NCBI RefSeq assembly: GCF_023217965.1
Contig: NZ_JALPSC010000001.1
Coordinates: forward strand, 1,612,001 to 1,676,000
Source: Prevotella sp. E13-27
GTDB lineage: Bacteria; Bacteroidota; Bacteroidia; Bacteroidales; Bacteroidaceae
Direction of reading: 5' to 3'
Length of the DNA stretch: 64,000 nucleotides
Positions 1-64,000 of this stretch are shown here, piece after piece (positions within the stretch are counted from its first letter, which is position 1; every line of letters begins with the position of its first letter). The notes under the pieces are model-generated. The model worked only from the letters and a program-made list of their open reading frames with translations, ran no database searches and was not told the DNA's origin. The position numbers and the translations under genes are program-made.

Positions 1-69
1 ATCGACATGATGATGTTCTGTTCGCGCGATGAGATACACGATATGTTGGATCGTTACCATTTTGCATAA
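1..69 (+). CDS. C-terminal end of an unidentified protein (5' end outside window)
   Basis: An open frame enters from the left edge and stops at TAA 67-69, giving 22 residues that end in DRYHFA. The next gene starts 20 nt downstream on the same strand, so this is probably the preceding member of the polysaccharide operon. The fragment is too short to assign to a family. Confidence 0.45.
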   Translation: MDMMMFCSRDEIHDMLDRYHFA

Positions 70-89
70 CAATACAAAACAAGAATATT

Positions 90-1223
90 ATGATTAATGT
101 TTTTCAGCCATCACTAGGAAAAGAAGAGCTTGCCGCTCTTGAGAAAGTCTTTGAGTCCAATTGGATTGGGAGAGGCAAGAAAGTAGTGGAATTTGAAGAG
201 AAGTATGCCGAGCATATCAAATCTTCAAAAGACCTGGTTCTGACGACTACCTGCTGCAGCGAGGGATTGTTTTCCTCCATGCACCTTATGGATATACAGC
301 CAGGTGACGAAGTCATTCTCCCTACCATCAGCTTTATCGGAGCCGGCAATGCCATTTGTGCTCATGGTGCCAAGATGGTGCTCTGCGATGTGGACCCTCA
401 TACGCTGAATGCCCGTGCTGAAGATATTGAAAAGGTCATTACGCCCAAGACAAAAGCCCTTTTGCTTCTGCATTATGGAGGAATCCCTTGTGAAATGGAT
501 GAAATCATGGCACTTTGTAAGAAGCATCATATAAAAGTCATCGAAGATGCCAACGCGGGCGTATGTTCTTTCTACAAAGGGAAAGCTGTCGGCACTTTCG
601 GCGACATGGGTATGTGGTCGTTTGATGCCATGAAGATTCTGGTTTGCGGAGATGGAGCCATGCTTCATTTCAACACCCCGGAACTCCGCCAAAAGGCTGA
701 CCGATGGCTTTATTTTGGCTTGGAAGCTAAGAGTGGCTATTCAAACACCGTAGCTCAGAAGTGGTGGGAGTTCGATATCTCCTGTTTTGGTCATCGTGCC
801 ATTATGAACAATATAACGGCTGCTATAGCATTGGAACAGCTGAAGAAGCTACCGGCATATATGAAAAGGCGTGCCGAGATACATCAATACTATAATGAGC
901 ATCTAAAACAATTCTCATGGATTGAACTTCCCCCCGTCCTGCCTGATTATGTAGAGACATCCTACTATTTCTATCACATCCAGATTAAGAACGGCAAGCG
1001 TGACGAGTTTGCGAGATTCCTGCGTGAGAATGGTATCTATACGACATATAGATATTATCCTCTTCATCGTGTGCCCGGCTATGGTGTGACAGGTGATTTC
1101 CCGAATGCAGATTATGCCGCGGACCACACACTGAACCTTCCAATTCATCAGTCCATTACCGATGATGACTTGGAACTCATTATAGAGAAAGTCCGCGAAT
1201 TTGACAACCTGTTCTGCAAATAG
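90..1223 (+). CDS. DegT/DnrJ/EryC1/StrS-family PLP-dependent sugar aminotransferase
   Basis: This 377-residue protein has the usual length and layout of sugar-nucleotide aminotransferases, which convert a keto-sugar nucleotide to an amino sugar using PLP. The PGDEVILPT segment lies at 71-79, the IEDANAG segment with the PLP-ring Asp at about 153, and the SFDAMK segment with the likely Schiff-base lysine K182. Family members usually read DAAQA or DAAHA where this one reads DANAG, so it is a slightly divergent branch; its substrate cannot be read from sequence. It is first in a tightly packed + strand polysaccharide operon, where amino-sugar precursor synthesis fits. The 5' part contains TTTCCR-like Cys residues (TTCC at 53-56) of no known role. 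Confidence 0.88.
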   Translation: MINVFQPSLGKEELAALEKVFESNWIGRGKKVVEFEEKYAEHIKSSKDLVLTTTCCSEGLFSSMHLMDIQPGDEVILPTISFIGAGNAICAHGAKMVLCDVDPHTLNARAEDIEKVITPKTKALLLLHYGGIPCEMDEIMALCKKHHIKVIEDANAGVCSFYKGKAVGTFGDMGMWSFDAMKILVCGDGAMLHFNTPELRQKADRWLYFGLEAKSGYSNTVAQKWWEFDISCFGHRAIMNNITAAIALEQLKKLPAYMKRRAEIHQYYNEHLKQFSWIELPPVLPDYVETSYYFYHIQIKNGKRDEFARFLRENGIYTTYRYYPLHRVPGYGVTGDFPNADYAADHTLNLPIHQSITDDDLELIIEKVREFDNLFCK

Positions 1224-1235
1224 AAAAGCGAATTT

Positions 1236-2407
1236 ATGAAACTGTACGCAAGTGAAGACGAGGCCTATCAGATTCGCACAGGCCGTGAGATAGTAGAGGC
1301 TTATCCCGAAATCTACAATCAGTGGATCATCCAAGACATTAAGAAGAAATTGGAAACACATGCCAAAATCAGACCTGACATAGCGGGCGGCAGGAGCATA
1401 GAGGATATGTTTGCCATTGCTACTTACGACTACTGGCAATATGGTATCGGCACAACCGAGGAGTTCTTCAACGAACTGTTAGGAGCTTCGGACAAAAAGA
1501 AACGCGAGTATCTCACATATAGGGGGCGGTTCCTCTATATAGACTATCTGAACAAGAAGGAGGACTTGCATCTGCTCCGCAACAAGTGGCATGCCTACCA
1601 ACTGCTGAAGGATGCCTACAAGCGCGAAGTGCTGTGCTACTCGAAAGCGAGCAGGACTTTCCGGCCTTTGCTGCCTTTTGTCAGCGTCATCCCTCGTTTG
1701 TAGTCAAGCCCGTCGGACTCGGACAGTCGATGGGAGTCCGCAAAGTGGAGGTTGGAAACGCAAATCTCCACACGCTCTTCAACCAACTGTTTTCAGAGAT
1801 AGGGACCGAAAACAGCCATTATCATAGTGGTGTCGAAAAGGGTGTGCTGGTGGAGGAACTGATTGAGCAAGGCGAGGAAATGGCTGTGCTTCATCCTGCC
1901 AGTGTCAATAGCGTACGGATGTACACCATCAACTTTGGCGATGGCGATATACGTATGTGGTATCCTTGTATTCGCATCGGAACTGGGGGCAATTTTATTG
2001 CTGCGGGAGCAGTTGGTAGCATCTTGGCAGGCATCAACATCGGCACGGGCGTTGTTGATTCGCCGGGGGCAGACGAGTTTGGGAGAACCATCCTTGTCCA
2101 TCCGGACACCCATATCCCCATCAAAGGTATCAGGATTCCGCGTTGGCGACAGCTCTGCCAGAAAGCCATCGAAATGGCTGAGCGCGTGCCTACCCTGCGC
2201 TACGTTGGCTGGGATTTCGTGTATGACAAGCACAAGGAATGGATTGTGATGGAAGGCAACGAAAATGCTGAATTCCTCACTCAGATCATTTATCATGTGG
2301 GTGAGCGTGAGGAGTTTGAACACTTCATCGGCTACCATCCTACCAAAGAATATTGGTGGCAAGGCAAATACCCTTCAAGATTTGAGAACATTAAATCGGA
2401 GGCATAG
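1236..2407 (+). pseudogene. Sugar-transfer-associated ATP-grasp protein, split by a frameshift
   Basis: The N-terminal part (1236 to about 1640) and C-terminal part (about 1643 to 2407) are in different frames. Inserting one base near 1641-1643 restores a continuous protein of about 390 residues across KREVLCYS / ESEQDFPAF. The C-terminal part has ATP-grasp marks: FVVKP (nucleotide-binding Lys), VLVEELIEQGEEMAVL, ASVNSVRMYT and the terminal VMEGNENAEF metal-binding segment. Such proteins sit in capsule loci and are thought to ligate amino acids or similar acids to sugars; the substrate is unknown. The lesion may be a true pseudogene, a reversible frameshift or an assembly error. No slippery heptamer for programmed frameshifting is seen. 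Confidence 0.8.
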
Positions 2408-2427
2408 AGTATTAAAAGTAAACAAAG

Positions 2428-3414
2428 ATGTACGTAGAGCCCGTAAATAGGCCAATCTTGACATTTATGTTGAAGGTTGCACGCAAGTTATATCATATCA
2501 GGCATCCGGAATATTTTACGGAGGCCTATTGCGAAGCTATGAATCAAGACGGCAACGACCTCATTCTGGAAATGCTTAACAGAAAGGGGACATCGGGCTT
2601 CATGCTGTCAAAGTGGGGCACGACAGAGTTCGATCAGGCTCTGAGGTCCTATCTGTGCAGAAACAAGGTTGGATGGAGGCTGTACATATCCATGATTCGC
2701 GGCGATGTGCCCATCCCTGAACGCGCAGCGAACCGCTGGCTGTACACTCTTTCCGGGGTGTTTCCTTTCGACGCAGAAACTGCCGACCGCTTCGGAATGC
2801 AGGCGTTGGAAGACTGCCAAATGATTGACATCATTGCATCGTATATACCCAACGAGCAGTATCTGGCGCACTACTGGCGTGGGGCTGTCAAGGTGAATCT
2901 GGATGCGTTTTATGCGCCATGGCTTTTTCGCAATCCTTGGACGAAATGGCTAAAAGGAAAGCGTGTCGTGGTGGTTCACCCATTTGTGGAGAGCATCAGG
3001 CACCAATATGAGAATAACCGCGAGCGGCTGTTCACCAACCCCGAGGTGCTGCCCGAGTTCAAGGAGCTTATCTGCATCAAGGCCGTACAGACGCTGGCAG
3101 GGGAGCCATCTCAGTTCAGAGATTGGTTTGAGGCCTTGCACTACATGGAGGACGAGATTGACCGATGCGAATACGATGCGGCCATCATCGGATGTGGTGC
3201 CTACGGCATGAGCCTGGCAGCGCATGTGAAGCGCCGGGGAAAGGTGGCACTCCACCTCGCAGGATGGACGCAGATGCTCTTTGGAGTTTACGGCGAACGG
3301 TGGATTTCCCAGCAGCCTAAGTACAGCAGTGTGATCAACGAATATTGGATACGTCCGAACAACAACGAGAGAATCAAGAACGGCTCCAAGGTTGATAACG
3401 GATGTTATTGGTAA
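2428..3414 (+). CDS. GT-D-fold-like putative glycosyltransferase of polysaccharide clusters
   Basis: A soluble protein of 328 residues. The C-terminal part has a nucleotide-fold-like stretch, YDAAIIGCGAYGMSLAAHVK, followed by GKVALHLAGWTQMLFGVYGERW. This resembles hypothetical proteins found in capsule clusters that have been related to the GT-D (PF08759-like) glycosyltransferase fold. A central segment KRVVVVHPFVESIRHQY precedes it. An internal ATG at 2470 is an alternative start. It lies between the broken ATP-grasp gene and the flippase. The GT-D assignment is by remembered resemblance only; the acceptor and donor are unknown. Confidence 0.6.
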   Translation: MYVEPVNRPILTFMLKVARKLYHIRHPEYFTEAYCEAMNQDGNDLILEMLNRKGTSGFMLSKWGTTEFDQALRSYLCRNKVGWRLYISMIRGDVPIPERAANRWLYTLSGVFPFDAETADRFGMQALEDCQMIDIIASYIPNEQYLAHYWRGAVKVNLDAFYAPWLFRNPWTKWLKGKRVVVVHPFVESIRHQYENNRERLFTNPEVLPEFKELICIKAVQTLAGEPSQFRDWFEALHYMEDEIDRCEYDAAIIGCGAYGMSLAAHVKRRGKVALHLAGWTQMLFGVYGERWISQQPKYSSVINEYWIRPNNNERIKNGSKVDNGCYW

Positions 3415-3430
3415 GAACACGCTTTGAGGA

Positions 3431-4864
3431 ATGGCAGAATCGCTGAAAGATAAGACGGTAAAGGGCTTAGGCTGGTCGGCACTGGATAATGCCGCACGCT
3501 ATGGCATGCAGTTCGCGGTGGGCATTGTGCTGGCCAGACTGCTGTCGCCCGATGACTATGGGCTGTTAGGACTCGTGGGCATTGTCACCGTGGTATGCAC
3601 GGCCCTTGTCAATGGTGGCTTCACCACGGCCTTGATACGCAAGAAGGATGCCACCGACGATGACTACAACACCGTATTTATCTGCAACCTCGCGATGAGC
3701 GTGCTGCTCTACGGGGTTACATTCCTCTGTGCGCCCCTGATAGCCGGCTTTTTCGAGCGCGAAGAGCTGACGGTCTTGGTGCGCGTAGCTTCCATAGGAC
3801 TGATTATCGGAGCTTTGGGCATGGTGCCGCAGACACGCCTGACCAAACGCATCGACTTCAAGACACAGACAAAGATTACGATTGCTGCCACTGCGTTGAG
3901 CGGCATTGTAGGCATCGGCATGGCACTGACGGGCTTCGGTGTCTGGGCACTGGTAGCCCAGCAACTCACTTCACAAGCCGTGACCACCATGTTGCTACAT
4001 ATATATAATAGGTGGTTGCCCAAACTGCGCTTCTCTATGGATAGTTTCCACGACCTTTTTGGCTTCGGGTGGAAAATGATGGTGAGTGTATTGCTTGATG
4101 CAGTGTGGAAAGAGCTGCACCAGGTGGTGGTGGGAAAATTCTACAGCCCTGCAACGTTAGGGCAATATACCCGAGCAAAGCACTATGCCGGGCTGTGCTC
4201 GTCGAACCTGACAAGCGTAGTAGAACGAGTCACCTATCCTGTGCTGAGCAGTATTCAGGACGATAAGGAACGTATGACATCTGCCTACCGCCGCATCATC
4301 CGTATGAGTATGTTCATCACCAGCGTAGCCTTGTTCGCTCTCGGTGCTGTCAGCGAACCGCTCATCTACTGTATGATAGGACCCAAATGGCATGAGGCCT
4401 CCACCTATCTGCCGATTATCTGCATCAATTACAGCCTCTATCCGCTCCATGCCATCAACCTGAACATGCTACAGGTGCAGGGGCGCAGCGACCTGTTCCT
4501 CGGACTCGAGGTCATTAAGAAAATCATCCTCTTGGTGCCCCTGTTCATCGGCGCTTTCGTAGGCATCATGCCCATGCTCTTGACCAACACCGTGATTGGC
4601 ATCATAGCCTACTTCCTCAACTCTCATTACTCAGGTCGTATGTTAGGCTACAGTTCTTGGATGCAGTTGTGCGATATTGCCCCCTCCTACGCTTTGGCTA
4701 TAGCCATCGCCCTGCCGGTCTGGTTCCTGAAGTTCCTTCCACTGAGCTACTGGATTGTGCTTCCCATTCAGATTGCTGTAGGGGCGACAGTGTTCTTCAC
4801 CTACTGCAAGCTGTTCAAGATGAACGAATATAAAGAGATAAAGGATATACTGAAGAAGAGATAG
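3431..4864 (+). CDS. Wzx-type polysaccharide flippase (MOP superfamily)
   Basis: A 477-residue polytopic membrane protein with about 12 to 14 hydrophobic segments. The N-terminal pattern GLGWSALDNAARYGMQF, then ARLLSPDDYGLLGLVGI and GGFTTALIRKKDAT, is typical of the WzxC/TuaB-like branch of oligosaccharide flippases. It is expected to move undecaprenyl-linked repeat units across the inner membrane. It is one of two flippases in the window (the other starts at 18963), consistent with two separate polymer systems. It lies 4 nt upstream of a GT2 gene. Confidence 0.9.
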   Translation: MAESLKDKTVKGLGWSALDNAARYGMQFAVGIVLARLLSPDDYGLLGLVGIVTVVCTALVNGGFTTALIRKKDATDDDYNTVFICNLAMSVLLYGVTFLCAPLIAGFFEREELTVLVRVASIGLIIGALGMVPQTRLTKRIDFKTQTKITIAATALSGIVGIGMALTGFGVWALVAQQLTSQAVTTMLLHIYNRWLPKLRFSMDSFHDLFGFGWKMMVSVLLDAVWKELHQVVVGKFYSPATLGQYTRAKHYAGLCSSNLTSVVERVTYPVLSSIQDDKERMTSAYRRIIRMSMFITSVALFALGAVSEPLIYCMIGPKWHEASTYLPIICINYSLYPLHAINLNMLQVQGRSDLFLGLEVIKKIILLVPLFIGAFVGIMPMLLTNTVIGIIAYFLNSHYSGRMLGYSSWMQLCDIAPSYALAIAIALPVWFLKFLPLSYWIVLPIQIAVGATVFFTYCKLFKMNEYKEIKDILKKR

Positions 4865-4868
4865 TATA

Positions 4869-5945
4869 ATGGCACAAGCTCAAATTATAGATAACAAAGT
4901 AACTACTCCCCTCTCCAACCGGAGAGGGGCAGGGGGTGAGGCTTCCTTTAAGGTGTCTGTGTGGTGCAACACTTACAACCAGGCATCCTATATCAAGGAT
5001 ACCATGGATGGCTTTTGCATGCAGCAGACGAGCTTTCCGTTCGTCTGCCTCATCATGGACGATGCCAGCACGGACGGGGAGCCAGAGGTCATCAAACAAT
5101 ACCTGAACGACCACTTTGACACAGAGTGGACAAAGGAAACCGAAGACTACCACCTGACACTGGCTCGCCATCAGGAGAACAGGAACTGCTACTTTGCAGT
5201 TTATCTGCTGAAATACAATCATTATAGTATTAAGAAGCTAAGACTGAAATATTATCGGGAAGTGACTGATGAGATAGACTATGTCGCCCTATGTGAGGGT
5301 GATGACTATTGGACCGACGCGCATAAACTGCAAAAGCAGGCGGATGCCTTGGATGCCAATCCCCAGGCGACATTGGTCTATACCAACTTTCAGGCCATTG
5401 ATGGTGAAGGGAATCCGATAAGCAGACCATTTATAAAAGATTATCCTGGCCGTTCCCATTCCGGTGACAATCTGCCTACGCTGCTCCGTTACGGCAACTA
5501 CATCATGGTGCTCACCAGCATGTACCGCTATAAGGTATGGAAATCAGAATCCTTCGCCAACTGTCCCATAAAGATGGATTTTGCCCTTACATTGAGTGCC
5601 GCCATGATGGGTGACTTCATCTGGTTGCCGGAACAAACGGGCTGCTACCGTATATTGGAGAGCGGAATCATACTAACAGGGCGGAGGAAAGGCGATGACT
5701 GGGGGGAGGATATCTACCGCTACTATGCCGGGTTTGTGATGAATGGGCAATGCAAGCCGCTGTCATTAGGCCAGCACATTCATTACACGATTCTTATCCT
5801 CATAATGGCGCTTAACAAAAAGGATGTTCAGCTTATAAATAACACGCTGAAATCCAATTGGCTGTCTTGTCTTTTGCTGCCAGTGGCTTATGTAAGACTG
5901 AAGTATGAGAGGTTGAAAATCAGAATCAATAAAATTGTAAAGTAA
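4869..5945 (+). CDS. Glycosyltransferase family 2 with a palindrome-encoded N-terminal leader
   Basis: The GT-A catalytic domain starts at about residue 27 (SFKVSVWCNTYNQASYI) and has the donor/metal signatures LIMDDASTDG and ALCEGDDYWTD. It would transfer a nucleotide-activated sugar to the growing lipid-linked repeat. The first 26 codons are unusual: they include a perfect 9-bp inverted repeat (4908-4929) followed by a G-rich tail, encoding PLSNRRGAGGEA. No in-frame ATG lies between this leader and the GT fold, so the leader is probably translated. The stop codon overlaps the next start by one base. Confidence 0.87.
   Translation: MAQAQIIDNKVTTPLSNRRGAGGEASFKVSVWCNTYNQASYIKDTMDGFCMQQTSFPFVCLIMDDASTDGEPEVIKQYLNDHFDTEWTKETEDYHLTLARHQENRNCYFAVYLLKYNHYSIKKLRLKYYREVTDEIDYVALCEGDDYWTDAHKLQKQADALDANPQATLVYTNFQAIDGEGNPISRPFIKDYPGRSHSGDNLPTLLRYGNYIMVLTSMYRYKVWKSESFANCPIKMDFALTLSAAMMGDFIWLPEQTGCYRILESGIILTGRRKGDDWGEDIYRYYAGFVMNGQCKPLSLGQHIHYTILILIMALNKKDVQLINNTLKSNWLSCLLLPVAYVRLKYERLKIRINKIVK
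4908..4940 (+). repeat. GC-rich palindromic element inside the GT2 5' end
   Basis: Arms CCCCTCTCC (4908-4916) and GGAGAGGGG (4921-4929) are perfectly complementary around AACC, followed by CAGGGGGTGAGG. Read on the other strand it encodes LTPCPSPVGEG, a peptide I recall recurring in spurious annotations of dispersed palindromic repeats in many bacteria. This is probably a copy of such a repeat that landed in frame. Confidence 0.7.
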
Positions 5946-7336
5946 TGAGGATAGTTGCTATCATAGTCACACTGGTGTGCTGTGGCCTGATGTTCTACGT
6001 GAAGCGAGAATGGAAGGCGGCCATGCTCATCATGGGGGCTATGACGCTGACGCTGGTAAATATACCCGTTATCCCTTTGCACAAGGCTAACTTACTGCTG
6101 CAAGTGGCTTTCCTGCTGTCAGAATGGAGAGATATGCCGCGACATTTCAACAGATTGCGAAATACGCCCTGCCTATGGATTCCACTCCTGATAGTTAGTT
6201 TCTCGGCACTGTTGGCAGCATTGACAAGCCCTTATACAAGCATAAAAGAAACGATTGAGTACGAACTCCTGTTCAAATACTTTGCCATCGCTTATGCCTT
6301 CTGGGCTGTCAGAAAAGAAAAATCACTAAAGCCTATATTGCAGGTTTCATTGTATTGCCTGATTGTGCTGACTTTTTTTGGCGTGCTCAATTATATAGAC
6401 AAGAATGCCATTTTTGTCAATGCCTTGACCGAAGGCCAGACAACAAGATATGGGGATGTCGCTTTGGGTGATATTTATACGGAAAGTGACCGGTTCAGGG
6501 TTCAGTCGATGTTTAATTATGCCTTTGATTATGGCTATATGTGCGCTGCCATATTGTTGCTTCATTTACATGGATGGTACCGGCACTTGGAAAGCAAGAG
6601 GGATTTTATTATCGCCATTGCATGTTGTTCAATAGGAATATTGATATGTGGATGTCGCACAGTATGGGTGAGTGCAGTATTGTCAATTGCATGTTACTAT
6701 ATGTGGGCTTTCCAACTAAACAGGAATGTGGTGTATGGCATTATTGCCATGATGCTCATGGTAATATCATATCATACCATTCCTGCGGTGGAGGAAAAAG
6801 TCAACCAGGTGACAGACTTTTTCGCAGAAAACAGTGAGGTAAGTGGAAGTTCTTTCCAATTGCGAATGTCCCAATACATGACTGTAGCTATCCACATAGA
6901 AGGACATGAATGGTTAGGGCAGGGGAAAGGATATTGGGAATATATATACACTGAGGATCAAGAGTCAGTCCGCGATCTCTATGGCGTGGAAAGTGTTATC
7001 CTGCAGACTTTGCTTGAACGAGGCATCATCGGTCTGTTTTTATGGGCGGCTTTCTATACCGCGATTTTCCTCTATTTCTGGAGGAATCGTAAAAGACGGA
7101 AGAAACTGACAGGCTTGGGAGTGTCTATCCTTTCTCTGTACCTGTTTTACTCAATAGGTACGGGAGAGTTAGGATCTGTTTATCCCACGATGCTGCTGCT
7201 TGGCATAACCATGAAGATGATAGAGTCTAAAGAGCGTAGGCTCAAGCTGAAAGCCATATTACGGAGAATGACGAGACGTAGGAAGCTGACTCGCAGGCAA
7301 CAACTTATTGTGATTCTGAAAGCAATGAGTAGATGA
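5945..7336 (+). CDS. Wzy-like O-antigen/capsule polymerase (O-antigen ligase family)
   Basis: A 463-residue protein with about 10 to 12 hydrophobic segments and a large extracytoplasmic loop between GCRTVWVSAV and ERGIIGLFLWAAFYT. That loop, with the nearby WLGQGKG motif, is typical of O-antigen polymerase/ligase-type enzymes. It would join flipped repeat units in the periplasm. It overlaps the preceding GT2 by one base. Its own stop (ATGA overlap at 7333-7336) is coupled to the 5' remnant of a glycosyltransferase gene. The C-terminus is very basic (RRMTRRRKLTRRQQ). Confidence 0.82.
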   Translation: MRIVAIIVTLVCCGLMFYVKREWKAAMLIMGAMTLTLVNIPVIPLHKANLLLQVAFLLSEWRDMPRHFNRLRNTPCLWIPLLIVSFSALLAALTSPYTSIKETIEYELLFKYFAIAYAFWAVRKEKSLKPILQVSLYCLIVLTFFGVLNYIDKNAIFVNALTEGQTTRYGDVALGDIYTESDRFRVQSMFNYAFDYGYMCAAILLLHLHGWYRHLESKRDFIIAIACCSIGILICGCRTVWVSAVLSIACYYMWAFQLNRNVVYGIIAMMLMVISYHTIPAVEEKVNQVTDFFAENSEVSGSSFQLRMSQYMTVAIHIEGHEWLGQGKGYWEYIYTEDQESVRDLYGVESVILQTLLERGIIGLFLWAAFYTAIFLYFWRNRKRRKKLTGLGVSILSLYLFYSIGTGELGSVYPTMLLLGITMKMIESKERRLKLKAILRRMTRRRKLTRRQQLIVILKAMSR

Positions 7337-7416
7337 GTGAACGAGTATCTGACATGACCCACCGACTTGCCATCATCATTTCTGCCTATAAGGTCAATCA
7401 TTACTGTCAAATTTGA
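7333..7416 (+). pseudogene. Orphan 5' end of a GT2 glycosyltransferase
   Basis: ATG 7333 overlaps the polymerase stop and opens a 27-codon frame containing RLAIIISAYK before a TGA. The same start of the GT-A fold, RLAIIIPAYK, recurs at 8725-8754 in the intact GT2 downstream of the ATPase. The two DNA stretches differ at several synonymous sites, so this is not an exact target duplication. It is best read as what remains of the original GT2 start after the ATPase gene was placed here. Confidence 0.65.
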
Positions 7417-7441
7417 AGTTAAAGAAACCGTCTTTGCATGA

Positions 7442-7508
7442 TTTGCACGTTGAAAAGTGCAAAAAACAACTAATCCTGCACTTTTTCCAGTGAAATTTTA
7501 TATCTTTG
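7442..7508 (+). promoter_or_regulatory. Promoter region of the first AAA ATPase, with inverted repeats
   Basis: TATCTTTG at 7501-7508 matches the Bacteroidetes -7 element TAnnTTTG. No good TTTG is seen at the -33 position. Upstream are nested inverted repeats: TTTGCAC (7442-7448) with GTGCAAA (7457-7463), and AAAAGTGC (7454-7461) with GCACTTTT (7479-7486). They could form a hairpin or an operator. This is one of few recognisable promoters inside the polysaccharide operon. Confidence 0.55.
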
Positions 7509-7533
7509 CACTGTTTCATTAAAAGAGAATGCA

Positions 7534-8706
7534 ATGAATGTCCAATTAACCCAGTTTATGCAAAGTCAGGTGGCGCACGTGCCGACAAGCTTCCACCGTT
7601 ATCTCTTCACCCATATCAACTGGCACCGCCAGATGTTCGCACTGGTAGGGCCGCGTGGAATTGGCAAGAGCACCATGTTCTTGCAGTACATCAAGGAGCA
7701 CCAGGGGGGAGAAAAGCTGTTTTATGTGTCGGCAGACCATACATATTTCTCTAACCACACATTGACAGAACTGGCTGATGAGTTCGTGCGTGAGGGCGGC
7801 CAACAACTCTTCATCGATGAGATACACAAGTATCCCGGGTGGTCGCGTGAGTTGAAACAGATTTACGACGGTCATCCCGATTTGCGTGTGGGCATCACTG
7901 GGTCTTCCGTCCTTGACATCACGAAAGGAGAAGCTGACCTTAGCCGTCGCGTGCTAATATACACCTTGCAGGGGCTTTCATTTCGTGAGTATCTACAGCT
8001 GTTCCACCAAATAGAGACGCCGATATGCTCATTAGACCAGATTCTGCAAGGACAGGCTGGCATAGAGGGTGTCAACCATCCACTACCATTGTTCTATGAC
8101 TATTTGCAGCACGGCTATTATCCCTTTGGGAACGACCCAGACTTTCAAGGTCTCATCAACCAAGTGGTGGGTCAGACAATGGAAACCGACATTCCACAGT
8201 ATGCCAATATGAGTCCTTCGACTGGTCACAAACTGAAGAAACTGCTTGCCATCATTGCTCAGAGTGTGCCATTCAAACCTGTTATGGACAAGTTGGCAAC
8301 GATGGTGGGAACCAGCCGCAATTTGCTGCCTGACTATTTCCTTTATATGGAGAAAGCCGGCATGATAGGTCAGCTTCGCGACACGACAGGTGGCATCCGA
8401 GGGTTGGGGAAGGTGGAGAAATTATATATCGACAATCCGAATTTGGCATACGTTCTGGGAAGTGAAAACACTGACGTGGGCAACATTCGGGAAACGTTCT
8501 TCTATAACCAGATGCGCGTAAACCACGACGTGATTTCTTCCACCATCAGCGATTTTGAGATTAATGGCATGACCTTTGAAGTTGGTGGCAGGAATAAAGG
8601 GAAACGCCAAATTGCCGATGCGGCAAAAGGATATGTAGTGCGCGATGATATAGAATATGCTGCCGGCAACATCATCCCCTTATGGACTTTTGGACTGAAC
8701 TATTGA
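7534..8706 (+). CDS. AAA-type ATPase of the AAA_14/DUF4143 class
   Basis: A 390-residue protein. The P-loop GPRGIGKST is at 39-47 and the Walker B QLFIDEIH at 91-98, followed by a sensor-like GITGSSV and the linker GLSFREYL. The C-terminal half is compatible with DUF4143 (winged helix plus nuclease-like fold). Such ATPases are abundant and scattered in Bacteroidales; their role is not established. No polysaccharide function is expected. It has its own promoter, separates an orphan GT2 5' end from an intact GT2, and ends one base before the next usable reading frame, all signs of a later arrival. Confidence 0.82.
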   Translation: MNVQLTQFMQSQVAHVPTSFHRYLFTHINWHRQMFALVGPRGIGKSTMFLQYIKEHQGGEKLFYVSADHTYFSNHTLTELADEFVREGGQQLFIDEIHKYPGWSRELKQIYDGHPDLRVGITGSSVLDITKGEADLSRRVLIYTLQGLSFREYLQLFHQIETPICSLDQILQGQAGIEGVNHPLPLFYDYLQHGYYPFGNDPDFQGLINQVVGQTMETDIPQYANMSPSTGHKLKKLLAIIAQSVPFKPVMDKLATMVGTSRNLLPDYFLYMEKAGMIGQLRDTTGGIRGLGKVEKLYIDNPNLAYVLGSENTDVGNIRETFFYNQMRVNHDVISSTISDFEINGMTFEVGGRNKGKRQIADAAKGYVVRDDIEYAAGNIIPLWTFGLNY

Positions 8707-8709
8707 GCA

Positions 8710-9687
8710 TTGATCATTGAAGTGAAGAGACTTGCGATTATCATACCAGCCTATAAGGCTACTTTTCTGCCTGCTGCGCTCGATTCGATAACGGCGCAAA
8801 CATGCAAGGACTTCACCTTGTATGTGGGTGATGACTGTAGCCCTGAGCCTATAGGCAGTATCGTGGAGCAATACAAAGACAAAGTAAATCTGGTTTATCA
8901 GCGGTTTGACACCAATTTAGGAGGCAAAGACCTTGTTGCTCAATGGGAGCGGTGCATCGCCATGAGCAAGGAAGAGCCTTATATTTGGCTCTTCAGCGAT
9001 GACGATGTGATGGAGCCGAATTGTGTGGAGGAACTGTTGCGGCAGATAGAGAAGACGGAGGAATATTATGATGTCTATCACTTCAATGTGGATATAATAA
9101 ACGAGCGTGGAGCGTTTAAAAAGCGGAAACAAGACTATCCGGCAGTGCTTCCGGCCTATCGTTTCTACCGTGGCAAGAATTCAGGGCGGTTGACAGCTTT
9201 TGTCGTGGAGAATGTGTTCTCACGAAAAGTCTATGAACAAATGGACGGTTTCCCGAAATATGATTTGGCATGGGGCAGCGATGTGGTAGCGTGGATTGTG
9301 TTCTCTGGCAGAAAGGGTATGTGTACTGTGCCCAATGCAAGAGTATGTTGGCGGCAAAGTTCACAGAATATCACCCCCGACTATTCACGCCAAATAGCAG
9401 AACGTAAATTGAGAGCTCAGATGGCACTCCTGAACTGGGCTTATCAGTATTTTGCAGAGAAAACGGATATCTACGCCACAAACAGAGCGTTCTTTATCCT
9501 CTTTATACATTATAACAGAAGATTTGTCAGCAAGGAAAGCATCAAGGAAGCCTTTGACACTTTCTTTGCCGCACACGGGCGCCACTGGGACAGGCCGCTG
9601 ATCTATTTCTTCGCCTTCCTTATTGACGGGATTTACTTCCGAATCAGGAAATGGTCTGTATGGCTCTATGGAGATACTAAGGAGTGA
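8710..9687 (+). CDS. Glycosyltransferase family 2
   Basis: A GT-A-fold transferase: RLAIIIPAYKATFLPAAL is the first strand, VGDDCSPEP the nucleotide-binding turn, and WLFSDDDVMEPNC the DxD metal site. There is no ATG before the domain. TTG at 8710 (325 residues) or GTG at 8722 (321 residues, MKRLAIII) must be used, which fits loss of the original start when the upstream ATPase arrived. The C-terminal region is basic and hydrophobic (FFAFLIDGIYFRIRKWSVWL), suggesting membrane association. It is followed 3 nt later by a GT4 gene. Confidence 0.85.
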   Translation: MIIEVKRLAIIIPAYKATFLPAALDSITAQTCKDFTLYVGDDCSPEPIGSIVEQYKDKVNLVYQRFDTNLGGKDLVAQWERCIAMSKEEPYIWLFSDDDVMEPNCVEELLRQIEKTEEYYDVYHFNVDIINERGAFKKRKQDYPAVLPAYRFYRGKNSGRLTAFVVENVFSRKVYEQMDGFPKYDLAWGSDVVAWIVFSGRKGMCTVPNARVCWRQSSQNITPDYSRQIAERKLRAQMALLNWAYQYFAEKTDIYATNRAFFILFIHYNRRFVSKESIKEAFDTFFAAHGRHWDRPLIYFFAFLIDGIYFRIRKWSVWLYGDTKE

Positions 9688-9690
9688 AAA

Positions 9691-10842
9691 ATGAAGATTA
9701 TATATTATAGTTCCCCTTTTTATGCCGATTGCGATTTCCCGTTGATAGGGGAATTGCAACGCAGAGGCCATGACGTGAGATACTACATCTCTATTGCATC
9801 TTTTAGCAAGCGGTCAACACTCATTGACCTGAAAGAGTTGTATCCGCATACAGGCATCTATCCCGCAACGGAAATATACCCGGAGTTCAATGACTTCTGT
9901 AACATACTCGACCTTTCGCATGTTTACGTCGTCAATCAAAGGCACAAGCAGAAATTTCATCCTGTCAACTTACTTTTGATGGTGAGATTGGTCATCCATT
10001 TTTTGATGCAGAAGCCGGATGTCATTCATTTAACCCAACAGCCTTGCTTGACACAGAAATTATTATATCTGATAAAGAATAAGTTGGTGTTGACCGTTCA
10101 TGATCCTTTCAGGCATTCAGGTTTTACAAACAAAATGACGGAGAGGGATAGAAGAATGGCCTTTAGGCTTATCCCAAAACTCGTCTTACTCAACAATAGG
10201 CAGTCTTCAGCATTCGCATCCTATTATCATGTCCCTAATAACCATATATATATCAACAAACTGGGGATGTACAGCAGCATACTGTATGTTGACCCACTGC
10301 CATTCCAGAGCGATAGGCCGTTCATCCTCTTTTTCGGACAGATTGTGGAATACAAGGGCGTAGAATACCTCTTGGAGGCCATGAAGATTGTGCATAGCCG
10401 CTATCCTGAACTCATGTTGGTGGTAGCCGGCGGTGGGAAATATTATTTTGACATTGAGCCATACAAGAAGCTGGACTATGTGAGAATCATCAATCACTAT
10501 ATAGGTACCAGGGAGTTAGCAGGCATGCTTCGGGCTTGCGAATTTGGCGTTTGTCCATACAAGGATGCGACGCAAAGCGGTGTTATTCAAACAGCCTTCA
10601 CATTAGGTGTACCAATGGTTGTAACCAATGTGGGAGCGCTTGCAGTTTCTGTTCAACACAACATCACAGGGCTTGTTGTTAATCCTTGTGATGTGAACGA
10701 TTTGGCAAATGGCATCATGGACTTATATTCAAACAAGGAAAAACGGAATACGATGAGAACTCATATCAAGGAAATATGGATGAAGGATATGGGTTGGGAG
10801 ACGATTGCAGATGACTATCTGAAATGTTATGAAAATCCTTGA
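9691..10842 (+). CDS. Glycosyltransferase family 4
   Basis: A GT-B-fold retaining glycosyltransferase of 383 residues. The N-terminal domain begins MKIIYYSSPFYADCDFPLIG and contains LVLTVHDPF. The C-terminal donor-binding domain has FILFFGQIVEYKGVEYLLEAM, LMLVVAGGG and the acidic region CEFGVCPYKDATQSGVIQTAF, where the usual E-x7-E pair is partly replaced. It likely adds one sugar to the repeat unit on the cytoplasmic side. The 3' end overlaps the next GT4 by 14 nt, indicating translational coupling. Confidence 0.86.
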   Translation: MKIIYYSSPFYADCDFPLIGELQRRGHDVRYYISIASFSKRSTLIDLKELYPHTGIYPATEIYPEFNDFCNILDLSHVYVVNQRHKQKFHPVNLLLMVRLVIHFLMQKPDVIHLTQQPCLTQKLLYLIKNKLVLTVHDPFRHSGFTNKMTERDRRMAFRLIPKLVLLNNRQSSAFASYYHVPNNHIYINKLGMYSSILYVDPLPFQSDRPFILFFGQIVEYKGVEYLLEAMKIVHSRYPELMLVVAGGGKYYFDIEPYKKLDYVRIINHYIGTRELAGMLRACEFGVCPYKDATQSGVIQTAFTLGVPMVVTNVGALAVSVQHNITGLVVNPCDVNDLANGIMDLYSNKEKRNTMRTHIKEIWMKDMGWETIADDYLKCYENP

Positions 10843-11932
10843 AGTTGTATTTAACCTTCGTCCTGGTGGCGCAGAACGTTTTGCCGTTGACCTGACAAAC
10901 GAACTTTCGAAGGCCAATGAAGTCACTCTGATGGCACTGAAAGATGATTCTGTCGAGCCAGAACGAGATCTGTTTTATGCTTCCGATTTGGCCGCCCGAG
11001 TTACATACAAAAATGTCGGGATTGGCAAAGGCTATTCTGTACATACAGTCGTCAAGATCCACAAAGCGATAAAAAAGGAGAAGGCGGACATCGTTCACCT
11101 GCACGGCGATAAAATGCCACACTATTGCATTCTGGCCATCTTCCTTCTCCATCGGAAAATGAAGTTTTATCAAACCATTCATAGCGATATTCATAACGGA
11201 TACGATTCTCTGTTCTACCGCTTTCTTGTCAAAACGTTTGGCTATCAACAGAGAATGGGTTTTATAGCACTGAGCGAAACCAATTACCGCGACATGATAG
11301 ATGTTTATCCTAAGATCAAAGGAGCATGCATTCCCAATGGCAGGGCGCCTATAGTGCCCACGGACAGATTTGATGAAACGAGAGAGGAAATGGCTTCCTA
11401 TAAAAGCGCAGCAGACAGTCGTATCTATCTTCATGTGGCACGATGCAATCTAGTAAAGAACCAGAGGCTTTTGGTAGAGGCTTTTGGCAAATTCGTGGAA
11501 AAGGGTTACCATGCAGATTTAGTCATCATCGGTCCCGGTTTTGAGAACAAATTAGGGGAATCCATACGGGCAAAGGCCGGGACTCATGTGCATTTTATAG
11601 GAACGCGCAAGAATGTGGGTGATTACATGCTCCATGCAGATGTGTTCTGCTTGTCATCGGATTATGAGGGTATGCCTATCACCCTGTTGGAGGCAAGCCT
11701 TGTGGGCCTGCCCATCGTGTCGACACCCGTTTGTGGCGCGGTGGATGTCGTTGAGAACAAAGTGAATGGTGTATTGAGCGAAGGGCACACAGTCGGGCAA
11801 TACTTGGATGCTTTGGAATATTCGTATCAGCATTTATGTGAATTGCGACAGAATTCGCTCAAGATGAAAGATGACAGTGCTTATACGATAGAGAATTGTG
11901 CAAGAAAATATATGGATTTCTTCAATCGGTAA
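10829..11932 (+). CDS. Glycosyltransferase family 4
   Basis: A 367-residue GT-B protein. NLRPGGAERFAVDL at the N-terminus is the classic GT4 start, and IVHLHGDKMPHY follows. The C-terminal half has HVARCNLVKNQRLLVEAF, LVIIGPG and CLSSDYEGMPITLLEASLVGLPIVSTPVCG, which includes the family E-x7-E donor-binding motif. It overlaps the upstream GT4 by 14 nt. Donor sugar and linkage cannot be inferred. Confidence 0.9.
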   Translation: MKILEVVFNLRPGGAERFAVDLTNELSKANEVTLMALKDDSVEPERDLFYASDLAARVTYKNVGIGKGYSVHTVVKIHKAIKKEKADIVHLHGDKMPHYCILAIFLLHRKMKFYQTIHSDIHNGYDSLFYRFLVKTFGYQQRMGFIALSETNYRDMIDVYPKIKGACIPNGRAPIVPTDRFDETREEMASYKSAADSRIYLHVARCNLVKNQRLLVEAFGKFVEKGYHADLVIIGPGFENKLGESIRAKAGTHVHFIGTRKNVGDYMLHADVFCLSSDYEGMPITLLEASLVGLPIVSTPVCGAVDVVENKVNGVLSEGHTVGQYLDALEYSYQHLCELRQNSLKMKDDSAYTIENCARKYMDFFNR

Positions 11933-11954
11933 TACTATTTAAAGTTTTTCAAAA

Positions 11955-12578
11955 ATGTGGTTACACTCGATATTGAGAACAAACAGATTCGTCAGAGGTA
12001 TTTATTTCCTTTATAGAGACTATTTCGGCAGTTGTAAGCGCAGCCGTTTCGGCTATATTGCCGATGACGTCACATTGATGCCTCCACTAAGAATCGACAA
12101 CCCGAAGAACGTGTTCCTCTATGGTGACAACGGATTGCGAAATGCCGATATTATGGTCACAAATGCACGGTTCATCATGAAGCCACACTCCGGGGCAGCT
12201 GAAGGCCTGCGCGTAACGACAGGAAACCACGCCATGATAGTTGGCAGGTTTTACCGCACGATTACTGAAGAGGAGAAACCAAAAGGCTACGACAAAGACG
12301 TGATTGTGGAGTCGGATGTCTGGATAGGACGGAATGTAACCCTTCTTAGTGGCATTACCATCGGGAGGGGTGCCATTATTGGAGCTGGCGCTGTAGTCAA
12401 CAAAGATGTTCCTCCCTACTGCATCACTGGCGGTGTACCGGCCAAGCCCATCAAGTTCAAATGGACAATCGAACAGATTATGGAACACGAATTAGCCTTA
12501 TACCCTGAAGATGAGAGGTATTCAAAAGAAGAACTGGAATCAATTTTTGCAAATACAACACTGAAAAAAAATCAATAG
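11955..12578 (+). CDS. Left-handed beta-helix O-acetyltransferase
   Basis: A 207-residue member of the CatB/NodL/WcaF-like hexapeptide acyltransferases. The hexapeptide core [40 protein letters not shown] is followed by the closing GGVPAKPIKF typical of the family. A basic N-terminus with a short aromatic-rich stretch (IYFLYRDYF) may peripherally anchor it. It would acetylate a sugar of the repeat unit using acetyl-CoA. It lies between two GT4 genes with short spacers (22 and 4 nt). Confidence 0.87.
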   Translation: MWLHSILRTNRFVRGIYFLYRDYFGSCKRSRFGYIADDVTLMPPLRIDNPKNVFLYGDNGLRNADIMVTNARFIMKPHSGAAEGLRVTTGNHAMIVGRFYRTITEEEKPKGYDKDVIVESDVWIGRNVTLLSGITIGRGAIIGAGAVVNKDVPPYCITGGVPAKPIKFKWTIEQIMEHELALYPEDERYSKEELESIFANTTLKKNQ

Positions 12579-12582
12579 GCAA

Positions 12583-13653
12583 ATGGATGTTATCATCGTC
12601 TCACCTTCACTTGACCCAACGAAGAATGTTAGCGGTTTGTCCGCTGTGACGCGATTTATCATAGAGAACAACCCACATCACAACTATGTGCATTTTGAAT
12701 TAGGACGGAAGGATGTCGAAAAGGGCGGCATTTATAGGGTAAATCCTATCATACGAAAATATAAAGACTGGAAGTGCCTCCTAAAGACCTACCCCGATGC
12801 TATCGTACATTATAACTTCCCATTGGAGAAACTTGGTATCACACGAGATACACCCTTTATGCGTGCGGCACTCAAGAATGGGAACAGGATGATTATTCAC
12901 ATTCATGGTGGCGCTTATCTTACATCCGAGAGCGTCCCATTCCCTTTCCGACAGATGTTGAAATACGTATTTTCCTGGAATGTGCCTTTCATTACACTGA
13001 GTGAGATGGAAGCAGAGGTTCTAAGAAAGAGATTCCATGCAAAACACGTGGTGTCACTGCCGAACTGCGTAGACCTGAAAGATGCCCAGACTTTTAAACG
13101 CAAATATAAAGATCATTCAACTCCTCTTACCTTGGGCTATCTTGGCCGTATCACCGAGACAAAAGGCATGGACTATCTCTTGCAGGCTTGTTGCCTGTTA
13201 AAAGAACGCCATATTCCGTTTTGTCTGAAAATCGCAGGAGCGGAAGAGTATGAAGGACAATATCTGCCGCAGTTCAGCAACCTGCTCGGAAATCAGTTTG
13301 TGTATGCTGGAATAGTCGGTGGAGAGAGCAAGAACGCCTTCCTGAAAGACCTTGATGTGCTTGTTATGCCCACCTTCTTCGAGGGACTACCAATGTCCCT
13401 GCTCGAATGTATGAGCTATGGAGTGGTTCCTGTCATTACGCCTGTTGGTAGTATTCCGACTGTTGTGACAGAATGGCAAAATGGACTATTCATCAAAGTA
13501 AAAGACACACAATCCATCGTGGATGCGATTACTTACCTGCATACCCACAGAGACAATTTAGAACAGATGAGTAAATCATCTCGTAACTACATACACGAGC
13601 ACTTTAGCCCTGATTCCTATATAGACAAGCTCAATAATATTTATGACCTTTAA
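12583..13653 (+). CDS. Glycosyltransferase family 4
   Basis: A 356-residue GT-B enzyme. The N-terminal domain shows IIVSPSLDPTKNVSGLSAVTRF and RMIIHIHGGAYL. The C-terminal domain shows LGYLGRITETKGMDYLLQAC, FCLKIAGAEE and VLVMPTFFEGLPMSLLECMSYGVVPV, which contains the EGLPMSLLE donor-phosphate motif. It is the third GT4 of cluster 1 and sits 5 nt upstream of the WecG-type transferase. Confidence 0.9.
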   Translation: MDVIIVSPSLDPTKNVSGLSAVTRFIIENNPHHNYVHFELGRKDVEKGGIYRVNPIIRKYKDWKCLLKTYPDAIVHYNFPLEKLGITRDTPFMRAALKNGNRMIIHIHGGAYLTSESVPFPFRQMLKYVFSWNVPFITLSEMEAEVLRKRFHAKHVVSLPNCVDLKDAQTFKRKYKDHSTPLTLGYLGRITETKGMDYLLQACCLLKERHIPFCLKIAGAEEYEGQYLPQFSNLLGNQFVYAGIVGGESKNAFLKDLDVLVMPTFFEGLPMSLLECMSYGVVPVITPVGSIPTVVTEWQNGLFIKVKDTQSIVDAITYLHTHRDNLEQMSKSSRNYIHEHFSPDSYIDKLNNIYDL

Positions 13654-13658
13654 CCTTC

Positions 13659-14411
13659 ATGCTTATGTTACTTCAACTCAAGACGCTCGACATAATCTGC
13701 ACAATGCCGGAACTTGACAGGATTCCTGCCGGGAAAATACTTATCAACACCATCAATGTCCACTCTTATAATACGGCTCAAGAAGACAAGGCGTTTGCTG
13801 AGGCACTCAGTAAGGGGGATTATCTGATTCCTGATGGTGCTCACCTCGTCAAAGCCTGCCGATGGTTGAAGGCGAAGAGCCAACCCGCCCTGCGCATTGC
13901 AGGATGGGACCTTTTCATCTTTGAAATGGAAAGGCTTGAAGGTAGATGTAAGAGGGAGAACGTAAGGGGTAAGGTGATGTTTCTTGGTTCAAGTGAAGAA
14001 GTGCTGGCCTTGATTCGGAAACGGGCGGCTGTCGATTATCCGCATCTGGACATTATAACCTTTTCACCACCCTTTAAGCCTGAGTTCTCGGATGAGGAGA
14101 ATCAGGCGATGATTGGGGCCGTCAATCGTGCTGACCCAGACCTGCTCTGGATAGGCATGACAGCTCCAAAACAGGAGAAATGGGCATATCAACATTGGGA
14201 CGAACTAAATATCCACTGCCATTGCGGAACTGTCGGTGCCGTGTTCGAATTCTATGCCGGCACCCAAAAACGCGCTCCCCTTTCGTGGCAAAGAAATTCC
14301 TTGGAATGGCTCCACCGACTGATTATGGAACCGAGAAGAATGTGGCGACGATATATCATCGGCGCCGTAAAGTTCCTTTATTATATAAGTAAAGAATTTA
14401 TTAACGATTAA
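13659..14411 (+). CDS. WecG/TagA/CpsF-family (GT26) glycosyltransferase, copy 1
   Basis: A 250-residue protein with the GT26 signature order: INTINVHSYNTA, YLIPDGAHLVKACRWL, VMFLGSSEEVL, LWIGMTAPKQEKW and CHCGTVGAVFEFYAG, ending in the amphipathic EPRRMWRRYIIGAVKFL tail. WecG/TagA enzymes add the second sugar to an undecaprenyl-linked sugar at the inner membrane. A close paralogue is at 40608-41366. Between GWDLFIFEMERL and VMFLGSS is a variable low-complexity stretch; the paralogue carries a hexamer array at the same place. An ATG at 13665 is an alternative start. Confidence 0.9.
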   Translation: MLMLLQLKTLDIICTMPELDRIPAGKILINTINVHSYNTAQEDKAFAEALSKGDYLIPDGAHLVKACRWLKAKSQPALRIAGWDLFIFEMERLEGRCKRENVRGKVMFLGSSEEVLALIRKRAAVDYPHLDIITFSPPFKPEFSDEENQAMIGAVNRADPDLLWIGMTAPKQEKWAYQHWDELNIHCHCGTVGAVFEFYAGTQKRAPLSWQRNSLEWLHRLIMEPRRMWRRYIIGAVKFLYYISKEFIND

Positions 14412-14424
14412 AAATCATATCATT

Positions 14425-16968
14425 ATGTCAGACAAAGTAGAAATTGATTTGGAAGACCTCGACGACCTGAAAGACCTTATAGGCGACGAGAGAAAAGGAG
14501 CGAGTTTTAGCTTCCAGAAAGTATTTGCCCACGTGGTGCTGAACTGGCAGTGGTATGTGCTTTCTTTAGTGATCTGCATGAGTACTGCCTACATCTATTT
14601 GCGCTATGCCCAACCCATCTATCAGGTGTCGGCCAGGATGTTGGTAAAGGATGAGAACAAGAATTCGAGGACTTCGGTCAGGCAGATTCTTCCGAACATG
14701 GAAGATTTCGGTATCATGAACAACTCCAGCGGTTTCGATAATGAGTTAGAGATACTGCAGTCGCCGGTAACGGTGCTTGATGCCGTGAAGCGCCTGAAAC
14801 TCTATACGGAGTATCGGCTCGATGGGCACATACAGAAACAGCTGCTCTATGCCAACCAGCCGGTCAGCGTAGATATCGACCCAATGTCACTCGACTCGTT
14901 GGACTACTATATGCTGGAGGGCATCCGTTCCATACAGATGGCTATCACAAAGAAAGGAGAGGGCTATCATGCCGACATTGGGCTGGTTTACAATGGGAAA
15001 GTCATGAAGGAGTACGGTGAAGACATAGATTCGCTTGGCACATCAGTCAAGACAGATTACGGTACAATCTCTTTCATGAGCAACCCAAAGTATAATACAT
15101 ACAAAGAAGACCGTTTCAATAAGGGATTCGCGCTCCATGTCACTATACGTCCGCCCATGGTGGTGGCACTCGGATATATGGGACGGATGGGCGTGGCACC
15201 GACATCGAAGGAAACCTCGATTGCTTCCATTGTTGTCAACGACGAGAACGTCAAACGTGGCATCGACTTTATCAATATGCTTGTGCTGTGCTATAACGAC
15301 CAGGCCAATATTGACAAAAACGAAGTGGCAAGGAAGACGGAGGAGTTCATCAACCAACGCTTAGAGAAGATTGATGCTGAACTGGGAACGACGGAGAACT
15401 CTTTGGAGAACTACAAAAAACGCAACGCAGTGACCCAATTAGAGGCGGATGCAGCACAGTCACTGCAGCTCTCAGCTCAGTATGCAGCCCGTCTGGCAGA
15501 CATCAACACACAACTGCAACTGCTCGACTATCTGCGACAATATGTTGACAACTCCGAAAACCGCTATAAACTGATACCGGCCAATATCGGCATGGACGAC
15601 AGGGCATCAACGCAACTGATAGCCGACTACAACAAAACTGTACAGGAGCGCAACCGACTGATGCGAAGTGCCAGTGAGCAGTCGCCACAGGTGCAGTCGC
15701 TTACCAAGACACTTGACGACATGGAGATTTCTATCCGTCAGGCTTTCGCACAGGCCCGCCATTCCGCCGAACTGCAACGCAGCTCCATCCAGGGGCAGTA
15801 TGGCAAGTACCAAAGTCGCATCGGCAGCACGCCGGAGCAGGAACGTGTGCTCAACCAGATTGGCCGTCAGCAGGAAGTGCGCTCAGGGCTCTATTTACTG
15901 CTGCTACAGAAGCGTGAGGAAAACAGCATTTCACTCGCAGCTACGGCTGACAAGGGAAAGCTCATAGCCATGCCTCTGTACATGGGACAGGTAAGCCCTC
16001 GGAAGGGCATGATTCTTGGAACAGCCTTCATTATAGGTCTGCTCATCCCGTTTGTCATCTTGTTTGTCATAGAATTGCTACGCTACCGCATAGAGGGCCG
16101 CGAGGATGTCGCCTCGCTGACCAAGGTGCCTATTGTAGCTGATGTACCCATAGCTAGCGAAAGTGTGAAGACTGCTGCGGGTATCGTGGTACAGGCCGAC
16201 AAGAACAGTCAGATTGACGAGGTGTTCCGAGCACTGCGCACCAATGTGCAGTTTATGATGGCAGAGAACGAAAAAATCATCCTCTTCACCTCGAGCATCT
16301 CTGGCGAAGGCAAGACGTTCCTCGCTGCCAACCTCGCTGTGTCGTTTGCACTGCTCGGCAAGAGGGTGATGCTTGTGGGATGCGACATACGTAAGCCTGC
16401 ACTCGGACGCCTGTTTGGTATGTCAAACTTAAAACAGGGCCTCACCAACCTGCTCAGGTCAGAGCATGTCACTGCAGAACTCCTGCACAACGAATCATGC
16501 AACTCTGGAGTGCACCCTGGGCTTGACCTCCTGCTGTCGGGTCCTATTCCTCCGAATCCTACGGAGCTATTGAGCAGAAAGACTCTGAAGGAGGTGCTCG
16601 ACCTGCTCAGCGAGGAGTACGACTATATCATTCTCGATACTGCTCCCGTAGGACTGGTTACCGACACCCTGTTACTGGCCCACTATGCCAATGTTTGCTG
16701 CTTCGTCTGCCGTGCTGACTATACGCCAAAGGCGAATGTCTCACTGCTCGACTCTCTGGCTCAGGAAGAAAAACTACCCAATGCCTGCGTAGTTCTTAAT
16801 GGAGTCGACATGTCGAAGAGGAAGTACGGTTACTATTATGGCTACGGCCGTTACGGAAAATATGGCCGTTACGGAAAATATGGTCGCTATGGCTATGGCA
16901 GTTATGGTTACGGCAACTATGCATCCTCCCATTACGGCGACAAAAATGATGGCAGTATAAAGAGATGA
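14425..16968 (+). CDS. wzc: Wzc-type polysaccharide co-polymerase / tyrosine autokinase
   Basis: An 847-residue fusion of a Wzz chain-length domain and a BY-kinase. TM1 is at about 38-60, a periplasmic coiled-coil region with repeated Q/E/R runs at about 290-480, and TM2 at about 530-552. The kinase has Walker A SGEGKTF near 625-631, a Walker A' VMLVGCDIRKPALG in which the usual second Asp is replaced, and Walker B YDYIILDTAPVG near 732. The C-terminal tail (about 793-838) is a Tyr/Gly-rich cluster, the expected autophosphorylation site, partly built from an 18-bp tandem repeat. It controls polymer length and export; a partner Wza is not in this window. Confidence 0.93.
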   Translation: MSDKVEIDLEDLDDLKDLIGDERKGASFSFQKVFAHVVLNWQWYVLSLVICMSTAYIYLRYAQPIYQVSARMLVKDENKNSRTSVRQILPNMEDFGIMNNSSGFDNELEILQSPVTVLDAVKRLKLYTEYRLDGHIQKQLLYANQPVSVDIDPMSLDSLDYYMLEGIRSIQMAITKKGEGYHADIGLVYNGKVMKEYGEDIDSLGTSVKTDYGTISFMSNPKYNTYKEDRFNKGFALHVTIRPPMVVALGYMGRMGVAPTSKETSIASIVVNDENVKRGIDFINMLVLCYNDQANIDKNEVARKTEEFINQRLEKIDAELGTTENSLENYKKRNAVTQLEADAAQSLQLSAQYAARLADINTQLQLLDYLRQYVDNSENRYKLIPANIGMDDRASTQLIADYNKTVQERNRLMRSASEQSPQVQSLTKTLDDMEISIRQAFAQARHSAELQRSSIQGQYGKYQSRIGSTPEQERVLNQIGRQQEVRSGLYLLLLQKREENSISLAATADKGKLIAMPLYMGQVSPRKGMILGTAFIIGLLIPFVILFVIELLRYRIEGREDVASLTKVPIVADVPIASESVKTAAGIVVQADKNSQIDEVFRALRTNVQFMMAENEKIILFTSSISGEGKTFLAANLAVSFALLGKRVMLVGCDIRKPALGRLFGMSNLKQGLTNLLRSEHVTAELLHNESCNSGVHPGLDLLLSGPIPPNPTELLSRKTLKEVLDLLSEEYDYIILDTAPVGLVTDTLLLAHYANVCCFVCRADYTPKANVSLLDSLAQEEKLPNACVVLNGVDMSKRKYGYYYGYGRYGKYGRYGKYGRYGYGSYGYGNYASSHYGDKNDGSIKR
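16849..16884 (+). repeat. 18-bp tandem repeat coding the Wzc tyrosine tail
   Basis: Two adjacent 18-bp units differing only at the last base encode RYGKYG twice; a shorter diverged unit follows (RYGYGS). The unit is a multiple of three, so copy-number change would add or remove tyrosines without a frameshift. Confidence 0.85.
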
Positions 16969-16980
16969 CCATTTAGAGAT

Positions 16981-17073
16981 ATGGAGCCAAGACGCATGTG
17001 GCGACGCTATTTGATAGGCAACCCGCTGTTTCTGTGGAATATAATGAGAGAAAAATTTAATGGTGACCGATGA
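16981..17073 (+). pseudogene. C-terminal remnant of a WecG/TagA gene
   Basis: The frame encodes MEPRRMWRRYLIGNPLF and continues to EKFNGDR then TGA. It matches the last 29 residues of the WecG copy at 40608-41366 rather than those of the nearer copy at 13659-14411. The DNA from 16984 is nearly identical to that from 41277. It overlaps the following nucleotidyltransferase start by ATGA, the same coupling seen at 41363. It marks one edge of a duplicated segment. Confidence 0.85.
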
Positions 17074-17363
17074 CCTCAATTAGGAATTTTGTCATTCTGT
17101 TGCGTTGTGGTATGGGACTGAAGACCAAAGAGGGTCAGCGGCCTATGCCGGATGTTGACGGCGAACAAGAGTGGCAACAGATGATGAGGATAGCCAAGAA
17201 ACAGGCCGTACAAGGCGTGGTTGAGCGTGGCATACGTATGATGCCGGAAGAGCAACGCCCACCGCGAAAGATAAACATGGCTGCCATGATGTTGAGTGAT
17301 AAGATTGCAATGCTCAACAGAAGGGTTGACACAGCATGCGTCAAGGTAGCTGCCATGATGGAG
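16984..17363 (+). repeat. Left copy of a ~380-bp direct repeat (pair at 41277-41656)
   Basis: The segment covers the end of wecG and the start of the nucleotidyltransferase. By eye about six substitutions separate it from 41277-41656 (constant offset 24293). The right copy then jumps to sequence equivalent to 18041 onward, so the pair extends discontinuously for another ~115 bp. The two copies are in direct orientation and bracket the second polysaccharide cluster. Confidence 0.92.
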
Positions 17364-18176
17364 GAGGCTGGGTTGCCTTGTTGCATACTGAAAGGGCAGG
17401 GCATAGCCCTTACCTATCCAGACCCGACAGCTCGTGTGCCGGGTGACATCGATGTGTGGGTGATGGCTCCGCCAAAGCAGGTAATAGCCTTTGCACGAAA
17501 GGCTCAGCCCGATGCCTTTGCGTGCTATCACCATGTGGAGTATGTGAAATGCGACGGCATAGAGGTAGAACTGCACTATCGGCCGGCATTCCTCAATAAT
17601 CTCATTTACAACAGACGACTGCAGCAGTGGTTTCTTAGCGAGGCAGCCACACAGCGGGAACACCGTGTGGAACTGCTAAATGGCGCTGGAGTGGTGAGCG
17701 TACCAACCAATGCCTTTAACCGCATATTTCTGATGGTACATATCATGAACCATGTGATACACGAGGGTATTGGCATGCGACAGATGATGGACTACTATTT
17801 CCTGTTGAGGCAGGGCTTCACAGAAGAAGAACGGCAGCATGACGTGCAATTGCTGCGACAGTTTGGCCTTTATGATATAACGGCTGCAGTCATGTTTGTG
17901 ATGAGGCAACTGTTCGCCATGCCAAAGCGATATTTGCTTGTTCCGCCAGACGAGCAGCGCGGCATTTTCCTGATGAACGAGATTCTCTATGGAGGAAACT
18001 TCGGTCAGTATGATCCGCAGTCAATACAGGCAAACACACCATGGAGAAAGAACATGCTGCGATTGAAGCGAGACTGGAGACTGCTGAAAATATTTCCCTC
18101 CGAGTGCCTTTGGGAACCAATATTCCGTTGGTGGCATTTCTTTTGGCGCCAACTGCACCGTAGAATTAATTCTTAA
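17070..18176 (+). CDS. Nucleotidyltransferase-fold family protein (PF14907-like) of polysaccharide loci
   Basis: A 368-residue protein with a minimal nucleotidyltransferase signature: CCILKGQGIALTYPDP, then VPGDIDVWV at about 125-133 (the GDIDVW metal/nucleotide motif), then VELHYRPAFLN. These proteins are common at the ends of Bacteroidales capsule loci; the reaction is not established. The start overlaps the stop of a wecG remnant. Its last codons lie in a heptamer repeat array (18168-18202). A shortened, frame-broken copy is at 41363-41765. Confidence 0.8.
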   Translation: MTSIRNFVILLRCGMGLKTKEGQRPMPDVDGEQEWQQMMRIAKKQAVQGVVERGIRMMPEEQRPPRKINMAAMMLSDKIAMLNRRVDTACVKVAAMMEEAGLPCCILKGQGIALTYPDPTARVPGDIDVWVMAPPKQVIAFARKAQPDAFACYHHVEYVKCDGIEVELHYRPAFLNNLIYNRRLQQWFLSEAATQREHRVELLNGAGVVSVPTNAFNRIFLMVHIMNHVIHEGIGMRQMMDYYFLLRQGFTEEERQHDVQLLRQFGLYDITAAVMFVMRQLFAMPKRYLLVPPDEQRGIFLMNEILYGGNFGQYDPQSIQANTPWRKNMLRLKRDWRLLKIFPSECLWEPIFRWWHFFWRQLHRRINS

Positions 18177-18202
18177 TTCACAATTCACAATTCATAATTC
18201 TT
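18168..18202 (+). repeat. Heptamer array, five AATTCNN-type units
   Basis: Five consecutive 7-bp units: AATTCTT, AATTCAC, AATTCAC, AATTCAT, AATTCTT. The stop codon of the nucleotidyltransferase gene falls in the first unit. It has the same unit length and number as the array inside the ATP-grasp gene at 27374-27408. Confidence 0.85.
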
Positions 18203-18240
18203 CGACGAGCGAAGCGACAAAGCCGAGCACACAATTGCCT

Positions 18241-18447
18241 TCCCTTGGCGATATGAGTATCGTGGGCCCACGGCCTCACATGCTGGCTCATACTGAACAA
18301 TACGACAAGCTGATAGGTAAGTACATGGTGCGCCACTTTGTCAAGCCTGGCATCACAGGCTGGGCTCAGGTAACCGGTTTTCGCGGTGAGACCCGTGAAC
18401 AGTTTGCGCAATATAGGCCCTGTGCGCTTCCACAAAATGTGATGTAA
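18241..18447 (+). pseudogene. Fragment of an undecaprenyl-phosphate sugar phosphotransferase (WcaJ/WbaP-like)
   Basis: About 54 residues match the catalytic tail of initiating sugar transferases: LGDMSIVGPRPHML, YMVRHFVKPGITGWAQVTG and FRGETREQF. Both ends are missing: upstream sequence is a heptamer array and low-complexity DNA, and after about 18402 the frame becomes unrelated (AQYRPCALPQNVM). An intact enzyme would transfer a sugar-phosphate to undecaprenyl phosphate to start repeat synthesis. No intact initiating transferase is visible in the window, so one must be supplied from elsewhere. Confidence 0.82.
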
Positions 18448-18451
18448 ACAT

Positions 18452-18564
18452 TACTTTAGCTATACTCTAGCCATACTCAAAGCTGCTTCTAGCCATACTC
18501 TAAGCATACTCTAGGCATACTCAAACAGTATGGCACGAGTATGGCTAAAGTGAGAGTAAACGCT
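18452..18564. repeat. Dispersed CCATACTC-rich palindromic element, copy A
   Basis: Contains several CATACTC/GTATGGC words. TAGCCATACTC (18469-18479) is the exact reverse complement of GAGTATGGCTA (18538-18548), so the element can fold. It ends in GAGAGTAAACGCT, as does copy B at 39001-39096, which shares most of its sequence. With the sugar-transferase stub it fills the gap before the next gene; no other feature is seen there. Confidence 0.75.
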
Positions 18565-18633
18565 CAGAAATGCGATTTTGATGACAGGAACCTATCCCCG
18601 TGTCTCCATAGAGAGATAAGAGAAAGATAAAAG

Positions 18634-18963
18634 ATGAACAAGATACAACGTCAAAAGGCTTGGGAATGTGGTTTGCCAGCCTATTTGCAGCACGATTTGG
18701 ATGCGTACAAGGAAGGGCTCCGTTCAGGTAGCACGTTGATTGACTGCCTGTGGTGCGAGTTATATGGCAGCATCAATGGTGCAGAAATCGACGACCAGGC
18801 TATTTCTCACGCCCCTGCAACGGCAGTTCTACATACAGTATCTCACACGTCGATGCCAGATCATGTTTCAATAACATTTGACAAAGAAACACCAAACACC
18901 AAGAGTGTCAGATGGAGCGGTGGAGAAAGGAATAATGATGACAGCAAGTTAATACAATCATAA
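18634..18963 (+). CDS. Small hypothetical protein
   Basis: 109 residues beginning MNKIQRQKAWECGLPAYLQHD and including STLIDCLWCELYGSINGAEID, a stretch that looks conserved-protein-like rather than random. There are no membrane segments or signal peptide. The C-terminal 40 residues are polar and low in complexity, possibly drifted. I do not recognise a named family. The stop overlaps the flippase start by one base, which supports translation and coupling. Confidence 0.6.
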   Translation: MNKIQRQKAWECGLPAYLQHDLDAYKEGLRSGSTLIDCLWCELYGSINGAEIDDQAISHAPATAVLHTVSHTSMPDHVSITFDKETPNTKSVRWSGGERNNDDSKLIQS

Positions 18964-20429
18964 TGTCGCAGAAGAATCTTAAAAAGAAAGCTGCCGCAGG
19001 CATGATTTGGACGGCGTTGCAGAAATATTCTACAATGATTATCCGTTTTATCTCCGGCATCATCTTGGCGCGCCTGCTCACACCATTTGACTATGGTTGC
19101 ATCGGTATGCTGATGATATTTATGGTGTTGGCCGAAGCATTTATCGATGGTGGCTTTGGTTCCGCCCTGATACAGAAGAAGCGTCCTACACAAGAGGACT
19201 ATAGTACCATCTTTTGGTTCAATGTCGGCATGTCAGTGCTGCTTTATGCCGTCCTGTATGTCAGTGCCCCTGCTATTGCGCGATTCTACGATATTTCGCT
19301 CCTATGTGATGTTCTTCGAGTGCAGGGTGTGATATTGTTTATTTATGCCTTCAACGTCATCCAAAAGAACCAGTTGCGCAAGAAACTGAACTTCAAAGTT
19401 TTGTCCATCGTAACCGTTACAACGTCCATTTCTGCCCTGATTATAACCATTCTCATGGCCTATCATGGCTTCGGCGTCTGGGCGTTGGTAACCCAGAATA
19501 TTATTACTGCCGCCATTCCTGCCCTCATATTCTGGTTTTACATCAAGTGGAGGCCCATTTGGACTTTTTCTGTCAAGTCATTTCGGGAACTGTTTAGTTT
19601 TGGCATCTATATGTTCCTGACCCATTTGGTCAACCGTTTCGGGCAACAATTGCAGGGGCTGCTGATTGGCAAGTTTTACAATGCATCCACTATGGGCTAT
19701 TATTCCAAGGCAGACGGAACTGAAAGACTGGCCTCCACTTCCATCAGTGGAGTTATGACCCAAGTGACTTATCCGCTTTACGCCGAAGCACAGGATGAAA
19801 AGGAAAAACTGACCAACATGATTTGTCGCATTACGATGACACTCTCTTATGTTACATTTCCATTGATGTTCATTCTTTTGCTTTGCGCTAAACCTATCTT
19901 CGTCTTTCTTTATTCCGACCGATGGCTACAAAGTGTCCCGTATTTTCAAGTATTGTGTATAGCAGGGCTGGCTGGTTGTTTGCAGTCTGTCAATTTGCAA
20001 TCCATTGCTGCTATTGGAAAAAGCAAAGAGATGTTTCTATGGACGATATTTAAGCGAATTGTTGGCATAGGAATAGTTGTGTCTGGATTGGTATGTTTTG
20101 GCATGAAAGGGCTTTTGGCGGGTGTTGTTTTTAATTATTGGTTCTCTTGGTTTGTCAATATCAGTCTGGTCTCAAAATATATTGGATACAAATGGTACAA
20201 GCAGATTGTGGACATCTTACCCGTCACGATAGTTTCATTATTTGCTGCATTAGTCAGTTTTGGCGTTGGCTATCTGTTGCATTTGGACATGTATCCCGAT
20301 GGCATCGTAAAATTCACCATCTATGTGATTATTTATTTAGGTTGGTCTTTTGTATTTAAGCCGGAAGCATACACCTATTTCCTAACTATTATTCCATCAA
20401 AGCTTAAAATCTGGAAGAAGAAAGTCTAA
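18963..20429 (+). CDS. Wzx-type polysaccharide flippase (second copy)
   Basis: A 488-residue polytopic membrane protein. AGMIWTALQKYSTMIIRFI, LARLLTPFDYGCIGMLMIF and GGFGSALIQKKRPTQEDYS parallel the first flippase (3431-4864), but identity is clearly partial. It belongs to the MOP oligosaccharide flippases that translocate lipid-linked repeat units. It is the first large gene of the second cluster, immediately downstream of the repeat element. Confidence 0.9.
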   Translation: MSQKNLKKKAAAGMIWTALQKYSTMIIRFISGIILARLLTPFDYGCIGMLMIFMVLAEAFIDGGFGSALIQKKRPTQEDYSTIFWFNVGMSVLLYAVLYVSAPAIARFYDISLLCDVLRVQGVILFIYAFNVIQKNQLRKKLNFKVLSIVTVTTSISALIITILMAYHGFGVWALVTQNIITAAIPALIFWFYIKWRPIWTFSVKSFRELFSFGIYMFLTHLVNRFGQQLQGLLIGKFYNASTMGYYSKADGTERLASTSISGVMTQVTYPLYAEAQDEKEKLTNMICRITMTLSYVTFPLMFILLLCAKPIFVFLYSDRWLQSVPYFQVLCIAGLAGCLQSVNLQSIAAIGKSKEMFLWTIFKRIVGIGIVVSGLVCFGMKGLLAGVVFNYWFSWFVNISLVSKYIGYKWYKQIVDILPVTIVSLFAALVSFGVGYLLHLDMYPDGIVKFTIYVIIYLGWSFVFKPEAYTYFLTIIPSKLKIWKKKV

Positions 20430-20435
20430 AATACG

Positions 20436-21641
20436 ATGAAAATAGCTTTAATCAAAGAAACCAAGAATCCTGTGGATAATCGCGTGGCACTTACTCCAAA
20501 GCAAGTGGCAGAATTGAACAAACTGTATCCTCAGCACAGAATTGTAGTTCAGTCCAGTGCTATCCGTGCTTTTTCTGATGACGAATATCGTGCAGAAGGT
20601 GTCCAGGTGCAGGACGATATCAGCGATGCTGACATCCTTGTTGGCATCAAAGAAGCTAAGATAGACACACTGATACCTGACAAGCATTATTTTTTCTTTG
20701 GTCATATAGCTAAAATGCAGGAATATAATCGCCCGTTGCTTCAGGCTATGTTGGCTAAGAACCTCACTTTCTCTGACTATGAATATCTTGTAGATGAGAA
20801 TGGTGAGCGTGTTTGTGCCTTCGGTTGGTGGGCTGGTGTAGTCGGTGTATATTACACCTTGCGAGGCTATTTTCTCCATGATGGTCGTCATTCACTACCC
20901 CAACCAGACCGTAAGTTCACATTGACTCAGATGCGGACTATATTAGCAACAGCACAGTTGCCAAAGGTGAAGATTCTGATTACAGGAAATGGACGAGTGG
21001 CTCAGGGCGCTACATACGTGATGCGCGAATGCCGTGCTCAGGAACTGACCTACGAGCAGTTTATGAGTGATGAGCCAGTAAACACGCTATCTTTTTACCG
21101 AGCATCTGTCAATGAACTAGTAAAACGGAAAGACGGAAAACCATTCAACCGTGGTGATTTCCGCAGCAATCCTGAGAATTATGAGAGCGATTTTATAAAA
21201 TTTGCTAAGCATACTGACATCTTAATTTCTTGTCATTTCTGGGATCCTAAGGCTCCCGTTTATTTGGAGCAGGAAGATTTTCAGAAATATGATCTTCCTA
21301 TCAAGATGATTGGCGACATCACCTGTGACATTTGTGGAAGTATAAAGTCTACTATCAGACCGACTACCCATGCCGAGTCGTATTATGACTTCAATCCCGT
21401 TACTTATAAGGAGGAGTTGCCCTTCTCGTCTAAGAATCATATTACGGTTATGGCTGTTGACACTTGTCCCAATGCTCTGGCAATCGATGCCAGTGAGTAT
21501 TTCGGTGAGATGTTGACAGAATACGTATTCAAGCCCTTGCTTAGTGGAGTGCATTCCGATGTGATTAGCCGCTCAACGATTTTGAAAAACGGGCAACTGA
21601 CTCCGAGATTTGACTATCTGAAAGAATTTGCTGAAAACTGA
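20436..21641 (+). CDS. Saccharopine/alanine dehydrogenase-like oxidoreductase (LYS1-like)
   Basis: A 401-residue protein with the AlaDH/PNT N-terminal signature (IALIKETKNPVDNRVALTP) and a Rossmann segment KVKILITGNGRVAQGA, closest in memory to NAD-dependent saccharopine dehydrogenase (lysine-forming). Further landmarks are DITCDICGSIKSTIRPTTH and FSSKNHITVMAVDTCPNALA. Lysine catabolism does not fit the setting. In a polysaccharide cluster a reductive amination giving an N-carboxyalkyl amino acid is conceivable, but that is inference. It lies 6 nt after the flippase and before several ATP-grasp genes. Confidence 0.78.
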   Translation: MKIALIKETKNPVDNRVALTPKQVAELNKLYPQHRIVVQSSAIRAFSDDEYRAEGVQVQDDISDADILVGIKEAKIDTLIPDKHYFFFGHIAKMQEYNRPLLQAMLAKNLTFSDYEYLVDENGERVCAFGWWAGVVGVYYTLRGYFLHDGRHSLPQPDRKFTLTQMRTILATAQLPKVKILITGNGRVAQGATYVMRECRAQELTYEQFMSDEPVNTLSFYRASVNELVKRKDGKPFNRGDFRSNPENYESDFIKFAKHTDILISCHFWDPKAPVYLEQEDFQKYDLPIKMIGDITCDICGSIKSTIRPTTHAESYYDFNPVTYKEELPFSSKNHITVMAVDTCPNALAIDASEYFGEMLTEYVFKPLLSGVHSDVISRSTILKNGQLTPRFDYLKEFAEN

Positions 21642-21659
21642 TTATAGGGGGCTGAAAAT

Positions 21660-22133
21660 TTAAAATTTTAAGAAATTGTATAAAACGGTATTCAAATACT
21701 TGAAAAGGTCTCGTGGATGTTTGTCCATGATTTGGCATAGATCTGAATATGTTAATCATGTTTCCTATTATCCGGAATGCACGCATAAAACATCTTTTCA
21801 GATTTTGAAGGATCAGTCGCATTATAAATGGAAATACGGATATGTTGAAGCTTCAAACAGTCATGGATAAAGATGGTAATACCATTTGGCCCTGGGGTTA
21901 GAATCGGACGAGAAGGAAGTATTGTTGATAATTGGGCTTTTGGAGGAGTCTTTGTTGGAATTGATGCAAAAACTGGAAGGCTGATGGATAAGAGCATTCT
22001 TAAACCTAAATCAATTGGGTGGGATATTGCCATTACGCCACAAGGCCCTATGGTTATTGAGGGAAATGACAGATGGGAAATCACTTTGATTCAAGCCGTC
22101 CATGGAGGAATGGGTTATTTAATGAAGTTTTAA
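21660..22133 (+). pseudogene. Internally deleted sugar-transfer-associated ATP-grasp gene
   Basis: Two pieces in different frames remain. The first (to the TAA at about 21868) resembles the N-terminus of ATP-grasp_ST proteins (YYPECTHKTSFQILKDQ, WKYGYVEA). The second (21873-22133) is the C-terminus: GVRIGREGSIVDNWAFGGVF, IGWDIAITPQGPMVIEGN and WEITLIQAVHGG. The central ATP-binding part, including the lysine strands, is missing. It cannot be an active ligase. It is a relic beside functional paralogues at 24116 and 34056. Confidence 0.8.
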
Positions 22134-22159
22134 ATAAGTAGTCTAAACATAAGCATTTT

Positions 22160-22954
22160 ATGGTTCGAATAATAATCAATGCTGATGATTTCGGAAAAAG
22201 TCCGGGACGAAATCAAGCTATTAATGACTCCTTTGCACAAGGTATGATTCGTTCTGCCGGACTGATTGTTACAGGAAAATATCTACCTGAGGCCATAGAA
22301 CTTGCTAAAGCGGGGAAGTATATGGACAAGTTGCACCTCCATTTCAACTTATCTGCCAACCAACTGCAAGAAGGTTCCGAAGATGCTCCCCTGACTGAGG
22401 CGATGAGAAAAGACCCATTTTTCTGCAAAAATCAGAAGTTTTTGAAGTATCATGGATTGCCAAAAGAACTTACCAGCATCAGAAAATGGAGGCTAGTCTA
22501 TGATGAGTTGGTTGCACAGTATAAGAAATTCAATGAAGTTACTGAAGGAAAGGCTGACTATAAGCATGTGGACTTTCATTTATGGTATAATCTGACATGG
22601 TCGGTAGCCGTTGCCTTAAACCTTTTTACACGAAAATACAAGATTGAGTCCGTTCGATATTGGGGATTACATCAAATGAACAAACGAAGATTCAAAATTT
22701 ATAGATTTTTAAGTTGGAATCATTTAGTAAAATCTATACCAGCGACAAATATCGATTATTTCCTCTCAAAAAGAGATTCCTTTAAGCAGTATAATGTCGT
22801 TGAATTATATTGTCATCCGAATTATAAGGATGGTGTATTCTTAGATGACAGTCCATCTTATCTCAAGCACGATCGTCAGCCAATGATGAAGCAGATCCAA
22901 ATGCTAAAAGAGTTAGGTAGTGTTGAATTCTTGTCGTGGGAGGATATCATTTAA
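22160..22954 (+). CDS. ChbG/YdjC-family carbohydrate deacetylase
   Basis: 264 residues. NADDFG at 7-12 supplies the metal-binding and catalytic Asp pair, HLHFN at 59-63 and HVDFH at 136-140 the metal-binding histidines, and ELYCHPNY closes the barrel. Family members remove N-acetyl groups from sugars such as diacetylchitobiose. The usual HxDxHxH third motif is reduced here to HVDFHLW, so activity or metal geometry may differ. In this cluster it could free an amine for later acylation or aminoacylation. Confidence 0.82.
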   Translation: MVRIIINADDFGKSPGRNQAINDSFAQGMIRSAGLIVTGKYLPEAIELAKAGKYMDKLHLHFNLSANQLQEGSEDAPLTEAMRKDPFFCKNQKFLKYHGLPKELTSIRKWRLVYDELVAQYKKFNEVTEGKADYKHVDFHLWYNLTWSVAVALNLFTRKYKIESVRYWGLHQMNKRRFKIYRFLSWNHLVKSIPATNIDYFLSKRDSFKQYNVVELYCHPNYKDGVFLDDSPSYLKHDRQPMMKQIQMLKELGSVEFLSWEDII

Positions 22955-22964
22955 AGATAGATAA

Positions 22965-24113
22965 TTGATGAATAAGCAAATTAGAATTTTTTTTGCAGGA
23001 GATTTCTGTTCCAAGCCATCCACATCAAAGATTACGGTTTCGGACGAATTGAAAAGTCTGATACAGTCGTGTGACTTGAAGGTTGTGAACTTTGAAGTCC
23101 CACTTAAGCCAAATGTGGAATTACCGCCTCAGAAAAGGGAACGGTTCTTCCAAAACGATGATGCACCAAATTTTCTACGTAGTTTAGGCTTTAATCTTTT
23201 CCAATTAGCAAATAATCATGCTTTTGACTGGGGTGAGAATGGGTTCAAGAAAACAAAAGATGCATTAGAGAACCAATCGTTTGGCGCAGGAACATACGAG
23301 GAAGCATATAGAATCAAGGTCTGTGAGACAAACGGATTAAAGATAGGATTTCTGTCGTTGTCGTTCGCAGCCTATACAGGTGTGTTTAATAATGTGATGA
23401 ACCACGAAGGGTTGGGTTGTGCTTATATCTATGATTTGAAAGTGAACCATGTCATCATAGAAGCGAAAAACGAAGTGGATTATTTGTTTGTTCTGCCTCA
23501 TGATGGTATTGAATATATCGATATTCCATTGCCAGAAACCATTGCTCGCTATCGTGACTTTATAGACTATGGCGCAGATGGTGTGATAGGCACTCATCCG
23601 CATTGTCCGCAAGGTTGGGAAACATATAAAGATAAGCCCATCTTCTATAGCCTTGGCAATTTTCTATTCAACAGCAAAGAAAACTACGAGTTCAGAGCAA
23701 ACCGCCCTCATTGGTACGAAGGACTTTGTGTGTTGATGACCATTGAAAAGAATAGCATCAAATGGGAAGTGTTGAACACTCGCAATGTTGACAATGTCAG
23801 ACTCATAATAGACTCTGATAAAGAGAGGATTGAACATAATAGACAATTGTGCCGTTATCTTGCTGATAAAGATGCGTATGACAACTATCTAAACAAGATA
23901 TGTACGACACTCGGTCAAAAAGAACTGTCTATCATTGATAGAGTGTTTCATCCCCAAACCCTAAAGGAATGCTCAGGATTGTTGTTGAAATATTGGATAA
24001 GCAAGCTAAAAGGAAAGGATATTATAAACGATTATAGGTTGCTACGCTTACTTACGCATGATGCAAGAAGAGACTTACTTATGCAGACTTTACATCGAAA
24101 TAACAGCAAATAA
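22965..24113 (+). CDS. CapA-family protein (poly-gamma-glutamate capsule-type metallophosphatase fold)
   Basis: 382 residues with CapA marks: FFAGDFCSK near the N-terminus, VVNFEVPL, FQLANNHAFDWGENGF, LPHDGIEYIDIP and DGVIGTHPHCPQGWE followed by IFYSLGNFLF. CapA proteins belong to the calcineurin-like phosphoesterase group and are needed for poly-gamma-glutamate capsule assembly or anchoring, by an unclear mechanism. There is no signal peptide, unlike many CapA proteins, so this copy is probably cytoplasmic. It lies directly between the deacetylase and an ATP-grasp ligase. Confidence 0.87.
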   Translation: MMNKQIRIFFAGDFCSKPSTSKITVSDELKSLIQSCDLKVVNFEVPLKPNVELPPQKRERFFQNDDAPNFLRSLGFNLFQLANNHAFDWGENGFKKTKDALENQSFGAGTYEEAYRIKVCETNGLKIGFLSLSFAAYTGVFNNVMNHEGLGCAYIYDLKVNHVIIEAKNEVDYLFVLPHDGIEYIDIPLPETIARYRDFIDYGADGVIGTHPHCPQGWETYKDKPIFYSLGNFLFNSKENYEFRANRPHWYEGLCVLMTIEKNSIKWEVLNTRNVDNVRLIIDSDKERIEHNRQLCRYLADKDAYDNYLNKICTTLGQKELSIIDRVFHPQTLKECSGLLLKYWISKLKGKDIINDYRLLRLLTHDARRDLLMQTLHRNNSK

Positions 24114-24115
24114 AC

Positions 24116-25192
24116 ATGTTTGAAAAACTAAAAAGAAAACTCGCCAAGAAACGTGAGATGAAGAAGTGGGAGGTGCGTATCACCAAGAACTTCAAAGACC
24201 TGAAGAATCGCCGCAAGCTTACTAAGGAACAGATAAAGGAGGTGGACGATTTTTACATCAGTATGATAGGAAGAAAAGTACCTCTTTATTGCCATGAGTA
24301 CTTTTATTCACGTACAGGGGTATTTACAAAAGAATATATCCCTAACAATTTCTATCATTGCGAATTGGTTCCAAGAGCAAATGTTCATAAGCTTCAAGGG
24401 GCTTTTGGCGACAAGAATATGTGCGACTTTTTATTTCCTGGTGAGAATATCGCTCATTCCATCCTCAAAAACATGAACGGCTACTACTTTTTTGAGGGAC
24501 AGCCCGTATCCGAAGAAGAAGCTGTAAGACTTTGTGGGAACTTGGAGAAAGTAATCATCAAACCGTCGCGCGAATCGCATGGTAGTGGTGTGCAGATGTT
24601 TTCGTCTAAGGATGGTATTACGGATATAAAAGGAAAAACCGTCCCCCAGCTTTTTAAAGAGTATAAACAGAATTTTCTGGTACAGGAGTGGGTTCGCCAG
24701 CATGAAAAGATGGCCGCATTGAATCCAACATCAGTCAATACCATTCGAGTCTTGTCCTACCGCTCAGGGATGGAAGTGCTAATCATTTATTCCGTTGTGC
24801 GCATTGGCCGCAGTGGGGCTATAGTTGATAACCAGTGTGCAGGAGGTATTAGCACCACTATTTCAAAAGATGGAAAGCTTGGTAAGGAGGCCTTCGGCGG
24901 CTATACCGAGGATAACATTGTCAAGACCGATACAGGTATAACGTTGGATGGCTACCAGCTTCCCTCGTACGATAAGGCAATTGAATTTGTTAAACGCCTC
25001 CATTTAAAGCTGCCTTTCTTCAATATCGTTGGATGGGATGTGGCCATTCAGGAAGATGGAGCCCCCGTGCTTATTGAATTTAACACTAATCCAGGCTTGA
25101 GCCAATCGGCGTTTAAGTCTGGTATGGGCGAATATACTGAAAGAATAATCCGTGAGTTATGGCCAAGACCTAACACTTGGTTCCCAGATTGA
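24116..25192 (+). CDS. Sugar-transfer-associated ATP-grasp ligase
   Basis: 358 residues. A basic N-terminus (FEKLKRKLAKKREMKKW) precedes the ATP-grasp fold: KVIIKPSRESHGSGVQMF with the nucleotide lysine near 149, LVQEWVRQHEKMA at 188-200, NPTSVNTIRVLSYR at 203-216, RIGRSGAIVDNQCAGG and the metal-binding VLIEFNTNPGLSQS near the end. It probably activates a carboxylate with ATP and joins it to an amine on a sugar or lipid intermediate. Substrates are unknown. It starts 2 nt after capA. Confidence 0.86.
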   Translation: MFEKLKRKLAKKREMKKWEVRITKNFKDLKNRRKLTKEQIKEVDDFYISMIGRKVPLYCHEYFYSRTGVFTKEYIPNNFYHCELVPRANVHKLQGAFGDKNMCDFLFPGENIAHSILKNMNGYYFFEGQPVSEEEAVRLCGNLEKVIIKPSRESHGSGVQMFSSKDGITDIKGKTVPQLFKEYKQNFLVQEWVRQHEKMAALNPTSVNTIRVLSYRSGMEVLIIYSVVRIGRSGAIVDNQCAGGISTTISKDGKLGKEAFGGYTEDNIVKTDTGITLDGYQLPSYDKAIEFVKRLHLKLPFFNIVGWDVAIQEDGAPVLIEFNTNPGLSQSAFKSGMGEYTERIIRELWPRPNTWFPD

Positions 25193-25203
25193 CTTTTTTT
25201 ATT

Positions 25204-25824
25204 ATGTCATTTATTATGTCAGATAGATTTCAAATAATTGAAAAGCCCGAATGGGTGTCGTGGGACGAAATCCATGAGGTGGTATGGGAAGCTCACGCAA
25301 ATAATAGAGAGAAAGGTATTATCATGTCATACCCTTCACTTTCTGGTGAAGAAATAAAAAAAAGGATAGAGAATAATGGCAAAATGTATGTTGCAATAGA
25401 TGGGCAAAATGTAATAGGTACTTTAGCATTAATAATAAAAAAAGGGAACAAATGGTATAATAAGGGATCTTATGGTTATCTCTGTTTTGGGGCAGTACTT
25501 CCCAATTATAGCGGTAAAGGAATATATCGTTCATTGTATAAAGTCGCAGAGACTACTGCTATAAATATGGGAATTTTCGTTATTACGAGAGATACAAATG
25601 AGAAAAATGCCAGAATGCTAAAAATATCAAAGCAAGAAGGTTATCATTTTGTTGAATGCAAAGCATACAAAGATCATTTCAATATAGTCCGTGCTAAATG
25701 GTTAGATGGTTGTCCTTATTCCTCATGGTATATCAAAATGAGGTTTCTTCTGTCAAAATTCAAGCAGAAAACTCGTTATAAAATGGTTCCAGGAAAGGGA
25801 CGGGTAAAGCGTTTTGGAATATAA
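25204..25824 (+). CDS. GNAT-family N-acetyltransferase
   Basis: About 206 residues from ATG 25204 (MSFIMSDRFQ). A longer frame from a TTG inside the preceding gene is less likely, and ATG 25216 is also possible. Acetyl-CoA-binding strands are suggested by GYLCFGAVLPNYSGKGIYRSLYK, a QxxGxG/A-like pyrophosphate loop, followed by TRDTNEKNARMLKISKQEGY. The N-terminal part reads PEWVSWDEIHEVVWEAH. It could N-acylate an amino sugar or an amino acid on the polymer. Base composition is noticeably AT-rich compared with its neighbours. Confidence 0.75.
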   Translation: MSFIMSDRFQIIEKPEWVSWDEIHEVVWEAHANNREKGIIMSYPSLSGEEIKKRIENNGKMYVAIDGQNVIGTLALIIKKGNKWYNKGSYGYLCFGAVLPNYSGKGIYRSLYKVAETTAINMGIFVITRDTNEKNARMLKISKQEGYHFVECKAYKDHFNIVRAKWLDGCPYSSWYIKMRFLLSKFKQKTRYKMVPGKGRVKRFGI

Positions 25825-25829
25825 TCAGA

Positions 25830-27074
25830 ATGAGACAAAAGGTTGTCATCATAGGCCACAGCTATTCTTCGCGACTGAGCATCATCCGTTCTGTAGCGCA
25901 AATCGGCTGTGAAGTGAGTGTCATTGTGATGACGGGTTCTAAACGAGACGGGAAAACACTCAATAATAAAAAGCCCATTGACTGCTACAGCAAATACGTC
26001 AGCCACGTCTATTATTGTCTGCGAAAGGATAAGGAGGAGCTAATTAGAATACTATTAGAACATTGTACAGATTCTCAGCAAAAGGTCGTGTTGTTTCCCG
26101 ACAGTGATGATACCGTAGCTACTATTGACAACTATCGAAATCGCTTGGCTGAACACTTCTGTTTCCCTCACATTTGCAATGGTTCTGGCTCTATTGCATA
26201 CTGGATGGATAAGATTCACCAGAAGGACATGGCTCGAAGCGTGGGACTGAACATCGCTGACGGCATAGTGATTAACATCAAAGATGGAGAATACGTCATT
26301 CCCGATTGCGTAGCTTACCCTTGCTATACGAAACCGTTGGCCACGATGAATGGAGGGAAAGGTGGCATGCATCGTTGTGACAATGAAACTGAACTGAAAA
26401 AAGCGCTCAACGAATATATTACGACAAGGACCAGAACAGGTAATGTGTTAGTTGAAGAATACAAAGAGATAGAAACTGAATATGCACTACTTGGCTTCTC
26501 CAATGGGAAGGAGGTCGTGATACCCGGTATGATGCTACTTTTGGTTATCTCAAAGAAGAACAAAGGTATAGCGCTTCAAGGTAAGGTGATGCCTGTTAAT
26601 GGTTTTGAAGAGGTAATATATAAATTCAAGCAGTTGGTTCTTAGCATTGGTTTCGTAGGCGTTTTCGACATCGATTTCTACAAAAGTGGCAATCTGATAT
26701 ACTTCTGCGAAATGAATCTCCGTTTTGGCGGTTCTGGCTATGCCATTACAAAGATGGGATGTAACCTGCCAGCGATGATGGTACAATATTTTTCTGGTGG
26801 GGATATGGACAGCTGGACAAATCATATTACGGGCGAAGCCATCTATACTAATGAACGAATGTGTTTGGACGATTGGACGAACGGATATATTACTTTGGAT
26901 GACTATCAGCGATACATGAAGACAGCAGATATTCACTTCATTCAAGATGATGATGACCCACAACCCCAGAAAGCATACCAAAGGACATATTTCTCACGTA
27001 GATTGTCTATGCTTGTCAAAAAATATTTAAGCTCTTTTAATAGCAACAGGATATGCAGAGAGTTATTGTCATAG
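25830..27074 (+). CDS. ATP-grasp carboxylate-amine ligase, copy 1 of a tandem pair
   Basis: 414 residues. The N-terminus VVIIGHSYSSRLSIIRSVAQIGCEVSVIV is a pre-ATP-grasp Rossmann-like fold. SIAYWMDKIHQKDMARSVGL leads into the ATP-binding strands (AYPCYTKPLATMNGGKGG; NVLVEEYKEIETEYALLG), and FCEMNLRFGGSGYA carries the metal-binding Glu/Asn. The layout resembles CarB/PurK-type or D-aspartate-ligase-type ATP-grasps. The next gene is a paralogue overlapping by 22 nt. The pair may act on two different acceptors or as a heteromer. Confidence 0.84.
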   Translation: MRQKVVIIGHSYSSRLSIIRSVAQIGCEVSVIVMTGSKRDGKTLNNKKPIDCYSKYVSHVYYCLRKDKEELIRILLEHCTDSQQKVVLFPDSDDTVATIDNYRNRLAEHFCFPHICNGSGSIAYWMDKIHQKDMARSVGLNIADGIVINIKDGEYVIPDCVAYPCYTKPLATMNGGKGGMHRCDNETELKKALNEYITTRTRTGNVLVEEYKEIETEYALLGFSNGKEVVIPGMMLLLVISKKNKGIALQGKVMPVNGFEEVIYKFKQLVLSIGFVGVFDIDFYKSGNLIYFCEMNLRFGGSGYAITKMGCNLPAMMVQYFSGGDMDSWTNHITGEAIYTNERMCLDDWTNGYITLDDYQRYMKTADIHFIQDDDDPQPQKAYQRTYFSRRLSMLVKKYLSSFNSNRICRELLS

Positions 27075-28258
27075 GGCATGGTTATAGCATCAGGTTAAGT
27101 GTTATAAGATCAGTTGCCTCCCTTGGCTGTGAGGTGACAATCATACATATTGGGGCTCCGACAAAGCCTATTGATGGCTATAGTAAGTATGTAAATGACA
27201 TTTTGTACTTCAATCGGCAAGAAGGGACGGAAGGCTTGGTCAAGCTTCTTTTGGAGAAATGTACGGTGGAGGGGCAGAAGCCCATCATTTTCCCAACGAG
27301 TGACTTCTCTGCCCTGGCCATTGATGATGATGAGATCAAAAAACATTTTGCTGTTCCATACATCATCAATAATAATTCTCAATTCTCAATTCTCGATTCT
27401 CAATTATCTATCGCCTATTGGATGGACAAGGCTCATCAGAAAGCATTGGCGCTATCCGTAGGGCTAAACACCGCAGGCTCAGTGGTCGCAGAAAGAGGAC
27501 GGGAGGGGTTCCAGATTCCAGATGGCATCAAATATCCGTGTTTTACCAAACCTGTGTCATCCTTTGGAGCTGGAAAGAAATGCCAGCGGCGTTGTAATAA
27601 TCCTGAGGAGTTAAAGGCTGTTCTTGCAATCGCTGATAAGAATGACATCACAAAGGTTCTCGTAGAAGATTTTATTGACATAAGCCATGAATATGCCGTC
27701 CTTGGATATTCCGATGGAACGATTGTTATCATACCTGGCATTATTAAATTTCTTAAAGAAAGTAAGAGACATAGAGGTGTGGCTTTGGCTGGCGAGGTGT
27801 TGCCCACAGCTGGCTTTGAGGACTTGATTGGCAAGTTTGCCGAGTTCATCCGCCAGATGGGATTCGTAGGTGTCTTCGATATAGATTTCCTCGAGAGCAA
27901 TGGCGTATTCTATTTTGATGAGATGAACCTTCGTATTGGCGGTTCTGGTATGGCCATCTTGAAAGCTGGTGTCAATCTGCCAGCCATGTTTGTGAAAGCG
28001 ATGTGTGGAGATAGTACGGACGGCATGGCGCAAGCGGTCACTCATACTGCCACATTTGTGAATGAGAAGATGGCCTTGGATGATTTTGCTGAAGGATGTA
28101 TATCGTTCCGTGAATACAGTAGGCTGCTTGCCACAGCAGATATTCTCTTTATCAAAGATGAATCAGATGCTGCTCCTTATCAGGAGTATGAGAAACAATT
28201 TAGAGAACAATTATTTAGCTATAAAAGAATAGCGAAACGAGTGCTTCAATTATTTTGA
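27053..28258 (+). CDS. ATP-grasp carboxylate-amine ligase, copy 2, with intragenic heptamer array
   Basis: 401 residues, paralogous along its length to the preceding protein: VIVIGHGYSIRLSVIRSVASLGCEV, SIAYWMDKAHQKALALSVGL, YPCFTKPVSSFGAGKKCQ, KVLVEDFIDISHEYAVLGY and FDEMNLRIGGSGMA. Just before SIAYWMDK it has an extra stretch NNNSQFSILDSQL, coded by five 7-bp repeats (27374-27408), where the paralogue has only NGSG. Gain or loss of one heptamer would shift the frame and truncate the protein. It starts inside the 3' end of its paralogue. Confidence 0.84.
   Translation: MQRVIVIGHGYSIRLSVIRSVASLGCEVTIIHIGAPTKPIDGYSKYVNDILYFNRQEGTEGLVKLLLEKCTVEGQKPIIFPTSDFSALAIDDDEIKKHFAVPYIINNNSQFSILDSQLSIAYWMDKAHQKALALSVGLNTAGSVVAERGREGFQIPDGIKYPCFTKPVSSFGAGKKCQRRCNNPEELKAVLAIADKNDITKVLVEDFIDISHEYAVLGYSDGTIVIIPGIIKFLKESKRHRGVALAGEVLPTAGFEDLIGKFAEFIRQMGFVGVFDIDFLESNGVFYFDEMNLRIGGSGMAILKAGVNLPAMFVKAMCGDSTDGMAQAVTHTATFVNEKMALDDFAEGCISFREYSRLLATADILFIKDESDAAPYQEYEKQFREQLFSYKRIAKRVLQLF
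27374..27408 (+). repeat. Heptamer array inside an ATP-grasp gene
   Basis: Five 7-bp units: AATTCTC three times, then GATTCTC and AATTATC. The array sits at a surface-loop position just before the ATP-grasp domain core and accounts for most of the length difference from the adjacent paralogue. Unit length is not a multiple of three. Confidence 0.88.
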
Positions 28259-28261
28259 GAA

Positions 28262-28669
28262 ATGGGAAAAACAATTTTGACAGTTGGTGTCTATGATATG
28301 CTCCACATTGGCCACATACTCCTGTTCAAGCGGGCCAAGGAATTGGGCGATCGCCTTGTCGTGGCAGTACAGGATGGTGAATATATACAGAAATACAAGC
28401 CTGGCACACCGATGGTTTATACCACAGAAGAGCGTATGTATATGGTCAGTACCATCCGTTATGTCGATGAGGTGGTTCTATACAGAGATGTGGACAAGGA
28501 CCTGCCAAACTTTAAATTTGACGTATTTGCAAAAGGACCCGACCAGACACATGCAGGTTTCCAGCGGGCTGTTGAATGGTGCAAAGAGAACGGCAAGGAA
28601 GTCGTGGTAATCCCGCGTACGGAAGGTATCTCTTCCACACTGCTGCGCGAATACTCTAAAACGCGTTAG
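28262..28669 (+). CDS. TagD/GCT-like cytidylyltransferase
   Basis: A 135-residue single-domain nucleotidyltransferase. HIGH at 15-18 and RTEGISST at 119-126 are the two nucleotide-binding signatures, and length matches glycerol-3-phosphate cytidylyltransferase. It would make a CDP-alcohol (CDP-glycerol, CDP-ribitol-like, CDP-choline or CDP-ethanolamine-like); the exact substrate is not readable. The next gene is LicD-family, which transfers phospho-alcohol groups from CDP donors, so the two probably work as donor synthase and transferase. Confidence 0.87.
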   Translation: MGKTILTVGVYDMLHIGHILLFKRAKELGDRLVVAVQDGEYIQKYKPGTPMVYTTEERMYMVSTIRYVDEVVLYRDVDKDLPNFKFDVFAKGPDQTHAGFQRAVEWCKENGKEVVVIPRTEGISSTLLREYSKTR

Positions 28670-28719
28670 AATGATATATAGACCACGGTAGAGAAGAATT
28701 ACAATTAAAACATTGACAA

Positions 28720-29517
28720 ATGAAAGAAATAGAAAAAGAAGCATATAAAAGAATCCCTTTTGAGATTCTCATTCATTTTGCTGACTTCTGCGAAAAGAAC
28801 AATATAAGATACAGTCTGGCCTACGGCACATTGCTTGGGGCAATCAGACATAAGGGGTTCATTCCTTGGGATGACGATATTGATGTTATCATGCCAAGGT
28901 CCGACTATGAACGATTCAAGACATTGTATCATTCAGAGCGTTACCCCTTCTCTGATATAACCATAAACAAGTATCATGCCACGGGTATGGGAAAGATATA
29001 TGATTCTCAGACCTTCTTCTATTTCAATAAGATTAAACGAAGTTACGGTCTGTTTGTCGATGTTTTTGTCGTCGACAATTTCCCAATTAATGTGAAGGAA
29101 AGATTAAGATGGCAAAAGTGGACGCGATTCTTCATTTCTCTCAATGCCATAAAGCAGGCAGATCTGAAAGGTATGCTTCATACCAGAAAGTCCTTTTTAG
29201 GAAAGGCAAGGATTCTCTTGTATAAGATGCTACCCATTCCCAAATTATTCATTCAGAAAAGGATTTCCTTCCTGTCACAGAAATACAACGCTTCCCCCAC
29301 TGGTCTTGTAGGAATCACCATGTCATGCGACAATCCCTTCGATACCTATCCTGCCAACTTTTTCGAAGAATATGTTGATGTAGAATTCGAAGGACGTACT
29401 TTTAAGGCAATTCGGCAGTATGACAAATGGCTCCGGATATGCTATGGCGATTATATGCAGTTGCCGCCTGTTGAGAAAAGGATTGGCAGACATCATATAA
29501 CAGCTTATTATAAATAG
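28720..29517 (+). CDS. LicD-family phosphotransferase
   Basis: 265 residues with the LicD core: RYSLAYGTLLGAIRHKGFIPWDDDIDVIMPR, in which DDDID (51-55) is the metal/nucleotide site, then KRSYGLFVDVFVVDNFP and FEEYVDVEFEGRTFKA. LicD proteins attach phosphocholine or related phospho-groups to surface sugars. It lies 50 nt downstream of the cytidylyltransferase, the usual functional partner. Confidence 0.9.
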   Translation: MKEIEKEAYKRIPFEILIHFADFCEKNNIRYSLAYGTLLGAIRHKGFIPWDDDIDVIMPRSDYERFKTLYHSERYPFSDITINKYHATGMGKIYDSQTFFYFNKIKRSYGLFVDVFVVDNFPINVKERLRWQKWTRFFISLNAIKQADLKGMLHTRKSFLGKARILLYKMLPIPKLFIQKRISFLSQKYNASPTGLVGITMSCDNPFDTYPANFFEEYVDVEFEGRTFKAIRQYDKWLRICYGDYMQLPPVEKRIGRHHITAYYK

Positions 29518-29565
29518 CTACACTATTCGAATTAAATGATAGGTACACGATAAAACTTTATAGGC

Positions 29566-30519
29566 ATGATAGAAATAATAAGAGTAGCCAAACATATTCT
29601 CCCGTTTTTAGCTGTAACACTCCTAAAGATGTGGCAAGATCTTTGGTATAGCTGTACTGTAAAACGAGGACAAAAAGAGAATTTGGCCGAATTGATGATG
29701 GCTAATCACACCTTGGAAAAGGGCCTCACCATGCCAAACCGCAAATTAGGTTTTGGATACCCTAAAGTGAGAGGTATTATCGACAGATGTAGAAAATACA
29801 TCAAGGATTACTCGCCTAATCATATCGAAATACAATGCTCGATTGACATTCTGCAACAGTATTATAACTTGCATGTTGATAATCTTTTTGAGTTGCCAGA
29901 TGATATTATCAAAGGGATACAGGAAGTGCAGAAGAGCAAGTTATATGATACAAAACTATGTTATGAAACCACAAAGTCCGATTACTTTACCCCTACAGAT
30001 AATTTCAAGGAATTTGCGCTTTCACGTCATTCTGTGCGATGGTACTCTGATGAAATAGTCCCTAATGAGGACATTATCAACGCCATCCAACTAGCTCAGA
30101 CTGCCCCTTCTGCATGTAATCGGCAGGAAATCAAAGTTTATGTCGTATCAACTGACGGAAAAAAGAAAGCACTTTTAGAATTACATAAAGGGCACACAGG
30201 GTTTGGAGATCAAGCTGATAAAATTCTGTTAATTACTGCAGATATGGGCTTTTGGCAATGCAACAACAGGACTTCTGCGTTTCTTGATGCCGGTATATTC
30301 ACGATGAACCTGCTCTATGCTCTCCACTATTATGGGATATGTGCTTGTACGTTGAATGCTCATCTTTCCATCAAGAAGCAGAAAAAGCTTAAAAAGATTG
30401 TTGGTTATTCAGAGAGTGAAATTCCAACTGTATTTATCTCTATTGGCAAAGCACCAGAGAAATTCATGGTTACAGGCAGCCAAAGAGTTGAGCACGAAAC
30501 AATATACAAAATAGTTTAA
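29566..30519 (+). CDS. Nitroreductase-family flavoprotein in a polysaccharide cluster
   Basis: 317 residues. The C-terminal 190 residues carry the nitroreductase fold: ALSRHSVRWYSDEIV (FMN phosphate contact), AQTAPSACNRQEIKVYVV, DAGIFTMNLLYALHYYGI and IPTVFISIGKAPE. The N-terminal 120 residues are an extra helical segment (LAELMMANHTLEKGLTMP) seen in the polysaccharide-cluster subgroup. Its substrate is unknown; a redox step on a sugar or on an amino-acid substituent is possible. It lies between licD and the polymerase. Confidence 0.83.
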   Translation: MIEIIRVAKHILPFLAVTLLKMWQDLWYSCTVKRGQKENLAELMMANHTLEKGLTMPNRKLGFGYPKVRGIIDRCRKYIKDYSPNHIEIQCSIDILQQYYNLHVDNLFELPDDIIKGIQEVQKSKLYDTKLCYETTKSDYFTPTDNFKEFALSRHSVRWYSDEIVPNEDIINAIQLAQTAPSACNRQEIKVYVVSTDGKKKALLELHKGHTGFGDQADKILLITADMGFWQCNNRTSAFLDAGIFTMNLLYALHYYGICACTLNAHLSIKKQKKLKKIVGYSESEIPTVFISIGKAPEKFMVTGSQRVEHETIYKIV

Positions 30520-30521
30520 GG

Positions 30522-31844
30522 ATGATATTATTAGCCTGTATATTCATACTGTTATACGGACTGGTCCAATATGCTAAAGGTAGGAAGGGACGAGGGGCGT
30601 TCGTGTTCTTCTTCTTGCTGACGGGTGGTTTCCATTTCCTGAGTCTGGATTGGTGTCCTGTAAAGTACACCGACTTTGCCGTGGTGTATTTGGTCGCAGT
30701 TGCTCTTTTGAACATACATAAAGGTAATCGAAAATTCTTTAAGCCACAGATTAAGATTTATAAGGTTGCAACAATTCTTGGAGTTTATTTTGCTTTGGAA
30801 TTTGTCCGTACTATTATCCTTAAAGAGGAAATTTTATCATTCGCTCTTGCGAGCTATCGAACCTATATACTCGTCTTCTCTTTCTGGCTTGTTCAGGAAC
30901 TGAAAGAATGGGAAATAAAGCGTCTTTTGAAGCAAATAGCCTCCATTACAATAGTTTCAACAGTGCTTTTTGATTTGCAACCACTTCTTGAAATCAAGAT
31001 TCTCCAACACGCATCCGTCAGTGAAACTCGCTATCGCAACATCCCCTATCTCGCCTATTTCTTTATGCTTTTAGCTACCATTAGGTTAGATTTCAGCAGA
31101 TGGAAGAGTGTTGCCCTTGTCTTAATGTTTTTGATTGCTATATTCCTTACCCAGCACCGGGCAGTGATGATGGCATACGTCTTTTGTGTCGGTCTGCATC
31201 TGCTTATGACCAAGAAAAGAGGAAGATTTTTGCAATATGGTTTGATAGGATTGGTATTCTCACTGTTTGCGGGTGAAGCCATTTTATCCCGTTTTGAAGA
31301 CGACAAAAGTAACCGTTCCACGATTGAGGACATTAAAGCTGTTGTTAATTTGGATTACGAAACTGCCGTCAACGATGAATTTGCAAATGAGAATGGCACA
31401 TTTTCTTTCCGTGTTCTTTTATTGACGGAGCGGCTCAACTATATGATCAACCATCCTCGTAATGCAGTGTTTGGGTTAGGCACACGCCATGAAGATTCCC
31501 CGAAAACACAGCGGCAGTTTGATTTCTTCTTAGGGACCAATAATCATCGAGGAGGTATTGGCCAAATCTCTTCTGCAGACCTTGCCTGGGTGAATCCTCT
31601 GATGCACTTTGGTTTCTTTGGTATTGCACTCTTACTATATCTTTCATGGGTTATTAGCACATTCTTTTACAGGAACCGAAATATTTCAGACATGACTATG
31701 GCTGCGTTCCTGTATTACATTTTCTTGTTGTTGACTTCGTTCAAGAATGACCACCTCTATGGCAATATGCAGATGTTCTATGTTTATCTGCTGATAGAAT
31801 ATATACGCTATTCTAATGTTAAATTAAGAGTTAAGACTGAATAA
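30522..31844 (+). CDS. Wzy-like polymerase (second copy)
   Basis: A 440-residue integral membrane protein with about 11 hydrophobic segments and a long loop between VFSLFAGEAILSRFEDD and NPLMHFGFFGIALLLYLSW. FLTQHRAVMMAYVFCVGLH resembles the conserved region of O-antigen polymerases. It is expected to polymerise repeat units made by the second cluster. It is unlike the first polymerase at 5945 in sequence and loop size, supporting a distinct polymer. Confidence 0.78.
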   Translation: MILLACIFILLYGLVQYAKGRKGRGAFVFFFLLTGGFHFLSLDWCPVKYTDFAVVYLVAVALLNIHKGNRKFFKPQIKIYKVATILGVYFALEFVRTIILKEEILSFALASYRTYILVFSFWLVQELKEWEIKRLLKQIASITIVSTVLFDLQPLLEIKILQHASVSETRYRNIPYLAYFFMLLATIRLDFSRWKSVALVLMFLIAIFLTQHRAVMMAYVFCVGLHLLMTKKRGRFLQYGLIGLVFSLFAGEAILSRFEDDKSNRSTIEDIKAVVNLDYETAVNDEFANENGTFSFRVLLLTERLNYMINHPRNAVFGLGTRHEDSPKTQRQFDFFLGTNNHRGGIGQISSADLAWVNPLMHFGFFGIALLLYLSWVISTFFYRNRNISDMTMAAFLYYIFLLLTSFKNDHLYGNMQMFYVYLLIEYIRYSNVKLRVKTE

Positions 31845-31847
31845 TCA

Positions 31848-32918
31848 ATGAAAATATCCATTTTAACTTTCTCAAAAGAGACAAACTTCGGAGCCAACCT
31901 GCAGTGCTATGCTTTATGTAAGACATTGCAGGATATGGGGCACGATGTCAAGATAATTGATATTCAGTTACCAGAAAGGAAGGCATCGTGTATTTCCAGA
32001 ATAATAAGGCTACCAGAGAAGTTTTTTTTCAAGGTCTTCCAAAAGAAACATCTTGATATATTCACTCGAAAGTACGTGAGCGTAGACGACCTCAAGTACA
32101 ATCCGCCAAAGAGTGATTTATGTATCGTAGGGTCTGACCAAGTTTGGAGTCCTCAATTGACACAGCGTCTTGACCCTCTGGTCTATTTCTTCTCTTTCCT
32201 TCCGGATGGTACCCGAAGAATATCATACGCTGCAAGTTTCGGAACAGAAGTGTGGAACAATCCGGAACTTACAGAAGAAGTGAGACGTCTATTGAAAAAG
32301 TTTGATGTAGTCAGCGTGAGGGAGGAAAGTGGAGTGAAAATCTGCCGCGATGTGTTTGATATAGAAGCTGTAAAAGTAGTTGATCCAACCCTCCTACTTT
32401 CTTCTTACGACAATCTTTGCGGAACGTACGACTGCAAAAAGGAAACAAAGAGTCTTGTTTATTTTCCATTCCATCGTAATGATAAAGAACAGGCCATTCT
32501 TGCCGATTTCGCCAAGTCTCATGGTCTGAAGGCTGTTTCGCTTCTTTCCTTCCGTCGTTCTCCAGGATTCACCCGCAAGATGTTTGTTCCACTTCGCCAA
32601 TGGCTTAATAGTATAAGGTATGCCCGGCTGGTAGTGTCACATTCGTTCCATTGCATGGTGTTCTGTATCTTGTTCCATCGCCATTTCATTACCATCCCTA
32701 TAAATGGACGCGGCACTCGACAACGCAATTTACTGACTATGCTTGGCATGGAAGACCATATCTGTGAGGATAACGATAAGCTGTCTGACTGCTTGGAGAA
32801 AATCTATACTAAGAAGATTGATTACGAACATATCGACGGAAAAATAAAAGAACTGAGAGATCATTCTTTGGATTTCCTAAGAAGTAGTATCTCGATGATT
32901 AGTGCAAAAAAGCAATGA
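31848..32918 (+). CDS. Polysaccharide pyruvyltransferase family protein
   Basis: 356 residues. ISILTFSKETNFGANLQCYAL at the N-terminus, LCIVGSDQVWSPQLT in the middle, RRISYAASFGTE, and VVSHSFHCMVFCILF towards the end fit PF04230. Members add ketal-linked pyruvate from PEP to sugars, giving negative charge to the polymer. It sits 3 nt after the polymerase. Confidence 0.88.
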   Translation: MKISILTFSKETNFGANLQCYALCKTLQDMGHDVKIIDIQLPERKASCISRIIRLPEKFFFKVFQKKHLDIFTRKYVSVDDLKYNPPKSDLCIVGSDQVWSPQLTQRLDPLVYFFSFLPDGTRRISYAASFGTEVWNNPELTEEVRRLLKKFDVVSVREESGVKICRDVFDIEAVKVVDPTLLLSSYDNLCGTYDCKKETKSLVYFPFHRNDKEQAILADFAKSHGLKAVSLLSFRRSPGFTRKMFVPLRQWLNSIRYARLVVSHSFHCMVFCILFHRHFITIPINGRGTRQRNLLTMLGMEDHICEDNDKLSDCLEKIYTKKIDYEHIDGKIKELRDHSLDFLRSSISMISAKKQ

Positions 32919-32925
32919 TATTGAT

Positions 32926-34041
32926 ATGAGAATAGCTCATTTGAATTGGACCTTAGCATATGGTGGCATTGAGACAATGCTTGTCAACATAGCAAACGAA
33001 CAGGCTATGCAAGGTGCTGAGGTGTATATTATTGTAATAAATAACCGTATTAAGGAGGAACTTGTCAATAAGCTTAATTCTGAAGTTCATCTTATATTGA
33101 TGAAGAGAAAGGCAGGTACAAGAAGCTTTTCTTCAATAAAACAACTTGACGCTGTTCTTTCTGACATCAATCCAGAAGTGATACATATTCATACAGGCAG
33201 TTTGTATGATGTCATCCCCTCAAAGTGGACAAGAAACAAATCATGCATTATTTGCAGGACTGTTCATGCCATTCCTCATGGCTCTTTCTGTTCGCCTTTC
33301 AGACTGATACGTTTGTTTCAACGGCTTATCTTGCATAAAGGTGGCAATGTTATGAATGTGAACCGGGTGGATAAAGTTTTTTCTATTAGCAAAGCTGTTG
33401 CCGCAGATTTGAAAAATAAATTCGGGGTTGATTCAACGGTTGTATGCAATGGTATTCTGTCGGATACTTTTAAAAAAAGAGAATACCGAATGTTTGATGG
33501 CGAACTGAAAATAGTCCAGGTGAGCCGTCTCGTACACGAGGAAAAAGGACAAGACCTGCTGATACAGGCGGCTGGTAAATTGACCGTCAAAGGCTATAAG
33601 TTAAAGATTGATTTCATCGGTGAAGGAAAGTCTCGTGATTTTTTAGAGTCATTAGTTCGGCAACTTGGCTTAGGCAGGAAAGTGTCATTTCTTGGACTAA
33701 AACCGCAAGAGTATATAAAATGTCATCTTAAGGACTATGATCTTTTTGTTCAGCCTTCGCGTGTTGAGGGCTTCGGCCTGACTGCTGCAGAAGCCATGGC
33801 TGCAAATGTACCGGTGTTGGTTTCGGCAGGCCAAGGACCGGCAGAAGTTACTGAAGACGACCTTTACGGCTGGATCTTCGACAATGGAGACAGCGACAGT
33901 TTGGCAAATCAGATAGAATACATTATTAACAATTACAACCAATGTCTGGGCAAGGCAAGGAAAGCTGCGGAGCATGTTGCCGCCAATTACGATGTAAAAG
34001 CTACAGCTCGTAGATATCTTGAAATGTATAAAAACATTTAA
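32926..34041 (+). CDS. Glycosyltransferase family 4
   Basis: 371 residues from ATG 32926, 7 nt after the pyruvyltransferase stop. A longer frame from GTG 32902 would overlap that gene and is less likely. MRIAHLNWTLAYGGIETML is the GT4 N-terminal glycine loop. IVQVSRLVHEEKGQDLLIQAA, IDFIGEGKSRD and LFVQPSRVEGFGLTAAEAMAANVPVLVS form the donor-binding half, with the EGFGLTAAE motif. Confidence 0.9.
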   Translation: MRIAHLNWTLAYGGIETMLVNIANEQAMQGAEVYIIVINNRIKEELVNKLNSEVHLILMKRKAGTRSFSSIKQLDAVLSDINPEVIHIHTGSLYDVIPSKWTRNKSCIICRTVHAIPHGSFCSPFRLIRLFQRLILHKGGNVMNVNRVDKVFSISKAVAADLKNKFGVDSTVVCNGILSDTFKKREYRMFDGELKIVQVSRLVHEEKGQDLLIQAAGKLTVKGYKLKIDFIGEGKSRDFLESLVRQLGLGRKVSFLGLKPQEYIKCHLKDYDLFVQPSRVEGFGLTAAEAMAANVPVLVSAGQGPAEVTEDDLYGWIFDNGDSDSLANQIEYIINNYNQCLGKARKAAEHVAANYDVKATARRYLEMYKNI

Positions 34042-34055
34042 GAGGAAATAGCATC

Positions 34056-35195
34056 ATGAAAAAACAAACTATAAAATCAATAACTCGCAATCTGCTTTAT
34101 CGCTTTCGTCAGATTAAAACTGAACGGTTTTACCTCCTTATCATGCGCAAAAATGGCATTGCCAATAAAAAGGTTGTTGGAGAAAAGGAATGGGTTGAAA
34201 AATGGTCACAATTCGGACTGAAAGCAAAGCCTACACAATATAGGGTGTTTAGTCATTATATTGGTAATGATATAAACATCGTACCCGAAGATATTTGTCA
34301 TGACTTCATTGAAACCATTTTAAATCCCATGCGTTTCCGAGGTTATTATGCAGATAAAAATGTTTTTGATAAACTGTTTCCTGAAAGTTACATGCCGCGG
34401 ACTGTTCTGCGTAAAATGAATGGCACGTATTATGATGAAGCTTATCGACCAATTGAGATGACGGAATCAGTGTTTTTTCAAATCCTTAATCAATCAAAAA
34501 TAGATAAGATTGTCATAAAGCCTAGTGTGGGAGGTATGTCTGGGCATGATGTCAGACTCTTTTGCAAAGACCGGGATGCTTCTCAATCGTGGAGGGATTC
34601 AAGCACAAAGACGTTATTGGATTTATCATACATTGAACATTATTACGGTTCAAACATGATTATTCAAGAAGTAGTGCAGCAAAGTGATTATATCAGTATG
34701 TTTAATTCTTCTTCAATCAATACATTGCGATTAAGCGTTTACCGTTCCGTTTCCGACAATGAGTGCTATGTTACGGGAGCAATAATGCGTATTGGAGGGA
34801 AAGGAAGTGTAGTTGATAATGCACATGCTGGTGGTTGTTTTGTTGGCATTCATCCAGATGGTTCTTTCTGCCACGAAGTCTGCAATCAATATGGACAGCA
34901 ACAATCTACCTTTAATGATATTGATTTTACCAACAATTATCAATATCCTAACTGGTATAAAGTTATAGAATTTGCAAAGTCAGTTGGTAAGCATGTTCTT
35001 CATCATCGTCTGTTAGCATTAGATATTGTATTAGACAAAGACAATCATCCTCATTTGATAGAGTTTAATATTGAAGGTTACGCTTCATGGCTTTTCCAAT
35101 ATACAGTTGGTACTGCTTTTGGAGATTTTACTAATGAGATATTGCGCTATTGCCTGAAGAAACAAAAGGAAATAGAAGAAGTTATTTGTTTATGA
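34056..35195 (+). CDS. Sugar-transfer-associated ATP-grasp ligase
   Basis: 379 residues, same broad family as the proteins at 1236 and 24116. Landmarks are MPRTVLRKMNGTYYD, KIVIKPSVGGMSGHDVRLF with the nucleotide lysine, NMIIQEVVQQSDYISMF, SSSINTLRLSVYR, RIGGKGSVVDNAHAGGCF and HLIEFNIEGYASWL. It probably links an acid (often an amino acid) to an amine. The stop overlaps the next gene's ATG (ATGA), so the two ATP-grasp genes are coupled. Confidence 0.86.
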   Translation: MKKQTIKSITRNLLYRFRQIKTERFYLLIMRKNGIANKKVVGEKEWVEKWSQFGLKAKPTQYRVFSHYIGNDINIVPEDICHDFIETILNPMRFRGYYADKNVFDKLFPESYMPRTVLRKMNGTYYDEAYRPIEMTESVFFQILNQSKIDKIVIKPSVGGMSGHDVRLFCKDRDASQSWRDSSTKTLLDLSYIEHYYGSNMIIQEVVQQSDYISMFNSSSINTLRLSVYRSVSDNECYVTGAIMRIGGKGSVVDNAHAGGCFVGIHPDGSFCHEVCNQYGQQQSTFNDIDFTNNYQYPNWYKVIEFAKSVGKHVLHHRLLALDIVLDKDNHPHLIEFNIEGYASWLFQYTVGTAFGDFTNEILRYCLKKQKEIEEVICL

Positions 35196-36094
35196 GTAAA
35201 TTATATAAATTATTGAAGTACCCCTTAAAGCCGTTCGCTAAGATTCTGGAGCGTCTATCGCCATACGTGAGAAACGACGAAACCTACCTGCGTTGGTATT
35301 ACTTCTTTTGTATGAAAAAGAGACTGAATCTGACATCACCTACCACATACAATGAAAAGATAAACTGGCTGAAGCTTTACAACCGCAATCCTTTTTATAC
35401 CACATTGGTTGACAAACTAAAGGTAAAGGATGTTGTGGCGCAGAAGATAGGTGACGAACATGTGATAAAGACTCTTGGCGTTTGGAAGCATGCAGAAGAT
35501 ATTGATTGGGACAAATTGCCCGACCGTTTTGTGTTGAAGACAACGCAAGGTGGGGGCAATGTCGGAATAATGATTTGTCGCGATAAATCCTCTTTCGACA
35601 AGGCGAAGGCCGTATCAAATATGAATGCTGCATTGAAGCAGAACCTCTATTATTCTTCTCGCGAATGGCCATATAAGGACGTAGAACCGATGATCTTTGC
35701 AGAAGAGTATATGGAAGACGAACATGGAGAACTGCGCGATTACAAATTCTTCTGCTTCAACGGTAAATGCAAGATGCTTTTTGTTGCCACAGAACGGCAG
35801 ACTCGCGAAGAACCCTTTTTCAATTTCTTTGATGAGAACTACAATCCATTGCCTTTCAAACAAGAGCACCCTGTGAATCCCGTCATTCCCGAAAAGCCTG
35901 AAGGCTTTGATGAAATGAAGCGCATTGCAGAGGAATTGTCTAAAGGACTTCCCCATGTCCGCATGGATTTATATGTAATCAACGGAAAAGTCTATTTTGG
36001 AGAATATACGTTCTATCATTTTGGAGGTGCTATGCCTTTTGAACCTGCGGAGTGGGATTACAAGATAGGCGAGTGGCTGCAATTGCCTTCTTAA
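35192..36094 (+). CDS. TupA-like ATP-grasp protein
   Basis: 300 residues from ATG 35192, which overlaps the upstream TGA; a longer frame starting at 35150 lies inside that gene. [58 protein letters not shown] and [27 protein letters not shown] match the TupA-like ATP-grasp family named for teichuronopeptide synthesis in Bacillus, where glutamate/glucuronate peptide chains are built. It therefore fits peptide or amino-acid decoration of a cell-surface polymer. Confidence 0.9.
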
Positions 36095-36116
36095 TCCATG
36101 TATACATTGTAGAATA

Positions 36117-36671
36117 ATGATACAAACAAGACAAGACTTAAAGCGTTTTCTTTATACGGAGGACGCATTGATGAGGCATCCCAACATGTTTCTAAAATGG
36201 TTGGGGCGTTCTGACGATTATCTTCCATTCCTATTGGTGAAATGTCTAAGGAAGTACGAATACTATAAGAATAAGAAAAGAAACTTCTTGGATATTATTC
36301 CATACGCTTGGTATATGTGGAATTTCCGCAGACTGAGAGTAAAGACTGGAATTATGCTTTTTCCTAACACTATTGACGAAGGGCTACTTTTGGTTCACCC
36401 AGGATTTAGACGAATCGATAAATTTGCTCATATAGGAAAGAATTGCACCATACTTCCCAATGTCCTTTTTGGTCTGAAGACTCCTGAAGGTGGATTTCAA
36501 GATATTAAAATTGGTGATAATTGTTATATAAGCACAGGAGTGACAATCTTGGCACCAGTAACAATAGGCAACAATGTAACTATAGGTGCAGGAGCCGTAG
36601 TTAACAAGGATGTTCCCGACAATTGTGTGGTAGGTGGAGTACCTGCCAAGATTCTAAAATACAAGGAATGA
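36117..36671 (+). CDS. Serine-acetyltransferase-like hexapeptide acyltransferase
   Basis: 184 residues. The C-terminal half is a left-handed beta-helix: [56 protein letters not shown] and the cap [12 protein letters not shown]. The N-terminal helical part ([19 protein letters not shown]) matches the polysaccharide-cluster CysE-like subgroup. It probably O-acetylates a sugar in the cytoplasm. Confidence 0.87.
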
Positions 36672-36720
36672 TAATTGTGATCTGAATGCACAAAAACTTA
36701 ATGTTCATATTCCAAAGCAA

Positions 36721-37833
36721 ATGATAGCTCATCAAGAAAAAAGACAAGAGTATGTAGATGTCATCAAGGGATGGGCAATGTTGCTCATTGTCGTATTCCA
36801 CTCATCATCTGGATTGTTTCCGAAGATGGTTCATTCACTCTTAGGTGGTGGAATGGATGTCGTTATATTCTTTATCGTTGCCGGCTTTTTTATTAAAAGT
36901 GAGCGCATGGTGAATCCTAAAAGCTTTCTGCAACCTAAATTGAAAACTCTTTATATTCCAGCAACAGTTATCTATGTCTGTGCGGTCTTGCTACATAATG
37001 TATTTGTTGACATTGGCTGGTATCCTCTTGGCGAAATCCACCCTGGCAACGGACAGCCTTTTCACTATTACGATGTGAAAGATTTCGCACTTGGTGTATT
37101 GAAGGCTCTTTGTTGTGCAGGAAGTGGTGAACTTGCAATGGGTGCAATGTGGTTTCTCTATACATTGCTTTATGCGATGACGGGACTAAGTTTATTGGCT
37201 TGGACGACAAAGAAGTTTGTTGATGATGAAAAACAGAGAGAAAAGATACTTATCATTATCTTGCTTACAGGTTTGATTGCCAGTTGTGTTTTAACACAGA
37301 TTATTGGTTTAACCATCAACCGATTAAATGTTTCCATAACAGCTATGGCACTTATTTATCTTGGGAAGAAGGTTTATCAGGATTATCATTGGACTTTCGA
37401 TAACACTTTCTATTTCATTATTAGCAGCTTGATATTTGTTTCTGTGGTTTTCTTGCAAAAGGATCATATTACGATGGCAAGGAACAAATACCAGGATATA
37501 TTACAGTTGTGTATTGGGGGGTGTACTTTGTTGTATATGTGGGGGTATATTGCAAAACGGATAGTTTCGACCTGTGTGGGAAAGCTGTTAGCATCGATAG
37601 GTAGAGAGTCCTTATATGTGATGGCACTTCATATTGTAGGCTTTTTCATTTGTAATAGTCTTATGGAATTGTTAGGGGTTTATCAACAAGGTGATCCAAA
37701 AGGCATGTACACATATAAGATGCAAGGCAATATACTAATATTTATTTGTTATATGGTATTTGCCATAGGATTCTCTTTGACATCTATTAACCTGTTTCGC
37801 CGACTAAAGTCTATTATACTCCCAAACCGATGA
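36721..37833 (+). CDS. Acyltransferase family 3 membrane protein
   Basis: A 370-residue protein with about ten membrane segments. YVDVIKGWAMLLIVVFHSS, with the conserved basic/His region, followed by DVVIFFIVAGFFIKSERM, is the standard start of acyltransferase-3 proteins (OafA/WecH type). It would move an acyl group across the membrane to a sugar on the lipid-linked intermediate or polymer. It overlaps the following GT4 by 4 nt. Confidence 0.86.
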   Translation: MIAHQEKRQEYVDVIKGWAMLLIVVFHSSSGLFPKMVHSLLGGGMDVVIFFIVAGFFIKSERMVNPKSFLQPKLKTLYIPATVIYVCAVLLHNVFVDIGWYPLGEIHPGNGQPFHYYDVKDFALGVLKALCCAGSGELAMGAMWFLYTLLYAMTGLSLLAWTTKKFVDDEKQREKILIIILLTGLIASCVLTQIIGLTINRLNVSITAMALIYLGKKVYQDYHWTFDNTFYFIISSLIFVSVVFLQKDHITMARNKYQDILQLCIGGCTLLYMWGYIAKRIVSTCVGKLLASIGRESLYVMALHIVGFFICNSLMELLGVYQQGDPKGMYTYKMQGNILIFICYMVFAIGFSLTSINLFRRLKSIILPNR

Positions 37834-38966
37834 CTCCACGCATCTATTTCTTTGCTAATTTCGGTAACTGGAACCGCCAGCCATACGGCGGAGGTGAGAT
37901 AGGCAACCGCCGTACACTCGGAATGATGCGGCAGGCTGGATATGATGTACACTTGATTGAGAAATATAATCGGGTGTATAAGCATACGCGGACGGATACA
38001 ATTATTATTTCTTGTCTGATGATATGGGATATCGTCAAGTTTTTCTGTATTCTGTTATTTGGCCGGCGCAAGAACAGTTTGGTTCATATTGTTGGATTTT
38101 ATGGCAGCACCATCTACTTTGAGCGTATTTTGGTCGGTATTTCTCACTTGTTGGGCTATCAGACGGTTTATGAGATGCGAGGTGGGGGCGCAGTCTTTCA
38201 TTACCAAAACGATTCTGAACGTTATAGACATTGGTTTGCTGCTACCATCAGACAAGCGGATTACATCTTCAGCCAGGGGCAGGAAAATAAATCTCTCATA
38301 GACAGCATCGACCAGGGTAAACATTTCTTTTACTATCCTAATTGCGTCATGCGCGATTTCTGTCCCAAAGAATATCCTAGTAAGCCAACCAACCGCATCA
38401 ATCTGCTTTATTTCGGGCGTGTGGCTAAGCGAAAGAATGTGGATGTCGTTGTTGATGCCTTCAATCTATTGGCTGCAAAATACAGTAACATCTATCTTGA
38501 CATAGTAGGAAACTGTACAGAACCCACATACGCAGAGGAGATAAAAAGGCGTATAAGTGCCTCGGAATTTACCAACCGGATAACGATGCATCCTGCCTGC
38601 AGTCATGACAGGCTGAAAGAACATCTTGCCGACAAGCACTTTTATATCTTTCCGACCTCTGAACCACGAGAAGGACATAGCAATGCCCTCACCGAAGGAA
38701 TGGCATGGGGACTAATTCCAGTAGCTACAGATATAGGCTTTAACCGAGCAATTGTTGGTGACGATATGTTAATAGTTAAGCAGCTTTCGGCAAAAGCCTT
38801 TGACGATATTGTTGCAAATGTTGTAGATAGCGGAAAGATTCAGGAACAATCAGAAAGAGCCTATCACCGCATACAAAGTAACTATACAGAGGATATTGTC
38901 TATAACAGATTGAAAGAGGAATACAATACTCTTTTCAGTTTGTGTCATACGACAAGAGAATCATGA
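37830..38966 (+). CDS. Glycosyltransferase family 4
   Basis: 378 residues. The N-terminal glycine-rich loop is WNRQPYGGGEIGNRRTLG. INLLYFGRVAKRKNVDVVVDAF, IYLDIVGNC and FPTSEPREGHSNALTEGMAWGLIPVA form the C-terminal donor site, with EGHSNALTE in the E-x7-E position. It is the last biosynthetic gene before the second ATPase. ATGA overlap with the acyltransferase indicates coupling. Confidence 0.88.
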   Translation: MTPRIYFFANFGNWNRQPYGGGEIGNRRTLGMMRQAGYDVHLIEKYNRVYKHTRTDTIIISCLMIWDIVKFFCILLFGRRKNSLVHIVGFYGSTIYFERILVGISHLLGYQTVYEMRGGGAVFHYQNDSERYRHWFAATIRQADYIFSQGQENKSLIDSIDQGKHFFYYPNCVMRDFCPKEYPSKPTNRINLLYFGRVAKRKNVDVVVDAFNLLAAKYSNIYLDIVGNCTEPTYAEEIKRRISASEFTNRITMHPACSHDRLKEHLADKHFYIFPTSEPREGHSNALTEGMAWGLIPVATDIGFNRAIVGDDMLIVKQLSAKAFDDIVANVVDSGKIQEQSERAYHRIQSNYTEDIVYNRLKEEYNTLFSLCHTTRES

Positions 38967-39000
38967 CTTCGTGACACAAAAATCATAAAGATGAGGTTTT

Positions 39001-39096
39001 ACCCATACTTTACCCATACTCTATGCTGCTTCTAGGCATACTTTAGGCATACCCAAACTCTATGGCATAAATATGGCTAAAGCGAGAGTAAACGCT
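39001..39096. repeat. Dispersed CCATACTC-rich palindromic element, copy B
   Basis: Shares with copy A (18452-18564) the run CTCTATGCTGCTTCTAGGCA-like core, the GGCATAC words, ATGGCTAAAG and the end GAGAGTAAACGCT. It lies in the 308-bp non-coding gap between a GT4 gene and the second ATPase, upstream of that ATPase's promoter. Nothing else is seen in this gap. Confidence 0.75.
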
Positions 39097-39173
39097 TTGA
39101 AAAGTGAATATACTTTGTGGCGCAACGATCATTCGTTTGTTGATATGCTCAGCAAGAAGTCGTGAATGAAAGA

Positions 39174-39205
39174 TTTGGAGAATAAAAAAGAATGATGTAT
39201 TTTTG
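39174..39205 (+). promoter_or_regulatory. Consensus Bacteroidetes promoter for the second ATPase
   Basis: TTTG at 39174-39177 and TATTTTTG at 39198-39205, separated by 20 bp, match the -33/-7 consensus. The ATPase start is 70 bp downstream. The ATPase is thus transcribed independently of the polysaccharide operon. Confidence 0.75.
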
Positions 39206-39274
39206 CAATCGAAATGGATATTTCGGAAATGGCTGTTGCGATAATTAAGGTACAATAATTCAAAAGTTTATACA

Positions 39275-40594
39275 ATGAGATTCTACGGCAGAGAACAGGA
39301 AATCGCCTTCCTGAGAGAGACTCGGGACACGGCTGAACGGGTGGCCCGCTTTACGGTGGTAACCGGTAGGAGGCGTATCGGCAAGACAACACTGATTAAG
39401 GAGGCTTACAAGGATGAGCCTTTCGTGTATTTCTTTGTGGCCAGAAAGGCGGAATCGGACCTCTGCGAGGTGTATCTGGAGGAGGTCAGCGAGAAGTTGG
39501 GCATTCCTACACTGGGCAGTAGCAGGCACTTCAGCGAGATATTCCGCTACCTGATGCAACTGTCGCAAACCCGGAGCTTTACGCTGGTGATAGACGAGTT
39601 TCAGGATTTCTTCAGAGTGAACAAGGCCTTTTACAGCGAGATGCAGGACATCTGGGACGAGTATGAGAAGACATCGAAGATGAACCTGGTGGTGTGCGGC
39701 AGCATCTACTCGCTGATGCAAAAGATTTTCAAGCAGAAGAAGGAACCTCTATATGGACGACAAACAGCAGAACTGAGGGTGAAGCCTTTCAAGCCTTCGG
39801 TGCTGAAGCAGATTATGGCAGATGCGAAGCCCGGATACACAAAGGAGGATCTGCTGGCCATGTTCACATTTACGGGTGGTGTGGCTAAATACGTGGGACA
39901 GTTGGTGGATGGTGGTGCGTTGGACAAGGATGCCATGATAAGGCACATCGTGAGCCCCAACTCGACATTCCTGAACGAGGGCAAGAATAATCTGATAGAG
40001 GAGTTTGGCAAGGATTATGGTATCTATTTCTCCATCCTGTCGTGCATTGCCAGGGGCAAGAACACTCGTAGCGAGATAGAGGATGTGATAGGCAAGGAGG
40101 TGGGGGGATATCTGACCAACCTGGCCGAGGATTATGAGTTGATTAGCAAGCGGCAGCCCCTGTTTGAGAAGAGCGCCAACAAGAACGTGCGCTACGAGCT
40201 AGACGACGTGTTCTATAGTTTCTGGTTCCGGTTTATCTTCAAATACAGCTATATTATCGAGATTGAGAACTATGCCAAGCTGCAGGAGATCATCGGGCGC
40301 GACTACAGCACATTCAGCGGACTGATGCTGGAGCGGTATTTCCATCGTGTGGTCATGGAGTCGGGTGAGTTTACACGTATTGGCCGTTGGTGGGACCGCA
40401 AGGGCGAGAACGAGATAGACATGATAGCCGAAGACGGGCTTTCGGATAGCGTGACGTTCTACGAGATTAAGCGTCAGGCGGATGAAATCAGCATGGGTGT
40501 GCTGAAACAGCGGGCTGAGGTGATGCTGCAGGCCACGCACGAGTGGAAGAAGTACGACATCCACCACAAGGGACTGAGTATGGAGGATATGTAA
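39275..40594 (+). CDS. Archaeal-type AAA ATPase with DUF234-like nuclease-fold C-terminus
   Basis: 439 residues. P-loop GRRRIGKTT at 31-39 and Walker B LVIDEFQ at 104-110 are followed by CGSIYSLMQ (sensor) and a winged-helix region. Near 371-401 the sequence GENEIDMIAEDG...YEIKRQ has the spacing of a PD-(D/E)xK nuclease core, as in DUF234 proteins. The class is widespread and of unknown role. It belongs to a different ATPase family branch from the one at 7534, but has the same habit: a single gene with its own promoter inside a polysaccharide locus. Confidence 0.85.
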   Translation: MRFYGREQEIAFLRETRDTAERVARFTVVTGRRRIGKTTLIKEAYKDEPFVYFFVARKAESDLCEVYLEEVSEKLGIPTLGSSRHFSEIFRYLMQLSQTRSFTLVIDEFQDFFRVNKAFYSEMQDIWDEYEKTSKMNLVVCGSIYSLMQKIFKQKKEPLYGRQTAELRVKPFKPSVLKQIMADAKPGYTKEDLLAMFTFTGGVAKYVGQLVDGGALDKDAMIRHIVSPNSTFLNEGKNNLIEEFGKDYGIYFSILSCIARGKNTRSEIEDVIGKEVGGYLTNLAEDYELISKRQPLFEKSANKNVRYELDDVFYSFWFRFIFKYSYIIEIENYAKLQEIIGRDYSTFSGLMLERYFHRVVMESGEFTRIGRWWDRKGENEIDMIAEDGLSDSVTFYEIKRQADEISMGVLKQRAEVMLQATHEWKKYDIHHKGLSMEDM

Positions 40595-40607
40595 CATTTC
40601 TATAAGG

Positions 40608-41366
40608 ATGCTGAGACTTCAAGAATTGGACATCGTAGAATCTAAAGAGCAGTTGGCGCTTATCCCTGAAGGGAAAGTGCTGATTAACACCATTAATGCC
40701 CATTCCTATAACACAGCGCAAAGAGATGATGCGTTTGCTGAGGCGTTGTGTAACGGAGATTATCTGATTCCCGATGGAGCAAGCATCATCAAAGCTTGCC
40801 GATGGCTGAAAGCGAAGTCGCAGCCAAAGGAACGTATTGCTGGATGGGACCTGTTCGCCTTTGAAATGGGGAGAATTAACGTTAACCTTAACATTAACGA
40901 TAACCATAACGGAAAAAAACGAGTGATGTTCCTCGGGTCAAGCGAGAGGGTGCTGACACAGATCCGGGAGTGTGCTGCCGTTGATTACCCGAATCTTGAG
41001 GTGGTGACCTATTCTCCGCCTTACAAGCCAGAGTTTTCGGACGAGGACAATCAGACGATGATAAGGGCCATCAACGATGCCAACCCCGACCTGTTGTGGA
41101 TTGGCATGACGGCACCGAAACAGGAGAAATGGACCTACCAGCATTGGAATGAGCTCAACATTCACTGTCACTGCGGCACCATTGGGGCCGTGTTTGACTT
41201 CTATGCTGGTACTGCTAAACGTGCCCCGATGTGGTGGCAAAAGCATGCGTTAGAATGGCTTTACCGCCTGCTGATTGAGCCAAGACGCATGTGGCGACGC
41301 TATTTGATAGGCAACCCGCTGTTTCTGTGGAATATAATGAGAGAAAAATTTAATGGTGACCGATGA
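40608..41366 (+). CDS. WecG/TagA/CpsF-family (GT26) glycosyltransferase, copy 2
   Basis: 252 residues, clearly paralogous to 13659-14411: INTINAHSYNTA, YLIPDGASIIKACRWL, VMFLGSSERVL, LWIGMTAPKQEKW, CHCGTIGAVFDFYAG and the tail EPRRMWRRYLIGNPLFLW. It carries a hexamer-coded INVNLNINDNHN loop (40875-40910) before KKRVMFLGSS. Its last 90 bp are duplicated at 16984-17073. It probably adds the second sugar of the second repeat unit. ATGA overlap joins it to a broken nucleotidyltransferase gene. Confidence 0.9.
   Translation: MLRLQELDIVESKEQLALIPEGKVLINTINAHSYNTAQRDDAFAEALCNGDYLIPDGASIIKACRWLKAKSQPKERIAGWDLFAFEMGRINVNLNINDNHNGKKRVMFLGSSERVLTQIRECAAVDYPNLEVVTYSPPYKPEFSDEDNQTMIRAINDANPDLLWIGMTAPKQEKWTYQHWNELNIHCHCGTIGAVFDFYAGTAKRAPMWWQKHALEWLYRLLIEPRRMWRRYLIGNPLFLWNIMREKFNGDR
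40875..40910 (+). repeat. Hexamer array (NNTAAC)6 inside wecG copy 2
   Basis: Six 6-bp units: ATTAAC, GTTAAC, CTTAAC, ATTAAC, GATAAC, CATAAC. They encode alternating residues with Asn. The unit is a multiple of three, so copy changes keep the frame. Copy 1 of wecG has unrelated low-complexity sequence at the same site. Confidence 0.88.
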
Positions 41367-41656
41367 CCTCAATTAGGAATTTTGTCATTCTGTTGCGTTG
41401 TGGTATGGGACTGAAGACCAAAGAGGGTCAGTGGCCTATGCCGGATGTTGACGGCGAACAAGAATGGCAACAGATGATGAGGATAGCCAAGAAACAGGCC
41501 GTACAAGGCGTGGTTGAACGTGGCATACGTATGATGCAGGAAGAGCAACGCCCACCGCGAAAGATAAACATGGCTGCCATGATGTTGAGCGATAAGATTG
41601 CCATGCTCAACAGAAGGGTTGACACAGCATGCGTCAAGGTAGCTGCCATGATGGAG
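41277..41656 (+). repeat. Right copy of the ~380-bp direct repeat
   Basis: Nearly identical to 16984-17363 over the wecG 3' end and nucleotidyltransferase 5' end, in the same orientation and 24293 bp away. From 41651 the homology jumps to 18041 onward and continues to about 41765. Confidence 0.92.
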
Positions 41657-41765
41657 AAAGAACATGCTGCGATTGAAGCGAGACTGGAGACTGCTGAAAA
41701 TATTTCCCTCCGAGTGCCTTTGGGAACCAATATTCCGTTGGTGGCATTTCTTCTGGCGGCAACTA
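41363..41765 (+). pseudogene. Internally deleted copy of the PF14907-like nucleotidyltransferase
   Basis: The first ~290 bp match 17070-17363 and the next ~115 bp match 18041-18155; the 683 bp between are missing, including the GDIDVW motif. The junction is at a 6-bp microhomology ATGGAG. Since 683 is not a multiple of three, the 3' part is out of frame. An open frame runs on to 41860, but its last part is through the terminator and the opposite-strand gene, so it is not a plausible protein. Confidence 0.9.
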
Positions 41766-41780
41766 CATTAGCATATAAAA

Positions 41781-41810
41781 AAACGAGCATCCACATTTGG
41801 GTGCTCGTTT
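41781..41810. terminator. Bidirectional hairpin terminator
   Basis: Arms 41781-41792 and 41799-41810 (AAACGAGCATCC against GGGTGCTCGTTT, one G-T pair) with loop ACATTT; A-run on one side and T-run on the other. It separates the + strand polysaccharide locus from the - strand acyl-CoA dehydrogenase gene. Confidence 0.85.
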
Positions 41811-41828
41811 CTTTGGTATTGGTATTGC

Positions 41829-43556
41829 TTATTCAGCAGTTTCCTCGTCGTTTGCCTTGAAGTTCTCGAGGTCCTCTACCTGGAAGGCCTTGATGTAAGC
41901 GGCCTTACCAAGGATATCCTCCTCGGCCATGCGAACATATACGTTAGCGCTCTTTGCGAACATCTCAGGTGCCTTAGCAGCATCGCGGAGGATGAGCAGA
42001 CACATCACGAGCTCGGCTGTCATGTCGTAGAGACGGCGAGCCAGGAAGTCGTGAGCATCCTGATTGTCGAGAGCCTTAACAGCGGCGAGAGCCTCCTCGT
42101 AAACGGGGATGAGTTTCTCAACACGGGCCTTGAGAGCAGCGTTAGCCTCAGCAGGCAGTGCAGCCAGCATATCCTTGATGTTGTTGAGCATAGTGCCGTT
42201 GGTGATGTAGCGGATAGCAGCTACAACCTGCAACTGAGTGGTACCCTCGTAGATAGAGAAGATACGTGCGTCGCGGAACAGGCGCTGGCTCTTGTACTCC
42301 ATGATGAAACCTGAACCACCGTGGATGCTGATAGCATCGTAAGCGTTCTGGTTGGCGTACTCGGAGTTCATACCCTTGGCCAGCGGTGTGAAGGCGTCGG
42401 CCAGGCGCTGGTACTTCTTGAGCTCCTGCTTCTCCTCGGCGGTGAGGGCACGGTCGCGGGCAATGTCCTCGAGGCACTTGTAGACGTCGACGTAGCAGGC
42501 TGTCTCGTAGAGCAGCGTACGGCCGGCATCGAGCTTAGCCTTCATACGACTTAGCATGTCGTACACGGCGGGGAAGTTGATGATCTTGTCACCGAACTGC
42601 TGACGCTCCTTAGCGTAAGCCAGACCCTCGTTGTAAGCCTCCTGTTCGACACCTACACTCTGTGCGGCGATACCCAGACGGGCACCGTTCATCAGAGCCA
42701 TCACGTACTTGATAAGACCCAGACGTGTGCTACCGCAGAGCTCGGCCTTAGCGTTCTTATAGGTGAGCTCACAGGTAGGTGAGCCGTGGATACCCAGCTT
42801 GTGCTCGATGTGACGTACGTCAACACCGCCCTGGCGCTTGTCGTAGATGAACATTGACAGACCACGTCCGTCCTTGGTGCCCTCCTCAGAACGAGCCAGC
42901 ACCAGGTGGATGTCGCTATCACCGTTGGTGATGAAGCGCTTAACACCATTCAGGCGCCAGCAGTTCTCCTTCTCGTCGAAGGTGGCCTTCAGCATCACAC
43001 GCTGCAGGTCAGAACCGGCATCGGGCTCCGTGAGGTCCATCGACATACCCTCACCAGCGCAAACGCGGGGGATATACTTCTGGCGCTGCTCCTCAGAACC
43101 GAACTCATACAGGGTATCGATACAGCTCTGCAAGCTCCAAATATTCTGGAATCCGGCATCAGCAGCCGAGATCATCTCAGAGAGCATGGAGAATACTGCG
43201 TTAGGCAGGTTCAGACCGCCGTAACGGCGAGGCATTGATACACCCCACAGACCAGCCTTACGGGTGGCGTCGAGGTTCTCGTAAGTCTTAGAGGCGTAGA
43301 TCATACGACCATTCTCGAGGTGTGGACCTTCGAGGTCGACGCTCTCAGAGTTTGGCTCGATGATATTGGCAGCCACGTCGCCAGTGATGTCGAGGATCTG
43401 CTTGTAGTTCTCGATGGCATCGCCCAGGTCAACGGGGGCGTAGTCATATTCTTTCGCATCAGCGAAACCCTTTTCTTTCAGCTCAACGATACGAGCCATC
43501 AGGGGGTGGTTCAAGTAGAACCCGATCTCAGGATGATCGCTATAATAATTAGCCAT
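41829..43556 (-). CDS. Acyl-CoA dehydrogenase
   Basis: 575 residues, FAD-dependent. MSMDLTEPDAGSDLQ and WRLNGVKRFITNGD form the flavin/substrate site. HKLGIHGSPTCELTY and RLGIAAQSVGVEQEAYNEGLAYAKERQQFG are in the C-terminal four-helix domain, and RIFSIYEGTTQLQ has the usual catalytic Glu. A 60-residue N-terminal extension and a C-terminal helical domain make it longer than short-chain enzymes (about 380). Last gene of an operon with EtfB and EtfA, so electrons from acyl-CoA oxidation, or in reverse, pass through the ETF. Confidence 0.93.
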   Translation of the reverse strand: MANYYSDHPEIGFYLNHPLMARIVELKEKGFADAKEYDYAPVDLGDAIENYKQILDITGDVAANIIEPNSESVDLEGPHLENGRMIYASKTYENLDATRKAGLWGVSMPRRYGGLNLPNAVFSMLSEMISAADAGFQNIWSLQSCIDTLYEFGSEEQRQKYIPRVCAGEGMSMDLTEPDAGSDLQRVMLKATFDEKENCWRLNGVKRFITNGDSDIHLVLARSEEGTKDGRGLSMFIYDKRQGGVDVRHIEHKLGIHGSPTCELTYKNAKAELCGSTRLGLIKYVMALMNGARLGIAAQSVGVEQEAYNEGLAYAKERQQFGDKIINFPAVYDMLSRMKAKLDAGRTLLYETACYVDVYKCLEDIARDRALTAEEKQELKKYQRLADAFTPLAKGMNSEYANQNAYDAISIHGGSGFIMEYKSQRLFRDARIFSIYEGTTQLQVVAAIRYITNGTMLNNIKDMLAALPAEANAALKARVEKLIPVYEEALAAVKALDNQDAHDFLARRLYDMTAELVMCLLILRDAAKAPEMFAKSANVYVRMAEEDILGKAAYIKAFQVEDLENFKANDEETAE

Positions 43557-43560
43557 AATA

Positions 43561-43728
43561 TTATTCTTTCTTTAATTCTTTATAGTCGTCATAAATATTC
43601 CAAGAAAACAGAAAGGCAAGGCTGGCACCCATGATTCTCAAGAAAATAGAATTGTCGGGAAAACATGCCACGCCAACATTTAATATCGCAGCAATTGCAT
43701 CAAGGAATAATTTAATCTTAGCCTTCAT
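43561..43728 (-). CDS. Small 55-residue protein between etfA and acyl-CoA dehydrogenase
   Basis: An ATG-started frame fills almost exactly the gap between the two operon genes: it begins immediately after the etfA stop and ends 4 nt before the dehydrogenase start. The peptide starts MKAKIKLFLDAIAAILNVGV, has a second hydrophobic stretch IMGASLAFLFSW and ends in charged DDYKELKKE. It could be a one- or two-pass membrane peptide. No family is recognised. Confidence 0.6.
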   Translation of the reverse strand: MKAKIKLFLDAIAAILNVGVACFPDNSIFLRIMGASLAFLFSWNIYDDYKELKKE

Positions 43729-44751
43729 TTATTTCGAGTTCTGCTTATAGTACTTAATGAGCTTAGGAACTACCTCTTCTACAGTACCAACAATCACGTA
43801 GTCAGCAATCTTGTTGATGGGCGCATCGGGATCGCTGTTGATCGAGATGATGATGCCCGAGTCCTGCATACCAGCGATGTGCTGAATCTGTCCGGAGATA
43901 CCACAGGCGATATATACCTTTGGATGAACGGTAACACCTGTCTGACCAATCTGACGGTCGTGATCCAACCAGCCAGCGTCAACAGCAGCACGGCTACCAC
44001 CAACCTCACCATGAAGCACCTTTGCCAGGTCGAACAGCAGGTCGAAGTTCTCCTTGCTCCCCATACCGTAACCACCGGCTACAACGATAGGCGCACCCTT
44101 CAGGTTGTGCTTGGCAGCCTCTACGTGGTGATCGAGCACCTTTACTACGAAGGCCTCGGGACTTACATACTTGCTTACCTCGGGGTAAACAACCTCCTTG
44201 CGGCACTCGCCATTGTACAGGGCCTTCTGCATTACGCCAGAGCGTACAGTAGCCATCTGTGGACGGTGGTCGGGGTTCACGATGGTAGCTACGATGTTAC
44301 CACCGAAGGCAGGACGAATCTGATAAAGCAGATTGTCATAATGCTTACCAGCTTTATTGTCGTCATAAGGACCAATCTCCAGCTCTGTGCAGTCTGCAGT
44401 CAGACCAGAGGTGAGTGATGACGATACACGTGGACCGAGGTCGCGACCAATCACGGTAGCACCCATCAGGCAGATCTGTGGCTGCTCCTCCTTGAAGAGG
44501 TTAACCAGAATATCAGTGTGGGGAGCTGAGGTGTAAGGGAACAGGTCCTTAGCGTCGAAAACAAACAGCTTGTCAACACCGTAAGGCAGAATCTGATCCT
44601 CAACCTTACCAGAAATACCGGTACCGGCAACAACGGCGTGCAGCTCTACGTTCAGTTCATTGGCGAGCTTGCGACCCTTGGTCAGCAACTCCTGAGAAAC
44701 TTCTTGAACAGTTGTTCCTTCGATTTCTACATAAACAAAAACATTATTCAT
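43729..44751 (-). CDS. etfA: Electron transfer flavoprotein alpha subunit
   Basis: 340 residues. The C-terminal FAD domain is clear: APIVVAGGYGMGSKENF, EVGGSRAAVDAGWL, QIGQTGVTVHPKVYIACGISG, QHIAGMQDSGIIISINSDPDAPI and ADYVIVGT. The N-terminal domain (FVYVEIEGTTVQEVSQELL) pairs with EtfB. It carries FAD and shuttles electrons to or from the adjacent acyl-CoA dehydrogenase. It lies 7 nt downstream of etfB. Confidence 0.95.
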   Translation of the reverse strand: MNNVFVYVEIEGTTVQEVSQELLTKGRKLANELNVELHAVVAGTGISGKVEDQILPYGVDKLFVFDAKDLFPYTSAPHTDILVNLFKEEQPQICLMGATVIGRDLGPRVSSSLTSGLTADCTELEIGPYDDNKAGKHYDNLLYQIRPAFGGNIVATIVNPDHRPQMATVRSGVMQKALYNGECRKEVVYPEVSKYVSPEAFVVKVLDHHVEAAKHNLKGAPIVVAGGYGMGSKENFDLLFDLAKVLHGEVGGSRAAVDAGWLDHDRQIGQTGVTVHPKVYIACGISGQIQHIAGMQDSGIIISINSDPDAPINKIADYVIVGTVEEVVPKLIKYYKQNSK

Positions 44752-44757
44752 ATCTCG

Positions 44758-45630
44758 TTATCCAATGATTTTCTCTTCCAACAATTCTTTGATCATTCCC
44801 TCGATATCAGCATCAGAAGCCGTCAAAGTCTTCGACTCCTTAGCTTGGAACACGATGTTCTTGATGGCCTTAACCTTGGTAGGTGAGCCACTCAGACCGC
44901 ACTGGTTTACATCGCCATCCACGTCGGCCACGCTCCACTGGTTGAGTGTGAGCTCGGGGCGCTCATCGTACAGATAGTCGTAGGCAGTACCCTCGGCAGG
45001 ACGCTCCATAGGACAGGTAGCGCGCTTGTACTTCATCACCAGCTTAGCATTCTGGGGGCGACAAGGAGCAGCGCTTCCGTTCACGGTGATTACAACTGGC
45101 AGAGGAGCCTCCACAGTCTCAACACCACCGTCGATCACACGCTTGATGGTAGCCTTACCATCCTTAACGCTGAGTACCTCCTCGGCGTAAGTAACCTGAT
45201 TGAGGCCCAGTTTCTGAGCCACCTGAGGACCTACCTGAGCGGTATCACCGTCGATAGCCTGACGACCACCAATCACGATGTCAACATCGCCAATCTTCTT
45301 GATGGCAGTAGCCAGAGCATAAGAAGTAGCGAGGGTATCAGCACCAGCGAAGAGACGGTCGGTAAGCAACCAACCTGTATCAGCGCCACGATAAAGTCCC
45401 TGACGGATAATCTCACCTGCACGTGGAGGACCCATCGTGAGGATTCCTACTGTTGAGCCTGGGTTCTGCTCCTTCAGGCGAAGGGCCTGCTCCAGGGCAT
45501 TTAAGTCTTCGGGGTTGAAGATTGCGGGTAGGGCAGCACGGTTAACTGTGCCTTCGGCTGTCATGGCATCCTTACCCACATTTCGGGTGTCTGGCACCTG
45601 CTTGGCCAGAACAACAATTTTTAAAGCCAT
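44758..45630 (-). CDS. etfB: Electron transfer flavoprotein beta subunit
   Basis: 290 residues. MALKIVVLAKQVPDTRNVGKD, FNPEDLNALEQALRLKEQ, VGILTMGPPRAGEIIRQGLYRGAD, DIVIGGRQAIDGDTAQVGPQVAQKLG and LPVVITV match EtfB of the longer ETF group (about 260-290 residues), including members that bifurcate electrons. Sequence alone does not decide whether this one does. First gene of the operon, 47 nt downstream of a consensus promoter. Confidence 0.95.
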   Translation of the reverse strand: MALKIVVLAKQVPDTRNVGKDAMTAEGTVNRAALPAIFNPEDLNALEQALRLKEQNPGSTVGILTMGPPRAGEIIRQGLYRGADTGWLLTDRLFAGADTLATSYALATAIKKIGDVDIVIGGRQAIDGDTAQVGPQVAQKLGLNQVTYAEEVLSVKDGKATIKRVIDGGVETVEAPLPVVITVNGSAAPCRPQNAKLVMKYKRATCPMERPAEGTAYDYLYDERPELTLNQWSVADVDGDVNQCGLSGSPTKVKAIKNIVFQAKESKTLTASDADIEGMIKELLEEKIIG

Positions 45631-45676
45631 ATTATATAATAATGTGTAAATAAGATATTTCTTTTTTTTGCGGGTG

Positions 45677-45707
45677 CAAAGTTACTTCTTTTCTATCATT
45701 TGGCAAA
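45677..45707 (-). promoter_or_regulatory. Promoter of the etfB operon
   Basis: Read on the - strand, TTTG (45704-45707) and TAACTTTG (45677-45684) are 19 bp apart, matching the Bacteroidetes consensus. Confidence 0.8.
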
Positions 45708-45786
45708 GTAAAAAGTGTAAAAACTGCACATTTGCGCTTTTTGCGTGCACATTTTAAGCTGTTTGTGCAACATTAAACAGCACTTT

Positions 45787-45818
45787 TTTGCATATCACGA
45801 AAACTATTCTTAACTTTG
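45787..45818 (+). promoter_or_regulatory. Promoter of the SGNH esterase gene
   Basis: TTTG at 45787-45790 and TAACTTTG at 45811-45818 are 20 bp apart. The two divergent promoters are about 80 bp apart, with several GCAC/GTGC words between them. Confidence 0.8.
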
Positions 45819-45885
45819 CACCATTGTTACTGCTATTATCCCAGCACAGAACTAATAACTCTACAAAAAATAACAAACCAACTAA

Positions 45886-47571
45886 ATGAAACATCTACTT
45901 TCAACAATTACCATGGCGCTGCTTGCACTCTCTGCAAGTGCCCAGAACTTTGATAATCTTCCTGATCCTATAGAGGATGTTAACAAAGTTGTTGACAATA
46001 CCCCCGATTCCATCGCAAAGGCATTGATGTCACGTCCTAAGCCGGGAACAAGCCGTAAGGGACAGAACCCCGTGCTTTTCCTCGTTGGTAACAGCACCAT
46101 GCGTAACGGTACTAAGGGTAATGGCTCTAATGGACAATGGGGCTGGGGCTATTATGCCAACAAATATTTTGATGAGTCAAAGATTACCGTAGAGAATCAG
46201 GCTCTTGGAGGCATGTCAACACGCACTTTCTATACCGACCTGTGGCCAGCTGTTCGTGAGGCATTGAAGCCTGGTGATTGGGTGATTGTATCAATAGGCC
46301 ATAATGACAATGGAGAGTTCTTCGATGCCAAGAGAGCGCGTGCGGTTATTCCCGGTGTTGACCCTGATACGTGTTATGTGGGCTTCAACCAGCGCACACA
46401 GCGACAGGATACCGTCTATAGCTATGGTACCTACCTGCGGAAGTATATCAGTGAGATTCGCGCGAAGGGTGCAAATCCCATCCTGATGTCGCTCACGCCT
46501 CGCGATGCCTATGACAACAAGGGACTTACTATCCGTAAGCCTCAGACGGAGTGGGCTGCCTATGTTGCTGCCATTGAGGGCGTGCCCTTTGTTGATCTCA
46601 ACGAGCGCAGCGGACAGAAGCTCGACTCATATAGCATGTGGAAGAAGAAGTACCACTTCTATGGCGACAAGATCCATACGTCAAAGTATGGTGCTGAGAT
46701 GAACGCACGTTCAGCGGCTGAGGGGCTGTGGGAAAGCAGCAATCCTGTTCTGAAGCCTCTTCAGGCAATGATGAAGAATGTTGTGCCCGACTGTTTCGTT
46801 GTCAATCGTGAGGGTGGTAAGCCGGTGGTGTTCTTCACTGGTGACTCAACGGTTAAGAATGTTGATAAAGACGATGATGGCATGTGGGGATGGGCATCGC
46901 AGGCGTTTACTGTCTTCGATGAGTCGAAAGTCACGCTGGTGAATGCAGCGCGTGCGGGTCGTTCTACACGCAGCTTTATCCGTGAAGGACTGTGGGACAA
47001 GGTGTATAATTCTCTACAGCCAGGCGACTATGTAACTATAGAGTTCGGTCATAATGATATCTGTCCTATGGATGACCAGAAAGCTCGCGGTGTCATCAAG
47101 GGTAGCTCTGATACCTGTCATGTATATCATCTGGCTAACGATACCTATGAGCTTGTCTATTCCTTTGGCTGGTATCTTCGTAAGATGATTGACGACTGTC
47201 GTGAGAAGGGTGCCACTCCTATTCTTGTCAGTCTTACTCCGCGTAATGAGTGGCCTGGCGGAAAGATAGAACGTCGCGATGGCTCATATGGCAAGTGGTA
47301 TCGTGAGGTGGTTGAACAGACCGGCGTAGAGTTCGTTGACCTTCATAACATCTCAGCTGACTTCCTTGACAAGAAATTTGCTGTGAAGAGCCTTCCTGCC
47401 GACAAAGAGAAAGCTAAGGCAAAGATGGAACAGCTGAAGCAGAAGGCTGGCAAGTATTTCAAGAAAGACCACACCCATACTTCAAAGATTGGTGCACAGA
47501 TGAATGCGCAGTCGTTTGCAAAAGGGCTCCGAGCAAACAAATCAGAATTGGCAAAGTATCTTAAAAAGTAA
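45886..47571 (+). CDS. Secreted tandem SGNH/GDSL esterase (rhamnogalacturonan acetylesterase-like)
   Basis: 561 residues with a cleavable-type signal peptide (MKHLLSTITMALLALSASAQ). It has two SGNH domains. Domain 1: GNST with Ser70, GHND at 138-141, DKIH with D261/H264. Domain 2: GDST with Ser321, GHND at 388-391, DHTH with D528/H531. Both also show the block II region (GGMSTRTF; AGRSTRSF). The nearest relatives in memory are CE12 rhamnogalacturonan acetylesterases, which remove acetyl groups from pectin. Domain 1 has Asn in place of the first-motif Asp. It is monocistronic and periplasmic or surface-exported. Confidence 0.88.
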   Translation: MKHLLSTITMALLALSASAQNFDNLPDPIEDVNKVVDNTPDSIAKALMSRPKPGTSRKGQNPVLFLVGNSTMRNGTKGNGSNGQWGWGYYANKYFDESKITVENQALGGMSTRTFYTDLWPAVREALKPGDWVIVSIGHNDNGEFFDAKRARAVIPGVDPDTCYVGFNQRTQRQDTVYSYGTYLRKYISEIRAKGANPILMSLTPRDAYDNKGLTIRKPQTEWAAYVAAIEGVPFVDLNERSGQKLDSYSMWKKKYHFYGDKIHTSKYGAEMNARSAAEGLWESSNPVLKPLQAMMKNVVPDCFVVNREGGKPVVFFTGDSTVKNVDKDDDGMWGWASQAFTVFDESKVTLVNAARAGRSTRSFIREGLWDKVYNSLQPGDYVTIEFGHNDICPMDDQKARGVIKGSSDTCHVYHLANDTYELVYSFGWYLRKMIDDCREKGATPILVSLTPRNEWPGGKIERRDGSYGKWYREVVEQTGVEFVDLHNISADFLDKKFAVKSLPADKEKAKAKMEQLKQKAGKYFKKDHTHTSKIGAQMNAQSFAKGLRANKSELAKYLKK

Positions 47572-47574
47572 ATA

Positions 47575-47623
47575 GCATAAAAAATGAGTGTAGCGCTCGC
47601 AGCGCTACACTCATTTTTTATGC
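47575..47623. terminator. Perfect 23-bp inverted-repeat terminator between convergent genes
   Basis: Arms 47575-47597 and 47601-47623 are exact reverse complements around a 3-nt loop. A6/T6 runs flank the GC-rich part, so it serves both the esterase gene and the convergent phosphohexomutase gene. Confidence 0.92.
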
Positions 47624-47630
47624 TATTTGC

Positions 47631-49037
47631 TTATTGCATGTCATACACAACCTGCATCAGTTTCTTGCCTATCTCGTCAGCTTCTTCCATAGTCTGTGCC
47701 TCACTATAGACACGGATGATTGGCTCGGTGTTCGACTTGCGCAGGTGTACCCACTTCGTTGGGAAGTCAATCTTCACACCGTCTATGTCGTTTACAGTTG
47801 CCTCAGGATCCTTTGCAAACATCTCCTTCACCTTCACGAGGATTGCATCGACATCGGTCTCAGGTGTGAGGTCTATGCGGTTCTTCGCAATCTGATAGTC
47901 GGGGAATGTAGCGCGTAGCTGTGTGGCTGTCATTCCCTTCTGTGCCAGTGATGAGAGGAACAGGCCTATGCCTACAAGAGCGTCGCGACCGTAGTGGCTC
48001 TCAGGATAGATGACACCGCCATTGCCTTCGCCGCCTATTACAGCGCCTACCTCCTTCATCTTTGTCGTTACGTTTACCTCGCCTACGGCAGCAGCGCTAT
48101 AGGTGCCGCCATGTTTCTGTGTAACGTCACGCAGTGCGCGTGTTGAAGAAAGGTTCGAGACTGTATTCAAACTAGTAGCACTAGTCTGACTAGTAATACT
48201 AGTTTTACTAGCCCCTAGCACATAATCCGCTACGGAAACCAGTGTATATTCCTCACCAAACATCTTGCCGTTCTCGCATATGAATGCCAGACGGTCCACG
48301 TCGGGGTCAACCACGATGCCAAGGTCGAAACCGCCCTGGCGCATCTTATCCATGATGCCCTGAAGGTTCTTCTCCAGAGGCTCTGGGTTGTGTGCGAACT
48401 GACCTGTGCACTCGCTGTTCAGAATCTCGAAGTCAACGCCAAGGGCTTTGAACAGCTCAGGGAGGATGATTCCGCCAACGCTGTTGATGGTGTCGGCGCA
48501 TACGCGGAACTTACGCTTGCGTATTGCTTCAACATCAACTAAGCGCAGGTCGAGGACCGACTGTACGTGGCGCTCGTTCATGGTGTCGTCCTTAACTACA
48601 TGTCCCAGTTTCTCTACTGGTGCATACTCGAAGTCCTCTTTCTCTGCAATGGCGAGCACTTCTGCACCATCGGCAGCTGTGAGGAACTCTCCCTCGCGGT
48701 TCAGCAGCTTCAGCGCGTTCCACTGTGTGGGGTTGTGCGATGCTGTGATGATGATGCCGCCATCGGCCTCATGCCAGCGTACTGCAAGCTCTGTAGTAGG
48801 AGTGGTGGCAAGACCAATGTCTATAATCTCATAGCCCATGCCGACAAGTGTGCCGCAGACTACGTCGCGAACCATGGGGCCAGAGATACGTCCGTCGCGT
48901 CCTACAACGATCTTCTTGCCGCCAATGAACTTAGCGTATGCTGTTGTGAACTTAACAATGTCTAATGGGTTGAGCGTGTCGCCCGTGCGTCCGCCGATAG
49001 TACCGCGGATGCCAGAAATAGATTTTATTAAAGTCAT
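47631..49037 (-). CDS. glmM: Phosphoglucosamine mutase / phosphohexomutase
   Basis: 468 residues. ISGIRGTIGG opens the protein. TASHNP (98-103) holds the phosphoserine Ser100, DPDVDR (244-249) binds Mg, GEGNGG (336-341) binds sugar, and RKSNTEPIIR (433-442) binds phosphate. It probably interconverts GlcN-6-P and GlcN-1-P for UDP-GlcNAc; a phosphomannomutase role is not excluded. At 277-290 it carries a Thr/Ser tripeptide-repeat loop coded by five nonamers (48171-48215), followed by more Ser/Thr-rich sequence, absent in typical family members. Downstream partner of a lipoprotein gene (4-nt overlap). Confidence 0.9.
   Translation of the reverse strand: MTLIKSISGIRGTIGGRTGDTLNPLDIVKFTTAYAKFIGGKKIVVGRDGRISGPMVRDVVCGTLVGMGYEIIDIGLATTPTTELAVRWHEADGGIIITASHNPTQWNALKLLNREGEFLTAADGAEVLAIAEKEDFEYAPVEKLGHVVKDDTMNERHVQSVLDLRLVDVEAIRKRKFRVCADTINSVGGIILPELFKALGVDFEILNSECTGQFAHNPEPLEKNLQGIMDKMRQGGFDLGIVVDPDVDRLAFICENGKMFGEEYTLVSVADYVLGASKTSITSQTSATSLNTVSNLSSTRALRDVTQKHGGTYSAAAVGEVNVTTKMKEVGAVIGGEGNGGVIYPESHYGRDALVGIGLFLSSLAQKGMTATQLRATFPDYQIAKNRIDLTPETDVDAILVKVKEMFAKDPEATVNDIDGVKIDFPTKWVHLRKSNTEPIIRVYSEAQTMEEADEIGKKLMQVVYDMQ
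48171..48215 (-). repeat. Nonamer array in the phosphohexomutase gene
   Basis: Five 9-bp units, ACTAGTNNN on the + strand (the fifth reads ACTAGCCCC). They encode repeated x-T-S on the - strand between DYVLGA and LNTVSNLSS. Unit length keeps the frame. Confidence 0.9.
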
Positions 49038-49654
49038 AATCCTGGTGCTTTTTGGAAACTAATTTCGTAATAATATGGATTTACATTTCCCGATGCTACG
49101 GTGTGTCCCTGTGTGTGGGGCACTATGAGTTTCACGTAGGATATCATCTCCGTCTCTGTGGGAGAACCTACGTTGATGTATTTCAGGGGTACGAGCCAAC
49201 CCGAAGGAACAGAGGCACCGTATGTGCTGAGCATGGTGCCATAGGTGAACGATGCCGTATAGGTGGTGCCGGTACGGGTGACGTTCATGATATCGGGGTC
49301 GTAGGCTGTTGCTCTGTTAGATACCACTGTCGTGGTGTCAAACACGTTATATTCTGCAAAGCGAATGAACAGCTCGCAGGTCTCACCGTCCTGCAGTGGC
49401 TTGTCAGCACCACGTCTTGCTATCTGCATATAGACGCCAGAGTTGTTCATATAGACATACTCATTGTCGTTTGTCACGTCGTTCTGTGCATGGAATGTCT
49501 CCTCGCTAATCACCTTTATACCACGGGCGTTAATGAAGTTGTTGATGGCATTACGCTCCTTCTCTTTCTGGTCAGCATAGGTCTCATAGTTGTTGCAGGA
49601 GAAAAACATCATCACTCCTGTAACGGCCATGAGAAAAAACAGTATTTTTTTCAT
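49034..49654 (-). CDS. Lipoprotein, DUF4827-like
   Basis: 206 residues. A lipoprotein signal ends in MMFFSCNN (acylated Cys20). After it come a charged helix (YADQKEKERNAINNFI) and beta-rich sequence ending in LIVPHTQGHTVASGNVNPYYYEISF, reminiscent of FKBP-like folds seen in Bacteroidetes lipoproteins next to hexomutase genes. It is anchored to the inner or outer membrane. Its stop overlaps the phosphohexomutase start by 4 nt; it is first in the operon. Confidence 0.8.
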   Translation of the reverse strand: MKKILFFLMAVTGVMMFFSCNNYETYADQKEKERNAINNFINARGIKVISEETFHAQNDVTNDNEYVYMNNSGVYMQIARRGADKPLQDGETCELFIRFAEYNVFDTTTVVSNRATAYDPDIMNVTRTGTTYTASFTYGTMLSTYGASVPSGWLVPLKYINVGSPTETEMISYVKLIVPHTQGHTVASGNVNPYYYEISFQKAPGL

Positions 49655-49683
49655 TCTAAATGCTTTGTTGTCAAAAATCGGGG

Positions 49684-49714
49684 CAAAATTACGAAAAAAG
49701 GCTGACGCTACAAA
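49684..49714 (-). promoter_or_regulatory. Promoter of the lipoprotein-hexomutase operon
   Basis: On the - strand TTTG (49711-49714) and TAATTTTG (49684-49691) are 19 bp apart, 30 bp upstream of the lipoprotein start. Confidence 0.7.
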
Positions 49715-49730
49715 GTAATTTTATTCATTT

Positions 49731-50771
49731 TCAACCTTTTAGCATATTTTCGAAGGCAAGGATGGCTTTCTCTGCCACTTTTACAGCTTCCTCGATAGAG
49801 CAGTTCAGTCGTCCGCCCGACGCGTTAAGGTGTCCTCCACCGTTAAAGAACTGTGCCGCCATCTCGTTGCATGGGAACTGATCAACAGAGCGTAGGCTCA
49901 CCCATACGACATTCTCTTTTTCTGTATCCTCGCGTAGCGATATGCTAAGCTTGTGGCCTTTTATCTGTAGTGGCATGTTCACCAGTCCTTCGGCATCGCC
50001 TTTCACGAAGTTAAAACGCTTCAGGTCGTCGCGGCTCAGCGTGAAATATGAGGCATGTCTTGTGTTGTCAACCACCAGCTTCTGATATAATACATATCCC
50101 ATCAGTCGCAAACGGTCTTCTGAGAAGTTGTGATACACGTTACGGTATATCTTGTCTTTATTGATGTTCTTCGTAAGCAGCTGGCTGATGATGAAGTATA
50201 TGTCGCACGAGTCGCTATTGTAGGTGAAGGCTCCTGTGTCGGTCATCATACCGCAGTATATATGTGTTGCGAAAAACTTTGTCTGCTCCTCGAAGACATC
50301 CAACTGCCATGTCAGTCGGAACACCAGCTCGCTTGCTGAGCTTGCCTTTGGGTGCGAAATAGTGATTTCAGCAGGTACATCGGGGTTCAGGTGGTGGTCT
50401 ATGAGCACCTTTTTTGCAGGCGAATTGTCGAGAGCCTGTTGCATGGCGTCCACGCGCGATGTGGTGTTGAAGTCGAGGCAGAAGATAAGGTCTGCATGCT
50501 GGAATGTCCAGTCGCATCCCTCTTTGTGCTTGTCGTAGCGTATGATCTTGTCGCTGTTAGGCAGCCAGTGCAGATAGTCTGGATACTGGTCGGGCACTAT
50601 CACCTGTGGCTCTTTGCCGAAGCTTGTTTTTAGCACATCAGCCCATCCGAGTGTTGAGCCCAGGGCATCGCCATCAGGGTTTTGGTGACAAACACAAATT
50701 ATTGTCTCGCTTTCTTTTATCAGTGTCTTCAGCTGTTCTAACTGCTCCTCTGTTATAATCTCTTTCTGCAT
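49731..50771 (-). CDS. DHH/DHHA1-family phosphoesterase (NrnA-like)
   Basis: 346 residues. CHQNPDGDALGS (28-39) and DHH (125-127) are the metal-binding motifs of the DHH domain, with CLDFNTTSR between them. FFNGGGHLNASGG near the C-terminus is the DHHA1 substrate motif. Members hydrolyse short RNA oligonucleotides (nanoRNA), pAp or cyclic dinucleotide products. It is a cytoplasmic housekeeping enzyme, transcribed alone from its own promoter. Confidence 0.9.
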   Translation of the reverse strand: MQKEIITEEQLEQLKTLIKESETIICVCHQNPDGDALGSTLGWADVLKTSFGKEPQVIVPDQYPDYLHWLPNSDKIIRYDKHKEGCDWTFQHADLIFCLDFNTTSRVDAMQQALDNSPAKKVLIDHHLNPDVPAEITISHPKASSASELVFRLTWQLDVFEEQTKFFATHIYCGMMTDTGAFTYNSDSCDIYFIISQLLTKNINKDKIYRNVYHNFSEDRLRLMGYVLYQKLVVDNTRHASYFTLSRDDLKRFNFVKGDAEGLVNMPLQIKGHKLSISLREDTEKENVVWVSLRSVDQFPCNEMAAQFFNGGGHLNASGGRLNCSIEEAVKVAEKAILAFENMLKG

Positions 50772-50823
50772 AAATAAAATGTAGTGATCTTACGCTATGA
50801 ATAATCCTCTTTTTTGAAGCGTG

Positions 50824-50854
50824 CAAAGTTAGCAGTTTTTTTTCAGCTGTCAAA
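50824..50854 (-). promoter_or_regulatory. Promoter of the DHH phosphoesterase gene
   Basis: On the - strand TTTG (50851-50854) and TAACTTTG (50824-50831) are 19 bp apart, about 50 bp upstream of the start codon. Confidence 0.75.
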
Positions 50855-51002
50855 ATAAACGCCCGAAAACTTGTTGTCGTAAAGTTTTAATTCTGAGTAA
50901 ATGCGATTGGATTTATATTGCTGTCCGTTATAAAATGTATTTCTGCTTGTTTTGTAATCTGTTGCTGGCAGTTCTGCAATCCAATTCTTACTAAGCTGAA
51001 AA

Positions 51003-51064
51003 CCAAACTCGTCGAGTTTGGCGACCAAAGTCGACGAGTTTGGTCATCAAAGTCGACGACTTTG
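51003..51064. repeat. Three consecutive palindromes with TCG/CGA cores
   Basis: CCAAACTCGTCGAGTTTGG (51003-51021), a near-palindrome ACCAAAGTCGACGAGTTTGGT (51024-51044) and CAAAGTCGACGACTTTG (51048-51064) follow one another with a spacing of about 22 bp. They lie in a 1-kb non-coding stretch. They could be stem-loops or repeated protein-binding sites. Confidence 0.75.
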
Positions 51065-51193
51065 TAAAATAGTGTAGTCAGAACTACATCGACATTCTGT
51101 TTATGCTATGTTGCAGTTTTGTCTTAACAATATCATGCCTCTATAAGAGAAGTTCAATATCTCACTATGGCTTCCGCAGTTTTTACAAAAAAG

Positions 51194-51230
51194 ATGCCCG
51201 AAAACTTCAATTTAATGAGCTTTCGGGCAT
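51194..51230. terminator. Hairpin similar to the terminator at 54752
   Basis: ATGCCCGAAA (51194-51203) pairs with TTTCGGGCAT (51221-51230). The hairpin and the following remnant resemble 54752-54870, so it is a relic of a duplicated gene end. Confidence 0.7.
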
Positions 51231-51277
51231 TGCTATTTGATAGCGTTCTTTGTCAGCTTTTTTGCTGACGCAGATGC

Positions 51278-51343
51278 TTAGAACAGCTTATTGGGATAAA
51301 CGCCGTCGTCAACGAGCTTCTTGATGCGCTCTACGGTGGCCAT
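51278..51343 (-). pseudogene. C-terminal remnant of a sugar nucleotidyltransferase paralogue
   Basis: The - strand encodes MATVERIKKLVDDGVYPNKLF then stop, closely matching the last 20 residues of the gene at 54811-55752 (ATVERIQKLVDEGVYPNKLF). The rest of the gene is absent; sequence changes abruptly at about 51343. Confidence 0.85.
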
Positions 51344-51346
51344 CGA

Positions 51347-51430
51347 CGTGCTGCCCTCATCTCATGGGATGTCGGCATGGGGCTGGGCATCCTCCTTGGC
51401 GGCATCAATATGAACGACGGTCTCATTTGA
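51347..51430 (+). pseudogene. Possible fragment of an MFS transporter
   Basis: The + strand frame reads RAALISWDVGMGLGILLGG and then INMNDGLI, followed by a stop. The WDVGMGLGILLGG pattern recalls a late transmembrane helix of drug/sugar MFS proteins. It abuts the nucleotidyltransferase remnant without a gap. Short, so tentative. Confidence 0.4.
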
Positions 51431-51534
51431 TACTGATTGCGCACGGGCCAGTATTCGAACGCTAATTAATGGGCAAATAGCCTTGTCATTTATCGTTATT
51501 TTGTGGTGATTTTTGGTATATAAATGGCGAAATA

Positions 51535-51566
51535 CTTGGAAATGTTGTGAAACTTGCTTAACTTTG
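51535..51566 (+). promoter_or_regulatory. Promoter upstream of the Wza-like remnant and secreted protein
   Basis: CTTG (51535-51538) and TAACTTTG (51559-51566) are 20 bp apart. The nearest intact gene downstream is at 51791, which may now be served by this promoter. Confidence 0.6.
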
Positions 51567-51585
51567 CTGTCAAAAATGGGGTACA

Positions 51586-51732
51586 GTGCAAAGAAAACGT
51601 GCTTCCGAGACCAGTAGTCATGATATTGTCAAGCAACTGATGCATCGAGGAGTGACTGCCGAGCAACTGCGCAGTCTCCAGAAGAAATACGAAAAGCAGA
51701 CAAACGGCGAAATACTGGGTGCCAAGAACTAA
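51586..51732 (+). pseudogene. N-terminal-type remnant resembling SLBB polysaccharide export proteins
   Basis: A 48-codon frame from GTG 51586 includes SSHDIVKQLMHRGVTAEQLRS and KKYEKQTNGEILGAKN. Bacteroidales Wza-like export proteins carry a similar helix pair near their N-terminus (tandem Q-I-x-x-x-L-M-x-R-G-V and Q-L-R-R-x-x-x-x-Y patterns, from memory). Signal peptide and SLBB domains are missing. Taken with the adjacent fragments, it suggests a former polysaccharide-locus edge. Confidence 0.5.
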
Positions 51733-51790
51733 ACGAGAAAGACATGAAAAAAAAGAAGGCGATTTTTTTTACTAATTAATATTTTTTCAA

Positions 51791-54364
51791 ATGAGACAAT
51801 TTTTACTTTTCGCAATGGGTGCCATGATGGCTATGTCATCGTTCGCACAGGTTGAGGACAAGACGCACCTCATCAAGAATGCCGGTTCCGGTGGCCAGCC
51901 TATCGTAGCCCTCGACGGCATCAAGCTCTACAAGATTGACGAGGCCAATCCAACAGAAATCCTTCAAGCCATGATTAATGATTGCAACGACCTGGCAGGA
52001 CAGGCCACCGCATTAGGATACGATGGTTTGGCTGGTCAGATTGGTGACTACAGCTTCGAATTGGAAGGCATTGACACAGAGGATCTCGATGCTTTCTCCG
52101 TAGCCGTCGACGCAGCCAATGCCGTCATTGAAAAGTTCAGGGCTGCCATTGCCGAGTCAGCGAACGTGGATGCCATGATGGCTAAGATGGACAAGATCAT
52201 GCAGACCACCGACTATTCTGGCAAGGCCGACTTCCAGACCGTATTTGTGAAGCTTCTCTACTACAAGGAAGGCCCGTACACCGGTGAAGGCGAAGACTTT
52301 GCTGCATGGATCCTGGGCGCTGTTGAGGAAGGCAATGCTGCCATCCGCGCCTACTACTTCACTCAGGTGGCTACTGTTGACAATCCTGCCGACTACACCT
52401 TATTAGTGAAGAGCCCCTGGTTCATCAAGGAGACCGCACAACCCGAGAACGTGGACGGTGAGTACATCTTCCCGAACGCAGAGACCTATGAAGAAGGCAA
52501 AACAAACAACGACCTGACCAGCGAGGGCTGGAAGGTGACGGGCACCTACACCGGCGGCGACCAGCGACTGAACTGGCAGCGCAACCGCAGCTGCTGGAAC
52601 GCATGGGGCAGCAACATCAGCGGAACAATTGCCGTAGGCCAGACCATCGAAGGACTGCCCAACGGATACTACACCGTGAGTGCCGACCTGATCACGCAGA
52701 CAGAATGCCTGACCGATCAGCACGTCTATGCCGAGAGCACAATCGAGAAGAATATCTCGTCAAGCCTGACCAAGGAAGGATGGGACGGATATGAGTGGGA
52801 GACCCTGAGCATGACTGCCGACCAGAAGGTGCTCGTGGTGGACGGAGTCCTCACCATCGGTGCCGAGGGTACAGGTACTGGTTCGGGCTCAGCTGGCTGG
52901 TTCCTCGCCACTAACTTCAAACTGAACTATCTGGGCGAGGCTGGCCCCGATGCCTTGAAGGCTGCCTACGACGCAAAGGTGGCTACCGCCAACGAGCTGG
53001 CTGGCAAGATGCACTTTGCCGCCGACAAGAAGGCGCTGAACGACACTATCGCCAAGTATAGTGCTACGACCGACTACATTCCTGCAATGGTTGCCCTCAA
53101 AGCTGCCATCCAGACGGCTCAGGAGAGTGAGGCCAAGTACAAGGAGTACATGCAGGAAGGCAAGACTTTGCCCACCATCGCAGAGACACTGGCCAAGAAC
53201 GGCGGTGATGGCTACGGGGCTGCCGAGGAAATTGCAGAGTTCGCCTACGACTTCTCAATCAACTGGATTGGAAGCGACGCTGCCACCTACACCAAGATCG
53301 ACAGCATCGTGAAGCACACCTTCAACTATTTGTACACCTACATACCGGCCTACAACACTGCCAACACTGTGGCCAGCGAAGCTCTTCCCACCGGAAAGGC
53401 TGCCTTGCAGGCATTGATGGACGAGCAGAAAGATGTGCTCGTGACCGAGATGCAGACCGAGGCTGTCGTCAAGGAATACGTGGCTGCCCTGGACTCACTC
53501 ATGCTGAAAGTGAAAAAGCAGAACATCATTGACGACGAGAACGCCACCGACTTCACTACCTTCATACTGAACCCCAACCTCGAAGAGGAGAGCGGATGGC
53601 ACTTCGTTCTCGGCAACGGCGACAGGAACACAACCAGCGGAGAGTGGTTCGACGACAGCAACACACGTTACATCGACTCTTACAACTCTGAGGACCTGAA
53701 GGATCCTGAGACACAAGAGGTGATTGACCACATCGGTCTGGTGGGCTTCATGGGATGGCAGGAAGTGACCGACCTGCCCAACGGAACCTACGAGGTGGGC
53801 GTCTATACCCGCACTCCGGCTGAAGGGGCCTATATCTTCACATCTGTGGCCGAGGCCGACACGGCATTCGTAGAGATTCCTCTCGACTACTACATGGACG
53901 GCGAGACGCAGGTCATTGCTTCCAACAAATACGGTGCGCTGTGGGAAAACGCTAAAACCGTCATTGAAGGCGGATTGGAAGAGACCGATCCTCAGTACGC
54001 TTTCTATACAGCTGTCTACAACGCCAACAATGGTGAAGGACGCGGCTGGAAACATCAGATCATGACAGCTGTAGTGACCAACCACGTGCTGACCATCGGA
54101 ACAAAGACCGGCGTTGCCGAACTGAACGAGAAGGCATTTACGGGCAACTGGTACTCTGTTGGCGGCTGGACCCTGAAGCTCGTCGCCAAGGGCGACAACT
54201 CCGACTGGGGAGGTCCTATCACTACCGGCATCGACAGCGTCAGGAACGCCAAGGCTGAGATGGAGGGCATCTTCACCCTCACAGGCGCAAAGGTCAGCAA
54301 GATGCAGCGCGGACTGAACATCATCGTTCGCAACGGAAAGGCCACCAAGGTCATCGTGAAGTAA
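51791..54364 (+). CDS. Large secreted protein with beta-sandwich and helical repeat regions
   Basis: 857 residues with signal peptide (MRQFLLFAMGAMMAMSSFAQ). Regions of Ala/Glu/Lys-rich helix (about 60-180, 390-500, 540-590) alternate with two similar beta-rich domains: one with QTIEGLPNGYYTVSADL and SAGWFLATNFKLNYLG (about 230-385), the other with GWQEVTDLPNGTYEVGVYTR and WYSVGGWTLKLVAKG (about 595-800). These look like carbohydrate-binding (galactose-binding-like) modules. The C-terminus (GIFTLTGAKVSKMQRGLNII...KVIVK) is the short domain common on Prevotella secreted proteins. No catalytic motif is visible. Possibly a surface glycan-binding protein. Confidence 0.72.
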   Translation: MRQFLLFAMGAMMAMSSFAQVEDKTHLIKNAGSGGQPIVALDGIKLYKIDEANPTEILQAMINDCNDLAGQATALGYDGLAGQIGDYSFELEGIDTEDLDAFSVAVDAANAVIEKFRAAIAESANVDAMMAKMDKIMQTTDYSGKADFQTVFVKLLYYKEGPYTGEGEDFAAWILGAVEEGNAAIRAYYFTQVATVDNPADYTLLVKSPWFIKETAQPENVDGEYIFPNAETYEEGKTNNDLTSEGWKVTGTYTGGDQRLNWQRNRSCWNAWGSNISGTIAVGQTIEGLPNGYYTVSADLITQTECLTDQHVYAESTIEKNISSSLTKEGWDGYEWETLSMTADQKVLVVDGVLTIGAEGTGTGSGSAGWFLATNFKLNYLGEAGPDALKAAYDAKVATANELAGKMHFAADKKALNDTIAKYSATTDYIPAMVALKAAIQTAQESEAKYKEYMQEGKTLPTIAETLAKNGGDGYGAAEEIAEFAYDFSINWIGSDAATYTKIDSIVKHTFNYLYTYIPAYNTANTVASEALPTGKAALQALMDEQKDVLVTEMQTEAVVKEYVAALDSLMLKVKKQNIIDDENATDFTTFILNPNLEEESGWHFVLGNGDRNTTSGEWFDDSNTRYIDSYNSEDLKDPETQEVIDHIGLVGFMGWQEVTDLPNGTYEVGVYTRTPAEGAYIFTSVAEADTAFVEIPLDYYMDGETQVIASNKYGALWENAKTVIEGGLEETDPQYAFYTAVYNANNGEGRGWKHQIMTAVVTNHVLTIGTKTGVAELNEKAFTGNWYSVGGWTLKLVAKGDNSDWGGPITTGIDSVRNAKAEMEGIFTLTGAKVSKMQRGLNIIVRNGKATKVIVK

Positions 54365-54387
54365 AAAACAAGTATTCACTACCGATC

Positions 54388-54429
54388 AAGTCCTGCATTC
54401 CCCCAAGAGGGGAGCGCAGGACTTTTTTG
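54388..54429 (+). terminator. Rho-independent terminator of the secreted protein gene
   Basis: AAGTCCTGC (54388-54396) pairs with GCAGGACTT (54416-54424), with a CCCC/GGGG inner stem, followed by a T-run. Confidence 0.88.
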
Positions 54430-54516
54430 CAGCCCCAAAGCCTGGCCCCTTTTTTTAAAATTTGCAGCCCTGAAGCCTGGCCTTTTTTTAAAAATTTCAG
54501 CCCCAAAGCCTGGATC
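54428..54516 (+). repeat. Direct repeats of an AGCCCCAAAGCCTGG unit
   Basis: Three units of GCAGCCC(C/T)(A/G)AAGCCTGG, each followed by a T-run and AAAATTT, occur about 36-38 bp apart. The stretch is non-coding; the frame through it looks random. Confidence 0.7.
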
Positions 54517-54537
54517 TTTGTTCAAGAATCATCAATG

Positions 54538-54622
54538 ACATCTGCTCCGTCTGCTCCCTTATCTGCTCCCCGTAAACGCCTGTTAGTCAGCAAGGGAGCA
54601 GATGGAGCAGATGTTTTTTTTC
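54538..54622. repeat. Long hairpin with a TCTGCTCC-repeat stem and T-tail
   Basis: 54538-54560 and 54592-54614 are reverse complements at 22 of 23 positions, followed by T8. The stem itself is a short tandem of TCTGCTCC. It resembles a strong terminator but lies 120 bp after another terminator. Confidence 0.8.
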
Positions 54623-54673
54623 TTACTGTATTGCGAGTAAATTCCTGTCTTGTCTTACTGTATTGCGAGTAAA
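54621..54673 (+). repeat. 21-bp direct repeat pair
   Basis: TCTTACTGTATTGCGAGTAAA is present exactly at 54621-54641 and 54653-54673. A partial third match (TGCGAGTAAA) follows near 54716. Confidence 0.85.
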
Positions 54674-54751
54674 CATATATTTAGTGTAGTCCCGTTACCC
54701 TTGTCATGCGTGGTCTGCGAGTAAAAAAAGATTTCTGATAAAACAAAGAAA

Positions 54752-54788
54752 AAGCCCGAAAACTTTTGTTGGATGAGTTTTCGGGCTT
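54752..54788 (-). terminator. Terminator of the sugar nucleotidyltransferase gene
   Basis: AAGCCCGAAAAC (54752-54763) pairs with GTTTTCGGGCTT (54777-54788), located just after the - strand stop at 54811. Confidence 0.85.
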
Positions 54789-54810
54789 GGTTATTAAAAG
54801 AATAGTCGGC

Positions 54811-55752
54811 TTAGAACAGCTTGTTGGGATAGACACCCTCGTCGACGAGCTTCTGGATGCGCTCTACGGTGGCCTGGCGGTCGGCAGCATAGGTTACGCC
54901 GAACCACTTTGAGGTGGTGTCGAGGACTTCGCAGGTTGCGGTGCCTTCGGTGATGAGCTTGTTGACCATCAGGGGAATGAAGAACTCAGCCTTCAGGTTC
55001 TCCATGTTCTTCGGGTCGCTGAGGAACTCGCGGAAGTAAGCCTCAGAGTGCTCGAAGTAGTCGGGTGTGAAGCCCCACATGTTCATTGACACGGGAACGT
55101 TCTCGCCCAGAGCCTGCCATTTGCCGTTCTCGTCCTTGTAGCGGATGGGCTGGTCTGCCTCACCTGCCTTTGAGCCGTCCTCAGCGCAGCGAACGATCTC
55201 TGTGCGTTCTACTACGTCGGTGAGATGACGCTTCTCATTGTAAGCGCATACGCCACGAGCCACTGTACCGTTCTCTGACAGGGTGTTGCTTACGCGGAAG
55301 CCCACCATGGCATACTGGTTCTTTGCACCTTCGGGCAGGTTGCTCAGATACTTGCCGATCTGCATGAAAGCGTCGCGACCATAGAAGTCGTCGCAGTTGA
55401 TGACGCAGAATGGCTCCTTGATGACATCCTTACCCATGAGTACTGCGTGGTTTGTACCCCAAGGCTTTACGCGACCTTCGGGAACCTTGAAGCCCTCTGG
55501 CAGTGCGTCGAGTGCCTGGAAGCAGAGCTCGCAAGGAACCTGTCCCTGATATTTTGAGAGAATCTGTGTGCGGAACTGCTCTTCGAAATCCTTACGGATT
55601 ACCCATACGATCTTTCCGAATCCAGCCTGAATTGCGTCATAGATGCTGTAGTCCATGATTGTTTCGCCGTTTGGTCCCAGACCATCGAGCTGTTTCAGAC
55701 CACCATAGCGGCTGCCCATGCCGGCAGCGAGTAAGAATAGCGTTGGTTTCAT
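54811..55752 (-). CDS. Sugar-phosphate nucleotidyltransferase-like protein
   Basis: 313 residues. LLAAGMGSRYGGLKQLDGLGPNGETIMDYSIYDA is the nucleotide-binding start of NTP-transferase proteins, and FCVINCDDFYGRDAF supplies the metal-binding Asp. VPVSMNMWGFTPDYFEH and EFFIPLMVNKLI follow. It would activate a sugar-1-phosphate; the specific sugar is unknown. In Bacteroidales such proteins often occur with a sugar kinase, but none is adjacent here. A remnant of its 3' end is at 51278-51343. Confidence 0.85.
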   Translation of the reverse strand: MKPTLFLLAAGMGSRYGGLKQLDGLGPNGETIMDYSIYDAIQAGFGKIVWVIRKDFEEQFRTQILSKYQGQVPCELCFQALDALPEGFKVPEGRVKPWGTNHAVLMGKDVIKEPFCVINCDDFYGRDAFMQIGKYLSNLPEGAKNQYAMVGFRVSNTLSENGTVARGVCAYNEKRHLTDVVERTEIVRCAEDGSKAGEADQPIRYKDENGKWQALGENVPVSMNMWGFTPDYFEHSEAYFREFLSDPKNMENLKAEFFIPLMVNKLITEGTATCEVLDTTSKWFGVTYAADRQATVERIQKLVDEGVYPNKLF

Positions 55753-55790
55753 TGTTGCATATAATTTAAGGGTTAATATACTAATGTCTG

Positions 55791-55798
55791 CAAAAGTA
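55791..55798 (-). promoter_or_regulatory. -7 element of the nucleotidyltransferase gene
   Basis: TACTTTTG on the - strand, about 40 bp upstream of the start. The -33 position falls inside a heptamer array (55808-55835) and has no perfect TTTG. Confidence 0.55.
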
Positions 55799-55807
55799 GT
55801 AAAAAAA

Positions 55808-55835
55808 GTGAATAGTGAAAAGTGAAGAGTAAAGA
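55808..55835. repeat. Heptamer array, four GTGAANA-type units
   Basis: Units GTGAATA, GTGAAAA, GTGAAGA and GTAAAGA. It lies immediately upstream of the nucleotidyltransferase -7 element, in the region where its -33 element should be. Confidence 0.8.
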
Positions 55836-55874
55836 ATTTGCTTCCGCTCTACAAAAATTAACAGAATAACTCAT

Positions 55875-55916
55875 CTCTTACCTCTCACCTCTCACTTCTC
55901 ACCTCTCACCTCTCAA
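55875..55916. repeat. Heptamer array, six CTCTCAC-type units
   Basis: Units CTCTTAC, CTCTCAC, CTCTCAC, TTCTCAC, CTCTCAC and CTCTCAA. It ends one base before the stop codon of the TamL-like gene on the - strand. It is about 40 bp from the other heptamer array in the same 165-bp gap. Confidence 0.85.
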
Positions 55917-55917
55917 T

Positions 55918-58308
55918 TTAGAACGGATATCCTATTGCGAGGTGTAGCGTGTGCATGTCCTTGAATCGTTCTATGTTGAAATAGCCCGACTTACTCGTCT
56001 TGTAAGGCACGTGCAGTCCGAAGCCCCAGTCCACACGCAGGATGAGGAACTCCAAATCGTAGCGAAGACCCAAACCTGTGCCTGTGGCAAGCTGTTTTAC
56101 GTGTTCTGATAGCTTGAAGCTTGTCTCTCCGTAGTTTTCGTCTCTGTTCTTTGCCCACACGTTACCTGCATCAAGGAAGATGGCACCGTGGAGCTCTCCG
56201 AAGAGGCGGCGACGGTATTCGAGGTTAAGTACCAGCTTCGAGTTACCGTGCTGATAGAGGAACGCGTTCTGGCGGTCCATGTCGCCATGGAACTGACCCG
56301 GACCTATGGTACGTGCTGAGAATGCGCGTACACTGTTGGCACCGCCCACGTAGAAGCCCTCTGTAAATGGGTAGTCGGTGGCGTTGCCGTAGGAATGAAT
56401 GTAGCCGATGTTGATATGTCCCACAAGCTTTGATTTTGAGTCGAGAGGCCATGTCTTCGTATAGTCGGTCTCTATCTTCAGAAACTGTGAGTAGGGCGTG
56501 TTGAACATCCGTTTGTTCTTCTGGTTCCAGCTGTCGCCGCGCGCCATGAACAGAAGTGACACGAAGTTACCCGACTCTTCTAACGTTGTCTCCCATGTAT
56601 ATGGGTGAGTACTATTCTTACGGCTCGAATAGGTGTAGGTGTAGCGCATCTTCGGAATGAAGTAGTCGCTCATGGTCACCTGCAGATAGGGGTGTTGCTT
56701 AAGTATGTTTATGAACTTCTCCGTCTGCCTGTTCTTGTACTGGTATTTCGCTGTAAGAGGCGAGAACTGATGCTTCTCCTGTTCTGATGTCTGCCACTTG
56801 TAGCTCCATTCGCCTGAAACAATGTGCATCTTGTAATAGCCCGGGCGCTGGATGATGTCGGCAGACAGCTTTGCCACGGTCCATGGGGTAGAGTAGAAGC
56901 GGCGTGGCAGTTTTATACGTCCGTCCTTCTTCTGCTTCAGGGCATTGTTGATGATGAACGATGGCGCGATGATACGTGGAAACTCCACTGAGGCATCGGC
57001 ACCGTAGGAGTAGTAATTTTTGTCGCTGCCTCCGCCTCCGGTCTGCCATTCATACGAGCCGTGCAGGTTAAGGTCGATCTTCTCGCCGCCTCGGAAGGCG
57101 TTACGACGTGTGAAGCCCACCTTGAGTTCTGGGCCCACTCGTCCGATGGTGCGGTTCTTCATGTTCCCTTCTATATAGAAGTCCCATGGCTTGTCAAACG
57201 TACAAGTGAGGTCGAGGTCGAGCGTGTCGGTACCAGCGCGTGGCGTGAACTGGAAGTCAGTAGAGCTGAACAGTCCGGCACCGTTGATGTTCTGTATCGA
57301 CTCTAAGTAGCTGTCGTAGCTGAACGCCTGTCGAGGGCGCAACTTTATATCGCGAAGGATGACTCGCGGACGTATAGGAGAGCGCTTGCCCGTATAGAAT
57401 ATCTTCAGGAATCGCTGGCCGATGCTGTCGGTAGGCTCTTCGCGCGATGAACGACGCATCTTCATCCTTATCTGTCCGATGTACCACTTCTTCAGCACAT
57501 CCTCTGGCAGCGAGTCAGCCAGTTGCAGGCGCAGCTTAGCACGATTAGGCACGTCGAACGTGTCAGCAAGATATGACGCATAGCCCGACGAGTAATAGTA
57601 GTAGCCGTTGTTGCGGAAGAGCATCGACAGGCGTGAGCGCTCAGCATCGAGCGATGACACGGCAAAGGGGTCGCCCTTTTTTATCTCGGCATCTCTCATC
57701 GTTGAGTCAATGAGTTCCTGCATCTCCTCTGGGAAGTTCACGTAAGCCATGCTGTCAATGAGGAACAGCGAGTCGGGATGTACGGTATAGGCTATCTTAA
57801 CCTTCTTAGGGTTGCGTTGTGTTATCTCTTCGAATGTCACGTTGCCGTGCACATATCCATTATTGCGCAGCACCGACTTTGCCACTGAGGCACGCAGACG
57901 AGGGTTCACCTTGCTCATAAGAACAGGCGCCTTGCCAAACGAGCTGTTAAGCCATTTCTTGAACTTTCCGCTTGAGCCGTCGGCCCAGTTCCATATCCAT
58001 AGTCCATAGGGGAACGGCGTGCGATAGTATGGCGAGCCGAAGAGTGCTCCGTTGGGCGCTGTTGCCAGTGCCGCCTCTATCTCAGTCTGTGTGGCAATGA
58101 AGTGGTCTTTGTATGTGTTCTTGTCATAGCCTTTATATTGTATCTCTTTCAGTCCTATGAAGAGCTGGTCATCGTCAGGAATCTTGCTTGTCGTGGAGCA
58201 CGACGAGACAATTACTCCTGTCATGGCGATTAGTAAGATCACTTGGAGCGTTCTTACTAATCGCTTCCAGCGTTTAGTCTGATTGCTATATGTGAAGAAT
58301 TTCGTCAT
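55918..58308 (-). CDS. TamL-like BamA-family outer-membrane lipoprotein
   Basis: 796 residues. The lipoprotein signal ends in VIVSSCSTTSK. POTRA-like segments follow (SVLRNNGYVHGNVTFEEI; RSRLSMLFRNNGYYYYSSGY), then a C-terminal 16-strand-type barrel region with GGANSVRAFSARTIGPGQF (the conserved L6 (V/I)RG/F loop as VRAF) and LGLRYDLEFLILRVDWGFGLHVPY. Bacteroidetes TamL is the lipidated counterpart of TamA and works with TamB. The tamB gene lies directly upstream with a 4-nt overlap. The mature protein sits in the outer membrane. Confidence 0.9.
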   Translation of the reverse strand: MTKFFTYSNQTKRWKRLVRTLQVILLIAMTGVIVSSCSTTSKIPDDDQLFIGLKEIQYKGYDKNTYKDHFIATQTEIEAALATAPNGALFGSPYYRTPFPYGLWIWNWADGSSGKFKKWLNSSFGKAPVLMSKVNPRLRASVAKSVLRNNGYVHGNVTFEEITQRNPKKVKIAYTVHPDSLFLIDSMAYVNFPEEMQELIDSTMRDAEIKKGDPFAVSSLDAERSRLSMLFRNNGYYYYSSGYASYLADTFDVPNRAKLRLQLADSLPEDVLKKWYIGQIRMKMRRSSREEPTDSIGQRFLKIFYTGKRSPIRPRVILRDIKLRPRQAFSYDSYLESIQNINGAGLFSSTDFQFTPRAGTDTLDLDLTCTFDKPWDFYIEGNMKNRTIGRVGPELKVGFTRRNAFRGGEKIDLNLHGSYEWQTGGGGSDKNYYSYGADASVEFPRIIAPSFIINNALKQKKDGRIKLPRRFYSTPWTVAKLSADIIQRPGYYKMHIVSGEWSYKWQTSEQEKHQFSPLTAKYQYKNRQTEKFINILKQHPYLQVTMSDYFIPKMRYTYTYSSRKNSTHPYTWETTLEESGNFVSLLFMARGDSWNQKNKRMFNTPYSQFLKIETDYTKTWPLDSKSKLVGHINIGYIHSYGNATDYPFTEGFYVGGANSVRAFSARTIGPGQFHGDMDRQNAFLYQHGNSKLVLNLEYRRRLFGELHGAIFLDAGNVWAKNRDENYGETSFKLSEHVKQLATGTGLGLRYDLEFLILRVDWGFGLHVPYKTSKSGYFNIERFKDMHTLHLAIGYPF

Positions 58309-61300
58309 TTCTTATTGTTCGTTCTGATAGAGTCGGTCTTGTTTGTTCTGATAGAATCAACCTTGTTTGTTGATCTCACAGCAGGTATGGCTGTCGAGTT
58401 GTCGTTACCCCAGATGTGGAATATCTCCTTGAACTCGTTGAGCTTGCGTTTCCATATGTAGCCACCGCCATACTCGCCTGTGTAGCCCTCCAGCCAGTCA
58501 TACACGTTCTGGTTGTAGAACAGCTTTACGTACTGGTTCGACGTGGGCGTTATGCGGTATTCCATCGCCACGTTGTCGAAGAACGATTGTCCTTGTCCTT
58601 CCACCTCGTTGCCTGACGATACCTTGCCGCCTATCTGTACCTTCATTCGGTTGTTCCAGAAACGCTTGGCGAACTTGAACGAATAGTCGGTATGTGTCTG
58701 TCCTGTGGCATCGGTAGAGTTGTCGAGACCTACGCTGAGGTCCATTGTCTTCAGCGCATTGCCAGTGATGTTGTTTATCTCGCTCTGCAGGAACGAGCTT
58801 AGAGCTGTGTTCATGGAGAAGGCATTGGTGTTACCATCGGCGAGATACATGCCTGTTGTCAGCATAGTTACAGCCAGCTTGCCTCGTTGCTCCTTGGCCA
58901 TGGCGTTAAGCTCTGATGATACGCTCATGTCTTCTGGAGCGTCGATGATGAACTCCAGTCCCATGTCGTTCAGCGTCTTCGTTATAACCACGCCGCAGTC
59001 GAACGTTACGTTGCGGCTCTGCTCGCCCTCGCGTCCTACGGGGGCCTTTGTGCGTTCCGTTGCCGTGAGGTTCAGTCGTGGGTTCATCATGTCGCCAGTG
59101 AACTCCACATAGCTTCCGTCCTGAATGGTGAAGGTCTTCAGTGGTATCACTGGCAGCGAGTATTTCATTGATCCGCTGCTTATGGTATAGCGTCCTGTCA
59201 TGTTGATACCATCGTTGGTATATTTCATGTTCAGGTCGCCGCCGCCGAGCAGGTCCACATAGTTAGTCTTGTCAACGTTCAGTCCGCAGAGCACGTGCAC
59301 ACCAGGGTCTATACTGATGCTCATATCAACCTTAAGACCGTCAGGGGTGGGCTTCTGTACCACTGTTGCCGTAGAGTCGCTGAAGTCGGTGAACTTTACC
59401 AGTTCGTCAAGAAGGTTGTCTGTTGACAGAGGAGAGTCGAGCAGCAGATAGGTAACATCGGTTGTTCCGAGCACGTCGAGTTTGCCACGCATGCGAAGCT
59501 GCTCCAGTCGGCCACTCATCATAGCATAGAAGTTCACGAACGCCTTTCCGTAGGCTATTGACTCCTTCGTCTGTTTCGAGTTTATCAGCTGGAAGTTCGT
59601 TGCCCTCATGCGCATATCTACTGTTATGCGGTTTGTGTCGTGGAAGTCAATCTCGCCCATGATGTTCAGAGGGTTGTTGTTATGGGCATACATGGTGAAG
59701 TTCTCGAGCAGCAGTTTCGAGTTTATCACTCGTACAGGGTCATCGTCGAAGCGCAGGCGTACACCATAGGGCTTACTTACCAGATAAGCCTGGTCGAGAT
59801 ACACCTCACCATCGACCTGTGGCTTGTCAAGCGCTCCCTTTATCGAGACATTGCCCTCAGCATAGCCTTCCAGACCCATCAGCTGGTCGGGTACAAAGCC
59901 GTTGACGATGTCCATTGGTGTGCGAATGAATGCCAGATTTGCGTCAATATATCCTGGTCCTTCGTTTTTGTAGCTTCCTTTCAGCTCAATAATCTCGTTA
60001 TCATCGAGCATCATGGTGCCTTGAACGGCATGGGTGCCGTCCTCGCGCTGCATATAGACGAACTCTGTGCTGAGGTTGCCTATTGGACAGTCCTCATAGA
60101 CCATCTTTGCCACCTGCATGTCGCTTGCCACAGATATTTTCTCGTTCTTGTCCATCATCAGGTGGTAGTCGCCATCGAGGATGCCTGAGATATGAGGCAC
60201 GTAAGGTATTGAAGATGTAAGCTTGTCGAGGTCCATCTTATAGAGAGTCACCGTGAGGTCTTGCAACAGCGTAGAGTCCTGATCTTCAGAGTAGATCTTC
60301 AGACCCGTACCATCGTCGGCTATGAGGTTCACCTTTGCCTGTAGCTTCAGGTCCTGACGCAGGAACAGGTAGTTGTCGTCGTTGAGGTTGAACTCACGAT
60401 AGCCCAGCGTAGGACGTTTTGGCAACAGGTTTACTCTCAGTCCGTCGTCTTCTATCGTAGCTTTTGCTCCCAGTCTGAGTCCCAGCATGTTTCGATCATC
60501 ATAGAAACGTAGTCCTAACGTGGAGCCTTTCTTGTCGATGAATCCGTCTATAAGCGCGTTGAACACGAACTGAGGGTTGCGTCTGTTGTTGGTTACCTGT
60601 GCCTGATATGTCAGTCCGTGGTCAGAGTCGCGCATGTTCAGACGTATGGTGTCTATGCGGGTAGAGTCGGCATTCAGCGAATAGATGTGCATGCCACCGT
60701 TAAGTCCCTTCTCTGCCGATGTGGTCATGTCTATGGCAAGCTCCTTGAAATAGGTGTCTGCCGATGAGCGCAGGAAGTTGGACAATGGGTTGTTGCGCCC
60801 ACTGTTCACGTAGAGTCGTGCCGTGGGGAGCATGGCCTTTAGTACATCCTGCTTCAGCGTGCGTTCCTTTAGCTGTGCCGTCATGCTGTCGGCAAGAGCC
60901 ATGAACTGATCCATGAGCACTTGATAGCCTCCGCTGGCATCGGCCTTTATCACAAGGTCGCCGCTCTGCATGCGGAATAGGGTTGTGTCGGGCTCTGTGC
61001 GTAGCATTATCCCTACGTCGTCAGGGCGATACAGCTCAAGTGAGTCGCGCAGGTAGATGTCGCCTATCAGTCCTGAAACCTTATATACGTCGTCAAGATT
61101 GCTGTTGAAGTCTATGTGTCCACACATACCCACCTGTAGTGGCCTTTCCATAATATTCATGGCATAGAGGTCCAGTCGTCTGAGGTCGGTGCTAAGCGTT
61201 GCCTGCACGTTCTTAGTGTCCATAAGTGCATCGACAGCTATGTCACCACGAAGCAGTTCGTTGTCGCCATGTACTGATGCCAGCGCATGTCCGTCGCGTA

Positions 61301-62951
61301 ACGTTGCCGTGGCTTTCATACTGTCAACGTTCATCTCGCCAAATCTTAGATGATCCAGTTCAGCCTCTGCTTCGAGCCAGCTTGTCTTCTTGAAGAAGTC
61401 TGTACCATAGCCTTTTGCCTTGGCGCTTGCTGTCACCTCATAGAGCTCCTGTTTAGGCATGAAGTGGTGAAGGTTCAGGTCTTTTATCTTTATGTCGGCA
61501 TCATAGCTCATGGTGTTCTGAGCGAACCATCCTTTCATCGTTACTATGCCCTTGCCTTCGCGTGCTGTGAGGTTGGCTGTGTAGCGTGGGCCGTCGGCTT
61601 TCACTATGCCGTTCATGCGCATGCCTGATGGTATGCGATAGTCTCGCATTATCGACGGGTCGGCGAGTGTCATGGCGAAACCGAGGTCATAGGTCTGTGC
61701 CTCCATGTCGAGCTGTGCTATCAGTCGCTCCGTGTCAGTGATGTTAGCTGCTGAGCCATGAGCCTTCACGCTGAATGCCGTGGGCAGCGTCATCTCCAGC
61801 TCCCTCACGAACATCTTCTCCATGTTACCGTCTATGTCGCCTCTTACTGCCAATGGCCATTCGGGCCATCGCTTGCAGAACTGTTCAGGCATATCGGCCA
61901 TGAAGAGCATAAGGTCCTGTTTGCCGAGTGAGGCGTTGAGGCCCATCTGCAACTGTCCTGGATTAATGGAGTCCATGACAGAGAAGTCGAAGGCTCCTCG
62001 TGCGCGTATATTAGAATATGGTGTCTCGATATTCAACTTAGGCAGTTTTATGCCCACAGAGTCCATGGTGACATCGCCCGACAGATGCTTCAATACTAAG
62101 CCACACTGCTCCTGTAGCGCTGCGTCACTAATCTTCACAGCCATGTTTGGCGCACAGAAATAGATGGAGTCGAGGGCAAGACGCAGATTCGAGAATGCCA
62201 GATGGTTGTAGTCCATGCCCTTTGGCGCCAGTGGCTCGTAGGGTAGGTCGTAGGTTACACTTCCTTCATCCCATCGCAGGTAGCCCACCTTGTAACTATT
62301 GTTCAGCAGGTCGATGACGCCTTTCCCTACTGTTGCATGTCCCATGCCAACGCCAATGCGCATGGAGTCGCCAGGCATGTGAACCATAATCTTTGAGCGC
62401 ATGATGCTCACACTGTCAATATTTATCAGCCAGGGAAGAGGCTCCGACGTGGTGGTATCTACTGCTGCCGTGTCACCAAGAATTATTGTAAGGTCTGCGT
62501 CGGCGAGCATAGTACCGTTAAGCTCTACTGTTCCTTCATCGAGGTCAATGCCTTTAGAGTGAACAGCCATGCGCCCAACGCTGCCCTTCACCTGAAGGTC
62601 GGCAATGAAGTCTGCTGTATTGATTTTCGCATTGTTGATTTCCAGTTCATCGATGACAACAGTCTTCTTTATCAATGGAAGAAGCCTTATATCGACAATC
62701 ACGTTGCGAATGTCGGCAATGGTGTCGGGCTGCCTAACAACAGTAACGCCTTCGATGCTCAGGTCAAGGGGAAACGACAGTCTCATCTTCTCGATTCCTA
62801 CGTCCATGCCTGTTTCTTCCGATGCTATGGCTGTCGCCTTGCCCACTGCCCAGTCTTGAACTGGTGGCAGATAGAGTATGATGGATAATATGATGAAAAT
62901 CAGGATGGGGCTAAGCAGTATGCCACCAATCCAGAGAAACACTTTTTTCAT
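58305..62951 (-). CDS. tamB: TamB-family translocation/assembly module protein
   Basis: About 1548 residues from ATG 62951 (MKKVFLWIGGILLSPIL). An upstream in-frame ATG at 63071 adds 40 residues that contain the promoter region and are unlikely to be translated. It has one N-terminal membrane anchor (about 4-28), then a long beta-rich AsmA/DUF490-type groove. The conserved C-terminal region includes SSGSMKYSLPVIPLKTFTIQ, YVEFTGDMMNPRLNLTATER and LGLDNSTD-like sequence. It bridges inner and outer membranes and is thought to move lipids or outer-membrane proteins with TamL. It is coupled to tamL. Confidence 0.92.
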   Translation of the reverse strand: MKKVFLWIGGILLSPILIFIILSIILYLPPVQDWAVGKATAIASEETGMDVGIEKMRLSFPLDLSIEGVTVVRQPDTIADIRNVIVDIRLLPLIKKTVVIDELEINNAKINTADFIADLQVKGSVGRMAVHSKGIDLDEGTVELNGTMLADADLTIILGDTAAVDTTTSEPLPWLINIDSVSIMRSKIMVHMPGDSMRIGVGMGHATVGKGVIDLLNNSYKVGYLRWDEGSVTYDLPYEPLAPKGMDYNHLAFSNLRLALDSIYFCAPNMAVKISDAALQEQCGLVLKHLSGDVTMDSVGIKLPKLNIETPYSNIRARGAFDFSVMDSINPGQLQMGLNASLGKQDLMLFMADMPEQFCKRWPEWPLAVRGDIDGNMEKMFVRELEMTLPTAFSVKAHGSAANITDTERLIAQLDMEAQTYDLGFAMTLADPSIMRDYRIPSGMRMNGIVKADGPRYTANLTAREGKGIVTMKGWFAQNTMSYDADIKIKDLNLHHFMPKQELYEVTASAKAKGYGTDFFKKTSWLEAEAELDHLRFGEMNVDSMKATATLRDGHALASVHGDNELLRGDIAVDALMDTKNVQATLSTDLRRLDLYAMNIMERPLQVGMCGHIDFNSNLDDVYKVSGLIGDIYLRDSLELYRPDDVGIMLRTEPDTTLFRMQSGDLVIKADASGGYQVLMDQFMALADSMTAQLKERTLKQDVLKAMLPTARLYVNSGRNNPLSNFLRSSADTYFKELAIDMTTSAEKGLNGGMHIYSLNADSTRIDTIRLNMRDSDHGLTYQAQVTNNRRNPQFVFNALIDGFIDKKGSTLGLRFYDDRNMLGLRLGAKATIEDDGLRVNLLPKRPTLGYREFNLNDDNYLFLRQDLKLQAKVNLIADDGTGLKIYSEDQDSTLLQDLTVTLYKMDLDKLTSSIPYVPHISGILDGDYHLMMDKNEKISVASDMQVAKMVYEDCPIGNLSTEFVYMQREDGTHAVQGTMMLDDNEIIELKGSYKNEGPGYIDANLAFIRTPMDIVNGFVPDQLMGLEGYAEGNVSIKGALDKPQVDGEVYLDQAYLVSKPYGVRLRFDDDPVRVINSKLLLENFTMYAHNNNPLNIMGEIDFHDTNRITVDMRMRATNFQLINSKQTKESIAYGKAFVNFYAMMSGRLEQLRMRGKLDVLGTTDVTYLLLDSPLSTDNLLDELVKFTDFSDSTATVVQKPTPDGLKVDMSISIDPGVHVLCGLNVDKTNYVDLLGGGDLNMKYTNDGINMTGRYTISSGSMKYSLPVIPLKTFTIQDGSYVEFTGDMMNPRLNLTATERTKAPVGREGEQSRNVTFDCGVVITKTLNDMGLEFIIDAPEDMSVSSELNAMAKEQRGKLAVTMLTTGMYLADGNTNAFSMNTALSSFLQSEINNITGNALKTMDLSVGLDNSTDATGQTHTDYSFKFAKRFWNNRMKVQIGGKVSSGNEVEGQGQSFFDNVAMEYRITPTSNQYVKLFYNQNVYDWLEGYTGEYGGGYIWKRKLNEFKEIFHIWGNDNSTAIPAVRSTNKVDSIRTNKTDSIRTNNKK

Positions 62952-62972
62952 AATATAATTAGAATCGTGGTG

Positions 62973-62980
62973 CAAAGTAA
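62973..62980 (-). promoter_or_regulatory. -7 element of the tamB-tamL operon
   Basis: TTACTTTG on the - strand, 22 bp upstream of ATG 62951. No clear TTTG is seen at -33. Its position supports the shorter tamB start. Confidence 0.55.
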
Positions 62981-63075
62981 AAGAAAAAAAATGATATAGC
63001 GAAATGAATTCTTGTTTTTTTTGTATCTCTGTATTGTCCTCTTTTGTGTTAAATTCTTGGTTTTTATGCAAAAAT

Positions 63076-63107
63076 ATTGTGAGATTGAAATAAAATAGTT
63101 ACTTTTG
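63076..63107 (+). promoter_or_regulatory. Promoter of the choice-of-anchor protein gene
   Basis: ATTG (63076-63079) and TACTTTTG (63100-63107) are 20 bp apart, about 40 bp upstream of ATG 63146. Confidence 0.65.
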
Positions 63108-63145
63108 CAGCCCAAAATGAAACAAAAACCAATAAAATAAGCATT

Positions 63146-64000
63146 ATGAAGAAACTTTACACAGCTTTCTTTGCTCTGATGGCACTTGCTACAGCGACAA
63201 CGCAGGCACAGACCATTCTCGAAGAAGATTTTGAGACAGGAGCCACAAAGTCACAGTCAACACCGCTCACACGTGGTGAGGGATGGACAGTCGTAAGCTC
63301 TTATAGCGGTACAAACTACCGTTATAACTGGTTCAATGAATATCGCGACCCTGAGTCGCAGTCGGGCGCAACGATAAGTGGCGCCGGGTGTGCTGCTTGT
63401 GACGGCCCTACAGGTGGTACTGCACCAGACGGTATGGGACCTCGTGAGGAAATTCTTCTTTCTCCGGAGCTGGATCTCAATGACAACTATCAGCTTCAGT
63501 TCTCATGGAAGGTGAGCCCCATGAACAATCGCGACAACTCGCAATATGACATACAGGTTCGTGTGGTGACAGGTGGCAACCTCAATGCAGCAGAGACGGT
63601 GTTCTCTATACATAATGAGGATATGTTGCGCGAGAGCGGCGTGGCAGTGTTCCCTATCGACACATGGGATGTGCACACCTCAAAGATTGACCTTAGCGAC
63701 TTCAAGGGTGAGAAGGTAAAGCTTGCCTTCGTATATAAGATGCAAACCACGATTGCAAACATCGTGTGGATTGACGATATCACCGTTAAGAAGTTCACAC
63801 CTGCTACAGGTCCTGTGGCTTCTATTAATCTCGATCGTTATGACTTCAAGGAAGTGTATATCGGTGAGAAGCGCTATAGCGAGGTATTCACACTGACTAA
63901 CGTTGGTAAGAACGGTCTTCAGATTACAGGTTTTGACCTTCCTGCTGGTGTTACCACAACACTCGACGCTTCTAAGGTAAACCTCCGTACGTATGACAAG
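63146..64000 (+). CDS. Secreted choice-of-anchor-J-type protein (3' end outside window)
   Basis: An open frame from ATG 63146 to the window end (285 codons). A signal peptide (MKKLYTAFFALMALATATTQAQ) is followed by a jelly-roll-like domain: ILEEDFETG, GWTVVSSYSG, LSPELDLNDNYQLQFSWKVS and VKLAFVYKMQTTIANIVWIDDITV, the layout of MAM/choice-of-anchor-J domains. From about residue 230 (INLDRYDFKEVYIGEKRYSEVFTLTNVG) an Ig-like DUF1573/ASH-type domain begins. Such proteins are exported and often continue into a catalytic domain, which cannot be seen here. Confidence 0.82.
   Translation, partial: MKKLYTAFFALMALATATTQAQTILEEDFETGATKSQSTPLTRGEGWTVVSSYSGTNYRYNWFNEYRDPESQSGATISGAGCAACDGPTGGTAPDGMGPREEILLSPELDLNDNYQLQFSWKVSPMNNRDNSQYDIQVRVVTGGNLNAAETVFSIHNEDMLRESGVAVFPIDTWDVHTSKIDLSDFKGEKVKLAFVYKMQTTIANIVWIDDITVKKFTPATGPVASINLDRYDFKEVYIGEKRYSEVFTLTNVGKNGLQITGFDLPAGVTTTLDASKVNLRTYDK

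Follow-up and report, generated by a model that had tools for sequence, protein, structure and literature searches.

Two polysaccharide modules in the window (the whole stretch of 64,000 nucleotides of Prevotella sp. E13-27 DNA that was analyzed; this genome is called G000 below) end in wecG followed by a nucleotidyltransferase gene of the NTP_transf_5 family. We propose that the region is probably a stack of Wzx/Wzy-type modules, which were appended via this shared wecG/nucleotidyltransferase end. In gut and rumen Bacteroidales, gene sets of the capsule type are highly variable, and to our knowledge traces of the individual steps by which they are exchanged seldom survive. In the window, what looks like the remnant of an older module lies next to a foreign-looking module and a second, damaged anchor, and a relative (G060) shows the cassette-free state. 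The features are as follows.

90..14411, + strand: first polysaccharide cluster, the part in the window (Pfam; pieces colinear with G060:C35, mostly 90-92%)
14425..16968, + strand: Wzc-type tyrosine kinase/chain length regulator, 847 aa (Wzz and AAA_31 stretches, the Wzz match just under its cut-off; TIGR01007 above cut-off)
16981..17363, + strand: left copy of the direct repeat, 383 bp (repeat search)
16981..17073, + strand: orphan 3′ end of a wecG (31 codons) that matches the right-hand wecG gene
17070..18176, + strand: intact nucleotidyltransferase, NTP_transf_5, 368 aa (PF14907, E=6.3e-28; 96% identical in G060)
18244..18399, + strand: 52-residue wcaJ fragment downstream of the nucleotidyltransferase (96% identity with residues 371-422 of the upstream WcaJ)
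18441..18560, no strand: dispersed intergenic element of 11-bp iterates (sequence matches)
18634..38966, + strand: cassette body (Pfam; not found in G060)
39275..40594, + strand: ATPase_2/DUF234 ATPase before the right wecG (Pfam; absent before the G060 wecG remnant, L066 9560-9800)
40608..41366, + strand: right wecG, WecG/TagA/CpsF glycosyltransferase (PF03808, E=1e-51)
41274..41656, + strand: right copy of the direct repeat, 383 bp (repeat search)
41363..41860, + strand: frameshifted nucleotidyltransferase, 683 bp missing internally, 165-aa ORF (sequence comparison; same junction in protein P0238)
41651..41767, + strand: second part of the right repeat, corresponding to 18041-18157; the match stops 19 bp before the left gene end
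41829..43556, - strand: acyl-CoA dehydrogenase, right edge of the region (Pfam)

The repeated wecG-nucleotidyltransferase end

The left (16981-17363) and right (41274-41656) copies have the same orientation and are identical at 376 of 383 bases. They differ at positions 16983, 17139, 17171, 17225, 17245, 17297 and 17309. This likeness is far beyond chance, and the repeat is the longest of the three direct-repeat families of at least 60 bp reported in the window. The sequence-only reading had described direct repeats of about 380 bp (16984-17363 and 41277-41656) with about six mismatches. Because position 16983 lies outside 16984-17363, there are six differences in the 380 bp and seven in the full 383 bp. 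Thus, the description was accurate. The same reading held that the left copy opens with an orphan wecG tail, which matches the right-hand and not the left-hand wecG. This is also borne out: except for its first residue, 16981-17073 corresponds in frame to the terminal 31 codons of the right-hand wecG, and the left-hand wecG is 72% like the right-hand one over 651 bp. Its view of the repeat as the wecG 3′ end plus the nucleotidyltransferase 5′ end was correct for both parts. However, the right copy also possesses the nucleotidyltransferase 3′ end (41651-41767 matches 18041-18157 at 114 of 117 bases) and the repeat is larger than first noted.

The left nucleotidyltransferase belongs to the PF14907 family (98.4 bits; the curated cut-off is 31.2), and the Pfam scan gave no PF14907 match for the right, broken one. 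Because 683 bp are missing (683 mod 3 = 2), the right gene is frameshifted. Its 165-aa ORF reads on into the acyl-CoA dehydrogenase end. The protein P0238 shares this deletion junction and the run-on end but carries R, P and F at the places of W, Q and L in the right copy of the window. The P0238 cluster contains five member sequences from three contigs (the longest is 1,567 bp; the source column is '-') and may include the protein of the window itself. Judged from its residues, P0238 would be consistent either with a product of excision or with a right copy that lacks the W, Q and L changes; protein letters cannot discriminate between the two.

Assembly errors are known to arise from repeats, and an assembly duplication had been named beforehand as the finding that would speak against two genuine copies. 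Because the copies, which lie in a 2.23-Mb contig, differ by seven substitutions in 383 bp, by the 683-bp deletion and in their flanks, this explanation is unlikely. Moreover, a protein with the deletion junction is known from other, short contigs (P0238). We regard an assembly origin of the two copies as hardly credible.

Content and composition of the two modules

The first cluster contains a flippase (3431-4864), a polymerase (5945-7336) and the left-hand wecG (13659-14411) according to Pfam, and extends upstream to an intact wcaJ, the start of which is some 7.8 kb upstream of the window. Four Rfam matches were obtained for the wcaJ leader, all below gathering scores, and across the window no Rfam match reached its gathering score.

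The set between the repeats had been called a complete second polysaccharide set. It does possess its own flippase (18963-20429), polymerase (30522-31844) and WecG (40608-41366), as judged by Pfam, and 18634-41366 carries the Polysacc_synt_3, Wzy_C, Glycos_transf_1 and WecG domains of a Wzx/Wzy flippase/polymerase/glycosyltransferase set. However, "complete" is too strong. Pfam detected no Wzc-type chain length regulator among the cassette ORFs (the sole one in the 40 ORFs of 90-43556 is that at 14425-16968, outside the cassette) and no intact priming transferase of its own, only the wcaJ fragment at 18244-18399 being present. The cassette body further encodes a 109-aa ORF, AlaDH/PNT-like, YdjC, PGA_cap and ATP-grasp proteins, GNAT, a cytidylyltransferase, LicD, a nitroreductase, a pyruvyltransferase, glycosyltransferases, a TupA-like protein and acyltransferases.

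By its composition, the cassette is a low-GC mosaic and looks foreign. The GC content is 40.5% over 18177-39000 versus 50% in 41829-50771; that of the right wecG is 48.5% and that of the left anchor plus nucleotidyltransferase is 49.7%. Pieces of 18972-32424 are 79-85% like G371, pieces of 34037-36059 are 74-75% like G152, and pieces of 36117-41347 are 76-85% like G221. The element of 11-bp iterates has seven matches in this genome, itself included, and one of them is at 38998-39092. When polymerase matches of at least 90% identity were counted by eye (own sequences included, each search having scored only the approximately 8,000 candidates that share most words), there were two among 117 for the cassette and 42 among the 120 listed of 839 for the first cluster. 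The cassette therefore looks rarer than the first cluster, but this contrast is weak because the two polymerase families differ in breadth.

Related genomes and the probable origin of the stack

G060 is the closest relative found. It is a draft metagenome bin, and its capsule contig ends 1.3 kb past the nucleotidyltransferase. G060 also possesses the first cluster. At this locus (L066) the order is wzc, about 300 bp, an 88-aa in-frame wecG remnant, an intact nucleotidyltransferase and a wcaJ fragment, with no cassette: in G060, the query 18163-38000 matched only wcaJ, the scar and short dispersed repeats. The wcaJ fragment of G060 at the same junction is another part of the protein (residues 204-291, 61%). 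Because the left copy and a wcaJ scar exist in the cassette-free G060, the left copy looks like the remnant of the end of an older, gutted module and not like one side of an insertion duplication. The wcaJ fragment at 18244..18399 can be read as the tail of that module. The cassette had been expected to be present or absent among related genomes between the same repeats. Absence was found in G060, but the left copy with its wcaJ scar is already there without the cassette. G060 is not an excision product. It joins right-type upstream sequence to left-type downstream sequence, the opposite of a deletion between the repeats.

The capsule block lies at different chromosomal places in the two genomes, in the G060 draft apparently next to an ABC-2 permease gene. 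The capsule region of about 50 kb sits between two genes that are adjacent in G060 and in two of the 29 further loci compared. The neighbor of the acyl-CoA dehydrogenase in G060, identified by eye as a C_GCAxxG gene, aligns in G000 only up to G000:C1:1603472, about 50.36 kb off. Because the G060 block lies elsewhere, gain of the cassette in G000 and loss in G060 are indistinguishable.

G000 and G060 agree at 98% in the anchor, compared with mostly 90-92% in the larger pieces of the locus that both possess. Over 383 bases, seven differences separate left from right, eight left from G060 and seven right from G060. However, the anchor is not alone in this: within the shared locus, 5491-5890 and 16291-16690 are also 97-98% alike, and -3308 to -1952 is 98.0% identical over 1357 bp. 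Therefore, the anchor does not stand out by its high identity, and a binomial figure of 5e-9 for its likeness (assumed background of 9%) overstates the case. The likeness may be due to conversion after stacking.

In seven of the 30 wecG loci examined, the right copy of the window included, wecG is followed by a nucleotidyltransferase of the same family; in the other 23, none was present within up to 1.5 kb downstream. This order stands behind different contents in G006, G152, L069 and L070 (protein identity 27-68% for wecG and 33-49% for the nucleotidyltransferase), and a remnant is present in G060. At the DNA level, the end is common to six of 398 genomes (E<=1e-20), this genome included. Its identity is 96-98% in G060 and 83% in G033, in which the contig ends at wecG and the contents beyond are unseen. 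The ends of the remaining genomes that have this gene order are alike only as distant proteins, not as DNA. In G006, the order is wecG-nucleotidyltransferase-wcaJ (68, 38 and 40% protein identity). Because this order exists, the wcaJ scrap would be explained.

We propose that the first cluster (wcaJ to Wzc) is followed by the worn end of an older module and then by the cassette. The worn end would consist of 31 wecG codons, the intact nucleotidyltransferase and the wcaJ scrap; the cassette would be a low-GC mosaic that ends in a wecG of its own and in a nucleotidyltransferase disrupted by the 683-bp deletion. The cassette may have entered by RecA-type recombination at the wecG/nucleotidyltransferase end, the body of the older module may have been lost through deletion, and the 683-bp deletion would have weakened one anchor. 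Exchange in the 383-bp segment is predicted to remove 24,293 bp and leave the broken nucleotidyltransferase alone. Exchange in the 117-bp segment is predicted to remove 23,610 bp and keep the intact one. This prediction is testable: the repeat segment used would decide whether a cell retains a working nucleotidyltransferase after cassette loss. Serial insertion through a shared 3′ anchor, as the sequence-only reading had it, is partly supported: two modules share the end, the cassette is absent in G060 and the anchor is 98% alike. It is not supported in its original form, as the repeats do not represent the left and right sides of a single insertion. A wider claim is rather unlikely, namely that the end is a docking sequence kept alike across species, by which Prevotella-type bacteria append and shed foreign modules, and that the stack of about 50 kb relocates without an integrase.

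Other origins can be considered. Two modules with a common end might have been acquired independently, their ends being kept alike by conversion or recent sharing, so that the anchor is no guide. The left, right and G060 anchors are about equidistant, and elsewhere in the genus likeness of the end is mostly in gene order and protein rather than DNA, as this idea expects. However, it leaves unexplained that different module bodies precede the same end, here and in G060, and we consider it possible but doubtful. Alternatively, unequal crossing-over might have duplicated one module in tandem, and the interior of the second copy might have been replaced afterwards. This idea draws on G371, which has repeated flippase-led segments, three flippases and self-repeats of up to 2.9 kb. 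In the window, the two wecG genes are 72% alike over 651 bp, separate closest relatives of the module interiors are already partly seen, and no direct repeat of at least 60 bp between the clusters was reported except the anchor pieces, by a search that can miss repeats under about 65% or with indels. Thus, such a duplication is unlikely.

Integration of a circular cassette at the anchor through one crossover, as with a plasmid, would make both repeats at once, and same-orientation repeats do flank a cassette that is absent in G060. However, the nucleotidyltransferase-wcaJ scar follows both the left copy and the only copy of G060. Had the cassette been inserted into a G060-like site in this way, the scar would follow the right copy, but that position is occupied by the acyl-CoA dehydrogenase. 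As a simple reading, this insertion is disfavored, and we consider it quite improbable. The different places of the capsule block in G000 and G060 might point to a transposon, an integrative element or a plasmid as carrier of the cassette. However, Pfam detected no integrase, relaxase or transposase domain in the 40 ORFs of 90-43556, the window contains no tRNA, the anchor has no plasmid match, and the sole plasmid match to 18900-26800 is 154 bp at 71%. A plasmid origin was rejected on these matches, and a mobile carrier of any of these kinds is very unlikely. Two exact junction patterns (30 and 24 bases) were not found in viral contigs.

Comparison with known systems

Among the literature titles and abstract openings listed, none concerned this repeat or the wecG-nucleotidyltransferase anchor in Prevotella. 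The tandem cap-b locus of Haemophilus influenzae possesses a truncated terminal bexA-IS1016 copy, according to PMC6535587. As in cap-b, polysaccharide genes lie in tandem between direct repeats and one end copy is internally shortened (1.2 kb there, 683 bp here). In contrast, cap-b consists of copies of one capsule type with IS in the repeats, whereas the modules in the window differ, are not tandem copies of the same locus, and have repeats made of wecG and nucleotidyltransferase coding sequence without IS (PMC6535587).

Capsule loci are exchanged via conserved flanks, dexB/aliA in pneumococcus and galF/gnd in Klebsiella, as PMC6249986 describes. There too, a conserved end can permit a swap of polysaccharide contents by homologous recombination. 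However, whole loci are exchanged between two flanks in those systems; here a module stands behind an older one, the shared sequence is 3′, and the exchange is inferred (PMC6249986). Pneumococcal merodiploids made by transformation, with binary encapsulation mentioned, appear in PMC3784515. In these, as may be the case here, unequal exchange through repeats gives tandem arrangements; they are duplicated self DNA from the laboratory, whereas in the window the product alone is seen and the modules differ (PMC3784515). Surface-polysaccharide loci also relocate in Enterobacteriales, as stated in PMC7305143, so that a whole locus is found in a new chromosomal setting as in our case, although that is another bacterial order and ours is one related genome pair, of which one is a draft (PMC7305143). 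The repeat is a well-preserved trace of the way in which such gene sets may be stacked and lost; genome changes of this kind are known.

The two copies of the wecG-nucleotidyltransferase end

The window corresponds to C1:1612001-1676000 of the E13-27 genome (G000), which is 3.96 Mb in two contigs. The features needed here are as follows:
90-14411, first polysaccharide cluster
14425-16968, Wzc-type gene (wzc)
16981-17363, left copy of the shared end (wecG 3′ end and nucleotidyltransferase), the anchor
18244-18399, wcaJ fragment
18634-38966, body of the second cluster (the cassette)
40608-41366, right wecG
41274-41656, right copy of the shared end

In pairwise alignment, the two repeat copies are identical at 376 of 383 bases. 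The sequence-only reading had described a repeat of ~380 bp with about six mismatches, and six were confirmed inside those 380 bp. It had also proposed that the 5′ end of the nucleotidyltransferase gene is repeated. This is correct for the 5′ end but not for the extent, as a further piece, 41651-41767, matches 18041-18157 at 114 of 117 bases. Because this second piece follows the first, the right copy is a nucleotidyltransferase gene lacking 683 bp; ATGGAG is present at both break points. The left gene is intact (368 aa; NTP_transf_5 in Pfam) and the shortened right one is a 165-aa ORF without a Pfam match. A protein with the same deletion junction, running on into the end of an acyl-CoA dehydrogenase, is listed from other, short contigs. 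Therefore, the right end is probably real and not an artefact.

On the left side, the orphan wecG tail starts 12 bp downstream of the wzc end at 16968. As had been claimed, it matches the right-hand wecG (31 codons, in frame). At the wzc/wecG-tail junction, another short deletion seems to have occurred, with ATTGA-like sequence read by eye on both sides. The wcaJ fragment behind the left nucleotidyltransferase gene encodes 52 residues with 96% identity to the intact WcaJ, located about 25 kb upstream, and is followed by an intergenic element of 11-bp iterates, a 109-aa ORF and the cassette flippase gene. This dispersed element (18441-18560 and 38998-39092) forms inverted repeats and has seven matches in G000, itself counted, and several in the closest relative found, the draft metagenome bin G060.

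A relative without the cassette, and the site of the capsule region

The capsule contig of G060 (contig 35, NZ_CAMJOS010000035.1; locus L066) is colinear, in pieces, with -7215 to 18252 of the window. Identity of the pieces is 90-92%, with two exceptions: -3308 to -1952 at 98%, and the block of the nucleotidyltransferase at 96%. The former (16692-18048 of L046, in G000 upstream of the window) contains a radical-SAM-like gene, named by eye; its neighbours are near 91%. In G060, wzc is followed by about 300 bp, a wecG remnant, an intact nucleotidyltransferase gene and part of wcaJ. The remnant (88 aa, in frame) is 81% identical to the right wecG in its 5′ part and 98% in its 3′ part; the wcaJ part differs from that in the window and lies at the same junction. 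The cassette was not found in G060: with 18163-38000 as query, all matches in that genome were to wcaJ, to the wcaJ scar or to dispersed repeats of short length. Since the left copy and the scar are present there without the cassette, the most plausible reading of the repeat pair is that it marks where two modules end, one of which would have been gutted. Over the 383-bp anchor, differences number 7 (left-right), 8 (left-G060) and 7 (right-G060), and private bases 4 (left), 3 (right) and 4 (G060). Other stretches common to both loci also reach 97-98%, so the anchor is not the sole part that looks recently shared.

Within the first cluster, an AAA_14 ATPase gene (7534-8706) lies between polymerase and glycosyltransferase genes (7364-8758), has some 30 bp from the beginning of the glycosyltransferase gene on either side of it, and is absent at that place in L066. 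Instead of the acetyltransferase and glycosyltransferase genes at 11955-13653, L066 encodes another glycosyltransferase, split over two overlapping frames.

The gene immediately behind that of the acyl-CoA dehydrogenase in G060 is a C_GCAxxG gene (named by eye), with 8 bp between the aligned pieces; in G000 these pieces are separated by 50.36 kb, an interval that holds all of the capsule region. Identity is only 76% for the C_GCAxxG piece and 91% for the dehydrogenase, so the former may be a related copy and not the same gene. Among 29 other loci (the best 29 from the 49 other genomes that gave a match), the adjacency occurs in two; the other 27 had no match within up to 1.5 kb. The capsule contig of G060 runs on into an ABC-2 permease gene (by eye), whose G000 counterpart is on the other contig, and the other flank of the block is mostly without a long counterpart in G000. 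The capsule block thus appears to occupy different places in G000 and in G060, with the reservation that the latter is a draft bin.

Elsewhere in the window, a 66-bp direct repeat (51276-51341 and 54809-54874, 91%) places an orphan copy of the 3′ end of gene 54811-55752 across an 857-aa ORF (51791-54364). An intergenic element of about 205 bp occurs at L046 11554-11758 and, in opposite orientation and 81% alike, at 50948-51152 of the window.

Composition of the cassette and distribution of the shared end

At E<=1e-60, 18600-38590 was matched in 15 of 398 genus genomes, G000 counted. Long colinear matches came from G371 only (within 18972-32424, 79-85%, with gaps), the remaining genomes matching in pieces of up to about 2.2 kb. 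G152 resembles pieces of 34037-36059, and G221 resembles 36117-36671, 37830-38776 and the right wecG. The G371 region resembling the first half of the cassette (C1:1640453-1656526; L140, L141) has three flippase copies with self-repeats. GC content is 40.5% in 18177-39000, 48.5% in the right wecG, 49.7% in the left anchor and nucleotidyltransferase gene, 46.5% in 1-13658 and 50% in 41829-50771. An ATPase_2/DUF234 gene (39275-40594; 51% GC) lies behind the 40% GC cassette body; in L066, no such gene precedes the wecG remnant.

As DNA (E<=1e-20), the shared end was found in 6 of 398 genomes, G000 counted; the contig coordinates of G290 in this search are those of G060, and the two were taken as one genome. 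WecG matches occurred in 40 of 120 genomes, six of them with two matches, some fragments. From these 46 matches, 30 wecG loci were examined with a nucleotidyltransferase profile built from 38 ORFs: seven, including the right copy of the window, have a nucleotidyltransferase of the same family downstream, and none was found within up to 1.5 kb in the other 23. G006 possesses wecG, nucleotidyltransferase and wcaJ genes in this order (68, 38 and 40% protein identity, respectively), an order that would account for the wcaJ scrap.

Origin of the arrangement

Homologous recombination at the shared end would be the simplest route that we found by which the bodies of different modules could come to carry one and the same wecG-nucleotidyltransferase end. 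From sequence comparison, we consider it reasonably likely that modules with one shared end are stacked here, that the older one was gutted and that the cassette was gained by recombination at that end. Alternatively, the modules may have been acquired independently, their common end being kept alike without guiding acquisition. The shared end is close as DNA in few genomes, and in G033, where wecG (77%) adjoins a nucleotidyltransferase gene (84%), the contig ends at wecG; both points fit independent acquisition, which we nevertheless regard as rather unlikely. It is improbable that the anchor is a docking sequence for appending and shedding modules and that the ~50-kb stack moves as a unit without an integrase. 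Exchange within the 383-bp segment would delete 24,293 bp, after which the broken nucleotidyltransferase gene alone would remain; if it took place within the 117-bp segment, 23,610 bp would be lost and the intact gene spared.

The value of the present case is that an intermediate is preserved. As far as excerpts of the published work go, the present locus belongs with known cases of tandem polysaccharide loci (cap-b loci whose end copy is truncated; PMC6535587), capsule exchange through conserved flanks (PMC6249986), merodiploids made by unequal exchange (PMC3784515) and relocation of polysaccharide loci (PMC7305143).
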